NCBI GenBank assembly: GCA_030062745.1
Contig: CP099839.1
Span: 16,864,733-16,928,732 of the forward strand
From: Capitulum mitella
Taxonomy: Eukaryota > Arthropoda > Thecostraca > Pollicipedomorpha > Pollicipedidae
Direction of reading: 5' to 3'
Length of the DNA: 64,000 bases
The position numbers were made by a program, and so were the translations under genes. Shown here piece by piece: positions 1-64,000 of this stretch. The notes beneath the pieces are model-generated. The model did no database searches. It saw nothing but the letters and a program-made list of their open reading frames with translations, and was not told where the DNA came from. Every line of letters begins with the position of its first letter. The stretch's first letter is position 1.

Positions 1-811
1 CCGTCACAACCCTTCAGCTCTAACGACGGCTGGAGCTAGCCGCCAGCGTCGGACGTTCGACTTGGACCGCATGGTGTCAAGTCTAATTGCTTGTCTCCCA
101 AAGGTTTGGTTCAGTTATAACCTTTTAGGGTAAAAGTCTTCGAGTTCACCATAGATGTGAAACGCTGGGATTGGCTGAGAGGCAGTGGGAAGAAGCCAAT
201 TAAATTCCTCATCCTGAAATGCAACTTGTCATCAGCAGCTTTGCTTCGATATGTTTAAGATCAGCCCACGCAAACTTTCTGTTCTGCGCAACAAACGAAA
301 TCTTACAGTGTATGAAAACTTACCGGATTTTCATGAGCATAGGTACAAGGGATACTAACGTGCACGGAGTTGTGCGTGTTGTTTGCCAGGTCATACGAGT
401 TAGCGACTGTGTTTATGAGAAACTGAAAGTTGAGCCCAACCATGTATACTTTTAGAGGGCTTTCACGACGAGCCATGACAAACAATTCCGAGTGTTATCG
501 AGCTGTCATTCACGGCATTATTGTACTGTTCCTAGTTTTAGCATACACCTGCTGTCATCATCCACTCGTAATGTCAATCCTGAGGCTTTCTTATAACGAA
601 AATCATACCATTTTCGCATATCATTTTCTCCACGAAGTATTATATTCGCTACATTGGCAAACGTTTGATCACTAGTTACGGCCACTAGTCAAGCAGGCTG
701 CGTCTTTCCAGAAGCATTCTTTCTTCAGAGTCGCAACACTGAGAACAAAACAGACTCGCAACACAACACTTCAGAGTCGCACACTGAGAACCTGCAGCCT
801 ACCTGCGCGAT
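1..811. other. Intergenic stretch, no gene seen
   Basis: Ordinary mixed-composition DNA. The open frames on either strand are short and have no recognisable domain, splice-flanked coding composition or family resemblance. The only structure noted is a short imperfect duplication of CAGAGTCGCA...CACTGAGAAC near 728-750 and 771-792. Confidence 0.5.
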
Positions 812-1140
812 GCGTCTTCCCCTGCGCGCACCGCTGACCTGGCCTGGTCAGGGAGCGGCCGGGCGGCGCCGGATCGACCGCACCGGGCCGAGCGGCGGCC
901 GCGCCCCGAGAGATTTCATCTCACGACTGGCGGCCGGGTCGCCGTGCAGCATTGACCGCGCAGTTGAATCGATCGACGGCCTTCAGCCCGGCCGCGGCGG
1001 GAGACGACCCGGAGAGGAAAGCTGCACACTTGGCACGGAGCCCAGCTTTGCTGAAGACGTGCCGCACACACTACAGTCTCTCCAGTTGGCATGGACTGCA
1101 ACGCAGACGTGGGGGACGTGGAACTGATCGTGGCACCTAC
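812..1140. other. GC-rich island, no gene assigned
   Basis: A sharp rise in GC and CpG content between AT-rich flanks. Frames are open on both strands mainly because stop codons are rare in such composition; the short peptides have no recognised motif. It could be a promoter or untranslated exon of an unseen gene, or a GC-rich repeat. No TATA box, start codon or splice pair settles this. Confidence 0.35.
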
Positions 1141-1150
1141 CCCACATAAC

Positions 1151-1151
<1 letters not shown>

Positions 1152-1218
<67 letters not shown>
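1152..1218. repeat. (TA)n microsatellite
   Basis: Uninterrupted alternating TA dinucleotides for about 67 bases. The Tyr-Ile repeat frames crossing it on both strands are by-products of the repeat and not proteins. Confidence 0.98.
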
Positions 1219-1221
<3 letters not shown>

Positions 1222-3039
1222 CGTGCGTAAACAGATGAACAAAAACCACATGCGGATACATGGGATGGAGAAGCCCCAGCAAGCACACGACAGTCAAACG
1301 GGATCAGATACATACAGCAACGCGGAAAACAAGGAAGCTGACGATCACGCCACGCTGAATTTCATGCAAGTCGGTAGAGCTGCAGAGGACGTTGGTATCC
1401 CGCAGCATCTGGGACTCTGACGGACCACTGACGACAGATCACACTCACCGAATCCGGGCCTCGTTCCCGTATTGTGTCGCCACGCCTCTCGGCACTGCAT
1501 TCTCACTGCAGCGCCGCGTCCCGGCTCCCCGACTCCAGCGCCATCTGGTGCCGAGCAGCCCACTGGGCCGGCAGTCAGCTGACTGGGCCCGCGCCAGTAC
1601 GCCCAGCAACGTCACTTCGCAGTCGGCAATGGCCCTCCCCTCCCCCGCTTCACAACGGTTGACTGCCTGGCTGAAATCAATCGCTGCATGTGTTGCGGAC
1701 CGGACATAACAAAACGAAAACGCGGTACGGTGTAGCTGCTTTCATGTCAGGACACCTTGCTTTACCATGAGTCATTTTCCATTTCCCGGTATGCAGACGT
1801 GCAACAGTTCAGCCAGGCGGGATCACAAGGCTGAATATCCCTCCTTCAACATAACATTATGAACGATGCCGTTGGCCGAATAGTCTTAGCTCAGCTAGCG
1901 AAAAACGGCGCGCCCAGCCGGCTCGACCCAGCCTGGCCGTAATGTTTTTTTTTGTACCTTTATAACTTTGCGACCAGTTAGTGTTTAGTTATGCAGTTTT
2001 CACCAGAAGAGCACTCAACTTTTTATCATTTTTTTTTTCAAGCCATTCACACATTGTTGGCTTATATGTCTTTGCGTTTATTTTGCGTTTTGAGAGGTGT
2101 TTTTGTTCTTTGACATCATTTTCCTAAATTTTTAGGCCACATAGATGGCAACGAAAAATATAGCGGGCGCGTGAAACAAAAATTCCAACCACAAAAAACC
2201 CGGGTAGATAAGCAAATATCTTCTGATATTGCCAAATGCAACAAAGAAACTTACATATGCTAATAAATACTTACAATGTGAAGAGAAACGCAGGAGGCCT
2301 TGCTTGTCATTCACCTGTAAAGCGTCTTAATGGATTTATTGTTTCAACTGCTATTACATTTGGAGGTTTCTGAAAGTAGCGTCTTATGAATACCTTACCT
2401 GATAAAAAGCATCGCTGCATTACTGTTTACAGGCAGACATGACTACTAGTAACGCCACTGGCGGCCAAATTCGAAACTAACGGCTTGAGCATGGTGAACA
2501 GTGGATGTGGAGCAGGCATGTTGCCGTGCATAAAATACAGTTGTGATCATGCCCTGCGTCGCATAGACCTGAGCCTCAACTTTCAAGGACAGTTTCTAAT
2601 ACACTGCGAAATTATGTCTCTGAAGCCGCATTTTATTCTGGATTTAGTATTGGCATGTCCCTGTCAGAGTTTTTTTTCCGATACGTTGCGGATGCAATGA
2701 CTTGAAGCCATTGCATCGGTCATATAGACCATGGCCCATACTAGTATCTGTTTCAAGGTGAATAACTGGTACGTCCTCACAGGGCCTGGAACCTTCTCAT
2801 CAAAAGTATATCGTGGGTGCTCAATTGTAATTTTGGACAGTCACCTGAACGCTGCACAGCTTTCAGTATGCAGAGGTACACGTATTGAAATGAAGACAGG
2901 GCCGCAAATTACCAGGGTCCTCAAACCCTCATACGTTTTCACATTAGTTTCGCTACAAACAGTTCAATAAAAAAAAACTACTTAGTGCTTACGGATCAGC
3001 CTCACTAGTACCGGGCTCGGAAAGTTGCATTGTATGGAT
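1219..3039. other. Intergenic stretch, no gene seen
   Basis: Contains a GC-rich patch (about 1450-1680) followed by AT-rich DNA with several T homopolymers (about 1945-2040). I see no convincing exon, RNA gene or transposon terminus. The open frames are short and lack family similarity. Confidence 0.4.
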
Positions 3040-4227
3040 TTAACCCTATTCCCGGCAGGGGGGGGCTGAATTAGCCCCCTCTTGGGATTTTTGCGTGCCA
3101 ATTCCAGGGTTTTCCTAGCTATTCTTTCTACGTATTGTGACAAAAATTTCGAAGTCCTGTTTTGCCCAGGGGCGGAGCCAGGCAACGTTTTGGGCAGGCA
3201 CCTCAGGCCATTTTTGGCCCCGTTGAGGGTAAAAGGCAAATCACTGTCAAAAAAAACGTTTTTTAAGAAATAACTTAAAAGTTTATTTAGATGTATAGCT
3301 AAATGTTTGGGCAACGTGCAAATGCAATTTCATTCGACTGGGGTCACTTTACAAGGTCTGGTCAAGGTCAAAAGTCAAAATTTGGCTTTGTAGTAATAGT
3401 TTCGGCGCTGATTTTTTTTTTTTGAAACGCCAAACCCAGAATATATCTATCGTAGAAGGGTGCCCTCTACTTGTGTACCAAGTTTCAGCTTGATATCAGA
3501 TGTAGTCACGGAGCTATGGCTTAAAATGTCAGTGTACGTACCAATATCACTATAGCCGTAAAATGGCATTTTTGAAATGGAGTGAAATCAAATGATTGAA
3601 AACGTTTACAGGTAATGTTAAACGCACAAGAGATCATTCCGAGTTATCCTAAGGTCACTGGAGGCCATTTAAGGTCAAAAGTAACAAGTTGATCTGAAGA
3701 GCATGTGGCCATGGCAATGCCCCTTTTTCATGTCCCTGGCACCGCCTATGTTAACATTATACAAACATTGAAACACGATTTGCACTTCTTTACCATAACA
3801 TGGTTAGCAGAAGCCAAAAAGTGCTTTTACCTTTTTTACTCATTCAGTTGTTGAAAAACTAATCCTCCTATTTTTAAAACCTTGTGAACGCCAATGGATT
3901 TTCTCAAAATTTCAAATGTGCGTACCAGTGGTGAAGGTCCCACCCATAATCTCTTGATTCCATGCCAATTTCATCGAAATCGGTTCATAAACAAGAGAGT
4001 TATGAGAAGCCCAAAAGTACCCCCATTTTATGTTTTTGCCCCCAATATCCACCCCTTCCGAAATTTTGGAGACTACTTTTTAAAAGTGCAGTTTACTTCA
4101 TGGCAAATCGGTGGTCGTTTCTTGCAATGAAATCGGATTTGTAGTTCTCGAGATCTCAGGGGTGCCGAATCCGCCTCCTCCTGCCGGGAATCAGGCATAC
4201 CGTCTGGCCCTCTGGGAGTAGGGTTAA
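3040..4227 (+). mobile_element. R2a: nonautonomous TTAA element (piggyBac-like), family R2
   Basis: The element starts TTAACCCTATTCCCGGCAGG and ends with an imperfect inverted match, GGGAGTAGGGTTAA, so both ends carry TTAA target duplications and CCC/GGG termini. A G-rich block follows the left end and a C-rich block precedes the right. The interior aligns throughout with the copies at 22.5 and 54.0 kb, including the conserved phrase CCTGGCACCGCCTATG. No transposase frame is present. It contains several AGGTCA half-sites, for example around 3360-3370 and 3661-3677. TTAA duplication is typical of piggyBac; Kolobok elements also use TTAA, so the superfamily is inferred. Confidence 0.85.
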
Positions 4228-4817
4228 AAACGGCTTGCTCGAACTTTTTTGAGGGGAGGAGGGGGTGGGCAAGTGCACACAGGTCTGTGTGATATCCGAA
4301 TGAAAATGTTGTAGGGTGAGGTAATTAAGCAAAACCTACGTTGCAAGTAATGACAAAAATCTTATGTCACTGAAATTTGTGAGATCCTGCTCCACCATGA
4401 ATTCTCCAAAAATACAATGAAGAGGCACAGCATGATGTCAGAACAGAAGGAGCTACTCCTAGTCGGTTTCCCATTCCCAATGTACGTAAAAGCTGCTAAA
4501 AGTTGCACGAGGTATCTACGGTCTTAGTTTTCCCATATTGCAAAAAAAACATGCTGCGATTTCAGACACGTGCTTTCGCAGGAATGCAGATCCGGATACT
4601 CATTGAAGTGGAAAATAAGACTGCATGCTTGACTGACACGCTAAATAGCGGCATGGATTGCATTTACCGCAAGTGTGCGTATTTGCACTGAGATACACCA
4701 GATTCAATGACCAATGGAATCACCTGGTTCGCCAGACTGATTCACCGGCGCTTAAAAAAATCGGCGCTGACTTGGTCGCGTCTCAGTCGGCAATGCGCAG
4801 CAAAACTAGCGCTTTCG

Positions 4818-5235
4818 ATATTAGGACAAAAGTTCGTATCACGAAAGTTCGTCGGACAAGAGTCGTCGGACTTAAGTTCGATGGACAAAAGTTCGTCGTG
4901 TAAAAGTTCGTCTAGGGCTTAAATTCGGCTAGGACAAAGGTTCGTCATGCAAAAATTCATCGTGAAAAGTTCGTCTGGGACAAAAGTTCGTCTAGAGTAA
5001 AAGTTCGTCCAAGGACAAAAGTACGTCATGCCGAAGTTCGTCTACGATAAAATTCCGTCTAACGTAAAGGTTCATCTGGGACAAAGGCTCTTCTCGCGGA
5101 AATTCGTCTGGGACAAAGATTCGTATAATGTAAAAGACCGTATGGGGGAAAAGTTTGCTGAGGACAAAAGTCCGTCATACAGAACTTTTTCTAGAACAAG
5201 AGTTCGTGAAGGGCAAAAGTTCGTCTAGGACGAGT
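4818..5235. repeat. Degenerate minisatellite, unit about 17-20 bp
   Basis: About twenty imperfect copies of a unit resembling GGACAAAAGTTCGTCTA run head to tail. Copies vary in length and carry many point changes, so the array is old. The frames through it are repeat by-products. Every unit centres on the near-palindrome AAGTTCGT. Confidence 0.85.
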
Positions 5236-5849
5236 TTGTCTCGCTAATTTTTAATTCCGTGCCATGCGTTGTTTCGGAGTCGATGGCTGCAATCACACCA
5301 TTCACCCGAGCCATTCAATTTCCGTGGTTGGTGCCAGACCACGTCAGCTAGCGGGCAGCGGCACGCCGCAATGGAGCCAGCTGGCGTCGATAGCGTGACG
5401 TCAGGACAGGTTACACGGCGCCGGCGCGCCGCTATTGTTGCTGGGAGTCGTGGCGTGCTCCTGTAATCCGGCGACCCGGAGGCTTGGATTTGAGGATCTC
5501 TTGAGGGCGGGAGCCCTGTCCCGTGGCGGTCTGTGTTGATCGGGTGTCCGCACTAAGCTTGGCATCAATATGGAGTCCCCGGAGGAGTCCGGGGCCGCCA
5601 GGTTGTCTAAGGAGGTGCGTACCGGGCCAGGCGGGCGACCGAGCAGCCAAAAGTACCCGTGTCGGGCAGTAGTGGGATCGCGCCTGAGAACAGACGTCGC
5701 GGGGCAGCCCGTCCAACACAGGGAGACCAAATCCTTTTCGTATAAAAACTCACCGCGACTGGAGCTGTTGGGTTAATATACAAGATGAGAGACTTCCTTT
5801 TAAAACTTTTGAATCTGACATTCTGACGTCTTTTTTTCACCACCTTCGC
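5236..5849. other. GC-rich stretch between repeats, no gene assigned
   Basis: Composition is GC-rich from about 5330 to 5720 with overlapping open frames on both strands (for instance minus 5401-5730 and plus 5570-5776). None shows a recognised domain or a convincing splice-flanked structure. It may be an untranslated exon or promoter region. Confidence 0.3.
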
Positions 5850-7287
5850 TCAACCGGGCGGAGGGGTCTCGAGAAACCCGTCAGGATTTCTAAACATAGC
5901 GCAATAATGAAAGGAGCTAAAACGCAAAATTTTCCGTAGGTCCTGGTGCATCGTTTTTACATCTTATGACCAAATTTCGGGATCAGGTCATGCCAGGTCA
6001 CTGGCCTATTTGAACTTCTAGCAAGACATGTCAAAAAACGTTCAAACATGTACTATTGCACGCCAAAAGAGATACTGACAAAAGACGTAGACTCTCCATT
6101 TTTTTCGGAAATTATTTGACCTGATCTCAGGTCAGCCTTACTGAGATGTTGTTTTTGTTTTCCTGCCAGGAATTATCCTTTGTGGAAAACTTTTTGGGAT
6201 AAGAAAAGGGATACCAATCGCCTGATATCATTTTAAATGATGTGGCATACTGTTTGTGAGGCATCAGTGACCTGAGGTTGGTCAGTTGGTTGTAAAATCG
6301 AACGCACGACAAAATGGGAACGAAACGCATTTGCATGCAATGCATTTGCCATTCACTTCCGATGAGGCATGAAGCATGTACATTCCAGTTTACGGTCGTG
6401 AAGCCTTTGAAATGCCATGACGTTATGTGACCTGACATGGCCTGATATCATTTCAAAGGTCACTTGTTATTTGGGACGCCGTAGAAGTCAATGAAATGTT
6501 GTAAAACAACGTGTAGGACTCTTTTCACATGTTTACGTTCATTTATTTCTGAGAGACAAACACTGATTCATTTCGCCTAGGTTGACCTTGTGTGAATATA
6601 TTGACAGTAAGAACGTTTGTTTTAGTGATTTCGGGCTGTTTTTATGGTCTTAGACGTATTTCAGTACTTTGTTTTGTTTTGTGCTCCTATCATCCTCGAC
6701 GTGAACTGACCAACTCTTAACTTCCATGTCATTCACGAACACGTTTGCACGATTATAGAGGTCAGATGACGTTTATTTGACATTTGTATTTTTACCCAGT
6801 CACGAGACACGAATGCTGTATGACCTACGTGAGTCTTTTTTCTGACAGAACTTGCCATATGTGATCAAACATTGGCAGTGATGTTTGCAAAACGTATGCC
6901 TGAAGCAACTTTACTTGACTGCCAATTTTAGCATAATTCAGTGTTGTATTTCAATGGCTATTCACCTGACCTGACATAACCTGAGGAGTAGTAAAGTACT
7001 TCCTAACAATGGAAAAAGAAGTTGTTGTCCTTTTTGAACTATTCAATAGTCAACATCAGTTCATAAGACCGTCATATTTTCTTGCATATTTTGGACGTCA
7101 CGCTATGACGTTGTCTGACCTTTTGACCCTACATACTAACTCAGAATCAATAAATATACGTTTATTTTTCATAAAATGACCCTCATTTCCCTAGCTCTCT
7201 TAGTTCTCGAGATCATGGGGAGTTCTCGAACCCCCACCCCTCCGGTAAGCAAAGGGCGATTCGGATACCCGGGAGTGTGCGGGTTAA
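5850..7287 (+). mobile_element. R4a: TTAA element, family R4
   Basis: The right end reads GGGAGTGTGCGGGTTAA, matching the GGG+TTAA design of families R1-R3. The left end is damaged (TCAACCGGGCGGAGGGG) but keeps the G-rich subterminal block, and the CTCGAGAAACCC next to it is echoed at the right end as GTTCTCGAACCCCC. No transposase is present. The interior is unusually dense in AGGTCA/TGACCT, including the palindrome TGACCTGATCTCAGGTCA at 6117-6134. The interior is shared with 14.9-16.4 kb. Confidence 0.7.
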
Positions 7288-8629
7288 ACATGTTTTTGAA
7301 AAATTTCAAAAATCGAAAACAAAAATTTTAGTTTGCAATGATTTGCGAGCTAAAATTTTCGTTTTTATTTGACTAACGCCCATTCGGAACATGAACAAAA
7401 CCTGGACATCGATAAACCTTTGCCGGGCAGAGGGACTCATGAAGGCCCCTTCCAGTTTTTCTAAAGATAACCCGAAGGTGGAGGGGCACACAGAGACATG
7501 AAACCTGGGTCTGAACTGTGGGTCACTCCAGGTCACGGACCTACGACAGGACAATGGACCGTGCTCCAGAATGTAAATTGATGTAACATTTTGTACTATG
7601 TATCGATTTATATAAGACTTGTGCAATTAACGGGAAGCAACCGATGCACCAGTCCTCTTGGGTCATTTTTTCGAAAATATCAAAATGTCAGGTCAGGTAA
7701 AGTTTCCTTTTCTGCGTTCATCATATATGTTGCGGATCTGGTGCGGTGGTTTTGAAACACGAACTTACGCATTGATGCTTTTACGTCATGTGGCACGGGT
7801 CTTTAACGTGTTTGGGAAAACAATAGCGTGTTGGTGTTATTATAATGGCCCTGGTCTTCGGACCTAGATATCTAGGCCCGCAAAGCTTCAATGTGTACCT
7901 TATGAGACCACTAATAATGGTTACTAGAGACATCTATTTTTGGAAGATTTACTTGAGCTTTTGGCAATGGTACCCAGACACTCAGAAAAAATGGACGATT
8001 ACGATATGGAGGTTCATCCCGAATGCCGCTGAAGTCAGCAGCTGCTGGGGTATTTCGACATCATGCACCTGCTCAGGCGGGCCGCCAGATGTCTCAGCTC
8101 CTTGGAGCGATTCGGCTGACTCAGGCGGCAATCTATTGACCCTATTTATGCGATCCCTGATGCGATATTTGCTATATTGTTGGATTTCAAGTTTACTTAG
8201 GTCACAGCCGCGTTAGAGACGTAGCCAAAGGGGCGGGAGGAGCGGCCTTGGCTCCGCTTGGGGTTGGGAATGTAACGTTTCTATACGCGCCAAAAATGGA
8301 AATGAATTTAAATTTGCAAAATCCGTAAATAAAGTGGCCGAAATCAGAGACGTTTTCAGCTTTAAGTGAGGTTAGCTCTGCACTGACCCCTTCTCGGAAA
8401 TCCTGGCTGTGAACCTGGATCGTGTCAAAGTTCACTGCTTGACTAATCTGGGTCGTGCCGTTTTTTGCCTACGCGCTGGAGGTTACCGACATCGTAATGC
8501 CGAAGCACGCAAAAAGGTACGTATGGATGCCAATTCACACATGTCTGAAGAAAATGTTCTTACATGTCAGTCTAGGTCATACGATGCTACGAGAAAAGTT
8601 ACATATCAGTTTTAGGTACACCTTATGTA
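7288..8629. other. Intergenic stretch, no gene seen
   Basis: Mixed composition. About 8213-8260 has a GC-rich snippet (GACGTAGCCAAAGGGGCGGG) that resembles one arm of the hairpin at 18.4 kb, so it is probably a fragment of a dispersed repeat. Open frames (for instance plus 7845-8216) have no recognisable family. Confidence 0.4.
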
Positions 8630-10366
8630 GGGGAGACCGGGGTCAAATGTTACATTTTTTGCCTTTTCGATCCTGGAACAAAAATATTTCGGGTTGGGGA
8701 ACATTTTCTCGGGTTTTTACAAACCCTGATATTTTGCCTTTGTAGCGGATATGAAAAGATCCCGAAATAACGACTTTAAGGTATCGATATTACGGTTTCA
8801 AAAAGTCACTTCAGCTGTTACAATTAACCCCAGGTACGGGATAAATTGTAACAGCACCTAGGGTTAAATGTAACATGTTAACGAATGGTGTAGTGATGTA
8901 GTGAAAGCCACTTTTGTCGAAAACAGCCTTTATTGAACAACATTGTCTCTTACATCTTGAGCCTTTCCTGGAATAAAATCACAGCTCCAATACAAAAAAC
9001 ACGATTTCGCAACGGCGTAAAGCTCAAGCACTCTAGCAGCTCTTCCTGAATTAGATAACAGCTCTACCCTTCTCAGGCCAAGAACCAACGCGTCATCATA
9101 AGCAGAAGACGTCTTCTTCATCATCACTGCTGCTTTCCCTGCGTGCTGTCTTCCGAGCCCTCTTCCCACCAGCCTTCGCCTTCTTCTCTTCATGCTTGTC
9201 GTTGTCAAGATTGAGCTTCTTCGAAGCTTGTTTGCAATCTTTTCGACTCCCTTTAAGCTCTTTCGCTCTCTTTTCTATAGTGTCAGTCAGAATTGCGGCC
9301 TTTCGCTTTCGACCCGCGCGGCTGTTTTTTCTTGGACCTGCCATGGGTAGTGGTCGAATCGCTTCAGGGGTGAGCTGCTTCGAGGCGATCCCCGTTAGAC
9401 GAGACTGTTCGATCCCCGATGGACCAGGCTTGTCCATCCCCAATGTATCAGCCTCTGCAGAAATGATGCATGATATATATCATCCATGATGCATGGATAT
9501 AATAATGTATTTTCAATGTAACATTCAGAGAAAGACAAATTAAACTATATACAGTTGTCCCATACTTCCTCCGGAAATATCCAAATGAAGTCAGACTAGA
9601 ATTATTTAATCAATAAAATAATCAATGAATGAAATAATAAAAGATCTTAATAAATCCGATATGAAGGTGAAACATCTACGCTAAGACCACGGTGACTAGC
9701 CGCCAAGAATGTAACCACGTACTAAAATTAAAATTGACAAAACAGTACCTAAAAGATAAATCAGGGACTGGTGACAATAATACCGTAAGTATGATTTTTG
9801 AATGATATTGGTATTGAATTTGGGAACAAAATTGCATGTTGATTAATTGGACGGGGCATGTTTCATAGCCTCCGCCCCCACTGGTTACATTTATGCCAAG
9901 TGCATTGATATTTTACATAAATGTAGGTTTAATGGTCTGGCCATAGGGATCAATTGTAGCACTGTTACATTTGACCCCAGCAAAAATGCTACAATTGTCC
10001 CCGTCACTCCACGCCATCTTTGAAACAAAAATAACGCAAAACAAGGCGGCGTGGGCGACAACTGATGCCCTCATTTTTTGACCAGGTACCCCCACCCACC
10101 CCACACAAACTCTTAAACCAGTGTCTAGTAAGATACGTGAATGAGCTGATCATATTAAAAAATAAACAAAGTTACAATACACTCTAAAAAACACAATTGT
10201 GAACAGCACAATCGATTCACCCGCCGCGCCGGCCTGAAACCCCGTGAGGAAAAGAAACAGCTTACTGCGCATGTCCAGTGGTGCCTCCAGCGTCATCCAT
10301 CTGTAAGTTTCGAAGTAAACGCTTCTGTTACAATTGCCCCGTGTTACATTTGACCCCGGTCTCCCC
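8630..10366 (-). mobile_element. Pogo/Tc1-mariner-type DNA transposon, decayed
   Basis: Both ends carry the same inverted sequence, GGGGAGACCGGGGTCAAATG then (T/A)ACA, about 24 bases. It is flanked by TA on each side (8628-8629 and 10367-10368), the target duplication of the Tc1/mariner/pogo group. Degenerate repeats of the subterminal motif (GTTACAATT followed by C-rich, or TAAATGTAACA) recur inside each end, near 8817-8882, 9952-10005 and 10326-10350. The interior holds a minus-strand relic of a pogo-like transposase C-terminus. At 1.74 kb it lacks room for a complete transposase, so it is an internally deleted copy. Confidence 0.88.
8935..9443 (-). pseudogene. Relic of pogo/Tigger-like transposase C-terminal region
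   Basis: The minus frame 9443-9096 has a basic segment with GRKRKAAILTDTIEK, matching in style the (G)RK(K/R)G-x-AILTDTPEK signature found after the DDE domain in many pogo-like transposases. A Lys-rich stretch and an acidic SSSDDEED tract follow, then FCL and a stop. A second minus frame (9208-8930) carries on with Cys and Trp residues that look like the remains of the C-terminal zinc-binding knuckle, so a frame break lies between them. The DNA-binding and DDE domains are absent. Family assignment is by motif recognition, not alignment. Confidence 0.6.
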
Positions 10367-10689
10367 TAGTGCATACAAGTCATGAGCACCATAAAACTCA
10401 GCCATATTTTCCTGGATACACGTGCTTGCACAAAACAAGCTTCAAATAGTTACCACTTTGGCGATAACACGTAAATTTATGTTGTAATTCAAATAACAGT
10501 TGCACAAACTTGACCTACGAACACCTTTATTTGTTTATCCATTTATTTATTGCGATTTGTTGTGAGATTCAGTACAACCGGCTTTTATCACCACTGTGTT
10601 ATACATTACACAAGTTACCAGCACTAAAAAAAAAAAAAACGCTAAAGGGACAGACTACTTAAAAGGGGAACATTAAGACACGCACAAAC
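10367..10689. other. AT-rich spacer, no gene seen
   Basis: No coding or repeat structure apart from an A homopolymer of 13 bases near 10627-10639. Confidence 0.4.
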
Positions 10690-11322
10690 GCCTCCTACAG
10701 CCCGCACTCGAGCGCCGTTTTCACACACTTCCGGAGAACACGCAGATTATTTCTGTGCTGTGTCTCGGTCACGAGAACGTTCCCTGTTTTGACGGCAGAT
10801 GTGGGCACGGTTTTGTGAGTAGCCTCTAGCCGACATCCTTGTGTGTTGAGCCTACGGTGAGCGGTCGCGCGAGAGTAACATCCGCGCGGAAACATATGAG
10901 CGATTTTAGATGTTGAGGGACTTTGGCTCCATCAACCCGTGTGTCGTGACGGAGTGTCTGAACTCTGTCATCTGTTGGGAAGCATCTACCCAAACTGTCC
11001 GCGTGCTTCCGGTATGTGGCCAGACCGCCGTTTTCTTTTTTAATTTTATTTTTTGATGGCGATCCGAAAGGCGAAATTCAGCATATTGTTGACGCGTTCA
11101 CGGAACTTCTGCGAAGGTGGAGCCCAAGCAGGTAGACCGTATGCTAAATGGGGGATACTTGCGTTCGGATCAACGTTATCGTAGTGGACGAGGTAGTGTC
11201 GCTAAGCCTTCAGAGAGCGACGAGGTCGCCATAGCAGTACTGCACGACCTTGGCAGTTTGTTTCTCCATCGGCAGATCTCGGTCAATCGTTACGCCGAGA
11301 AGCCTGATGTGGTCGGCCTGGC
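10690..11322 (-). pseudogene. LINE reverse-transcriptase relic, C-terminal part
   Basis: On the minus strand directly below the R1a insertion a frame reads DHIRLLGVTIDRDLPMEKQ, the conserved stretch that follows the RT palm domain in non-LTR retrotransposons. Further down are AYGLPAWAPPSQKFRERV and NNMLNFAFRIAI, the usual post-RT thumb/connection region, in shifted frames. Past about 10900 the similarity fades (SRATAHRRLNTQGCRLEATH, in minus 10895-10695). Stops and frame shifts show it is dead. It continues the fragment at 12646-13004, from which R1a separates it. Confidence 0.72.
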
Positions 11323-12645
11323 TTAACCCGCGCAGTGGAAGGGGGTTTCGCGCTAACGCGCATTGGAAGGGAGGCACAAAAGTGCCCCCCCCTCCGATCT
11401 CGGAAATGGGAAGAGCTAGAGACGTGGATTTGTATGGACAGGGTGGGGCTATAAAGATTTACATTGTGTGCAATTTTCCATGATCCTAGGATTCTAGGTG
11501 TCTTCAATGTCAAATGGGATCGAAAAGGTCACTTTTGTACACTTTCTCGGCTCGTATAGGCCATTCCGTACAACTTTTCGAACGAAACGGGAAAAGGATG
11601 TTTGTTTGAGCTTTCAAACGTGGAATACGACAACTTGCATTCATCTGACGTCTTGACTGAGGATTTCGGACCGAGGTCATCAGGTCATTGCCCTATGCCG
11701 TCATTTTCCCATCTTTTGCAGATCAGATTTCGAGACACTGGACAGCTTGAGTGTAAATGTGGGCGCTACAAGCATCTTTTGGCGTATTTTCAGTGAAGGT
11801 AGCCAACATCGGTACATTTGATCACTTCCAGCCTTCATATTTATGTATGTATATATATGTATACGTGTATATACATATGAATATCAATGCGTGAACCGTG
11901 TTTTATTAGGGTCTTTGAATACATGTATCATACAAATCGACATATTGCAAAGCAAATCTAGACAAGGCCACAAAATAGTTACCCCTGACCTTTGGAGACC
12001 TTGACCTGCTCTGACCATGGTATATATAAGCGTATCCATGTGGGCATATGTGTTTTCATCAGGGTCTGTGAATGCATATTTCATACAAATCGACATGTCG
12101 CAAAGCAAATCTGGACGAGGTCACAAGATATTTGACCTTGGCCTTTAATGACCTTGTCCTTCACTGACCCTGGGGTATGTAAGCGTATCAGTGCGCGCAC
12201 GTGTTTTCATTAGGGTCTTTGAATGCATGTTTCATACAAACCGACATATTGCAAAGCAAATCTGGATCAGGTCACAAGCTGGTTGACCTTGACCTTTGAC
12301 GACCTTGCCTCTTGTTGCCCCTAGCTTTGGTCTTGATATATCCATCACTTATGCCCGAATGACGTCGCCTGGTTGTGTTGAAACGGTTATCTTAAGTAGA
12401 ACGCTAGTCCTTTTACAAAGTTCCGATCTGTCAGCGACAACCATTATTTTCGTTATGTTTGCTTCACTTCAAATGCTTCGAACTTCAGAAAACTGCGTCC
12501 GATTTTCAATTTTCTGCACCAATCGACGAGACATTCAATCGCCATAAATGTCGCAAAGTAGCAGCAACCAGCTCCGATCATTTCTCGAGATTTTCAAGAA
12601 AAGCAGGCAGGGGTACAAGAAATCCCCGTGCAGTGCGCGTGTTAA
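11323..12645 (+). mobile_element. R1a: TTAA element, family R1, nested inside a LINE
   Basis: The left end is TTAACCCGCGCAGTGGAAGG and the right end CAGTGCGCGTGTTAA, about 20 bp of imperfect terminal inverted repeat with TTAA at both outer edges. Removing the element and one TTAA restores the minus-strand LINE reading frame, which fixes the boundaries and the target duplication. The interior has no transposase. It has a tandem block of about 160 bp (roughly 11900-12300) built round GCAAAGCAAATCTGGA and CAGGTCACAA, followed by TTGACCTTGACC. DR0 site TGACCTTGACCT is at 12284-12295. Confidence 0.92.
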
Positions 12646-13004
12646 AGAGATTTTACCAAAGCTGGTCCGGAAATTGGCGGCCTTTCTGAATAATGCAGAC
12701 GGTCCAACCAGGGTCATACCGTTTCTTTTTAAAGGTTGGCTTTCAGCGCCTTGGATCTGAACCACGTCAGCAGCGTAGCCTGATCGCTTTCCACAATTCG
12801 CTCCAGGTCAAGAAACCCTGTCTGGGTTGGTGGTGCGCTGTGCAGGAGAAAGAAAACATCGGAGTAAAACACTATTTTGCAACTGTCAGACAGGTGTCTC
12901 GCGAGGTCGTTAGTAAACGTGTTGAAGAGTATTGGGCCGATCGTGCTCCCCTTGGAACACACCAATTTCTTCTCCCCTTCCTTCTCTACCTTGTGTGAAG
13001 TCAT
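12646..13004 (-). pseudogene. LINE reverse-transcriptase relic, palm region
   Basis: The minus frame 13004-12729 contains KGSTIGPILFNTFTNDLA, which matches the QGSxLGPLLFxxFINDL motif of non-LTR reverse transcriptases. It is followed by CKIVFYSDVFFLLHS at the position of the catalytic Y/F-A-D-D motif. The second catalytic aspartate is lost, since YSDV stands where YADD is expected, and the frame breaks after LTWFRSKALKAN. The sequence then continues in a second frame through RKAANFRTSFGKISL to the R1a insertion point. Confidence 0.82.
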
Positions 13005-14885
13005 GGGTTGTCTGCATTAGCCTATCATGACCTTACAGCACAAATCGCCCGCTATCGGCTATCTCACACAGTTAGGAGTGGATGCAAACTACGTAAAAGT
13101 AAAATCATAAAACATCATTGTCCTCATGACGTCATGTTGACATGACATTGACTTTTACGACATCATGATAACCTTCAAAAATAGCCAGTGTTTCGAGTTG
13201 ATGTATCTAGGGTTACTGAAAATCTGACCACGCTGTGCCGTTTTGTTTACGGAGTTACGTCACCTAAAAAGACGGGTGCGTCTGGTGCCTTCCCCCTCAG
13301 CAAGTCGTGGGCGAATTTTGAATGTCATCTCGTGTTAAGTACGTGGAGGAAACTTTTTTGCCCTAGGCATGTGACGTCTTCCAGATGACCCAACTTAACC
13401 CGAGAGGCGTATTTAATATCGGGTCTGGGACGCTCAACGCCGAACCCCACCGGCCTGCGGGTCCGACTTTCATCGAAGACAAAGCCGTCCTTTTTGGCAG
13501 AGTTAAAGATTCAACCATCTTCATATATTTTTCTTGTATGACTTCTTCTTTGAAACCAATGAAAAACCTCGGTTCCGTTGATATCCACATCACGGAGCAA
13601 CAAAGGCCTTTCCATGTGCCATGACTAACACAATGAGACAAAGCAAACGTCCCGACCAAGTACGTCTGGCTTAAAAAAAAGCAGCTAGAGAACTCAGCCA
13701 AAAAGGCCCACTCTCTCTCGGAGTTCCGCTGATAAACTTCGTTCCTGATAGGGCATTTCGAGGCAGCTCCGCCACAGCCAGGGCCTCGGTTCTACAGGCC
13801 TCCACAGCCACAAAATCGGCTGCGCCGCTCCTGCCACAGCCGTACTCCCAGTGATACCGCTCCTGCTGCAGCTGCTCCCGACTGTCGGCGGTTGGCATTC
13901 TTATTTATGATGCCCCCTTGCAAGGGACAACAAGACGTCAGACTTAGGGCGTCAGGTCGGTCACGTCACAACAGATGACGTCCCGAGCGGTGTCGTCCAG
14001 CGGGAGACGTTCGTGGTGGTCGGACGTCAGAGTGACGGTATCAGGTCAGTGACGGTCCCCTGGCTGCTGGCGTCCGGCGTGGCGTCATTGCCAATACGGC
14101 GGGAGACGTCTGCGGAGTGACAGCTGACCCCTGGTCGGCTCCGGCCGTGGCTGTCTGAGTCACCGGGACGGGGCCTTCGGCTAATGAGATCTGACCGCAG
14201 TGCTGGCAGGATGCACCTCCATGCCAGCGCTGACGCATTCCAAAAGGCACAGGTAGTACGTGTTATTGGCTAATCGCAACTCCAAAAAACAAAACGCTGG
14301 ACGCACAAAAGCTGTAGCCAGCTTACCGTGGTTAAGTCTAATCACCAGCGCAAATATGAGTAAACGGAAAGACGTATTAGACGGCCGCAGAAATTAGTCA
14401 CTTGATCTGACACAAGCGGGAGGTCAGATTTGCCAGTGTGTCGTCCCCGTCGAGTTGCAAGGTGTGCACAACACCAGTGCCGCGCGGCGCTCGGAGCCTT
14501 CGGGGCCGTGCCAGGCCGGTACGACGCACGTCGACCTCGGACGGAGCCCGCCGGTGCTGACAGTCACCTAAAGCGGCCGCGAGGCTCGCTCGTTTGCATT
14601 CAGGCGTGCCGGCCACGTCATCAGCAGTGGCCAAAATGGCCGCCCTATTGGCATACGATGTGGCTGACTAGCTGCGAAGGGCTGAGCTCGAGAGGACGTC
14701 TGAGGAGCGAACGAATTATGGCGCACGGAAAACACATCGTCCAAGACCAATTCTTCGTTAAAATTATCTCGATAATTGGGCAAAACTTGGGAGACTCGCG
14801 GAAAGTTTGCTGTCATGGAGCTACACCTCAAAAGTGGCAGCCGTCATTACTTTTTACGAAAACGATTTGGAAGCTATCGCTTGCA
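13005..14885. other. Intergenic stretch with GC-rich part, no gene assigned
   Basis: 13005-13900 is mixed. About 13920-14660 is GC- and CpG-rich and repeatedly contains GACGTC/GACGTCA-like words. Open frames on both strands in the GC-rich part (for instance plus 14430-14945) have no recognised domain. It could be a promoter or untranslated exon. Confidence 0.35.
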
Positions 14886-16426
14886 CTAAAGCTTGGCCGG
14901 AGGGGGGGGGGTCATGAGAAACCCCCACCAGTTTTCTTAGGATAAGCAAAAAAACGGAAAGGGGAAGGCAAGGACATCAAAGGACATCAAAGACAGCAAA
15001 AACATCAAGAACAAGAATGGCAGCGACATCAAACTTAGTACATCTTCTTCTACGTCCTTTTTACACCCTGTGTCAATTTTCAAATTACGGGTCCCCTCAG
15101 GCCGTTGATCTATTTCAGGTGAAGTACGGCCATGTTCCAAAAGAATCCAAGTGGCATAACTTTTCGTTAAATGTGTCGATGAACATCAACCTTGCCACAT
15201 TTGTAGAACATGACAAATGGAATCATTCAGCTAACTCGGTTTCTTGTCGGAAATGTTCAGGTCATTGACCTTAGGTCAGCTAAGCTTCCGGCCATTTACG
15301 TTTGCTATTGAGATTGTGTGTCCGGTTTGGCTGTTTTGAGGCCTGAATATACGTTCTGGTGCTTTTTATGTTCTTTGGACGCGTAAATGTACCTCTTGAC
15401 CTGTGGTTTGGGGCCAGTTTTACGCTTTATATCAACGTTTCGGTCATTCATCCGAATATAAGTCATCGACTGGAACGTTTATTGGTGGTCATATGTGTTT
15501 CGGAACTACTAATATTTTCCAAGAACCTACTCGCCATGGGAGTTTGATTTCATCCAGGCTGACCTGATTTGACCTTTTGAAAAAATTTGTTTTTCATTGG
15601 CTTTGCATGAACACAGAAGATAAGAAATATACCCAACCCTTCTTTACACAGTTTTTTCTCCCCAACCCTCTTTTTGGCTGCCAAAATAAAAATCGTTAAC
15701 ATGGCGAAAATGGCTTCTTAACAAATATTTGCCAAGTAAAACAATGCTGTCGTGCCCCCTGCCCGGCATCTGTGTGACTTACGTGCAAAATGTTTTGTGG
15801 CGCATTTTTCAAGATGCAGAAGGGGTATTATATAAACTGATGTTATACCTAGGATTTCATGACGTATCGTGTCTCATTGACGGTGATCAGGCAGATGATG
15901 TGGCAGATATCAGAAGCGAGCGACGTAGTGATGTCATTACCTTGATCTAAGCTGACCTTATTGCATTTTAATATGTTAGTTGCAGCCTTTATGCGTACAA
16001 ATATTTTCGGCACATTCAAACGAAAAGACATCAGTACTGATTCAGAAAAAAACGTTATTCTTGCCCGTACAAAAGTTCGATTTCCTCTCGTTTTCAGCTT
16101 TGTTTAAATTGACCAGCCTTTGACCTAAGTTGCCTATTTTACTGCTAAGCCCTTTGGAGCCACGTGGAAACCTTGGTTATACATTTTCTCGCTAAAATGT
16201 CGAAATGGAAACTTGACCTGAGATAACTCCCTGAGACCGCAATATTGGCCTTATTGGAAAAACGTGATTTCTTTCTTCTAGTTTTGCTAAGGGCGTTCAT
16301 CAGTTTTATACTTTTGGTGTGATTTTTAGTTTTCAAAATCTTGGGAGGGGGTCTCAAGAACCTCCGATGAATCATTGCAAAACAGAACAGCACTTTGGAG
16401 GAGTTCAGCACAGCGTGAGGGCATTA
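14886..16426 (+). mobile_element. R4b: TTAA-type element, family R4, worn ends
   Basis: Near the left edge CTAA is followed by GGCCGGAGGGGGGGGGGTCATG and AGAAACCCCC, the same subterminal design as R4a. At the right edge GGGAGGGGGTCTCAAGAACC precedes GTGAGGGCATTAA. The interior resembles R4a, with dispersed AGGTCA/TGACCT words (for example 15260-15280, 15560-15575 and 15945-15955). No transposase is seen. Both TTAA edges are mutated or approximate, so coordinates are uncertain by tens of bases. Confidence 0.5.
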
Positions 16427-17109
16427 AGGCACGCTGTTCCGTGGATTAGGGAATATAAGGATAGATTTATATAAGGATAGGGGAATATAAGGATAGATTT
16501 CAGCATTACTCATTCTCGTGAAAGAGCCTTGTCCTTTGTGGTGTGTTAAGTGCGTGTGTGTGAGCGATATTGTTCTGCTAAGCCATCGGTTGTTGGTAAA
16601 GGCTGAAACGTTTTGATGGAATAGTATGACATAAAAAGGCCAGAATATGGGAAAAGAGCGCATACATCTCAAAATATTCCGCAAAGAGTGACAGGAGTAC
16701 TGTGACAGCCAACAGGCGTGGCCAAATGCTAGGGGACCGGCCCCGAACCTTATCCTGAGCTGAGACAGATCAGGCGCTCCATAGATCAAACATAACCGTG
16801 CCCGCTTCGTTTGTTATTCCGACACGTTGTCTGTGAGTAAGGAGAGGCAGCGTGCAAGGCGGATGGAGATGATGGAGTTAAGACAGCCTATCAGCACGAG
16901 GGAAATTTCAGGACACATGTGCTGTCCTGAACCTGCGCCGTTCCCGGGGATCGTCACGCCACGCGCCGGATAACGTACGGTGACGGCCGCGGCGACGGCC
17001 ACTGTGACTGCCGTGCCGACGTCACCTGTGACAGCGCAGGCGTGTCTCGCGCGCTAATGTTAGGAAAACACAGACCAGCTTGCTGCTCGCAGCTCGCCGT
17101 CGGCTGAGC
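16427..17109. other. Spacer, GC-rich towards its end
   Basis: Contains a short near-tandem duplication, GGGGAATATAAGGATAGATT, at about 16447-16500. From about 16930 the DNA becomes GC- and CpG-rich (GTGACGGCCGCGGCGACGGCC) and leads into the 31-bp repeat. No gene is recognised. Confidence 0.4.
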
Positions 17110-17245
17110 CGCCTCAGCTCGAGTCGGGCCGCTGGAGAGCTGCCTCAGCTCGGGCCAGACCGCTGGAGAGCCGCCTCAGCTCGTGCCGGGCCGCTGGAGA
17201 GCCGCCTCAGCTCGAGTCGGGCCACTGGAGAGCCGCCTCGGAGAG
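17110..17245. repeat. 31-bp GC-rich tandem repeat, about 4 copies
   Basis: Four consecutive units start at 17121, 17152, 17183 and 17214. Each has the core GGGCCGCTGGAGAGCCGCCT and ends CAGCTC in the first three. The period is 31 bases, not a multiple of three, so the open frames across it are unlikely to be protein. It lies in a CpG-rich island of about 16930-17560. Confidence 0.93.
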
Positions 17246-18406
17246 CGGTGGCGGCCGTCAGGGAGCAGCGCCGGCCGTCGGGGACCGGCCAGGCGCCGTC
17301 GGCGCGCGGTGGACCCGGCTGGCGGGCGCTCGGCCGCAGCCGCCGCCGTCGGCCGGTCGGGTCAGGGCAAGGTGCCAACGTAACCACGGCGGCGGTGGCA
17401 CGAAGGCGCTAGTCGGGTGCCGGCCGCTGCAGGAGGTGCACGTCCGCGGCTGACTGAGGTCGCCGTGTCGCCGCTGTGAAATGTAGGTGACGGAGGCGGC
17501 AGGCGCCGTCCCGGTCTCTAAGATAACACGAGCCTCCGACGCCGTCACAGTTTACCGCCAATGAGCCAACGCTGCTGGCGGCGCACACTAACGCAACGGG
17601 CTCTGATGTCTCTGCCCTGTATATAGCCACGTTTTGCTGTCCAGTCGGTGAATGTGTTTTTGCTAGTGTCTAGCAGTTTGTTGTGGACGCATGACGTAGA
17701 TTTTAAAATCATGCGGTCCACAAATTTATATGCTTTCATTGTAGATTAGGTTTTTTGGATTGTAACAACTTTTCTGCATGATAGCTGAACAATGATGAAC
17801 TCTGTTTTCCAGCATCATTTGTATTCGACATTGCGTTCACAGCTTGGAGGACGCGGCCAGTAAGTTATATTCTAGAAGGTTTGAATACAGTGTCCTAACG
17901 CGTTAATCTACAGTTTATTTTTTATTTCAGACTATGCCATTTATTTGTTGGGCTAAACTGCGTATTCACTGACCCCATGAACTTTTGCTATGAGCATCTT
18001 ATAAAATGCACGCAATAGAGTACCGCTGGAATGAGTTCTTTATGGATGTTTTGCTCGGAATTCTCGCTTCTCATACATTCATAGACGCATCCTTTCGTTT
18101 CGTTGGCCTTTACATTTCTCTGGAACAGCAAATCAAGAGAAGGAGTTTATCATCATCAAGTATGATGATAATTGCGCTTTTTGCGGCGTTTCGGCTACTG
18201 CGGCTATTTCGCATTTCGTCGTTAAGCCTGCGGGAGGTGTTAAAAATGTGATGTCCGACACAGAGAAGCTTAAAAATAACTTTTGGAAATTAAATAACTG
18301 CATGGAGATTCTGGTTGATGCATGTCCCTGCCTATGGTCCATGAGAAAGGGTCCAAATTGTGCCGCCTTCGTTTGCTTGATTACGCATTTATCATACCTG
18401 GCTGAG
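17246..18406. other. CpG-rich island tail and AT-rich spacer
   Basis: 17246-17560 continues the CpG-rich island, rich in CGGCCG/CGCCGTC words, which may be a promoter or untranslated exon; neither a start codon nor strand can be assigned. From 17560 to 18406 the DNA is AT-rich and has no recognised feature. Confidence 0.35.
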
Positions 18407-18480
18407 AGAAAAAGAAGCCTGGGACGTAGCCAAGGGGGCATATGGCCGTGTTGCCCTGGCTACGTCCTAGGTTTCTTTCT
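18407..18480. repeat. Inverted repeat, potential hairpin
   Basis: The left arm 18407-18435 and right arm 18454-18480 are near-perfect reverse complements sharing the core GGACGTAGCCA. The loop is about 18 bases. Both arms continue into A-rich/T-rich ends (AGAAAAAGAA versus TTTCTTTCT). It may be a foldback remnant of a dispersed repeat, since part of one arm recurs at about 8216, or a transcribed hairpin. Confidence 0.85.
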
Positions 18481-18907
18481 CTGCGCACGAGTATAGAATA
18501 GTGATCATATATATGCTGCGAAAGCAAACAATGTTTTTCTGTGCGTTAAAGATGAAGTAAGTTACTTAAAACTACTGCTTTTCCCCACAGATTTTGTCAT
18601 TTGCTAGTGGCATGTGACAAAATTCGACATGCCCCCCACCCCCAGGAAAATCCTGGCTTTATGCCTGAGAGGAGCACGAGTCTTCGTGCCATTGGCTGCA
18701 TGGGACAGGTTCACGTTTATTTTCATTTCTTTAGAACTGGTAATATCAAGGCTCCAACTCTTGCCCCCACAATCAGTCTTATATCAAAAGAAGTTGTAAC
18801 TTCACCCATACGCCCTTCGGTGACCCATACAAAAACGAACAAATAAAAACCGGACAGAAGACAAAGAGAAAGAAAGAAACATGGATAGGTAGGGACTAGA
18901 AAGCATA

Positions 18908-19061
<154 letters not shown>

Positions 19062-19085
19062 GAATAAATGCCATGAAATGGGATG

Positions 19086-19859
19086 TTAACACGCACACTG
19101 GAAGGCGGGTCTTTTTCTGCTCCCCACCTGTTTTTCTTGAAAATCTCGAGAAATGATCGGAGCTGGTTGCTGCTACTTTGGAATATTTATGGCAATTGAC
19201 TACCTCGTCGACTGACGCGGAAAAATCGAAAATTGGCCGGAAAATGTTGAAATTTCAAGCATTTCAAGCCAAACAATTATAACGAAAATAACCGTTGTCG
19301 CTGACAAATGAGAACTTTGTGGAACGACAAGCATTCTACCTAAGATTACCGTTTGAACACAATAAGGCGACATCGCTCGAGCATAAGTGATGGGTGTACC
19401 AAGACTAAAGACAAGCTCAGAAAGAGTCAAGGTCATCAAAGGCCAAGGTCAATCAGCTTGTGACCTGACCCAGAATTGCTTTGCAAGATGCCGGTTTGTA
19501 TAAAATATACATTCAAAGGCCCTAATAAAAACACGTGTGCACACATGGATACGTTTATAAATACCAGGGTCAGCAAAGGTCAAGGTCATCGAAGGCCAAG
19601 GGGAAATTTGCGTTCTGATCCAGATTTGCTTTGCGACATGTCGATTTGTATGAAATTTAGATTCACAGGCCCTAATAAAAACACGTGTGCGCACATGGAT
19701 ACGCTTATATATACCAGGGCCAGTACAGGTCAAGGTCACTAAAGGTCGGGGGTAACATTTTGTGGCCTTGTCCATATTTGCTTTGCAATATGTCGATTTG
19801 TATGAAATATGCAATCAAAGACCCCCCTAAAACACGTTTGACACATTGATGTTCCTATG

Positions 19860-19899
<40 letters not shown>

Positions 19900-20600
19900 G
19901 AATATACATGAATATATATACATATATAAACGTATAATTCTTACGTTTTATAGTGCTCAGACTTTGTAATTGGGTTCATTATAACGAAACAACTTCAGCG
20001 CAGACAGTTGAAATAAAACTTACTTTGAATAAGAAACTTCATCCAAGGTCAATGGTCGTGCTTGACTGCTTTTGACCTTGCGAAGATTAGTAAACGCTGG
20101 AAGTGAGCAAATGTACCGGTGCTGGCTACCTTCGTTGGAAATACGCCAAAAGATGCTTGTAGCGCCTTTATTTACACCAAGCTATCCCTTGTTGCTGGAA
20201 ATCTGATCTGCCAAAGATGAAAAAATGGTGTCATAGGTCAATGAACTGACGTGAACTTGACCCGAGATCCGCAGTCAAGACGCCAAATAAATACAAATTG
20301 TCGTATTCCACGTTTCAACGCTCAAACAAACACCATTTTCCCGTTTCGTTCGAAAAGTCGTACGGAATAGGCCTGTACGGGCCGAGAAAGTGTCAAAAGT
20401 TGACATTTTCCACCCCATTTGGCCTAGAAAGCATTGACCTAGGGTCGAGACAATCACAAGCAATGTAAATCGTTAAGGCCCCACCCTATCCATAAAATAT
20501 CATTTTTCTAGCTCTTTCCGTTTGGGAGATCAGAGGCGGCACTTTTGTGCCCGTTTCCAGTGCGCGTTAGTGCGAAACCCCCTTCTACTGCGCGTATTAA
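19086..20600 (-). mobile_element. R1d: TTAA element, family R1, inverted
   Basis: It begins TTAACACGCACACTGGAAGG and ends CTACTGCGCGTATTAA, the reverse of R1a, so it is a full-length copy in the opposite orientation. The 160-bp internal block appears about three times (near 19420-19500, 19580-19660 and 19730-19800) and a TA microsatellite (19859-19896) has grown inside, which explains its greater length. DR0 sites AGGTCAAGGTCA lie at 19577-19588 and 19727-19738. No transposase is present. Confidence 0.9.
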
Positions 20601-22536
20601 AAATTAACCTATTCGAACTGAAGCTTTGCCGGGCATTACAAGTGTTTACACAGTTAGTGTCCGGTTTGGAAAGTGTCTGTTCTTTCGCGCCCTGGATGGA
20701 AACAGTATTGCCGCCTCTGGTGTAAACACCTGAAGCACTTGCTCACGGAGATGACCCAGACCGTAGGCGTTCGTAAACCGTCAGCAACTTTTCAGGGGCA
20801 AAGATCACAAGACGAATTAGATCATGCGATGAGATACTTCAGTGTTCTTTGTTTTTGCACTGTGTAGCTGGGAACACTGAAACAGTTATACGTGATGAAG
20901 GGGTATTGTACATTTTTTGATATTACCGGACAGGCCTGTCTTTTTTCACAAAAAATAACCACATGGACCTGTAGCCGCTGATGCTTGCTATACTTCAGGC
21001 ACTGTTATTTTCGTCCGACTTGTTTTTGTTTTTGTTTTTGTTTTTGTTTTCGTTCTTCTCTAGACTCTCGATAATCAAGTACCTGTTCCGCTAATCAATC
21101 CGAGACCAAAAACCTGCGTGCCGTGTCTCTGAAATGTGTATGATGGCCTCAAAGTGATCGATGACGTCATAGGGCAAAACCAGGCTTCGAAAGAACTGGC
21201 CGTATACCGACTGCTCCGTTCACGTGATTACAGAGCACCGTCGAAGACCATGAACATGACAACGTTTCAACCAACAGGTGCTCTTGGAACAAGGAATGAC
21301 CCCGTGCCAACCTCAACCAGGCCACAGGGCCATGTTAACGTATGTCCGGAACTCGACATGCCTGAAGGGTTCTAGTTCACACAAAAGATGAAGGATTACC
21401 CAGGCGACGAGGTCGTCTCCAAATTAACCTGCTCATCGTAAACGACCTACCTCAGCCCGGTTTACTTTCCTAGACGCAACTACTCATTTGAAAAAAAAAA
21501 ACTAAGCCGTAACGCTGATGAAGCTTTGTACAGCGAATTCCCCGATTCCAACGCCATCCACTTGGCGCAAAGGCCGACAGAAATGCCCACATTTATGCTT
21601 TGCGGTGGCGAGAATGCAGCTGTATGCCAAAAGTATAATTGAGAACTATCGAGAAGGGAAGGGGAAAAACAGGCCCTTGGGAAACTGATCTGACTATGCA
21701 GTAGGCTCGACGTGTTGTGACGGCTAGCCAAGACGTCGCCCTCCCCAGAGGGAGCCAAATTAGCGGGACTCTGCCAGGAAACCCAGACGAGGCATCGTCA
21801 GCATCCCAGGACTTTGACAGAATCTCCACAAAGACGTATTTCGGTGGTTGGCCAGGGTCAGCTCTGTGGTCGAGGACCGGACGCTGCCAAACAACCTTAG
21901 AGACTGCCACTGTGTGGAGCTTCACGCTTCAGAGGCACCAGTTACAACATGGACAGTCTATCTTTCGGGACGCTTGGAATTGCCATGACTTCTACATGGT
22001 GTATGACGTGAAACATTCATTATCTTAGGTGAGTGGGGCTGTTCAGACGCCGGGTAAGAAACAACCAGCTAAATGTCCTTGTCCTAAATGTCCTAAATGT
22101 AAAACACAAATGATGTTGGCCGGAACGCAGGCATTTTGTCCTTCCAGTGTCCTAGCATTTTACAAGATACAAGCTGATGGTCAAGTATGAACTGGAATCC
22201 AACAGTTCCATTCCCTCTCAACTCCACGTCCATTTTAACAGCGACCCCCATATGGTCAGACATCCCGAGAAGATGGGCAATGAACTCTCCCGATGTGTAC
22301 GTCTTTTTACGTGATACCTGTGAGTTATGACTAAAAACAATTGGTCATGGCCCTGTCTGGCCGATAAGCAATAATGATTAAAAAGATAAAATCATAGTAT
22401 ATGCAGAAGTATTGCATCGAACAGGATTGTTTCCCTGTTTCCTAAGCCAAGAGTCGTTTCAGTTTAATGCTTGCATGCCAACGACATGGAATAATGAATC
22501 ATGTGATGTCGTCTGGTTTTTCGTTTTTTTTTTTGC
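20601..22536. other. Intergenic stretch, no gene seen
   Basis: Includes a (TTTTTG)n run at about 21021-21050. Open frames such as plus 21136-21375, plus 21717-22028 and minus 21593-21925 are short and unrecognised. Nothing else stands out. Confidence 0.4.
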
Positions 22537-23745
22537 TTAACCCTATTCCCGGCAGGGGGGACGGAATCCGCCCCCCCCCTCGGGTTTTTTGCTTGCCAAT
22601 TCCAGGCTTTTTAACGCAGCTTTACGAAACTTGGTGACTTTTCCTGGCTATTCTTTCTACGTGCTGTGACAAAATTTCAAAATTCTATTTTGCTCAGGGG
22701 CGGAGCCAGGCAACGTTTTTGGGAGGCACCTCGTGCCATGTTAAGGGTAAAAGGAAAATGTCTCCCAAAAACAGAGTTTTAAAGCTAGAACTTAAAACTT
22801 TATATGGATGTATAGCTAAATAGTTGGGCAATGTGCAGATATAATTTTGTTTATCTGAGGTCATTTTACAAGGTCAGATCAAGGTCAAAAGTCAAAATTT
22901 GTTGTTTTGCTATAATTTCGGCGCCATTTTTTCAAATGCCAAACCCGGAATATATATGACGTAGAAAAGTACCCTCTGCTTGTGTATTAAGTTTCAGCTT
23001 GATATCGGGTCGGGTCACGGAGATATGACCGAAAATGTCAGTGCGCGTACCCTATATCGCAATAGCCAAAAAATGAAATTTTTGAAATAGAGTGAATTCA
23101 AGTGATTGAAAACGTTTACGGATAATATTAAATGCACACGAGATCATTCCAAGTGACCCCAAGGTCACTGGAGGTCATTTAAGGTCAAAGGTCACAAGTT
23201 GATCTGAGAAACGTGTGACCGTGACAGTTTCCCTTTTTTCATATCCCTGGCACCGCCTATGCTAACATTATACAAACATTGTTAATGCGATTTGTACTTC
23301 TTTAGTATAACATGACTAGCGGAAGCCAAAAAAGGGTGTTTGCCTCTTTTGTTCATTCGTTTGTTAGAAAACTAATCCTTCTATTTTTGAAACCCTGTGA
23401 ACGCCCATGAATTTTCTCAAAATTTCACATTTGCGGACTAATGGTAAAAGCCCTATCCATAATCTCTCGATTGATGCCAGTTCCATCGAAATCAGTCCAT
23501 AAACAACGGAGTTATAAGAAGTCCAAAAGTACCCCCATTTTGACCTTTTTGCCCCCCTGTATCCACAAATTTTGAAATTTTGGAAATTTCTTTTTATAAA
23601 AATGTAGTTCACGTCACGGCGAATCGATTGCCGTTTATTGCGATGAAATCAGACAAGTAGTTCTCAAGATCTCAGGGGGGGGGGCCGAATCCGCCCCCCT
23701 GCCGGGAATCGACCATACCGTCTAGCCCTCCGGGAATAGGGTTAA
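22537..23745 (+). mobile_element. R2b: TTAA element, family R2, best-preserved ends
   Basis: The left end TTAACCCTATTCCCGG and right end CCGGGAATAGGGTTAA are perfect 16-base inverted repeats that include the TTAA. G-rich (22554-22561) and C-rich (23690-23700) subterminal blocks follow. The interior is colinear with R2a and R2c, and no transposase is present. Half-sites such as AGGTCAAAGGTCA (about 23183-23195) occur. It ends only 15 bases before R1b. Confidence 0.93.
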
Positions 23746-23760
23746 TAATGCGTATATGCC

Positions 23761-24903
23761 TTAACTCGTGCAGTGGCAGAGGGTTTCGCGCTAACGCACA
23801 GGAAGTGGCTCGGAAACAGAAAGAGCTAGAGACATGAAATTTTGTGGACAGAGTAGGGCTACAACTATTTACATTGTGTGCAACTTTCGGGACCCTAGAT
23901 CATTATCTTCAAGTTCAAACGGGGTCGAAAATGGCAACTTTGGACACTTTCTCTGCTCGTCCAGGCCATTCCGCTCAACTTTCCAAACGAAACGGGAAAA
24001 TGGTGTTTGTTTGAACATTTAAACGTGGAATACGACAATGTCCATTTATCTGACGTCTTCACGGAGGATATTGGGTCGATGTCATGTCAGGTCATTGACC
24101 TATGTCGTCATTTTTCATCTTTTTCAGATCAGATTTCGAGCAACACGGGGCAGCTTGAGTGTAATTGAAGGCGCTACAAGCATCTTTTGGCGTATTTTCA
24201 GTGAAGGTAGCCAGCAGCGGTACATTTGGTCACTTCCAGCCTTCATATTCATGTATTTATGCACATGTATGTGTATATACCTATGAGTATAATGTGGCAA
24301 ACGTGTTTTTAGTAGGGTCTTTGAATGCATATTTCATACAAATCGACAAATTGCGAAGCAAATCTGGACCAGGTCACAAAAAAGTTACCCTTGACCTTTG
24401 ATGGCCTTGACCTGTACTGACCCTAGTATATCAAAGCGTACCCATGTAGGCACACGTGTTTTTATTAAGGTCTCTGAATGCATATTTCATACAAACCGGC
24501 ATGTTGCAAAACAAATCTGGATCAGGTCACAGGCTGGTTGACCTTGACCTTTGATGACCTTGACCCTTATTGACCCTGACTATGGTCTTGGTACATCCTT
24601 TACTTATGCCCGAATGACGTCGCCTGATTGGGTTCAAGCGGTAATCGTAGGTAGAACGTTAGTCCTTTCACAATGTTCCCATTTGCCAGCGACAAACGTT
24701 ATTTTCCCTATGTTTGCCTGACTTCAAATGTTCGAAACTTCAGAAATTTCCAGCCGATTTTCAATTTTCCTGCGTCAATTGATGAGTTATTCAATTGCCG
24801 TAAATGGCACAAAGTAGCAGCAACTAGCTCCCATCCTTTCTCGAGAGATTTTCAAGAAAAGCAGTAGGGGCACAAAAAGACCCCATTCCAGTACGCGTGT
24901 TAA
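23761..24903 (+). mobile_element. R1b: TTAA element, family R1
   Basis: It begins TTAACTCGTGCAGTGGCAG and ends CAGTACGCGTGTTAA, with the R1 interior in the same order as R1a. DR0 site TGACCTTGACCT is at 24539-24550. No transposase is present. Only 15 bases separate it from R2b, so two TTAA families landed side by side. Confidence 0.9.
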
Positions 24904-27719
24904 GATTCTGTTGGTGCAAAACCAAAAGTGAAGTTGGAAAATGGGAAAAGTGAGCTGAGTAGCTTAATGTTCGGTAAGACTATGACTTTATTGTTCACTG
25001 TGAATTCATGGCGTAACTGTTACTGAGCGACGTCTTTGGTACTCTGTCAAACACAGTCTTTACACTGAGACATTAAGAACATCTGATTTCTTCAATGTAC
25101 CTAACATCTCTGTCAATCGCCAAGCTTGAGCCCGGCCTGCACTAAATGTCTTCATGTGAACGCCTGGCAGAGTCAAGATTTGAGACTGTGCTGTGCTGAA
25201 TGCCGTCATCAGAAACTGTGGTACTCGTCAGGCTTGATCCTGGCCTGTGTTAAATACCCTCTAGTGAAGTTGTGTCAGCAGTGAGGCCTGAGCTGGAGTG
25301 TGCTAATCGGACTGGGACGGTCGGCCCATTGAGTGAAACTCTCCTTGTGTAGTCTGGACGTCTGCCAGGAGGCTCTGCCAGTTATGAGTCGGTGCCGTCG
25401 TCCGTAGCGCATCCGGATCTCTGACGTTCACTAGCTATCATCACAGGTCTCTTCACGGCAAGGATCTGACTGTAGCCGTGCCAGGTAAATGATTCTACCG
25501 GTGACAGTCCAATTTTTTTGCCCTGGAAAGTTACCCACAGGGAAGGGGTGATGACGATACGGAGGACGGAATCGCAGCTGTTTCCACCGTTGCAATAGAT
25601 GATAGGATTCAAAGCCTGTGGAATGTGGCATTGCGGTATCCGTAAAAGTCTGACGATACACAACCTTTGCGTACCTCCCTTGCATTTGCGTAAGATAACT
25701 CATAAAGGCTGTATTTGCTTAGAACTAAAGGAAGCAAATTTTTCACATGACGCACATTAAGTCTTTCGGTACGGTTAGTTCGGTACAGTTAGTGGAGTCC
25801 TAGAGTTCAGATGCATTCGCAACTCTTCCTCAGCTGTGGCTGCTTGAAATTCAGCGCAAGAGGGTCGTGCATTCCTGAGGCAGGACTCTCCTGCCAAGCA
25901 ATGAGTCAGATACTTCCGGGTGGGAATGTAGCAGGAATTTCGGTGGGAACGCGGCGGGCGTCTGCCGTCTGAAGTAGCTACGCCTCCAGACGTGTTCGTC
26001 TCGCTGTCCCCGGCCCGAATGAGGGGCTGCCAGCGGCCTCCACACGGAGGCCAGATACCTGCTGTCGCTCGTTTGGACTCTGGTCTGCGACGGACCGGCG
26101 TCAGCCGGTGGCCGCCGCATAGCTTGGCCGGCATGCAACAACGGTCCCACACCAGATCAGGGCAGGAACGCCACCTCACGCTGCGGGCCTGCAAAGCGGT
26201 GTTGTCCCCGGCAGCCAGCTTGAACAGACGATTTTTTCCAGTGAAAGTGATAGCTTGTCAGTATCTTGAAAAGACATGATTACATTCAAAAGTGTAATGA
26301 TGATAATGATAAAAATGAGCGTGGCATTTTCTAAATAATCTACCAGTCACGCCAGGATGTACTCTCATAGCACAACGACAGTGCCAATCGCTTTCGTGGT
26401 AGGCCGTCGATACCCTCGAATTACGCGTTCCCTCGCCATGGGCGTGGATGCTGGACGGAAGGCAGCCGTGCTGCACGCTCTGTTCCGCCGTGCCGCTGCC
26501 GCTGCCGCTGCCGCCACCGGTGGCCCGCACAGGGCAGTCAAGTTCAGTCCGGCGGCTCGTGCTGACCCCCATTCGGTTTATTCCTGTCGCGCCCTCGGGC
26601 CGCCGCCGCCTCGGCCGCCGCCGCCGCCGCCGCGTATCGTGGTACGCCTGGCGCTGCGCCAGCGGCGCGTGTAAAAAGAAAACACCAGGAACGGTAAACA
26701 AAACTATTCTGGAGGCATGCGCGACAGGCTGGCTCAGAATTGACGTCACCGCAGAATTCTCGCTTGCGGGAGAGGAGTCCGACAAGAACTATGAAGACGG
26801 GATGCAGCAGTCAGCTTTTTGGTTACAGATTTCAATTGCGTGGATGCGTCCTCGAGTAACTCTTTAAACGACACTCACTCCTGGTGGCTCTTCCATTGTT
26901 CTCAATACGTTGTATGGATTCTGTTTGTTTCTGTTGCTTCTTATTTGCCTCCAGTAGCTGCATCCCCAATCCTAGGGATGGCTCGTAAGCGGTGACAATG
27001 GTTTTAGCATACAGCTATGTCATGGACATCCTCATGTGTGCTTTTCCCCACAATATGTTGTAATCATATTGATACCGGGAGAAAGAAAACAAAAACAGAT
27101 TAAAGGAAAGTTGTGTTTCAAAGCGTCTCGAGCCAATTTCCCTCGACTCAACGAAGCGCAGCAAGCGCAAGTAATCAAGATACATTCAATGCCTAAGCTA
27201 AATCGAACACTTTATAATAAGCCTAAGAGGAAATATGGAAACAGTCACTTATAAATTTGTTCCGAACACTTAAAGTTGACTGGGTTCCGGGTGACCTGGT
27301 AGTCGGAGCACCCCTAGCCCTGTGTAACTAGCAGTTTTAAATTGCCAAGTATATGCTGTGTGCGTCATGATCGGCATGCTCAGTGGACCTAATCTGCAGA
27401 AATTTTATCTTCTACACAGAACCTCAAGACAGCGAGGGATCGCTTAAGTGCCGTCAGATTTATTACACTGCTTCCTTACGGTCTGCGTTACCATTTCAGG
27501 TGTAGTTCACGCGGTGGTGGCTCCATGTGAGACTCGTAACGACAAAATGGACAGTTTCATTTTATTTTTCTCTCCACTTTGTGCCACCACACAGTTGAAA
27601 ACAATGCGGATGTTCTGGTTACCATTAGCGGAAAGGATATTCAAAGAGACGTGTAAAGGTTATGCCTGGAAAGGACTGTTCCCCCCAAAAAAACGCATTT
27701 ATTAAGCAGTTTGCTCTTC
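24904..27719. other. Intergenic stretch with a GC-rich trinucleotide block
   Basis: 24904-25770 is unremarkable. 25990-26240 and 26430-26670 are GC-rich; the latter holds (GCC)n/(GCT)n trinucleotide runs around 26490-26520 and 26598-26634. Overlapping open frames on both strands there (minus 26785-26258, plus 26448-26867) encode low-complexity Arg/Pro/Gly stretches and cannot be assigned. It could be a GC-rich promoter or exon of an unseen gene. Confidence 0.35.
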
Positions 27720-28995
27720 TTAACCCGCCCCGACGGGGGGAGGGGCGGGTGGCGGTTGACCGCCCTCCTGAGGTTTTTCCAAGACTGCGTGAGAATGAAC
27801 GGACGTAGGGCCACGAAACTTCGCGTACCTTTTGCTTGATGATTTTTACACCTTATGTCAAAGTCTGAATGTCAGGTCACGTCAGGTGTCTGACCTAGGT
27901 CAGATCAGTCGGACCTACGTGCAAACAAGTTCATCGCCCTGTACCTTTTTTGAAAACATATCACGATAATACTTTCAGGAATTATTACTTTCAGGGATTT
28001 AACTGATTTCAAGGATTGAAGGACTACAATAATGCTTTTAGGAATTAGCGATATTAATAGATGCAACAAATCTGTTATCTCATATTTTTCGGAATTTTCC
28101 GGGACATTGACCTAAGATCAAACCCATTCTTGGGACTTGTCTCCATTTGGAAATTGACGGAATTTTTCAAAACATTTTTTTGTGGGGTGATGCAGCCATC
28201 GAGCTGCCGTCAACGGGCAAAGTATCAATGACTTCCAGCCATCGACCTGAGGTCAGATCATGAATATCTGTTACGAGCCAAAACGCACCACCGTCAAAAT
28301 CGGCGACAAGTTACGCGGAACGGGTAAAGAAATGACAGAACTGGCTCTCACAGTTGCAAGTCATACCAAGAAACTCAAAAAGTTTCAAAAATCGTATATT
28401 TTGGAAATAAACAGGCTCTCGCGAATAAAGCTCCGCCAGTTGTATAAACTGATAACTATTGAATTTTTGCAAAATGTGAGCGTGGGAAATTACCAAAAGA
28501 ACCACTAGGACCAATAAATATGACATGGAAAGGCTTATGCCGCTTAAATAAAGGAACGCTCAAATAAGTCCCTGGTAATTTTATAACGCGTTCGGCCACG
28601 GCTCCCCGCCGGCAGTCGGCGCGAAAATCGTCGCGTCTTTGACTCGACGTTTCGGCGTATATATTGAACAAATCAAAGAAATTAGGCGGGTATCGGCATC
28701 TGCGGACTTCCGCCTGTTCGTTGGCGCTTTTACCTAGACTTTATTCATCACAGCCCTTGAGAGCCAGGCCGTCCCTCAGTTTCAAGCAGACTATTAGAAA
28801 ACAGATATAGGGCGTAAATGGCTTACATTTTATCCAGTACCAAAAATAAGGTCAGTTTCGAGCTGTACTCGTCACGAGCTTCCCAACGGTGTGCTTATTT
28901 TTATCGTCCAGCCAGCCGTTTGCTAGTCAGAGGGGGGCGGTCAACCTCCCTCGGTCGAACGTAATCGGCGCTGACTGCCGGTCGGGCGCGGCTAA
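27720..28995 (+). mobile_element. R3a: TTAA element, family R3
   Basis: It starts TTAACCCGCCCCGACGGGGG and ends TGCCGGTCGGGCGCGGCTAA, with the right TTAA mutated to CTAA. Its interior matches the copies at 37.6 (inverted), 44.3 and 45.6 kb. Subterminal G-rich and C-rich blocks flank a core with many AGGTCA words (27874-27905, 28250-28256). No transposase is present. Confidence 0.88.
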
Positions 28996-30759
28996 AATTT
29001 TTTGATGAGAACATTTCTACCGTCATGATGTCAAAGACCACTTTTTTGTATGTACCTAAACTTACTTTCGTTAAAAGTCGCATGATGAACTGGTTTCCGC
29101 ATAAAGCAGTCATGTGTATTTTTCACCCAGAATAGTTCACTCTGTCATAAGCATATGAACACCGTATTAGGCCATTTCATATCATGACATAGTTAAAAAA
29201 TGCTGTATGTTCCAAATGGACAAATTAGTCGCTTTTTGAAAGGGGTAGTTGACACAGTGTGCAGCACCCCATGATGGCAATTCTCCTAGGAAACGCATGT
29301 ATGAAGGCCAGCTCGCACAATTAACGCAGTGCCTGGATAATAGCCAATAATAATGCTGTTTCTTTTCAGAGCAGATCTAAAACTCGCCGACATAAAATGG
29401 CTTTCTCGAGGTTTTCGTCCAGTCCAAGGCAAGACGGCAGTCCATTTCTATGTCTGTGCCCTGAGTTGAAAGCATGACCGTAGAGACACGTTAGGACGTG
29501 GTACGAGTTGTCACAAATTCTGTTAGATGTAGCGAAGTTTTACCGAACAGCTTAAAAAATAGATTGCTATACGCAGAACGTTCGATTAAGAACAGATGCA
29601 TCATAGGTGTTTATCGCATTCCACGCTTATCAACTTCCACGTAGTGTTCATATGTAAGCCGTAGTCACATATTTTGCATTGCCCTACAACCTTGATGTAT
29701 GGCAACACAGCATCATGATACCGTGACGTTTATCTTCAGATCAGCAGGCAACGATTCATGTGCGGATACATCTGTGTGACTGAAAACCTTCCCAGCGCCC
29801 CGAGCAGACAATGGTCGCATGATTGCTGTCACATGTAGATGCTACGTGTTAGAGATACCATGGCACTACCAGCAGTTAGAAGTTTGCCAAGTGATGTCGG
29901 CTTCTGTAGAAACAATGGCAAAACCAGGATTTGACTAAGGATGTGGCTGAGACATCTGTAGCAGCCCACCTAAGAACGAGGCATATTATGAAATTAAATG
30001 CCGTCCCCACACTGTCTCGAGATCTCTCTGTTGTGCTCAGGAATGCAGAGTGGATGTCATCCGGATCCGCCTCCTTCCCCAGCCTTTGTGGGAGGCGTGC
30101 CCGCAACCTCTGTTCAGCGCATTTGTTCCAGCGAAATCACTTACGTTCGGTGGAGGACACGAAGTTCATGAGGTTCTGTTGACCTAGTCGAGCTTTCAAC
30201 AGTTTTAGATGATCTTTTGTTGATACCAACACTGAGTTACGATGCGAATGACTTCAGCGCCACCAGCTCGTACTGTTAAGACGTAATTTGGACGTTTTCA
30301 CGATAGTCATGGGTGTCAGTGACTCAGGGATGCCCAAAATACCCGTTTTTCGTCTTGAAGGCTGGAAATATTTATGATCAGTGGCATGTAGAATGCGAAG
30401 TTTTCACTTTAATTCCGTATTTTTGCAAAGTAATACGACGTGGAAAGATAGCCTAGAAGTTCCCAAAGGTCTCCATAGCTTTTTTTATTACAGTACTATG
30501 TCAATGAAATTATATCATCTTTTAAAGAGAAAAACATCGCCGTAACCGTTTTTTTTTTGTTTTGTTTTACTTCATTGAGAGTTGTCTTGTTCCAGTATGG
30601 AACAGTATCGCTCCTAATGCCTTTGTCATAACGTTGGTCGGGAGAGAAGATCATCCTAAAGCCAGATTGAAGCCAAATGAAATATAACCCAAAAACAGTT
30701 TGTCAGCACCTGGATCAGTGGCCAGGTGTGATTCAGGCACAAATCCGGGGGGGGGGCAA
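28996..30759. other. Intergenic stretch, no gene seen
   Basis: Mixed to AT-rich DNA. Open frames around 29876-30182 on both strands are short and unrecognised. No repeat boundary was found. Confidence 0.4.
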
Positions 30760-32450
30760 TGGGGCGATCAACCCCTCGAGGCCTGAGAAGGGGTCCATGA
30801 AAAGAGTTACGAAAGGGCCCTCTCAGACTAAAAAAGGGCCCCAAAGGGTCCTTGTATGTGTTTCACGGAGTTTCTGTGGGAATATGGTAAGTTCTTGATG
30901 CAGTCAGGGGGCCTCTGGGAGGGTTAAACGATCTCTGAAACGCATAGAAGGGCCCCTGTAGCTCCCAAAGGGCTCCTGACACCACAACATGGCCCCAGCA
31001 TGGCAGATTCCCCCTGTGACCGCCAGAAGGGTCACAGGGCCCCTGAGGCGGCCAGGATGAGGGGCCTAGGACGGCAAGGGTCCGTGGAATGTCATGAGGA
31101 TCCCGAATGGGTTTCAAGGGCTCGTATGAAAAGTAGAAGGTTCCTGATACAGTAGAGGGCCTCTGAGAGGGTTCGTTAGACACTGAGACGGCAAGATGGC
31201 CCCTAGGATGAATGGGAGGACCCCCGAAACTCTCCAGGGGTCCGTGGAACCGCAACAGGGACCCCAAAACGGCAAAAGGCCCATGAGGCCGCTGAAAGCA
31301 CCAGAGAGGCCCTTGAGACGGCAAGAACCTAAAAAGGTGGCTAGCACGGCATAAGGAGACCCTGGCCAGCCAGACGGGGTCTCCTGGACAGGCATTCATC
31401 ATTGACCTTGTCAGCATCGAGACGGGTCCCAAATGGGCTACACTGGTCTTTTTGAAAACCTGCGGGGTTCTTGATGAAGTCAGGGGGCTCGGGAAGGTCA
31501 GGTGGGTTCTGAGACAGTAAGATGGGCCTATGCACGTCAGATGACCCCTAAGATCGCCAGAAACGTCGGAGGGCCCCTGTAAGGCAAAAATGATAAGAGT
31601 ACCTCTGATACGGTATAAGGCCCCTGGACGGCAAGAGGGCCCCCCAGTGTATTAGACGGGCCTTTGGCACGGAAAAGGTCCCCTAAGATTGCCAGGGATA
31701 CCCCTGAAACGCCAAGAAAGACCACTGGTACAACTAGAGGGGCCCTAGGCCTGCCAGAATAACCCAAGTAACAGAGGGAGACCTTGATACTGTCATGGAG
31801 ACTACCCGAGACATTCAGAGGGCCCATGACACTGCACAGGGGGCCTGAAATCGCCGGAGTCCTTTGCAACTGTCAGAGGGTTCCTATGACGGCAAAAACA
31901 TTTCCCAGACACGACAAGAGGGTCATCTAGGACAGCAGGCGGTTCCCTGCGACTGCTGGAGAGGGGCCTTTGAGACTTCTAGCAGTCTCCAGCAATAGGG
32001 ACCCTGAGAGAACCAGAGGGGCCCCTGAAACTGCTAAACCTTGAGAAGTTCAGACAGCTTCTGAAACGGCCAAAGGACCTAGAGTATTGCCAGGGGCGCC
32101 TCTGTCATGGCAGAGAGAAACTTATGCAGGGCTCTTGTTCTGAAGGACTCCTTAGACTCAATAAACTCCCCAGGGACGACAGGAGGGAACCCACGATGGC
32201 TTAAGTACCTCTGAAACTGCCAGATGGGTCCATGGAACCGCCCGAGGTGCCCCTGAGACTGCCGAAGGAGCGCCTGAGACGTCCCGAGGGGCACGCGAAA
32301 CTGTAATAGAAACCTGAGGCCACTGGAGGACCCTGACACGGTAGATGGCCCAAGACCACCACGGTCCGAGCCACTGTAAATGCTAGAGGGAACCTAACCA
32401 AAGCTGGCGAAAATGTCTCTGGAAACTATGAGGGGGTAGAGGGGCTCCTG
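30760..32450. repeat. Degenerate satellite-like array, unit about 30-36 bp
   Basis: For about 1.7 kb the words GGGCCCCTGAGAC, GGCAAGAGGG or close variants recur every 30-36 bases, with heavy point divergence and changes in spacing. Long open frames on the minus strand (for example 31432-30863) arise because the unit lacks stops in that frame; their Gly/Pro/Leu/Ser-rich peptides look like repeats, not a folded protein. No clear unit boundaries survive, so it is an old tandem array. Confidence 0.75.
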
Positions 32451-32932
32451 GACTAGATACAGTCACAACGTTGCAGATATGGGAGGTGGGGGGACGCAGC
32501 CGCCTAAAATTCCACCGATGTTGTCGTATTTCACTCACTTAATAGGGGAGCAAAACGCGAAATTTTGTCAAATAAGGTTACGCGCTTGAATTTTTTTCGG
32601 TAACTTTACATGATAAAAAAACGCAAAATTACATCAATTATTTATTTCCCCGTCAACGCGAGGACATCAGCGTTTTTCGTCTCTGAAGTGCAAAAAATGT
32701 GGGGCCCCGGCCGTGAGGGGGCGCTGGCCATTCGTCCCCCTCTTGCGAAATCCTGGATCCGCCCCTGGTGTGATTCATACAGTGGCATTTCCATCATGTT
32801 TATTTCACATGTTTATTTTGTTTGACGGCACATCCATCTGCTTCTCATCCAAGGCATAACCATCTGGTAATGCATGGCAGTGCCTTCGCGCCACGGCGTC
32901 GCAGCCTCATTTGGAACCTTGCATTACCCACC
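32451..32932. other. Spacer with repeat fragment
   Basis: Contains GGGCCCCGGCCGTGAGGGGG and CTTGCGAAATCCTGGATCCG near 32700-32765, wording like the worn terminus of a dispersed repeat. No gene is seen. Confidence 0.35.
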
Positions 32933-32953
32933 ATGCCTACGGAAAATATTGCT
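32933..32953 (+). CDS. Possible first coding exon of the WH2 gene (tentative)
   Basis: CCCACCATG is a good translation-start context. Seven codons (MPTENIA) run straight into GTGAGT, a strong 5' splice donor. It stands at the edge of a CpG-rich island (32960-33340) 0.7 kb upstream of the first clear exon, where a promoter or first exon is expected. Against it: it would end in phase 0, while exon A needs two bases from the previous exon, so another exon must lie between or this start is wrong. The reading frame continues openly past the donor to 33148, which may equally be chance. Confidence 0.25.
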
Positions 32954-33635
32954 GTGAGTTCCCAACGGCCGGCGACAAGGCGCGTTCGCCTGCGGGGCGG
33001 GTCTGACTGCGCGGGCCCGTTTTTACCGGGCGGCCTCCGCCCGGCCACTATTCTTGGTCGCATCAAACATCACGGCGGAGACGGAGCCGGGCAGCGAGCC
33101 AGGTTCGCCGGCGGTCAGCGCGTCCGTCAGGGCCGGGCCGGACTCTGACGTCACGGCGAAACACGCCGCGGTCACGTCACCGCGGCCAGTGGGAGGAGCT
33201 GTCGGCGTGTCATAACAAGCTCTGGTCTGATCAAGCGGCCAGCACCGCCTAACCGTGCTCCGAACTCGCGGTGGGTTTTGGCTGCAGGAGGTCGCGAGCC
33301 TGGCCGCCAAATTTCTGTCCGAGCTGCAGTCCGGCGTGGGATGATGGGCAACACTGATCTGAAATATCAGCTGAGTGGTGACTACGTAATAGTGCAACCG
33401 TGGGGGTTCATGAGATCAATGAATCCCAGGACATGGGAGGATTTATGAATTGTTTTACGTAATGCAGCGGAACGAGCACATTGTTATTACTTACGGTGAT
33501 TTTTAAACACAGTTTTGAGACAAATCTGTATGGATTATTTCATGTCAACATTAGGCGCTGGATGCAGCGGGGCAAGAACAAAACGAAGCGTCATTCCAAA
33601 TGGAGCTGATCTGACACATACGCCAATCTTTTCAG
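32954..33635. promoter_or_regulatory. CpG-rich island upstream of the WH2 gene
   Basis: 32960-33340 is strongly GC- and CpG-rich, with open frames on both strands but no recognised domain. It directly precedes the first confident exon and may be a promoter, 5' untranslated region or first intron. 33400-33635 is AT-rich and ends in the pyrimidine-rich acceptor TCTTTTCAG. Confidence 0.3.
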
Positions 33636-34175
33636 GGCTTCCATCAACAGCTATAGGTCGCGCTATTCGAACGCGCCAGCGTTCGAGGCAGAGCCGAAGA
33701 AGCTCCCTGTCGTCGAACAGCCGGGCTCGGCCAAGCCCGAGTCGAGCTCCGAGGAGGAGACCGAGACCTCCTCGGAGGAAGAAAGCTCCTCAGAGGAGGA
33801 CGAGGCGACAGGGAAAGACTCTGGGAGGAAGGCAAGCTCGCCGGAGAGCGGCGACGAGGACAGCGAGTCCGAGTCGGCCGGGCGGCCGGCCCGGGTCAAC
33901 GGAGCGCGCCAGTCCTCCTCGGAGGAGGATTCGAGCGAGGAGGAGTCGAGCGGCGCCGAGTCGCGGGAGCCGGCGGCTGCGCGTCGGCGGTCGGGCGCAG
34001 CCGTCATGCCCGGCGGCGAGGACGTGCCGTGGCGACGGCCGAATCTGCGGAAGGTTGGCAGGAAGAACGCCGTGGGCAAGCAGTCGTCGTCGGAGCTGCC
34101 TCCCTGGGCCGAGGACGCCAAGAAGCGGCTCGGCGATGTTCCCCTGCCTCTGCAGAAACAAGACACCGTCGAGAG
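33636..34175 (+). CDS. WH2 gene exon A: acidic Ser/Glu-rich segment with Pro-x-Trp motifs
   Basis: The acceptor TCTTTTCAG and donor GAGAG|GTCAGT bound 540 bases; one leading base, then 179 codons, two trailing bases. The segment starts ASINSYRSRY and is dominated by SSEEE/ESSSEED runs with Arg patches (typical casein-kinase-2-like acidic clusters), then basic RRPNLRKVGRKN and PPWAEDAKKRL near its end. GC-rich third positions contrast with the flanking DNA. The region is expected to be disordered. The antisense frames are shadows of this repetitive composition. No ATG that could start the protein is evident upstream in frame before the stop at 33607. Confidence 0.78.
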
Positions 34176-34454
34176 GTCAGTCATGGGGGCGGGCCAGTCT
34201 CAGCCAGGCCAGTTTGTCACGATGCTGGCGAAAAAAGCAGTCGCTCTTTTGCGTCCTTTGCGACCAGATTCGGACCTGTTGTTTAGTTGTACGCATGTGG
34301 TAGTTAGTATCGTGTGACAACATGATGGCAGACGGCATGCTGGCGATAATAATAATTCCATGCCCAGTACATTCCAGACATGTGCCGGCACCCTGCTGTG
34401 CACGTTGGCCCGGGGACTGCCGTTGTCGTGCACGTGACCGACGTGTGTCGGCAG

Positions 34455-34675
34455 CCGGCCGGCCTGGGCCGCCCGGCGAGTGGACGTGGACCGGCTGGAT
34501 GAACTGGAGCGCCGACACCAGGAGAAGATCCCAGCCACCCCCGCACAGCCCGAGTGGACCGTCCGCAAACTGGACGCGGCCACCCTCGGGAGGCTGGAAC
34601 GAGCGCACAAGCTGGACAAGCTGGCCAGCTTCGACAAGACGCCACCGGAGTGGGCCGACCGGCGAAGGTCGCTAG
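34455..34675 (+). CDS. WH2 gene exon B: three Pro-x-Trp motifs
   Basis: The acceptor GTCGGCAG at 34454 gives one base that completes the codon split after exon A (phase agrees). The frame then reads RPAWAARRVDVDRLDEL, QPEWTVRKLD and PPEWADRRRSL, with helical charged sequence between them (LERRHQEK, LERAHKLDKLASF). The donor is CTAG|GTGAGT. The intron that follows is only 53 bases, and using this strong donor leaves one base whereas exon C needs two, so either the weaker donor at 34669 (GTCGCT) is used or the sequence has an indel. The frame is convincing up to about 34668. Confidence 0.75.
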
Positions 34676-34728
34676 GTGAGTGCTGTCCGGCCGACGGTGA
34701 CGGAACACGTGCTGCCCGCTGCTGGCAG

Positions 34729-34970
34729 GTCGCGCCGGAGCGGATCGGACGCCGGCAGCTCGGAATCGGAGGGCGCCGTCCGACGCCGCCAGTCGGTGGA
34801 CAAGATGGACTGGATGAAGGAAAAGATGTTGAGGGACGCCGCGGGCAGGAGGCCACCGCCGCCGCCGCCGCCGCCGCCGCCCGCCTTGCCCGGCGGGTTC
34901 AAGTCGAAGGACTCCGAGGAGTCCAGCTCGGAAGAAGAGGATGACGAGGAGTCCGAGGACACCGAAGAAG
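34729..34970 (+). CDS. WH2 gene exon C: first polyproline stretch and acidic tract
   Basis: The acceptor GCTGCTGGCAG precedes a frame reading RSRRSGSDAGSSESEGAVR, then VDKMDWMKEKMLRDAAG, ten or so prolines, ALPGGFKSKD and the acidic run EESSSEEEDDEESEDTEE. Polyproline followed by LPG is a plausible profilin/SH3-binding segment by analogy with other actin regulators. The donor is GAAG|GTCAAT (moderate). It leaves one base, which exon D completes correctly. The open frame in the other + frame (to 34944) is a shadow that continues from exon B through the small intron. Confidence 0.75.
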
Positions 34971-36093
34971 GTCAATAAGCACAGCATGGGTCGAGAGTAG
35001 CTGACTGAGAAAATAGGCGCTGATGGCATGCAGTTTGGTCAAGAGGTGACTGTAAGCGTGAAGTAGAAACGCCGTCCACAAGAGCGAAGCGCATCTTCCA
35101 TGTTGTTTTTGCTTCTCCTCGAAGTCGTCAAGATCGCTAGAAGATACATTCGCCGACAACTGCGAATGAGTGAGCATGTGATTGAACTGCGAACCAGTTC
35201 TGCAGCAAAACAAGCAGTTTTGGTATAGACATCAAGAGTGTGATGTTATTTCTAGCGCATGAAACGATCGTTGTACACCCGTTGAAAGTAAAGCCACTCG
35301 CACGTCAACGTAAAATCGTAAAACAAAATTTGCTCGTTCTGATTATGTTAAGAAGGCAACTTTAAGCCAATAGGAATTGTCTCTGTCACTCTGCAGTGTC
35401 GCAATGATGATCACGAGCTGCTACGCATGTAAACCTGCTTTGGTGTCCTGTATCATTCTTAACGACGATTCCGTTGTTGCAAACTCTTTTAAAATTCGTC
35501 GAAAGTCACCAGTCGCTGACCGTTTCTGTCCTACCGTCCACCGTGACGTTATATCCGCAAACCAAGTAATCCGCAGACCAAGCAGACCAAGCACTTCCAG
35601 GATGGCCAGCAACACGGGTCATTGCTTTCATTCTGTAATGTGCATAAGTTAAGCAGAAATGTCACCTCTTCATTGCTCCGTATTCTGCAGTCTCTGCAGT
35701 CTCTGCAGTCAGTTCGTTCAGACCGGCACAGATTGCCTTCGACGATTTTGTTGCCACCTGTTTTATATGGTTGTTCGGACGTTGAAACCTTGAAGTGGTT
35801 TGAAACCTACATGCCACATGTTGCACAAATGTAACGCGTTTTTCGCTTTAAATGTAACAGCTTCTTTAAAATGCGTAGCATTAGCGTTCATAACTATGCA
35901 GTTAAAATGAGGCATGCTGGATGTCGAGCATTACATATTATTTGGCGTCTTGTGTCTTGTGTCCAAATGCTGTAGTCGTGGTCTCCCTTTAGAGAACGTT
36001 CGTGACGTCCCAACGTGCAAATTCAGCACTGTGCGCGTTTCGCATGTTTCCAAAGGTTCACAGATGTCAAAATGAATCTGCGCTAACCAACAG

Positions 36094-36261
36094 GTCCTCC
36101 AGATTTCAGCAAACTGCAGCAGCTCGAGTCCAAGGCCAGAGCAAATGAGGCGGCGCCAGAGCCCAAACCCTCGCCGTGGGAGTCGGTCAAGCTGGTGCCT
36201 CCTCCCCCGCCGCCTCCCCCTCCTCCCGCCTCCCGCTTACCGCCGCCGCCGCCACTGCCAG
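36094..36261 (+). CDS. WH2 gene exon D: second polyproline stretch
   Basis: The acceptor AACCAACAG gives GT plus codons reading PPDFSKLQQLESKARANEAA, then KPSPWESVKLV, ten prolines, ASRL, five prolines and LPG. The phase agrees with exon C. The donor is CCAG|GTAGAT. If unspliced, the frame runs 11 more codons to a TAA at about 36294, which could be an alternative end. One base is left at the donor, but exon E supplies only one, so an unseen small exon or a sequencing indel lies between D and E. Confidence 0.75.
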
Positions 36262-36978
36262 GTAGATCGACGTCACTGTCCAGCGAGAGTGGCTAACAGT
36301 GGTCTCGTGTACTAATTTCATGGTATGCGGGACCAAATACAATGACAGATCGTGACTCCTTTGATTGCCTAAAATCATGTTCTTAGCGGCACCTTTTTGT
36401 AACATGGTCCGCCTTTCCTGTTGAAGTGTGCCCATTTTCCACGTTACGTGCATGCTCGTGCAATGCGCTAAAAAGACGTATTACAAGAATGACGGAGGCA
36501 TGCAGCAGATGAGGCAGCTGCATTGACCACACGAAGAATGGTAACTCAACTCTTTGCTCGGCCAAATAACCTGGTTGCTGAGAGTTGCAGGGTTCCAGAG
36601 GACCCTCTGGGCGCGTTAATGAAAACTACCATTTTCCCAGTTGCTAAAACCCATGCGTGCTCTGTTCCTACTAGCTGAACAGTGGCCCTGCAATCGTCTC
36701 AGCACTTGTGTTCGGTTATGTGAAATCATCATCCCCAACGGCTTGCTCATCAGCGAGGAACAAATCCGACAAAGCGTGTACCGTTATCTTTATGGTTATG
36801 ATTTGGCCGTCTTCTTAAAATTTTAGAACTCGTGAAGGTATGTGCCAACGTCAGCATTGGGAAAGGCCCAGTGTTTTAAGTCCTTCATAAATGGAAGTTT
36901 AAATGTTACGCGTGTTTCTTAATTACGTGACGGGCTGTGTTCCATCCCGGGCCGGTATCTGCTCATCGTTTAATGTAG

Positions 36979-37198
36979 GGCTGAGAGTGACCGCACATAC
37001 CGACGGTCGGCAGACAAGGCTCCGCTAACGTCCTCCCAGCTGGAGAAGCTGGAGCGGCTGAGGAGGACGCCGCGCCGCCGGCCCGACTGGAGCGACATGA
37101 TGAAGGAGATCAGACAGCCTACACATGGACTGCGCCACGTCCAGTGCAAGGACCGCAGCGCGCCCATCATCCACGGCCTGAAACGGCGCGGCAGTGAG
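36979..37198 (+). CDS. WH2 gene exon E: first WH2 motif
   Basis: The acceptor TTAATGTAG is followed by one base and the frame AESDRTYRRSADKAPLTSSQ, LEKLERLRRTPRRRPDW, then SDMMKEIRQPTHGLRHVQC and KDRSAPIIHGLKRRGSE. The last part fits the WH2 pattern: an amphipathic helix (MMKEIR), a short linker, L-R-H-V in place of LKKT/V, and the basic K-D-R-S-A-P tail. WH2 motifs bind the barbed-end cleft of actin monomers. The linker QPTHG is slightly longer than in exon F. Ending at GAG|GTTGGT (37198) gives phase 0, which fits exon F; GCA|GTGAGG at 37193 is a stronger donor but gives the wrong phase. Confidence 0.8.
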
Positions 37199-37215
37199 GT
37201 TGGTGTACAGCGATA

Positions 37216-37575
37216 GATTCTTCATCTACGACCAGAAGCAGCGAGGTAGCCAGGTCATTGGCACGGCTGTAGTTTTCTATCTATTTGTGGGGGCTGCGGC
37301 ACCCCCAATATTAATAGGGCACCCACTGATTTATGAATTTAATATGGGACCATGGGGGGTAGGAACCCACAACAATCTGAAACTTCCAAGATCACGCATA
37401 GGCGAGCACCCTAAATCTATTTCAGGAATGTAGTTACTGACAAAAATTCCAAAAAGTTGCATTTTTGGTCTATGCTGCACCTATCCTTCATCCAGGACCT
37501 GAAACTGCGGGAAACTAATGCCAACGGTGTATCCTTCATCCACGACCTGAAACGACAGGGTGGTCGGATCAGTGG
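37216..37575 (+). repeat. Degenerate copies of the end of exon E
   Basis: Just downstream of exon E are three related stretches encoding FFIYDQKQRGS (37219-37251), SFIQDLKLRE (about 37483-37513) and SFIHDLKRQGG (about 37531-37564). They resemble PIIHGLKRRG at the end of exon E in DNA as well (TCATCCACGACCTGAAACG versus TCATCCACGGCCTGAAACG). A fourth, non-coding echo lies at about 38818-38863, on the other side of the R3c insertion. They may be decayed duplicated exon ends or alternative exons. Confidence 0.6.
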
Positions 37576-37581
37576 TATATA

Positions 37582-38811
37582 TTAACCCGCGCACGACCGT
37601 CGGCCCGTTTCGAACATCGGCGACTGGGGGGGGGGCAGTTGGCCGCCCCCCCCCCTAACTCACGAATGGTTCGTCGCAAGATAAAAATAAGCATACCGTT
37701 TGGAAGGCTTGTGACGAGTAGAGCTCGAAACTGGTCTCATTTTTTTAGTTTTAGATAATATGTAAGCAATGTACGCCCTGTTTATCTTTTCTCATAACCG
37801 ATTGCATGAGACCGAGAAATGGCCTGAATCTCAAGGGCTGTCACCAATAACGCCTAGGTAAAGCCACCAGCGCACAAGTAAAGGTCCGCGGATGCTGATA
37901 CACGTCTAATTTCCCCAGATTTGTTCAATATATACGCCGAAACGTTGAGTTAAAGACACGGCAATTCTCCCGCCAGCTGTCGGAGTGCGCCGCTGCCGTA
38001 TGCAGCACCAAATTGACCGGAACTAATTTTAGCGTTCCTTTATTTTCGCAAAAAAAGCCCATCTATGTAAATTTTATTGATCTTAGTGATTCCTGTCATG
38101 GTTTTTCATGCTTAAAATTCAGAAAAATTAATTAGTTACCAATTTACACAATTGGCGTAACTTTATTCGCGAGAGCCTGTTTATTTCAAAAATATGCAAT
38201 TTTCCAGACTTTTTGAGGTTCCTGGTATTACTTACGTCTGTGCAAGCAAGTTATTCCATTTGCTACCCATTCTGAGTAATTCATCGTCGATTTCGACGGT
38301 GGTACATTTTGGCTCACTACAGTTATTCGTGACATGACCCCAGGTCAATGGCTGGAAGTCGTTGATATTTTGCCCAATGACGGCAACTAGATGCCTGCTT
38401 CACTCCACACTAAAAATGTTATGAAATAGTCCGTCAATTTCCGGATAAACGACGATATGTCTTAAAAATGGGCTTGACCTTGGGTCAATGGCTTGGAAAC
38501 TTCCGAAAAATCTGAGATAGCAGATTTGTTGCATCTATCACGATCACTATTCCCTGAAAGTATTATTGAGATATCTTGTTTTGCAAAAAAGTTAGACGGC
38601 GCTAAATTTTTTTTGGACATAGGTCTGTTTGTCCTGACCTAGGTCAGGCACCTGACCTGACCTGAGGTCAAAATTTTGACACGAGATATACAATTGATGA
38701 AGCAAAAGCTACACGAAGTTTCGTGGCTCTGTGTTTGTTCGTTCTCTCGCAATCCCAGAAAAACTTTAGGGGGGGGGCAATTAACTGCCCTCCCAGTCGG
38801 GGACGGGTTAA
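37582..38811 (-). mobile_element. R3c: TTAA element, family R3, inverted, in the E-F intron
   Basis: TTAACCCGCGCACGACCGTC at the left and GTCGGGGACGGGTTAA at the right form the inverted termini, both with intact TTAA. The interior is the reverse complement of R3a. A G/C homopolymer pair lies near each end (37627-37655, 38769-38778). It contains the everted pair TGACCT-G-AGGTCA at 38658-38670. No transposase is present. It has split the array of exon-E-like copies. Confidence 0.9.
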
Positions 38812-39530
38812 CGCTTATCTGAGAAGCTGAAACGGACAGGTGGTTTAGACATTAGTGTATGACCCACCATGTGAGCACTAGACCTGAAAGGACCGGCTCA
38901 AATAGCCATGAATCGGGATCAGTCCGTTAGCATGCCAAAAGTGCCGCCAGTAAGAATGATGCATGCAAGATCGTGACAGGCGGAAAATATGGAGTGAGGT
39001 GATACAAGATGATTCGAGGCATATGATCCAGCCACGGGTGCGATGTCAGCATCTCTGTTCCCAAGTTTGGGGCCACGTCGTGCGTTCCAGCGTCTTGCGG
39101 CTAGCCGAAGAAACAATGGTTTAAAATTGATACGAGAGGTTGCGCCACCTTCGGTATTCTTGCACAGGCCCACGGCGACTGATGTACACGGTCATGTCTC
39201 GTGATCAGGGGCGTTATCGTTGGCGCTCGGCTCACAAGTGGACGGTGATGAAGGTGGAGCGATAGTGTTTGGCACTGAACGACATGCCACTGAATGACGT
39301 GACACTTCCGGCGTTGTGGGCGTAGTCGTCCCTTTTTTCCTGGGATGCAGACATTTCCCGCAAATTGTCACAGACCTTCTTTCTCCAGGGCAAAGAGCCA
39401 CAGTGTGCAAGCCAACTGCACATAATACATCACGCTTATGATCTGTTGAACCTCGATCATCCTGCTGAACTCGGCTCATGGGATACGTGAATACATGCAG
39501 GCACGTAAATGCGGCCTGGTAGTCAAACTT
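38812..39530. other. Intron spacer, no feature beyond a repeat echo
   Basis: Part of the long E-F intron. It starts with the fourth exon-E-like echo (38818-38863); the rest has only short, unrecognised open frames. Confidence 0.4.
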
Positions 39531-40616
39531 TTTACCCGCGCAGTGGAAGGGGGTTTCGCGCTGAAGCGCACTGGAATGGGGGGACACAAAAGTTCCTCAC
39601 TTCCGATCTCGGAAACGGAAAGAACGACAGACATGAGGTTTTGTGGACAGGGTGGGACCATTACGATTTACATTGTGTGCAATTTTCATGACCCTAAGTC
39701 AATATCTTCAAGGCCAAGTGGGCTCGATAAGGTCAACTTTGGGCACTTTCTCGGCCCTTACAGGCCATTCCGTACGACTTTTCGGACGAAACGAGAAAAA
39801 GGGCGTTTGTCGGGTCGTTAAAACGTGGAATATGACAATTTCCATTCATTTGTCGTCTAATCTGAGGATTTCAGGTTGAGGTCATGTCGGGTCGTTGACC
39901 TATTGCGTCATTTTTTTATCTTTTGCAGGTCAGATTTCTTGACATGGGATAGTTTGAGTGTAGATAAGGGCGCTACACGCATCTTTGCCCTGGTATGCAT
40001 TTATGGGTATCATTGTGCGCACACGTGTTTTTATTAAGGTTTTTGAATGCATAAATCATACGAATCGACATGTCGCAAAGTAAATCTGGACCAGGTCACA
40101 AGAATTTTGACCTTGACCTTTAATGACCTTGGCCTTCACTGACCCTGGTATATGTAAGCTTATTAGTGTGCGCACACGTGTTTTCATTAGGGTCTTTGAA
40201 CGCATATTTCATACAAACCGACATGTTGCAAAGCAAATCTGGATCAGGTCACAAGCTGGTTGACCTTGTCCCTTACTGACCCTGACTTTGGTCTTGATAC
40301 ATCCATCAGCTGTGCCCGAATGAATGAATGTGTTCAAATGGTAGAACGCTAGTCTTAGGTAGAACGCTAGTCCTTTCACAAAGTTCCCATTTGTCTGAGA
40401 CAACCGTTGTTTTCTTTATGTTTGCCGGTCTTCGAATGCTTGAAACTGGAAAAATTTCCCGCCGATTTTCGATTTTTCTGCGTCAGTCGACGAGTTATCA
40501 AATTACCATAAATGTCACGAAGTAGCAGCAACCAACCCCAATCCGATCTTGAGATTTTGAAGAAAAATAGGTGGGGGGGGGGGTACAAAAAGACTCCCTT
40601 CCAGTGTGCGTGCTAA
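39531..40616 (+). mobile_element. R1c: TTAA element, family R1, worn ends
   Basis: The left end reads TTTACCCGCGCAGTGGAAGG and the right end CCAGTGTGCGTGCTAA, so both TTAA edges have one change. The interior follows R1a closely but has lost one internal block. DR0 site TGACCTTGACCT is at 40108-40119. A G homopolymer lies at 40571-40583. No transposase is present. Confidence 0.88.
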
Positions 40617-41179
40617 AATGCCTGTGTTATTGGTTTGACATAAATATAAGTAAACCAATGTGCAAATTAATGAGAACAGAGCGCGATTTCGAGTAATCCC
40701 AATGTAATTGCATTACGCATGCTGAAAAGCCCCTCCATATGACTTGTCATTTTTTTCATCGATGAGCCAGTGTTTAACCAGTCGTGTTCTGCCAGGCGGG
40801 CTTTTCTTATTGCGCATACGCAGTTTAAGGCGGTTGATGCCATTGTTTTATCAGCCCACAGGGGTGTCGATTTGTATTCTTTGGAGAGATCCCTGGTCTA
40901 CCCAATGTTGTTTTAGGTCCTCCAGTATTTTCTGCCGGTTTTAAAGGAAATGAGTGATAACGAAAAGAACGGCTTCATTAGACAAGAGATAGGCAGGAAG
41001 TAAGGGATAAAGTCTAAAGTGATGCATCTATCTATTTTTCTACCCTTTATTATTACATATACCTATATACATGGGGATAAACGCAGTTTTTCATTTGATA
41101 AATGGTAACAAAAAACTGTAAATCTCTGCTGATCAAAATAAAGTGGGTTAAATCCGTTGAGAAACCCACATTTGGGGGA
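40617..41179. other. Intron spacer upstream of the Tc1 relic
   Basis: AT-rich intron DNA. The left terminal repeat of the Tc1-like element should lie here, but I could not match a sequence to the right flank, so it may be lost. Confidence 0.35.
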
Positions 41180-42325
41180 GGTAAGGATGTCTTGCCTTCG
41201 GCTCGGCCCCCAATCATTTACAGAAATTGACTCCCTTGTCAGCCAATATTGCATCAGATCCGACTCAGCCATCGATCGCGATGGACGTGACATCCAGGAA
41301 ATGCACAAAGATCGTTACACTGCACGAGCACACATCCAAGACCCAAAGGGATATGGCAAGTATAGTTGGTGTCAGCCTCGCGACCGTCAGCCGTGTCGTC
41401 AACTTGAGGAAGGAGACCGGAACTGTTCCTCTAAAGTGCAAGGGAAAACGTGGCCGAAGGAAGAAAACTACGCCAAGAGACGTTGTATGTTTACTACGGG
41501 AAAGTTAAAGAATACCCTCGCAAGGCAAGTGACATATTGAATAGGGATCCGAATAAGAAAGGGATAGAGCCCTTCTGCGGTTCGCAGACGGCTTTAAGCA
41601 ACACGAAAAGCCAGCCAACCCATCAAAAAACAGCTCCTGACAAAACCTCCGGCGGGAAAACTTACCAATGTAGCGATGAGATACAACAACCAGACAAAAG
41701 AAGATTGGAGAAATGTGGTATTCGGTGATGAAAGCCATTTCATTGTCCATGGTCAGCGAAGTCAGCATGTTCGTCGATCACCTGGAGAGAAGCTTCGCGA
41801 TTCTCACATCAACGACAGCGTGAAACAACCACAGAAAAAAAAATGTTTTGAGGCTGCTTCAGTTATATCAGTGTTGGTTCCTTGCAGCCAGTCGAGTATA
41901 TGATGCGCCCTCAACATGACATTGAGGTTCTGCGAAGCAGAGTTGTTCCACAGCTGAAAAAAACGACTTCCTGACGGCTGTGGGATATTTCAGCAAGATC
42001 TGGCCCAATGCCACATGTCAAAAGCGGTAAACAACTTCATGACTCAACAGCATATAGACATGCTGGACTGGCCCGGGAACTCTCTGGATTTAAATCCAGT
42101 CGAGAATCTGTGGCCTGTTTGCAAAGGTCGCCTTCGTGAAAAGGAATGTACGACAGAAGAGAAGCTTATTCAGATACTGTTTGAGGTCTCGTTTGGAGAT
42201 CTCTAAAACCATCAACGTTTGTCTTCAAAGTTTGTTGACTATGCCCAACCGCGTTCAAATATTGCTGAAAAACAAAGGAAGGGATATCATGTGCTGACAG
42301 GGAGTGTCGAAATGAGAAGCTAAGT
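41180..42325 (+). pseudogene. Tc1/mariner-type transposase relic (DD34E)
   Basis: A broken + strand transposase. The helix-turn-helix part reads TQRDMASIVGVSLATVSRVV, then a basic GKRGRRKKTTPRD linker (frame from 41227). The frame shifts at about 41500 into YPRKASDILNRDPNKKGIE, then again at about 41676 into DWRNVVFGDESHF (first catalytic Asp, 41727-41729) and RSQHVRRSPGEKL. The second Asp is in FQQDLAQCH (41997-41999) and the Glu in LNPVENLW (42102-42104), exactly 34 residues apart as in Tc1 elements. A TGA stands before the second block (about 41974). All three acidic residues survive, but frame shifts and stops make it inactive. No terminal repeats were identified. Confidence 0.88.
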
Positions 42326-44296
42326 GAAATACAAAACATTTACAATTTCTATTTATTTCTAAATGCTTATTTCAATTCATTTGCACAAGGATGTATTTGA
42401 ACGGACAGTACATTACACCCGCTGTCTTACATTGTCATTTGTTTCCTGTCGTCGTCATTTGTTTCCCGTCCGTCGTGACCTAATCAGCGGATTAGCGGCA
42501 GTCCGCTGCAGTTGCGCTTGGTTAGGTCACGGTGGCCTCTTCATGGAAACGAATTACGGTCTTTTGGAGACAGAGTGGCATCCAAGGCCACGCTGATCCG
42601 TTGCTCTGAGGGACTCGCTGCCGCCTATGATGTTGGGCAGTCCGTATTCTGCTGGTGGCAGCGAGTTCTTGAACGCCGCGCAGTCCGTGCTCTGATAGTG
42701 GAGGCTAGTACTTGAACCAGGACCGCCGAGAAAAGGAGTTATTCAGTCCACTCATTTGAACTGTGGTCTGATCCTGAATCCTGAAATCTGTCCCCGGCCG
42801 GAACTGCCCCGAGCTATCAGCCAGTTCAAAGGTCAGCCGGAGCCGACCCCTGCTGGCCAGACTATTGACCGCACCTGCCACACGGGGTTCCGCGCCGTCG
42901 CAGAGCCGGTCCGTCCACGCCGAGACAGCTGAAACCCGCGCGCTACTTCCACAGGACCAGGCTCCAGGTCTTAAAGACCACAACAGTAGGAAGCACATGC
43001 AGTGAAAAAGAGAAGAAAAACATTTGGTTTCACAACACGCCACATACAACTTCGAAAACGTACTATGGATGACCCCTCTGTCGTTGCAACGCTTCGTAAG
43101 TGAATACTCAGTCTTCAGCTACCTCGTTCCGTGGAACCAGCATTGGCGCCTGTTGGCTCCAGAACGTTTGGTGACTGGTACTTCTGTCCGTCCGTCATTC
43201 GGTCTATTCTGTTACGTGTTGATATCATCCATCAGTGGCCAGTACACTGCAACAAGATCATCAGAGACGCCATCACCCGGATGAAAGTCACCGTTCGCTC
43301 GTCACTGAATATCAGCGACGACCGTTACGATCATCAAAAGGCGGCGAAACCCACCGCTTCTACACAACACAGCGTCACCCACAACTGAGCGTCGCCGTCA
43401 CGTGCCCGGGAAAGCTCGCGTCTGTCTCTGCTCGTCCGGGTGGCTGCTTGCCGCCATCTAGACCGGCGTTTTCAAGACACGGTGGCTGCAGCCATTGGCT
43501 AGTATGCAAGTCCATGCTTTGTGGGTCTCAGTGGTCTGTGCCAGTGGGTCTCAGCATGCCGGCATGTTAATGCTGATACCGCCGACAGTCTCATTAGTGC
43601 TGTCAGGAAACGATCTTCGAGACTGTAACGGTGGTGAAGTATGGCGCTGCGTTTGACAGCTGCCGGGTGCTCAGCCATCACGAGCGCCAGATAATATGTC
43701 GCTTTCATGGACGTCAGTCCGGATAGGGCACACATCGTAGCGTCATTATCTACGACTGATAGTCTACAAAAGCCATTGATATGCTCAACAGATCAAGGTC
43801 ATCTTAGGCAGCATAATATTCGAAATGGTCGAGTGGATTGGGATGCGAGAGATAATGCGCCCGTGAACTGCAAAAACGAAAACCCAAACTTGTATGATTG
43901 CGTGGCCCTGACCACGCTATACAGTATGTGATGATTGGGATGAGTCCACTGTTAATTCAAAATTGTTTCTAATGAACAAAAAAACTCGTAAGTTTGGTGT
44001 AAGCAGAGTTGAAATCAGGGTCCATATTAAGCAGGGCTTCAGTGCTGTGACTTTTGTGCAGGTCATGACGTCGTCGCTCAGGTGGGCACGAGTATGACAT
44101 AATACTGCCCCGTGGCACAGATTCGAAGGGCGCGGAGGTGCCTTTACTTGCTGTCAATGCCAAGACACGACTGGCAGGTAGTGTGGGCAAACATATTGTT
44201 TGGATTCGGAAGTGCCAGGTCCTCGTCATTATTAAACCCAACGGTATCAGCCACACAGCGGAAATGAACCAGTTTCCGCACAACAGCAGGGACGCC
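42326..44296. other. Intron stretch, no gene seen
   Basis: GC-moderate DNA with short open frames on both strands (for instance minus 43049-42705, plus 43235-43570), none with a recognised family. No splice-flanked exon in a compatible phase was found. Confidence 0.35.
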
Positions 44297-45455
44297 TTAA
44301 CCCGCCCCCGACTGGGGGATGGGGCGGTTGACCGCTCCCGTGATGTTTTTCCTAAATTGCGAGAGAACAAACAAACGAAACTTTGCGCACCTTTTGCTTA
44401 ATCATTGTTACATCTTGTCAGAAATTTTTCACCTCAGGTCAACTGAGGTGTTTGACCTAGGTCAGGTCAAGTGGGCGTATATCTAGAAAAGTTTATCGCC
44501 CTGTAACGTGTTTTCGCAAAACATGACATCGCAATAAAACTTTCAAGGGCTAAAGATTTGGATCAATGCAGCAAATCTGCTATCTCGGATTTTTTGGAAA
44601 TGTAAGGGTCATTGGCCTAAGGTCAAGCCCGTTGTCAACATAAGTCATCGTCTTTCGAAAACTGACAGAAGTTTTTTAAAACAATATGGATGTGGGGATA
44701 TCCCGACATCCATTTTCCGTGAATGGGCAAAGTTTTATTGACCTCCGAACACTGACCTGAGGTCAAGTCACAAATAACTGTTATGAGTCAAAGTGCACTG
44801 GTATCAAAATCGGCGATGAACGACTCAGACCAGGTGAAAATGGCGGAACTGGCTCGCACAGTTCTTCTTGAATAAATCTCCACCAGTTTTGTAGACTGGT
44901 AAGTAATGAGTCTTTCCACAATTTAAGCACGAGAAATCATCCCAAGAACCACTAACGTCGAGAAACAATACTTGGAAAGGCATACTTCGTGAAAATGAAA
45001 GCACGCTAAAATTAGTTCTCGTTAATTTCATACCGCCTTTGTCAGCGGCGTGCGCTGTGCAGCGTTGCGAAAATCACCGTGCCTTTAACTCAACGTTCCC
45101 GTGTACATATTAAACAAATGAGAGAAATAAGGCGTGTATCGGCATCTGGGGACTTTTACCTGTCCGCTGGTACCTTTATTTAGACTTTATTTATCACAGC
45201 CCTTGAGATCCAGGTCGTTTCTCGGTCTCATGCATGCGGCTATGACAAAACATATATAGCACGTAAATGGCTTATATATTGTCCAAAACTAAAAATGAGA
45301 ATAGTTTCGAGCTCTACTCGTCACGAGCTTTCCAACGGTGTGCTTATGTTTTATCGCGCGACCAACCGTTCGTGAGTTGGAAGGGGGCTGTCAACCGCGC
45401 CCCCCCCCCCCAGTCGAGCGTGCATGGCACCGATCCACAATCGGGCGCGGGTTAA
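44297..45455 (+). mobile_element. R3b: TTAA element, family R3
   Basis: TTAACCCGCCCCCGACTGGG at the left and CAATCGGGCGCGGGTTAA at the right are inverted termini with intact TTAA on both sides. The interior is colinear with R3a. The everted pair TGACCT-G-AGGTCA is at 44753-44765, matching its counterpart in R3c. A C homopolymer near the right end (45401-45411) mirrors the G-rich left. No transposase is present. Confidence 0.92.
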
Positions 45456-45606
45456 ACTAAACGTGAACTAATCAAAGGCCAAACAAGGAGATAAGTATGA
45501 TGATATGTGTCATGAACCTATGCTAGATGATAGCGATTAGATTCTTGTCTGAATGGTTTTGTGTTCTGAGTGTACCGTGCACGTTGCTTTGCAGTTGGAA
45601 GATTTG

Positions 45607-46130
45607 CTTAACCCGCGCCCGATTGGCAGTCGGCGCCAAGCACGCCCGAATGGAGGTGTTTGACCGCCCCTCTAACGCGTGAACGGTTGATCGCACGGTA
45701 AAAAGAAACATGCCTTTGGAAAGCTCGTAATGAGTGGAGCTCAAAACTGGTCTCATTTTCGGTTTTGGATATTATGTGAACCATTGGCGCTCTCTACATA
45801 TTTTCCCTTATCCGACTGTATGAAACCGAGAAACGGCCTGGATCTCAAGGGCTGTGATTAATAAAGTCTAGGTACAGGTAACAGCGAATGGATAGAAATC
45901 CGCAGATGTCGATACATGTTTAATTTCTCTGATTTGTTTAAGATATACGAGGAAATGTTTAGTTAAAGACAGCTATATTCACGCTACTGCACGGCGGGAA
46001 CTTGTGCCGAACGCAGGATAGCATTAACGAGAACTAATTTTAGTGTCCCTTTATTTTGGTGGCGTGTGCCTTGCCAAGTGATGTGTCTCAATGCCAGTTG
46101 TTCTTGTGATCGTTTTCCGTGCTAAACGTC
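45607..46130 (-). mobile_element. R3d: truncated TTAA element, family R3, inverted
   Basis: It begins TTAACCCGCGCCCGATTGGC, then follows the reverse complement of R3b's right half (ATGAGTGGAGCTCAAAACTGG, AAACGGCCTGGATCTCAAGG). Similarity is lost near 46130, well before the other terminus, so roughly half is missing. It faces R3b across about 150 bases, giving an inverted pair. Confidence 0.75.
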
Positions 46131-48276
46131 ATTGACTGACAGAGAAAACATTGCCACCCCGGCTGTTCATTGAGCTAATTAACGAACTTGAATGATTCAA
46201 ACACAAACCGATACACGATAACCCTGTACTGTGCAGCCTTGGAACGTTAGCAAAGTTAGGTTCAGTGACAGTGATAAGGTCACAATCCATCATCACATCC
46301 AAAAATTTACATCTTGCAATGCCCGTCGGAGAAGGTGGGATGCCGTCACATTTCATTCACAACACATTACCAGTAATTCAGACGCTTCAAACGTATCACG
46401 CACATCGATATTGTTGTTCTTTGCCGAGGTTCGGGTCGAGGATCAAATTCGAGTTTTATCCCAAATTATCTTAAACTATTGCACTGATATGATGATGCTG
46501 AATGCCATTCGCTAGCCCTCCATGATGCAGTTTGGAAAAGATGCCGTTCAACTTTCATTGTTTTAATTGGTAATTTTGCGTAATTTCTCACTACGAATGA
46601 GGCGAAGCGATATATAGACCCCTCATGACAGAACTGCATGTATCGCAACATGATCTTGTTCATATATGTAATCTATATTTCGACACATCGATACATGAAC
46701 ATGTAACATGCATCGCAGCATTTTACAATTCGTGTGTGCAGGCAAACGGCATATAAACCGAAACAGACATAAACTAATCGTAAACATGCCCGCATTTATG
46801 GAGTCATTTTGGCACTAACGTAAATGGCCTTGTCACAAATTTAGATTAATATTACGCGGAATGGATGTTAAGAAAGGTGGTGAAAACTTCGCTTCCTGAT
46901 GTTGGTTTTTAGGTGTCCTAAAAATCGCCAAGGAAATAATGTTTGTCCCTCTCAGTAAATGGCGGGTTAAACATCACAATGGCTCTTGGCATTTGCCTGT
47001 TCAGTTGATTCTGAGGTGAGGACGGTAACGTCAGAGTAACCCACTGTAAACAGCTAAGCGCATCATCGTGTCGCTTCTTTGGTGACACAACCTTTCGCCA
47101 CAAAATCACCCGTTACTTCGAGTGGCTTTATCAGGTGTAGGGGTCAGAATCTATGCAACGAGATACGCGTAGCTCGGACTGTAATCTTCAGCGTTACGGC
47201 CCACCGTCTATGATGAGATGCCAAGAAATGGCCTTGGCTCTCAGATAATCTCGATACACACAGCACGACGTCACCACCAAGGTGTAAAAAAATCGGTAAA
47301 AACGCATCACTCTTCCGTAAGATTTTTTTTGGCTTATTTTGATTTAAACTAGCGGTCTGGGCAGTATTTTCCACCAAACGACTCACTGGCCCCTGCACTA
47401 AAAAGGTGTGGGACGGCCAATCATCTTGGTCTGTACCTTTCTTTGTCGCTCGCGCGAGGTACACAGGAGGCTCACTGACGTCATCACGTTTTCCATGCCG
47501 CATAATTTCGTAACAAAACTGTCCAGCAGCGTCCAGTTTGCAGCATCCCTTGATACGTCAGTTCTGCACAATGCGACAAAAGGTTTTGTCGAGATCATCC
47601 AAAGCCATTCCAATACCACGTCGTAAAAACTATGATATTTTAGGATTTTTCCTTTTTTCCGCTTTTTCATAGTTCGCTTGGTCGTTATGGATGTATTAGT
47701 TACGCGAGATGGTTGATAGTGTGCGCTGTGTTTTCTAATGTAACGAGGGTTCATATACCATGTCACGGATGGTCATGTCATGTGTCATGTCAAGACCGTC
47801 CATGACCTCACGCAGTTTTATCATGAGCCAAATTTGTTTAGCTGCAATTTGTTCCAACATAATGACGATATACGTCATAAGACCATTTGTGTCAGAAATT
47901 GGCAAATTTACTGGTCGTGTTTCGATGTGAATGCAGTTTTGTGATGTCTTTGACGGTAATCGATTGCCGTTTGAATTGGCCGAATTGATTCAATGGTTGC
48001 CGAGTTACTGGGTGGGGACGTCTGACGCCCTATCCTAGTGACTGCAAGGTGACGACAACGCCCCCAGTGGCTGCCGGACTATGCTGCAGTAACATTAACA
48101 TGTTCGTACATACGTCTTTGAAACGCAGCCATTCAGAAGTCCATGTATTGGGCGCTCGTTGAATTTCACCATGGACTGAGCTGAACTGAGCACCATACTG
48201 AACTGAGCAATCTAGACGTAGCGGCCATAGCTGAAGATTTGCAAGAAGTAAGAGAAAATTACCTTGTATTTTTTAG
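46131..48276. other. Last part of the E-F intron, no gene seen
   Basis: Mixed-composition DNA. Short frames, including minus 47766-47398 and minus 47503-47144, lack recognised motifs. The intron ends in the good acceptor CCTTGTATTTTTTAG. Confidence 0.4.
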
Positions 48277-48397
48277 TTTATCTTTGAATCGGAGAAAGAA
48301 AAAGAATCGCCATCGGCAAAACTGATGAATGACATCCGACAAGGTGTGAAACTGAAAAAAGTCAAGTGCAACGACAGAAGCCGTCCTAATCTTCAAG
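48277..48397 (+). CDS. WH2 gene exon F: second WH2 motif
   Basis: A 121-base exon between a T-rich acceptor (TGTATTTTTTAG) and the near-consensus donor CAAG|GTACGT. From its first base it reads FIFESEKEKESPSAKLMNDI, then RQGVKLKKVKCNDRSRPNLQ. This is a textbook WH2 motif: helix KLMNDIRQG, core LKKV, basic tail. The helix, core and NDRS spacing match exon E. It leaves one base, which exon G completes. Because the exon lacks a starting ATG and is short, ORF listing alone would miss it. Confidence 0.88.
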
Positions 48398-49726
48398 GTA
48401 CGTTGTCAAAATAAAAGGCTTCGCTGTTCCTGCCTAACACAGCTGTCTAAAAAACGGAGTCTGGTGAGAATAGCTGTGATTTGCTTCTCAGGAAAGTAGA
48501 GAGTAGTTCTATGACGCATGCTTTAAATAACGGCGAGTCTGGAAAACGGAGTTCGATGAGAATAGCTGTGATTGCCTTCTAATGAAAGTAGATATTACTT
48601 CTATGATGCTGCTTTAAATAACGACAGCATCTTTGTCATCGTTGGGGAAGAGAGGGTTCCTTTGTTTTATTTCTTGGCTTTTACTTGAGTTACCACCTTT
48701 GTTTTGTTTCTCGGCTTCTATTCCAGTTAAAAAAGCCCAAATCCAAGCATTTTCAAATCGTCCAAAAATCCAGCAGGCGTACGATGTCCTGATGATTTCT
48801 GTGGCAGAGAAGCAACACATAAATACCGATGATGCCTCCCAATATGCAACGTTTTGCTATCTTAGACGCGATGTAAAAGCTTTTGTTTCCGCCATTGAAC
48901 ACAAGACGCCCGAAAAGAGATCTGTGTTTCATGACAGTTAAGTTTCATATGACCCGAACACCTGTTCTCAATGTGCAAAGGAAAGACAACAAACACAAGT
49001 ATCCGTGTGCTGTTGTTGTTTGAAGCCCGTGCTCTTTTCATCTTTGCCCTAATTTCGAACACAATGCGCTTTCGTCAGGACTGCACTCAAAGTGCGACTG
49101 CGATAAAGCCGCGCTCCAATTTGTAAAATAAATCACTCTTTACTGTGAATGTCATAATAGACACAAAGTAAGCATACAATAAATAGCGCTTTTGCGAGAG
49201 CATCTGCCATCAGCTCTGCAGTGCTGCATACATATACCGATTGAGAAGCGATGAAAGTGCAAAATAGTCTATTCTGCAACAAACTTTATGCGTCCTGCGG
49301 ACTCGACAGGAGCGGCAGTTGCTGTTTTACGTATTGTTTATCCGTCGGACCTAATAGCATTCTGGGCTCTTCCCAGCAAAAAGGATACCGTCAAGGATAT
49401 CACTCAAGGATACATGTCTCAATGCCTTCCGGACGTCCGGCAGCTACATACCGATTCCACACTCGATACACCAACGATATCGACGGCGTGAAGTCATAGC
49501 ACCGTCATGGCTGCGGCTTAACTGCTCATAACATGACCGTCATCACATGGTAATCACAATGACTCACACAGCGTACGTTTCCGGCCAGCAAGTCGGCTGC
49601 CCGCGGTCTCCAACTCCTCGCTAGCATCGCGCCAACCTAACGGAAGCCGGAACTTAAGCGTGAACGGTAACCATTGCCCCACGGACATAGTTTGAAGCGC
49701 CGACGCACATCACGTGCCTGCCGCAG
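48398..49726. other. Intron F-G, no other gene seen
   Basis: Mixed DNA of about 1.3 kb containing a near-duplicate segment (about 48448-48505 and 48540-48598, sharing GAGAATAGCTGTGATT and TTCTATGA). Open frames such as plus 49288-49491 are unrecognised. Confidence 0.4.
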
Positions 49727-49830
49727 GCCTGCGGAAGCTGCGCCGACAGAAGACGTCGGAGGCGTTCCTGAATCTGCCGCCCGAGGAGCTGCTGGATTCG
49801 GAGCCTGAAGATCTGGACGACATTGACAAG
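49727..49830 (+). CDS. WH2 gene exon G: charged linker
   Basis: The acceptor TGCCTGCCGCAG gives GC, completing the glycine codon split after exon F, then LRKLRRQKTSEAFLNLPPEE and LLDSEPEDLDDIDK. It ends in phase 0 at AAG|GTGACC, in agreement with exon H. A basic start passing into an acidic end follows the WH2 pair. A run of 16 Gs begins six bases into the intron (49837-49852). Confidence 0.82.
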
Positions 49831-50414
49831 GTGACCGGGGGGGGGGGGGGGGCCGCGGTCGGTGACGGAAGCGGCCAGACCGCACCGCCGGAACCGCACG
49901 TGTCCTGTTTGCCTGCATGGTCATTGTGTACTGGCCCGGGGCCGATTTCCGCCTGGGACGGAGAATGAATCAAGGATGTTGACGAGTTGGTCTAAATGAA
50001 GCTCGGGTTGTTCTTTGCCACGGATCCTCTTGCTGCGTCAGTGTATTTGCGTTCGCTTTATTCATCGGCTCTGGCCGGTACTTTGTAGACTTTTGAGGTT
50101 CATGTGAAATCCTTGGAACGTGTGGCATCGGTTTCTTAAGGTAATTTGGGAGAGAAGAACTCCTCTCAGAAAGAAATTTTCATACTTTTTGTCTACAAAC
50201 TGTGTTGAAAACGGCGCTTATTATGTATCGGCTGTAGTTGGTTTCGCCTGCAAGTGCGGCAAAGAGGTACTGTGGACCACTTTCCACGCATTGAGTCCCG
50301 TGGCTACGTAATGCTATTGGTTCCGCCATCGTGGCGCGTATTGTCCACGTCCATCTTCGTGCTTCAAACTGACCATGCCTGACCAACGTGATCTGCCATG
50401 TTACCTCTCAACAG

Positions 50415-50576
50415 GTGCGCGATGACCTACAATCCACCCGCCAACTGCTGGGTGGCGAGGTGAAGAACAGAGAGCGTCTGGTCAAAGAGAACAAGCACCT
50501 GAAGGCTGAATTAAGGCGTGTCCAAGAGGAGCTCGAGCGCACCAGAATATCCAACAACCCGACAGTGGAACGCAAG
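50415..50576 (+). CDS. WH2 gene exon H: coiled-coil start
   Basis: The acceptor TACCTCTCAACAG opens in phase 0 and 54 codons run to the donor CAAG|GTAGAA. The peptide VRDDLQSTRQLLGGEVKNRE, RLVKENKHLKAELRRVQEE, LERTRISNNPTVERK has a clear heptad pattern of Leu/Val with charged positions and no proline until its end, so a coiled coil is likely. Phases agree with G and I. Confidence 0.85.
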
Positions 50577-52076
50577 GTAGAATGTTTCATATGTGCCAGT
50601 CTTCGTTTATTTTATCGAACGCTTTTTCTGCTATCGCTACCGATTGCTTGCGCCCCCAAAATTCTGTTGGCATGACAAATTCCTGAAATGGGCAAATAAA
50701 AACTGCGAAAACTTCCTGTGCATCCTTTGGATATATAAATATATCGTAGACACATTATTCTGAAGATAAACTACAACATGATAGATCTGTAATAAGAGTG
50801 CTGATGGCACGATGCTTTGAGGCATGTAATCAACAACGCATCAACATATCAGTCGAGGATTACGTTTGTCTTCATTACATTTTATGGCAATCGCTAACAG
50901 TTCATAGCATTCTCAGTCTTAAGATGTTTTCTCGACAGATTTCTCCAGCGCATTCAGCGGGGATGCCATGGGCTCTCAACTGAATAAAACTCTCCGGTAA
51001 TCTGTGCCGACATTCGGCTGTCTTTGTCACGTGACTGATACAGAATACGAAGTCTGATGAGCTGGCAGCTATGAGTATGCAGGAGTTTTACAAGGCTGGC
51101 TACCTGACTCACCGGCTTTGCTTAGCGTGAAACATATCACTGACCGTTCTACTCGACGGCAACTTGACGTCTAAACAGTATGCACTGTTATATAAAGGTT
51201 TAATCGCGTCTTTTGAAGGCAGTCAAGTCGTTCAGATACCCTGAAAGACCCTCGTGAACCATAATGCATACAGTTAAAACAAGTCCTTAAAACTGCGTAC
51301 ATCGATGAGGTTGTAAACTCCGACAATCTGCAAAGACCAGAACAAAGGATACAAAAGTAACGAGTGAACGTAATTGGAAATGCTCTTGATGCAATGGTTC
51401 TTTTGAGCGTGAAGCGTTGTTACCCTGCGAAAACAATTTAGCCCCCTGGAAAACGGAAGCTGAGTCAAAAATGTTGTCTGTTTTTTTAGGTATGTAATGT
51501 GAATGTTTTGTGACACAAAGGCATAAAAAAGGGGTAATTAAACTCGGCAGTACTAAACACATAATTTTTTTGCATGATTTTTAAATACATACAACCCTAA
51601 GCAGTTTTGCAGCTGGAGAATGAAAATGTTTTTCTTTTTGACATAATCAGATTCCCGAACATTTCCGCAATAAACAAAGAGCACATTTTAAAGCTTTAAA
51701 TAAAGAACACATTTTGGTCTGACTCATTAAGCATTCGTTTCCATGCTCGCTTCTTGAATACATTTTTTTCATCCAGTTTGGTATACCGTGAAGAAATATT
51801 TTTGTCCTTCGTATTTTAAGTTTCAGAGGTAGCCACTAATGTTTATGCAATTGACTGTCGTTTTGTTCTTCGCAAAATTTGCTGTAAATTCATTAATCCA
51901 TGCAGCATTCATTGCTGGAATTTTTCAGCATTTCTTATTATACACAAGAGAATACTGTGGCTGGGTCTCGTCAAGTCCGATTTGGCCTATGCATACGTTT
52001 TTTGTGCTTGTTGACGTAGAACTCGCGAAGGCCCTCCCCAGCGGGAACCAGAAACAGTTGCCGTGCTGTGGCTCAG
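50577..52076. other. Intron H-I, no other gene seen
   Basis: AT-rich intron of 1.5 kb with no recognised repeat or exon. It ends at the acceptor GTGCTGTGGCTCAG. Confidence 0.6.
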
Positions 52077-53087
52077 GGGTCGTCGTTCTACGACGTGACC
52101 GCGCCGTGCCCCCAGGCGGACGCGTCGTCGACTGAGGCGGACGGCCTGGAGGACGACCTGGGCGCGCTGGAGGGCGAGATGGAGGCCATGCGGCACCAGG
52201 CGGGCGCGTCCAGCCGGGAAGCGCAGCTCTGGCAGGAGCGATGCAGGAGCGCCGAGCAGGAGCTGGCCGCGCTGCGGGTCCGGCTAGAGGAGGCCGAGCA
52301 CGGCCGCGCCAGGGGCCGCAAGGTCTCCATGGAGAACGGCGGAGTGGATGGCGAGGTGCGGCGCAACCGGTCGTCGGCCAAGGTAGCCAAGAGCAGGACC
52401 AAAGACAGGATCGCAAAGACGGCGACACAGGGCAGGGTGAGCCGGGACGAGACGGACAGAAGGGCCCGGGAAGAGCAGGAGAAAGAGGAGACCTCGGAGG
52501 AAGAGTCCTCGGAGGAGGAGCTGGACAGTGACGAGGAGAGACGCAGGAGCGTCGATCAAGAGAAGAAGAAGCAGATGAGAGAGCTGAAGATGTGCCAGAG
52601 CAAGGTGTCACATATACAGACTAAAGAAAAACACGCTAAGGACGAACGACTTCATCTTAAAAACCGAATCAAGACCTTAAATCAAAACATGAAAGACGAA
52701 AATAGGAAGTACAAAGAGCTGCAACGAGAAGTTAAGAAAATGGGCGCCATGCTTAAAGATAGCGATGACGAAAACAGCGAGGAGGACGACGACGAGGAGT
52801 CGGATGACGAAACAAGTGAAGAATCGGAGTCAGAAACTGGGACTGAGACAGAGGAGGAGTCATCGGAAGAGTCTGAATCTGACGACGACAGTCTTCCATT
52901 GGAGGAAAGAATGCAAGTCATGCAAGAACGGGCAAAGCGTCATGAGGACAACGAAAAAGCCATCAAGAAAGGCAATTACATGTTGAAAACGACAGCTGAG
53001 AGATTATTTGATAACTTAAGAGAGGAAAAGGAAAAATACCGCGTGCTCGAAAGACAACTAAATGACCTTGTTAATGAGCTAGGGTGA
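52077..53087 (+). CDS. WH2 gene exon I: long charged coiled-coil C-terminal region
   Basis: It opens in phase 0 and reads GSSFYDVTAPCPQADASS, then a helical segment rich in Glu/Arg/Leu heptads (EGEMEAMRHQAGASSREAQ, AALRVRLEEAEHGRA). After a Lys/Arg region come acidic ETSEEESSEEELDSDEE and a second helical part. Further on are DDENSEEDDDEESDDETSEE and the closing helix EKYRVLERQLNDLVNELG before TGA at 53085-53087. The composition suggests dimerisation through coiled coils broken by acidic linkers. No AATAAA lies close downstream, and AGG|GTGAGG at about 53082 is a usable donor, so an alternative splice into further exons is possible. Confidence 0.85.
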   Translation, partial: GSSFYDVTAPCPQADASSTEADGLEDDLGALEGEMEAMRHQAGASSREAQLWQERCRSAEQELAALRVRLEEAEHGRARGRKVSMENGGVDGEVRRNRSSAKVAKSRTKDRIAKTATQGRVSRDETDRRAREEQEKEETSEEESSEEELDSDEERRRSVDQEKKKQMRELKMCQSKVSHIQTKEKHAKDERLHLKNRIKTLNQNMKDENRKYKELQREVKKMGAMLKDSDDENSEEDDDEESDDETSEESESETGTETEEESSEESESDDDSLPLEERMQVMQERAKRHEDNEKAIKKGNYMLKTTAERLFDNLREEKEKYRVLERQLNDLVNELG

Positions 53088-54031
53088 GGTAATTGTGTTC
53101 TGTATTTTGCATACTGATGGTATTGCAACTTGGTTTCAGATACCATTCTCTGGAAAGCTAAGCGTGCGGTGTACATTTACAGTCATTTTATTTGCATTAT
53201 ATTTGTGCCATGAATTGCAGTGAGCTGATCCTTTGATGATAAGAAATGCATTGCAAATGCTACAGTTAGTTTTGCTGTCGGTGTCCTAATGACAGTTTGA
53301 ATCGAAAACATCCCGTCATGCTTTATCTGAATATACGATACACGTTTTCGTTTTTTTTTTTCTTTTTAACAAAGGTTGGAAATGATGTTATACCCCTGGG
53401 AGGACGATATCATTTTCGTTACTTGCACAAAAGTTGCCTATTTTCAATGGTCACGAACAAGTTTCGATCAACAGCATGCTGAATTTACATGAGGAATCAT
53501 AAAAAAAATATTGGTGCTAGGTCGTTCGGTGCCGTGGACAACTGCGTCGTACGTGATATCCGATGGAAACGCAACGGCCTAAGAGCAGCACGTGGTTCCT
53601 CAAGTGGTCCCCAATTCAGTAATGTTATGTCTCATACCCCTTGTGTAATCGTCCCATGTTACCACACAGTTATCGGCAAATCATAAGCCTTTCACAGCAT
53701 GTAAACCGCATTTGGTCATTGGTGAGCGGCTTACTGTGATTTCTCAGAACAAACCGCCTCACCCCAAAATCCTTGCTTTGTCGCCAATTCTCGAGAGAAG
53801 GAGCCGGATATCCCATTATCCGATTTAACTCTCAGCTTGCAAGACCTACCTATCAAGAGCTCACCCTGATGGTGGTATTTCCAGAACCGCTCCTCTTGGC
53901 CTAGAAGAAAGCAAAACACCGCTGCTATTCCCTCAGCCACAAGCAGCCAGTTGTGATGCTGGCCCATAACAACATGATAAATATAACTCAGAGGAGCAAA
54001 CCATTAATTTTACTACAACATACATATCTAC
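53088..54031. other. 3' flank or intron of the WH2 gene
   Basis: AT-rich DNA without a clear polyadenylation signal or exon. Open frames (for instance minus 53967-53731) are unrecognised. Confidence 0.4.
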
Positions 54032-55244
54032 AGGACCCTATTCCCGGCGGGGGTGGGGACTGAATCTGACCCTCGGGTTTTCTGCTTGCCAATTGTAGGC
54101 TTTTTGACGCAGCTTCACGAAACTTGGTCACGTTTCCTAGCTTTTCATTCTTCGTGCTGTGACGAAATTTCGAAATTCTATTCTACTGAGGGATGGAGCC
54201 AGGCAACGTTTTTGGGAGGAACCTCAGGCCATTTTTGGCCCTGTTAAGGGTAAAAGGAAAATAACTGGCAAAAAGTAGCATTTTTAAGGTAAAACTTAAA
54301 ACTTTATATGGGTGTATAGCTAAATAGTTGGGCAACGTGCAAGTACAGTTTTGTTTATCTGAGGTCACTTTACAAGGTCAGGTCAAGGTAAAAATTCAAA
54401 ACTTGGTTTTATAGTATTAATTTCCACGCCATTTTTTTAAATGCCAAACCCTGAATATATATGACATAGAAGCATGCCCTCTACTTGCGCATCAGTTTTC
54501 AGCTTTATATCAGGTCGGGTCACGGAGCTATGACCCAAAATGTCAGTGAGCATACCCTATATCACAATAGTCGTAAAATGGAACTTTCGAAATAGAGTGA
54601 AATCAAATGAATGAAAACGTTTACAGATAATATGAAAAGTGCACGAGATCATTCTAAGTGGCTCCAAGGTCACTGGAGTCATTTAAGGTCAAAGGTCACA
54701 AGTTGATATGAAGAGCATATGACCACGGCAGTTCTCCTTTTTCATGTCCCTGGCACCGCCTATGCTAACATTACACAAACAATGTAATACGATTTGTACT
54801 TATCTAGCATAAGATGACTAGCAGAAGCCAAAAAAGGGTGTTTGCCTCTTTTGTTCATTCATTTGTTACAAAACTAATCCTCCTATTTTTGAAACCCCGT
54901 GAACCCCAGTGAATTTTTTTCAAAATTTCATATGTGTGTACCAGTTTAAAAGCCCCATTGATAATCTCTCGATTCATGCCAATTTCATCGAAATCGGTCC
55001 ATAAACAATGGAGTTATAAGATGTCCAAAAGTTTCCCTCCATTTTGATATTTTTGCCCCCTATATCCACCCCTTTCAAAATTCTGAAAATTTCTTTCTTT
55101 CAAAGTGTAGTTCACGTCATGGTAAATCGATTGCCGTTTGTTGCGATGAAATCGGATGTGTTGTTCTCGAGATCTCGGGGAGGCCGAATCCTCCTCCCTG
55201 CCGAGAATCGGCCATACCGTCTAGCCCTCCGAGAATAGGGCTAA
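54032..55244 (+). mobile_element. R2c: TTAA element, family R2, worn ends
   Basis: ACCCTATTCCCGGCGGGGG at the left and CCGAGAATAGGGCTAA at the right match the R2 termini, with both TTAA edges mutated (AGGA and CTAA). The interior is colinear with R2a and R2b across its full length. Half-sites such as AAGGTCAAAGGTCAC occur at about 54686-54700. No transposase is present. Confidence 0.9.
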
Positions 55245-56346
55245 TGCAGTTCACGAGTTCCTGCTGTTACAACTACTCAGCGATGGAACAAAGCTTCCAC
55301 TTCAATTTAGGAGCGCCACCGCAGGAAAACACGTGATTTCGACGGCATCGAGAACTTAGTAGGAAGCTTGGCTTCCCGCTCTGGTGAAGTAAGCTTATTT
55401 TCCATGTACACCCGGCTTCTGGCCTAATTCATCTGACGCCTGGCTTGGAGACGGTCACGCTGACTACCCCACGGCTGTGTTTTTGTTGACATTACACTAA
55501 GTCCAACCGTGACACTGGCGCCATAAAATTTGCTTTTAACCTGAATGGCACAGCCAGATCTAGGGTTGCAACAGCAACAGCCGGTGCTTTGCTTGGACTA
55601 GGACCGCAAAATACTCAGTACCTTGTGGTCATTTTTGGGACAGATCATTACTTAAAACACTGAATTATCATTGATGTAGAACTTGACTCAAAGTGTCCAT
55701 GGTTACAACCAACGGTCAATTACAGCTTCACGATCAGCTGTGCCGCAAAAACAACATGGAACAATTCATAAAATGCATCCACATTTTCCGGCTTTTATTG
55801 GAACGAGCGGCACCCTGACAACAAAGCTGTGGGATATCAGGTTAATACTTTTGCAGGTTAGGAGTAACCCCCAGCCTTAAATGTGCCACATTAGTGAGCA
55901 GCAACTGGTCCTACAGGTTGCGATCCTATCGCTTGTTTTCGAGAAACAGCATGAAGTCTGCACGAGTCACGGAACTGATCCCAATCACCGGGATCAACAC
56001 TAAACTGTCAGAACGACACTAAATTGTCAAGGTAAACAAGAAATCTCACCAGGGACGAGCGTAAGAACAGGTTACCACACCCCATGCGGCTGTGCAGCAT
56101 ACAACAAAGGTAAGAAAAGACACGAATCGTTCCGAATGGGCGCAGTAACGTGGCAAAATGTACACAAAATGGAGATGGAATCGTTTGAACATAAATTGTG
56201 ATCCTATGCCTCCACCTTCCATTGTTTTGTTTTCGGGATCTTTCAAATTTTTTCTCTCTCTCATTTTTTTGCCGTCGTGTCGATTTGTCTCCCACCACGT
56301 TTTAATCTTGTGCTCGTCACTCCTGCTACGTCGAGGCACCCTGCAG
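55245..56346. other. Spacer, no gene seen
   Basis: Mixed DNA with short, unrecognised open frames on both strands. It ends in the acceptor-like ACCCTGCAG. Confidence 0.4.
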
Positions 56347-56607
56347 GCCACATTTGCCAAGCGACTAGCCAGCAGGCACCAAAGCGAAACCGCAGCCTGC
56401 CGCCGTCTGACGTCATCGGTGCCATGATCCGACCGCAGACCCGGAGCGGTGACGTTCCTCGCGTTCCCGCCCCTCTCCGCTGTGGTTCAACATCCGAACG
56501 AGCGACGTCTGGCTCTTCCCTCTCTCGTGAGATGGCCGGGATTAGCGGCCTTCAGCAGGGGAGAGACGAGTCCACATCGCCGAGATTCGTCACAACTGGG
56601 CAGAGAG
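56347..56607 (+). CDS. Candidate coding exon J (unassigned)
   Basis: A GC-rich block between CCCTGCAG and the good donor AGAG|GTGAAG. In the frame with two leading bases it reads HICQATSQQAPKRNRSLPPS, DVIGAMIRPQTRSGDVPRVP, GSTSERATSGSSLSREMAGI, a Ser/Pro/Arg-rich, probably disordered peptide with GC-ending codons like those of exons A-I. The phase (two bases in, one out) does not join exon I or exon K directly. It could belong to the 3' part of the WH2 gene or to a separate gene. No family recognised. Confidence 0.38.
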
Positions 56608-57985
56608 GTGAAGCAGCAAACAAGGGCTTGCCTGCGGTTCTTCCAAGCACGGTTGGTCCATCTGAATTTCTTCTTGGGAACCTTTCTCAGTTTTCGTGTC
56701 GATACGATGGGACGCGAACTAAGGTTTCTGGAACGTCGGCCGGTTGCAATGTGTGATTGCTTTTTTTTGGCAGCGGTACTCACTGCCAGGTTTTGATCTG
56801 TAGGAACTGTTTGATATTTCAGTTCTGATGTTTCAAGATGTCCGACTGTTTTGTTCATGATAAAGCTTGCCCTCCTCAATAGGAGGCTCCTATTGCACAT
56901 GTGTTTCCTTAGCAAAAAATGGCTCTGTAGGTCGATAAGTAATCCTGATCCACTGCTGCACTAACAAATCATTCAAAATTTAATTTTCTGATTACAAAGA
57001 AACTGAAGCTTAGGTCACTTCCAAATTTATTCATGACTTCAGTTCTGATTTGTGATGTCCATCATGACTGGGGTGTAGCCATCACAAGTGATACAAGGCA
57101 GTAGTGGCGGAACCTCTAGAGATGGGGGGACAAATATGATTTTACCTCGTTTCTTTCTGTACATCACCACCGGTTTAATGTTAAATGTTACTCAAAGTTC
57201 ATGGGAAGCTGTCCCCTTTCCCTTCCCACCCCCGGTTCCATCGGCCCTGATGGTTGGCGACAGTATTTTGAAATGAATGCTGTGAAAACATTGCGGACAT
57301 AATTATGTCAGTTTTTCGTAATTCGTGGACTGACAGGGTCATACCTAACCTCATAAGGCCAGACTACACATTGCCATTGCAGATGGCAAAATTTTGTTCT
57401 TCCCTTTGACAACAATCTTGGATTCTGTGATACTTCGAGGACTGCCTACCTGAAGTTAGGTGCTATCTGTTATTACACATATACAGTAAATTATAATAAT
57501 ATATAGTATATTGTATATAAATATATATTTTATGTAATGTTAAGTAAGGTGTAATTTATTAAAGACTGACTACTCGAATTAAGGTTTTCTTTATTAAATT
57601 ATCATGCCTCTCCTGGAAGACAAAAATATTGCATTCTTTATCACTGTTGTAAAAACTGATCCTCCTCATTCTTTGAAGGAATGGCAAATTATGCACTGCA
57701 TGCGATTCATACGCGATATAATTCAATAATATAACATAATTGGAATAATCTATTTTCCCGCGAAATGGTGTGGCAGCCTGATCAATGAAAATTAGGAAGT
57801 CAGGGCCTACACAATGCGGTAGATGAAAGTGATTTAAATGTGAACCACAGACTGATATACATGTAACCATGCGTCTTTGCAAGGCATTGCGATTTCTTGA
57901 TGTGAATGACGTAACATTCGCACCGTAATATTTCGATTTTTTTAAAGTATTTCTGACTGCATAATCCGCAAAATTTGGTCTCCAG
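56608..57985. other. AT-rich spacer or intron
   Basis: Strongly AT-rich, with TA-rich DNA around 57475-57540. About 57105-57130 has GTGGCGGAACC followed by a G-run, a worn repeat fragment. No gene is recognised. Confidence 0.4.
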
Positions 57986-58711
57986 AACAAACGAAAACAC
58001 CTGATGTTCGATGTTCGAAAAACATGTTCGACGGACACGTGTCCATCGAACATGGGATCGCCTGCTGCTGCCGCCGGTCGGACTGATGCGGAGTCCTTCA
58101 TGGACACAGCCGGTTCTGCCGGCGTGGACCCAACGTCCAACGGCGTTACGACGCTGGCCGGAACAGAATCGCCTTCGTCAACAAAACAAACGGAAGCAGC
58201 CGCCAGCGCACAGCGCCAGTTGGGTGACTTCACCCGGCGCCTGGTGCAGCGCATCGGGACTGGCCAGGAATGGGCCGTGTGGCTGAAAGACGCCGACTCG
58301 TTGCGTCGCTGGAGCTCGTCGACCACAGCACGCCAGCAGTCTCTGCTGCACGGCGCTGTTCCGGGCCGCGGAACGAGCGTCACTCGCATCGGCGTCCTGC
58401 CGCAGCAACGGCTCGCCGCCGCTCCTGAACCCTGCGGGACAGAGCGCGAATGGCGTCTGGCCGATGAGCCAAGGCAACTAAAACCTTTCATCATGGCTAC
58501 AGTGCCGCAGTTGGCCGCCGGACAGTCGCGCCTCACTGCCCCGCAGAGGGCGTGGACCCGGGCCGGTCCCTGGGACGCTGGACTGATGACGTCAGCGAAT
58601 AACGACGGATGTGGCATTGTGACGTCATTGTGCCAATGCAAATGCTACGCCACCGCAGCCGTGCCCGTCGCATACAAGGACAGAGCCTCTTGGTCGTCTC
58701 ACCAGCGATAG
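57986..58711 (+). CDS. Candidate coding exon K (unassigned)
   Basis: GC content jumps shortly after the acceptor GGTCTCCAG. The + frame is open to TAG at 58709-58711 and reads Ala/Ser/Thr-rich sequence (MGSPAAAAGRTDAESFMDTA), then RQLGDFTRRLVQRIGTGQEW, AVWLKDADSLRRWSSSTTAR and ATVPQLAAGQSRLTAPQ. The middle looks like a short helical domain. The last 50 residues are less protein-like, so a donor may lie inside. The overlapping minus frame (58641-57559) is longer, but its second half crosses AT-rich DNA, so I favour the + strand. No family recognised. Confidence 0.4.
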   Translation, partial: NKRKHLMFDVRKTCSTDTCPSNMGSPAAAAGRTDAESFMDTAGSAGVDPTSNGVTTLAGTESPSSTKQTEAAASAQRQLGDFTRRLVQRIGTGQEWAVWLKDADSLRRWSSSTTARQQSLLHGAVPGRGTSVTRIGVLPQQRLAAAPEPCGTEREWRLADEPRQLKPFIMATVPQLAAGQSRLTAPQRAWTRAGPWDAGLMTSANNDGCGIVTSLCQCKCYATAAVPVAYKDRASWSSHQR

Positions 58712-61458
58712 GCAGAGATGACGCCGGTGAATTCCTGGCTTGACACTGCGACAACATGTTTGTGCTAGGTGTTCCTTAGGCGGTCAAAGGGCGCACTGGC
58801 GCTTCTACCGACGACAGGCGCAAGGCAGCGCCTGGGTCGTCGCTTTACCCAGTCTACGGCAGCTGAACAGCATCGCGTCCCCGCGTCGTAGCCTGCTTCG
58901 CCGATTGGTATCTTAAATGGTGCTTGTTTTATCTTTCTTTGATCTGTGTCCACGTTTGAGGATATTTCTGATCGCTCATTGGCGCAGGAGCCGACCTATG
59001 CGGCCATTGATGTGGCCTGTCGATGCCCAACAATTTCTGTTTATCTGACAGAGGCTCATCGACGCCTGAACTGTCTGCGCTGCGTGCATTGTGTGGGTGC
59101 GGCGTCCTTAGGGAGGCGAGAGGTTGCTCACACGCGTTTACACTGCTCCTGATCCGTGGCGGCGGCTCCGGTTGACAATCTGGCGCTTATTTTTGTCTCA
59201 GTCTACGTACCTTTTACTTTTCATCAGTTTGCGAAAACTGTGCTGAGAGTTCGAGATGGGACTTAATTAACACATGATGGTGATGATGAGGATGTCAGTC
59301 GTATGCACAAAGACAAGTAAAGGTAGTTTATCACCATTTGTTGCATTTCCACAGTCATTTGGACTGACTATAGCTCCAGCCACAGCCTAGATTTGAGGGA
59401 CGCCGCTAGTGAACAGCGGGGTCTGGACTGGATACGGCCAAGCTCCGCAAAGGAACCTTCTTTTGTACATTTTAACATTTAGATAAAAAGGATTCGTTCT
59501 CGGAGACACGGCATGGCCACGGCGTGCCAAATCCCAGGTTTCACGTCAGAACCTAAGCACAACGCTGTGCCGGCGGTTACTTAAGCTGCAGTTCCATCAC
59601 TGGTTGGATATGCACAAGTTTGCGAATAACGCTAGTCACGATTTACTCAGCTCTTATTTCGATTCTTGAAGGACGCTGATTTGTCGTCGGGTAGAATGCC
59701 ACCCGATCCATCCGGCCCCAACTTTATTTCTGGTTCAGCTAAAACGCGCAGGTCCCGTGCTATTTGCATAGCGTGCATTGTGATGTCCACTCTTGTTTGG
59801 TCAGTTCCCAGTGCACGAGCCTGCCATGTCTGGCTTTGATTTGATCGATTCGACCTGCCGACGACTTGTTGCCTGCGCGCAGTATGTAATCCATCAGAAG
59901 TGCGGCAGGAAGTAACATGGCAGTTTTAGAGTGATTGCACCAGACTCGTGGTGTAATTCCAGGTGGTCATGCTCGAATGATTCGAAATTTCAATACGCGC
60001 GCCCTAGGCGCACGAAACATATACTATCAATATTGTATTCTTCGCAAACGGCGCATTTAACGCAAGAGCTAAAACTTCTGCTTTGTCTTTCGTCCATAAA
60101 GGATTCAGTTACCCATAGTGCCCATGCCATGAAGTCTTCTATAATCATGACTAACATTTTTAAATGGACACAGCGAGAAACCTTTCCCGACGCCCCGTGT
60201 TAAACCGACGGCCGTTTTGGTAAACGAATTGATAGGCGTCCCAGGTTCCCAGCCTGGAATGAGATGGCCCGCTCCCGGACGTGCCGTGATGAGTACAGCT
60301 GTGCTGAACAGTGACGTCTAAAGTCGATGAATCTCCACGGGGAAATTTATAAAGGTGAAACGTTGGCTGAGGGCATGGTTCGAGCTATGTTGCACTGACG
60401 AGCAACTCTCGATACGTTATTAACAAGATGCGCATTTAATGAAAAAGGCTGGGGAAGTTCGCATTCGGTGATCTCCATTTCAAAGAGGTCCTAGATCACT
60501 GAGGTTTAAGATTTCACTCTATAGATTTCAAACGACTAGTCTTGATGTAAACGGTCACATTTTGAACAGTTTTACTGGTCTCTTTACACTGCGGATATAC
60601 TTTATTTTTATCTTCGTGATTTCTCAGAACCACCCGACCGTGTCTAAGCATTGGACTGACAACTGGCAGTCCTTCACAGTCAATCTTTCTAGGGACACAT
60701 ATTTGGTCGAAGTCATGATCATAATGGCCAGGTCAAAGGTTGGCAAGGCCAAAGGTACAAAAATATAGAAGCAATTATGGACAATCATCCTGTGAGTTGA
60801 TATCGGAATACGCACAACCATTCATGACACTTGGTTTCGTCATGTCTCATGCCAGCAAAAAAACCCTTCGGTTGGAGAGATGATGGCGCCCACTGGGGTG
60901 ACGGCAGAGGTTTCCTTTGTCACTGACTCTTAGAGGAAGTCTTGAAAAGTGCAGCAATTCAGGTCTTGGAGACTTTTTCACCCAAACCAAATAGCTGTAT
61001 CCGTTTGGGTTGTGGTGGCGGTCGCTATGGCCAGACACTGTAAATTTAGAAGATGGGCTCTGTAATGGTCCATCGCAATCATTGTTCTGAAGCACCCGAT
61101 TAAGTAGCTCCACTTATTGCTGGGTCATTAAGGAAATTTCAGTTTGTTTCGATCGTAAGACACCATATTACTCATATACCTGATGGTCCTCAGCAAAATT
61201 AAGTTGATTTGTTTGGCGACTAATCGATGTTCTGCTGCTCTGCTTTGTGCAAACTCCGAAAAATATCAGGGCTTTAAAGGTCTCCATCTTGGCTCATCGC
61301 CAACTTAAAATCTTGATGAACTGCTTGAATAGGAAAACCCTGGACAAAAAATCCATGCGCATGACCTGGCACTTTGCCTCCTCTGTGAAGTGGCCAGGGC
61401 TTCCCCATGCTGCCTGTGACATGTTTGTCGATGACGTGTGTTGTTTGCTCGGTTCCAG
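58712..61458. other. Spacer or intron, no gene recognised
   Basis: Contains GC-moderate DNA to about 59170, then mixed to AT-rich sequence. Short open frames on both strands have no recognised motif. It ends in a pyrimidine-rich acceptor, TGTTTGCTCGGTTCCAG. Confidence 0.4.
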
Positions 61459-61716
61459 TTGGAGCGTTCATCGTCCACAAACGCAGCCACATTCATCGTG
61501 GGCAAATATTTCCTGGACTTCCGGCGAGCCTGCAGAAAAGCCCTGAGCCCTTGCAGCGCAGCCGAGCTCACAGAACTGAGGTCAACAGGCCGGCGCATAC
61601 ATAATCAGGCGCCGCACGTGGATGTGGGGACAGCGGACCTGCAGCCTGAACGGTGGCCCCGCTACGTGTCACGCAGAAGTTTCTCGATTGAAGTAGACGT
61701 TATAATAAGACATTGA
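61459..61716 (+). CDS. Candidate terminal coding exon L (unassigned)
   Basis: After the acceptor the phase-0 frame reads LERSSSTNAATFIVGKYFLD, FRRACRKALSPCSAAELTEL, RSTGRRIHNQAPHVDVGTAD, LQPERWPRYVSRRSFSIEVD and ends at TGA. Third positions are mostly G or C, unlike the AT-rich flanks, and the block has a sharp compositional edge. An internal donor (CTGAG|GTCAAC at about 61580) is possible. It may be the end of a gene that includes K and J. No family recognised. Confidence 0.42.
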   Translation: MERSSSTNAATFIVGKYFLDFRRACRKALSPCSAAELTELRSTGRRIHNQAPHVDVGTADLQPERWPRYVSRRSFSIEVDVIIRH

Positions 61717-62696
61717 CTGGGCACTGACCAACATTTCTCCGGGAGCAAACACTGTTTCAGGAAAGTCATAACAAGGCAGGCTTTTCTGAAAGGCCAGTGA
61801 TCCTTCCATGACCATCATTGGCCAAATGCCAATGATCTTTCAAATGTAGCTGATCTGTAATGACTTTAAAATGGCAGCAGATAGTTCATCGGGTCATTTT
61901 GCCGCTAATCTTTCGATGATTTAATTAGTCCCTCTGAAGTGACAAAAAACTGAAATAATTAAGACGAAATAATTAAACGTGTGACGATGACAGCCGGCGC
62001 TTGTTTACTGGGAAATCAAATTAGGTGCCATTTGAATCAGAATGAAGCAGCTACACGATTGTGTTAGCTCGATTTCTCCATTGATTTCGGGAGAGAAATG
62101 GGCAGCGGTGACAAGCACACCCCTACGCTGGTGAGTAGTGGAATGAAAGTACATCCAGCAAGAGTTACAAGAAAAGCTGCAGGGTTCTGCACTGCCGAAG
62201 CTTGAAACCAAGGACATCAAGGGGACCTCTTCTGACGTTGGCTAACGACGTGTTCTGAAACATTAGTGCGTGGACAATGCAAGGTTTTGCGCAATGGCGC
62301 TTAGAGAATTTCTGCGGCCTCAGAGAATCTCAGCTCGCGCCATTCACAGCAGTCTTTTTGAATTTCGCAGGGAAACAAGGGTTTTCTTTTTCTTTCTCCA
62401 GCTTTTTTATTTTACAAACATTCATTATCTTGCTGAATTTTCCGGCCAGCATGACTGGATATACCGCAGCCAAGCATACACGTATGAGCAGCACAACTAT
62501 TTCCCGCATCCACAAAAGACAATTTTCTTTGGAGTTGGACAAAGTTTAGTGAGTCTTCTGAGAAAGTAGGCAATCGCTGTTGAAATGAGATTCCTGTTTC
62601 TAGCCCAGTTTCCAGGAGGCCGCAGAGGCGATCAGTTTTAATGCAGGTGATGATTCGTGTCATGGTGCTGTCAGCTGGGACCTGCTGTTCCCATAA
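61717..62696. other. Spacer, no gene seen
   Basis: AT-rich DNA with short unrecognised frames on both strands (for instance plus 62270-62569). Confidence 0.4.
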
Positions 62697-63927
62697 TTAA
62701 ATGCCAGCTACCTGTTATGGAAGGGTACGTCAGCTGTTTCACAGAGCTTGATGGCGTTTCCTAAATATGCTTTTAGCATGCTGTGACGAAATTTGAGAAA
62801 TTTTCCTTCTCTAAAGGCAGTCCCAGAACACTTTTTGGAGGCATGTTCTAGGCATGTTGCGCTTTCTGGAGTTCGAGACCTTCGACGTTGATACGTGCCA
62901 TTTTGATACCCTATATAATCTCACGGAGAGTCCAAATAATCGAAAAATTTGCAACCTGCACACTATGAAGAGTTCTTTAAGGAAATATTTGGTCAATGGC
63001 AGATCTAGGCGCATATAAAAGCGGATGTTTATATTTCGTTATTATGAAGAATTTGTGACTAATGGTATGAATAAAACAAAACTTGTGTGACAGAAACGTC
63101 TGTAACCTAACTGACGCGTATAATTCACGTGTACGTACTGCCAGGGGCGTCTCCAGGCATCAGCTTTCTTGTACATGGTTCGTCTAATAACATGCTCTGT
63201 GAGCCTAACAGACATCTTGATCTGTGTGGTTGGTTACGTTAGTTTCACATATACTACGATCAAATGCGATATATTTTAGTAAAAGCAGAAATCAGAGGTG
63301 ACTTCAGGGTAATGTAAACGAGATAGTGCGTTTCTTCTTATTCCTGAGAAATTATTGATCGATTTACGAAACAAAACACAGCTATCGTTATGTATTTACA
63401 GACTCCTTCTTCTCTGGTGCCTTGATCCGCCTATGAGCATTTGTCATATGTATATATTATGACACGTGACACATATAGAAATGTTTTCCCGAACAGAAAT
63501 AAGCATGTCAAGTTCAAAATAAGTTGCAGAATAAATTAGCATTTCGCAAAGACGTGTATCCCTTTTTATGAGCTCTGAATACGCTTAAGAATTTTTAAAA
63601 TCGACTTTCTCGTAGTACATGTGATAGACGTACCAATGGTCGGCGCGTGAATAAAAACAAAGTCGGTCGGGAAATGTAGTCATACAACTTGTATAAGTAA
63701 AATCCCATCTATACCTCATTTTGACCCTTTAGGCCCTTTTTCAAAATTGTCTGCATTTCTTTTTCGGAAATGTAGATCCAATTAAAGGCTATCGAGCGCC
63801 TCTTTCGTCTAGGAAGTAAAACTTATAGCTCCTGAGATCGCAAGAGGGAGCAGATTCTGCCCTCACCCCCCCCCCCCTCCCCAGTACAGAATCGTTCGTA
63901 GCTGGCATGAGCACGAAATGGGGTTAA
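62697..63927 (+). mobile_element. R5: diverged TTAA element related to R2
   Basis: The right end has a C homopolymer followed by ACGAAATGGGGTTAA, the GGG+TTAA design. Close to the left, GCTGTGACGAAATTTGAGAAA and the nearby GGCAGTCCCAGAACACTTTTTGGAGGC echo the corresponding part of R2 (GCTGTGACAAAATTTCAAAA, then GGAGCCAGGCAACGTTTTTGGGAGGC). The left TTAA (62697-62700) is a guess, as CCC does not follow it. No transposase is present. Confidence 0.45.
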
Positions 63928-64000
63928 GAGCTATTTTACTTCTTCAGCATATTTTACAATACAACACATTCGATCTGTTTATAAACTGCTCAGAATCAAA

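What the first reader, a model, noticed from the sequence alone, without database searches (positions are those of the whole stretch)
11323..40616. Nuclear-receptor DR0 sites preserved in every R1 copy
All four R1 copies contain TGACCTTGACCT or its complement AGGTCAAGGTCA, at 12284-12295, 19577-19588, 19727-19738, 24539-24550 and 40108-40119. This is a direct repeat with no spacer and includes TCAAGGTCA, the extended half-site recognised by NR5A/FTZ-F1 and ERR-type receptors; DR0 is the known site of NR6A/GCNF. A mobile family carrying such sites could spread receptor-responsive elements, or exploit germline receptors to be expressed or moved.
Basis: partly seen in the sequence, partly recalled or inferred. 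Interest (0 to 1): 0.8.

Follow-up and report, generated by a model that had tools for sequence, protein, structure and literature searches.

The report
Receptor half-sites spread by mobile DNA
The five receptor-like sites are really there, inside a small mobile element that occurs many times in this arthropod genome, but in that element they are wearing away like the DNA around them; the wider pattern, several different mobile elements carrying clusters of the same six-letter site, is real and still unexplained.

Summary
"Preserved" does not hold. R1 is a TTAA-flanked miniature transposon (1.1-1.5 kb) with a central array of ~150-bp monomers. Each monomer has two slots for the 12-mer, and the five hits fall in different slots and monomers. 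In 68 monomers from 26 elements motif columns vary as much as the rest (permutation P 0.66, 0.84, 0.65). Genome-wide, a motif 16-mer (1,356) is scarcer than two matched R1 controls (1,803; 1,533). The wider picture is more interesting. The 12-mer occurs 11,793 times genome-wide against 176 for the reversed string, mainly in another TTAA element, R2 (22 of the first 30 hits). AGGTCA is among the most over-represented hexamers, concentrated in repeats. R2's four-half-site block is intact more often than three same-mask controls (4,427 v 1,145, 2,746, 1,690), which hints at constraint there.

The parts
11323..12645 (+). R1 copy a: TTAA-flanked element, three ~150-bp monomers in the centre
   Evidence: Ends and TIR (17 of 22 match); tandem array; monomers
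19086..20600 (-). R1 copy b, three monomers
   Evidence: Ends and TIR (15 of 22); array; monomers
23761..24903 (+). R1 copy c, two monomers
   Evidence: Ends and TIR (14 of 22); array; monomers
39531..40616 (+). R1 copy d, two monomers; TTAA degenerate at both ends (TTTA, CTAA)
   Evidence: Ends and TIR (17 of 22); monomers
12284..12295 (+). TGACCTTGACCT, slot 1 of the last monomer of copy a
19577..19588 (-). TGACCTTGACCT, slot 2 of the second monomer of copy b
19727..19738 (-). TGACCTTGACCT, slot 2 of the first monomer of copy b
24539..24550 (+). TGACCTTGACCT, slot 1 of the last monomer of copy c
40108..40119 (+). TGACCTTGACCT, slot 1 of the first of two monomers of copy d
3040..4227 (+). R2 copy, TTAA-flanked MITE with two half-site clusters (decayed)
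22537..23745 (+). R2 copy; half-site clusters at 22858-22887 and 23162-23194
54032..55244 (+). R2 copy, ends degenerate; half-site clusters at 54362-54385 and 54667-54698
37582..38811 (.). R3 copy, third TTAA element; half-site cluster at 38635-38670 in palindromic arrangement

Best explanation
R1 is a TTAA-flanked miniature transposon without a transposase frame, whose centre is a short tandem array of ~150-bp monomers. Each monomer carries a run of TGACCT half-sites built on a 16-bp sub-repeat. The DR0-like 12-mer was part of the founder element, was multiplied by transposition and by the internal array, and has since decayed at the same rate as its surroundings in the inserted copies. Shown: the anatomy, the copy-number scale, decay of the motif at the background rate in R1, AGGTCA clusters in several further repeat families, and above-control intactness of one such cluster in R2. 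Inferred: movement in trans by a TTAA-specific transposase of this genome. Not shown: any receptor binding or any effect on host genes.
For: TTAA ends and imperfect TIRs in four copies; 150-153-bp arrays in copies a-c and two monomers in d; motif columns no better conserved than other columns in 22, 21 and 25 monomers; motif 16-mer count below both matched controls; few differences between monomer-type consensuses and no shortage of them in motif columns; 118 PF13843 matches; a nested R2 in R1 with duplicated TTAA.
Against: It does not explain why the same hexamer is clustered in several families or why the R2 block is intact more often than its controls. R1's terminal bases (CCCG, CACG) are not the piggyBac hallmark CC[C/T]T (hallmark from PMC2872659), so the transposase class is open. 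Decay in dead copies cannot exclude that the site mattered in the active element. The 20 added elements are top matches to copy c's right arm, not a random draw.
Confidence: 0.8

Rival explanations
1. AGGTCA clusters are functional docking sites for the elements: a host nuclear receptor of the FTZ-F1, HR39, ERR or NR6A/HR4 kind binds them, opens chromatin in the germline and helps the TTAA elements to be expressed or mobilised. R1 keeps weakened sites, R2 good ones.
For: Clusters in R1, R2, R3 and R4; AGGTCA clusters 20 in 200 kb against at most 4 for any other hexamer of the same letters; R2 block intact 4,427 times against 1,145, 2,746 and 1,690 for same-mask controls; 10 changes against 29.1 context-expected in 20 young R2 copies; receptor domains present.
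Against: No excess conservation in R1. In R2 the block test is only P 0.041 in young and 0.133 in older copies, the isolated TGACCT at column 505 shows no reduction (6 v 6.5), and linkers inside the block are also little changed. Mixed spacings and orientations. No occupancy data.
Confidence: 0.15
2. The clusters are an internal cis-signal of the transposition machinery (bound by a transposase or a partner), so active R2 lineages kept them; the receptor match is a coincidence.
For: R1, R2 and R3 share TTAA ends; R1 and R2 share no similarity stronger than E 0.09 other than at the half-site clusters (best 0.002); coral piggyBac-type MITEs have an internal region better conserved than their TIRs (PMC2872659, passages).
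Against: R1's clusters decay like background.
Confidence: 0.15
3. The recurrence is by-product: slippage and array growth of a few ancestral sequences amplified one hexamer, with no function in any family.
For: 16-bp sub-repeats and 150-153-bp tandem monomers in R1; background decay in R1.
Against: The same hexamer is clustered in at least four families, and R3 has palindromic rather than tandem arrangements. R2's above-control intactness is not predicted.
Confidence: 0.5

Closest known systems
CMITEs, TTAA-flanked MITEs of Acropora corals (PMC2872659; passages seen)
   Same: TTAA duplications, TIRs, internal region of unknown origin, tandem arrays
   Different: CMITEs are about 100 bp, keep the CC[C/T]T end motif, and form arrays of whole elements; R1 is 1.1-1.5 kb with an internal monomer array and other end bases
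Non-autonomous elements carrying satellite-like arrays in bivalves (PMC7492417 and others; search listing only)
   Same: Short tandem arrays dispersed inside mobile elements
   Different: The oyster ones are Helentron-borne; R1 has TTAA ends and TIRs
Alu-borne DR2 retinoic-acid response elements of primates (PMC1785376; passages seen)
   Same: A mobile family disperses receptor direct repeats over a genome
   Different: A retroposed SINE with DR2 arising mostly by CpG deamination; here DNA elements and many spacings
NR6A1/GCNF DR0 site AGGTCAAGGTCA (PMC7724306; passages seen)
   Same: Identical 12-mer
   Different: Mammalian promoter sites with ChIP evidence; sequence identity only here

Membership tests
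TTAA-type MITE (R1) | TTAA at both ends | tested here: met
   Intact at both ends in 3 of 4 window copies, degenerate in copy d
TTAA-type MITE (R1) | Terminal inverted repeats | tested here: met
   17, 15, 14 and 17 of 22 bases match
TTAA-type MITE (R1) | Short, no transposase frame | tested here: met
   1.09-1.52 kb; of 23 stop-to-stop frames of 150 aa or more in the window only 18802-19254 (-) overlaps R1, running from the end of copy b into a GA run
piggyBac superfamily (R1) | Terminal CC[C/T]T motif | tested here: not met
   R1 ends read CCCG/TACG/CTCG on the left and CACG on the right
piggyBac superfamily (R2) | TTAA plus terminal CCCT at both ends | tested here: met
   TTAACCCTATTCCCGG ... 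and its complement in R2b and in the 12 R2 loci printed, 11 of 12 with full TTAA on the left (L011 has GTAA)
piggyBac superfamily (R1, R2) | Mobilised by a piggyBac transposase | not tested
   118 PF13843 matches exist in the genome; no MITE was linked to one
NR6A/NR5A response element | Sequence AGGTCAAGGTCA / TCAAGGTCA | tested here: met
NR6A/NR5A response element | Better conserved than its surroundings in R1 | tested here: not met
NR6A/NR5A response element | Receptor occupancy and transcriptional effect | not testable with these tools

The most novel reading that the evidence does not exclude
Clusters of AGGTCA half-sites are a recurrent cis-feature of otherwise dissimilar TTAA MITEs (R1, R2, R3) in this arthropod genome, kept by selection on the active elements in R2, because a host nuclear receptor gives them access to germline chromatin; the elements have thereby spread many thousands of receptor half-site clusters (4,427 intact four-half-site blocks of the R2 pattern alone).
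Probability: 0.12. Interest if true: 0.75.

Novelty: new member of a known kind. Interest (0 to 1): 0.38.

Why it matters
If only the R1 result stands it is a clean negative: a receptor-like 12-mer seen in every nearby copy of a repeat is explained by common descent, and it decays at the background rate. The wider observation would matter if true: several MITE families in one genome carry dense AGGTCA clusters, and one keeps its cluster intact more often than matched segments. That would make it directly testable whether DNA transposons exploit nuclear receptors and so disperse ready-made response elements, as Alu does with DR2 sites in primates.

Tried and rejected
Rejected: 'DR0 preserved in R1'. 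Rejected: R1 as a proven piggyBac member (end motif not met). Left aside: relation to bivalve pearl or Helentron elements, only a recalled resemblance. A phrase TTTCATnnAAATC common to R1 and R2 was looked at: 16 in the window against 0-6 for four permuted controls, but 10 in the 200-kb sample against 3-5; no more is made of it. A per-copy sign count for R2 (26 of 29 below background) is not used, because zero counts in 24 columns inflate it. Pfam (5 proteins) and PDB (1 protein) searches with window frames found nothing. Paper searches with motif strings gave 36 papers (listing only) and 0 papers. I know of no paper on recurrent AGGTCA clusters in arthropod MITEs, but that rests only on the listings. 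Passages were seen of PMC8416341, PMC7724306, PMC1785376 and PMC2872659; other papers as search listings.
Full report
Observation. TGACCTTGACCT is present at all five places named, and 16 times with up to one mismatch, against a mean of 0.28 in shuffles. The window lies in a 477-Mb assembly of 16 contigs; there the exact 12-mer occurs 11,793 times (5,938 + 5,855) against 176 for the reversed string, so it is repeat-borne.

Organism. One frame of the window (52020-53084) has 18 matches, of which 5 bear an organism name, all insects. The number and size of contigs (16; 477.0 Mb; C1 45.5 Mb) resemble the barnacle Capitulum mitella (16 chromosomes; 482.98 Mb; largest 45.43 Mb; PMC8416341, passages). 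That is a lead, not an identification.

Anatomy of R1. Four copies, 11323-12645 (+), 19086-20600 (-), 23761-24903 (+) and 39531-40616 (+), have TTAA at both ends (degenerate in the last) and imperfect TIRs matching 14-17 of 22. Their centre is an array of two or three ~150-bp monomers, 10 in all. The monomer consensus holds one AGGTCA and then TGACCTTGACCT-TTGA-TGACCTTGACCT, a 16-bp sub-repeat. First, middle and last monomers form three types; the first type's consensus has lost the 5' half-site of slot 1 (TACCCT) and the last type's slot 2 ends in TGACCC. So the 12-mer comes from the founder's array, and different slots happen to be intact in different copies.

Conservation test in R1. To avoid choosing copies by the motif, 20 further elements were picked by similarity to the right arm of copy c and the adjoining 480 bp was read. 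With the four window copies and two from a 20 x 10-kb sample (L032, L041) this gave 26 elements and 68 monomers. Mean mismatch in the 24 motif columns against other non-CpG columns: first type 0.101 v 0.093 (n=22), middle 0.108 v 0.091 (n=21), last 0.087 v 0.081 (n=25); permutation P that columns drawn at random are at least as conserved 0.66, 0.84, 0.65. Slot 1 of the middle type is worse conserved than 99% of 12-column windows. The exact 12-mer fills 25 of 136 slots; 20 of 26 elements have at least one (16 of 22 without the window). The best conserved stretch is CATATTTCATACAAAT. Between type consensuses the motif differs at 2, 1 and 3 of 24 columns, against 10 of 126, 8 of 96 and 11 of 96 elsewhere: no sign of earlier constraint, though numbers are small. 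Genome-wide exact counts of 16-mers common to all three types agree: motif TTTGATGACCTTGACC 1,356, controls GCAAAGCAAATCTGGA 1,803 and GGGTCTTTGAATGCAT 1,533, both of the same G+C and without CpG.

Where the genome's copies of the 12-mer are. Of the first 30 exact hits on contig C1, 22 lie in R2, 3 in R1 and 5 in neither (three of the 5 are one place). R2 is a ~1.2-kb element TTAACCCTATTCCCGG...CCGGGAATAGGGTTAA with clusters of four AGGTCA at alignment columns 337-366 and 641-673. In L005 an R2 sits inside an R1 with TTAA on both sides, where R1 itself reads CTTAAG. R1 and R2 share no similarity stronger than E 0.09 except at the half-site clusters (best E 0.002); R1 and R3 share the terminal 12 bases TTAACCCGCGCA. 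R3 (37582-38811 and relatives) is a third TTAA element, with palindromic half-site clusters; R4 (L035, L039, L042, L026) is a further repeat family whose ends were not found.

The hexamer. In the 20 x 10-kb sample AGGTCA/TGACCT is over-represented (238 v 160.5 expected), second to TATATA, and ranks first after R1 and R2 are masked (197 v 135.9). Density is 3.44 per kb in sequence repeated within the data held and 0.73 per kb in the rest. In that rest the excess is weaker (122 v 89.2, about tenth in rank, and three other hexamers of the same letters are commoner), so the excess belongs mainly to repeats. Clusters of at least three within 60 bp number 20, against at most 4 for any other hexamer of the same letters. 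Repeats were defined only by comparing about 354 kb with itself, so unseen repeats remain in the 'rest'.

R2 as a contrast. In 20 young R2 copies (16 of them chosen by the 12-mer in cluster 1) cluster 2 shows 10 changes against 29.1 expected from trinucleotide context, whereas the isolated TGACCT at column 505 shows 6 against 6.5. The contiguous-block P for cluster 2 is 0.041, and 0.133 in 9 older copies. The same spaced mask at 318 other non-CpG placements of R2 is intact in 23% of young copies on average (95th percentile 50%), against 11 of 20 here. Genome-wide the four-half-site mask is intact 4,427 times, against 1,145 (C1), 2,746 (C2) and 1,690 (C3, GC-matched); in the young sample these controls were intact in 4, 10 and 5 of 20. 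So the block is intact 1.6 to 3.9 times as often as the controls. Against a strong reading: three controls only, chosen by hand; subfamilies are not separated, so a segment shared by more subfamilies counts more; linkers inside the block are also little changed; other families may contribute matches.

Mechanism. Most likely the 12-mer in R1 is passive founder sequence, copied by a TTAA-specific transposase acting in trans (118 PF13843 matches; the link is inferred) and by array growth, then left to decay. Whether the clusters in R1, R2, R3 and R4 reflect receptor use, a transposition signal or by-product is open. That arthropods have FTZ-F1, HR39, ERR and HR4 is recalled knowledge, not a result of these calls; so is the use of TTAA by Kolobok elements, a second possible class for R1.

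Comparison. R1 resembles coral CMITEs in TTAA ends and tandem arrays (PMC2872659, passages) and oyster elements carrying satellite-like arrays (listing). Dispersal of receptor direct repeats by a mobile family is known from Alu (PMC1785376, passages). R1 is therefore a new member of a known kind (a TTAA MITE with an internal array), not filed as piggyBac because the CC[C/T]T end was tested and not met; R2 meets it.

Noticed in passing
window 15259-15278, 27874-27902, 38635-38670, 44436-44469, 44739-44765: Further clusters of three or more AGGTCA half-sites outside R1 and R2, mostly in R3 relatives and with everted or inverted arrangements.
   Followed up: partly
L005: An R2 element inserted in an R1 element at a TTAA, which dates that R2 after that R1.
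   Followed up: yes
R1 monomer, alignment columns about 29-44 (e.g. window 11926-11942): The best conserved part of R1 is CATATTTCATACAAAT, not the receptor motif; R2 has a similar TTTCATCGAAATCGG phrase at 3969, 23481 (one base changed) and 54983.
   Followed up: partly
G000:C1 5,774,839-5,895,377: 13 exact motif 16-mers on one strand within about 120 kb, suggesting a local expansion of R1-like monomers.
   Followed up: no
window 4822-5231: Degenerate tandem array of a ~17-bp unit GGACAAAAGTTCGTC.
   Followed up: no
window 17106-17239: 31-bp GC-rich tandem repeat, 4.3 copies at 88%.
   Followed up: no
window 18908-19060: Long TG and GA dinucleotide runs just outside the right end of R1 copy b.
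   Followed up: no
window 52020-53087: Acidic, coiled-coil-like frame of 355 aa with relatives in insects (18 matches); no Pfam match.
   Followed up: partly
window 62733-63870: Very old R2 relative, 58% identical to the R2 majority row.
   Followed up: no
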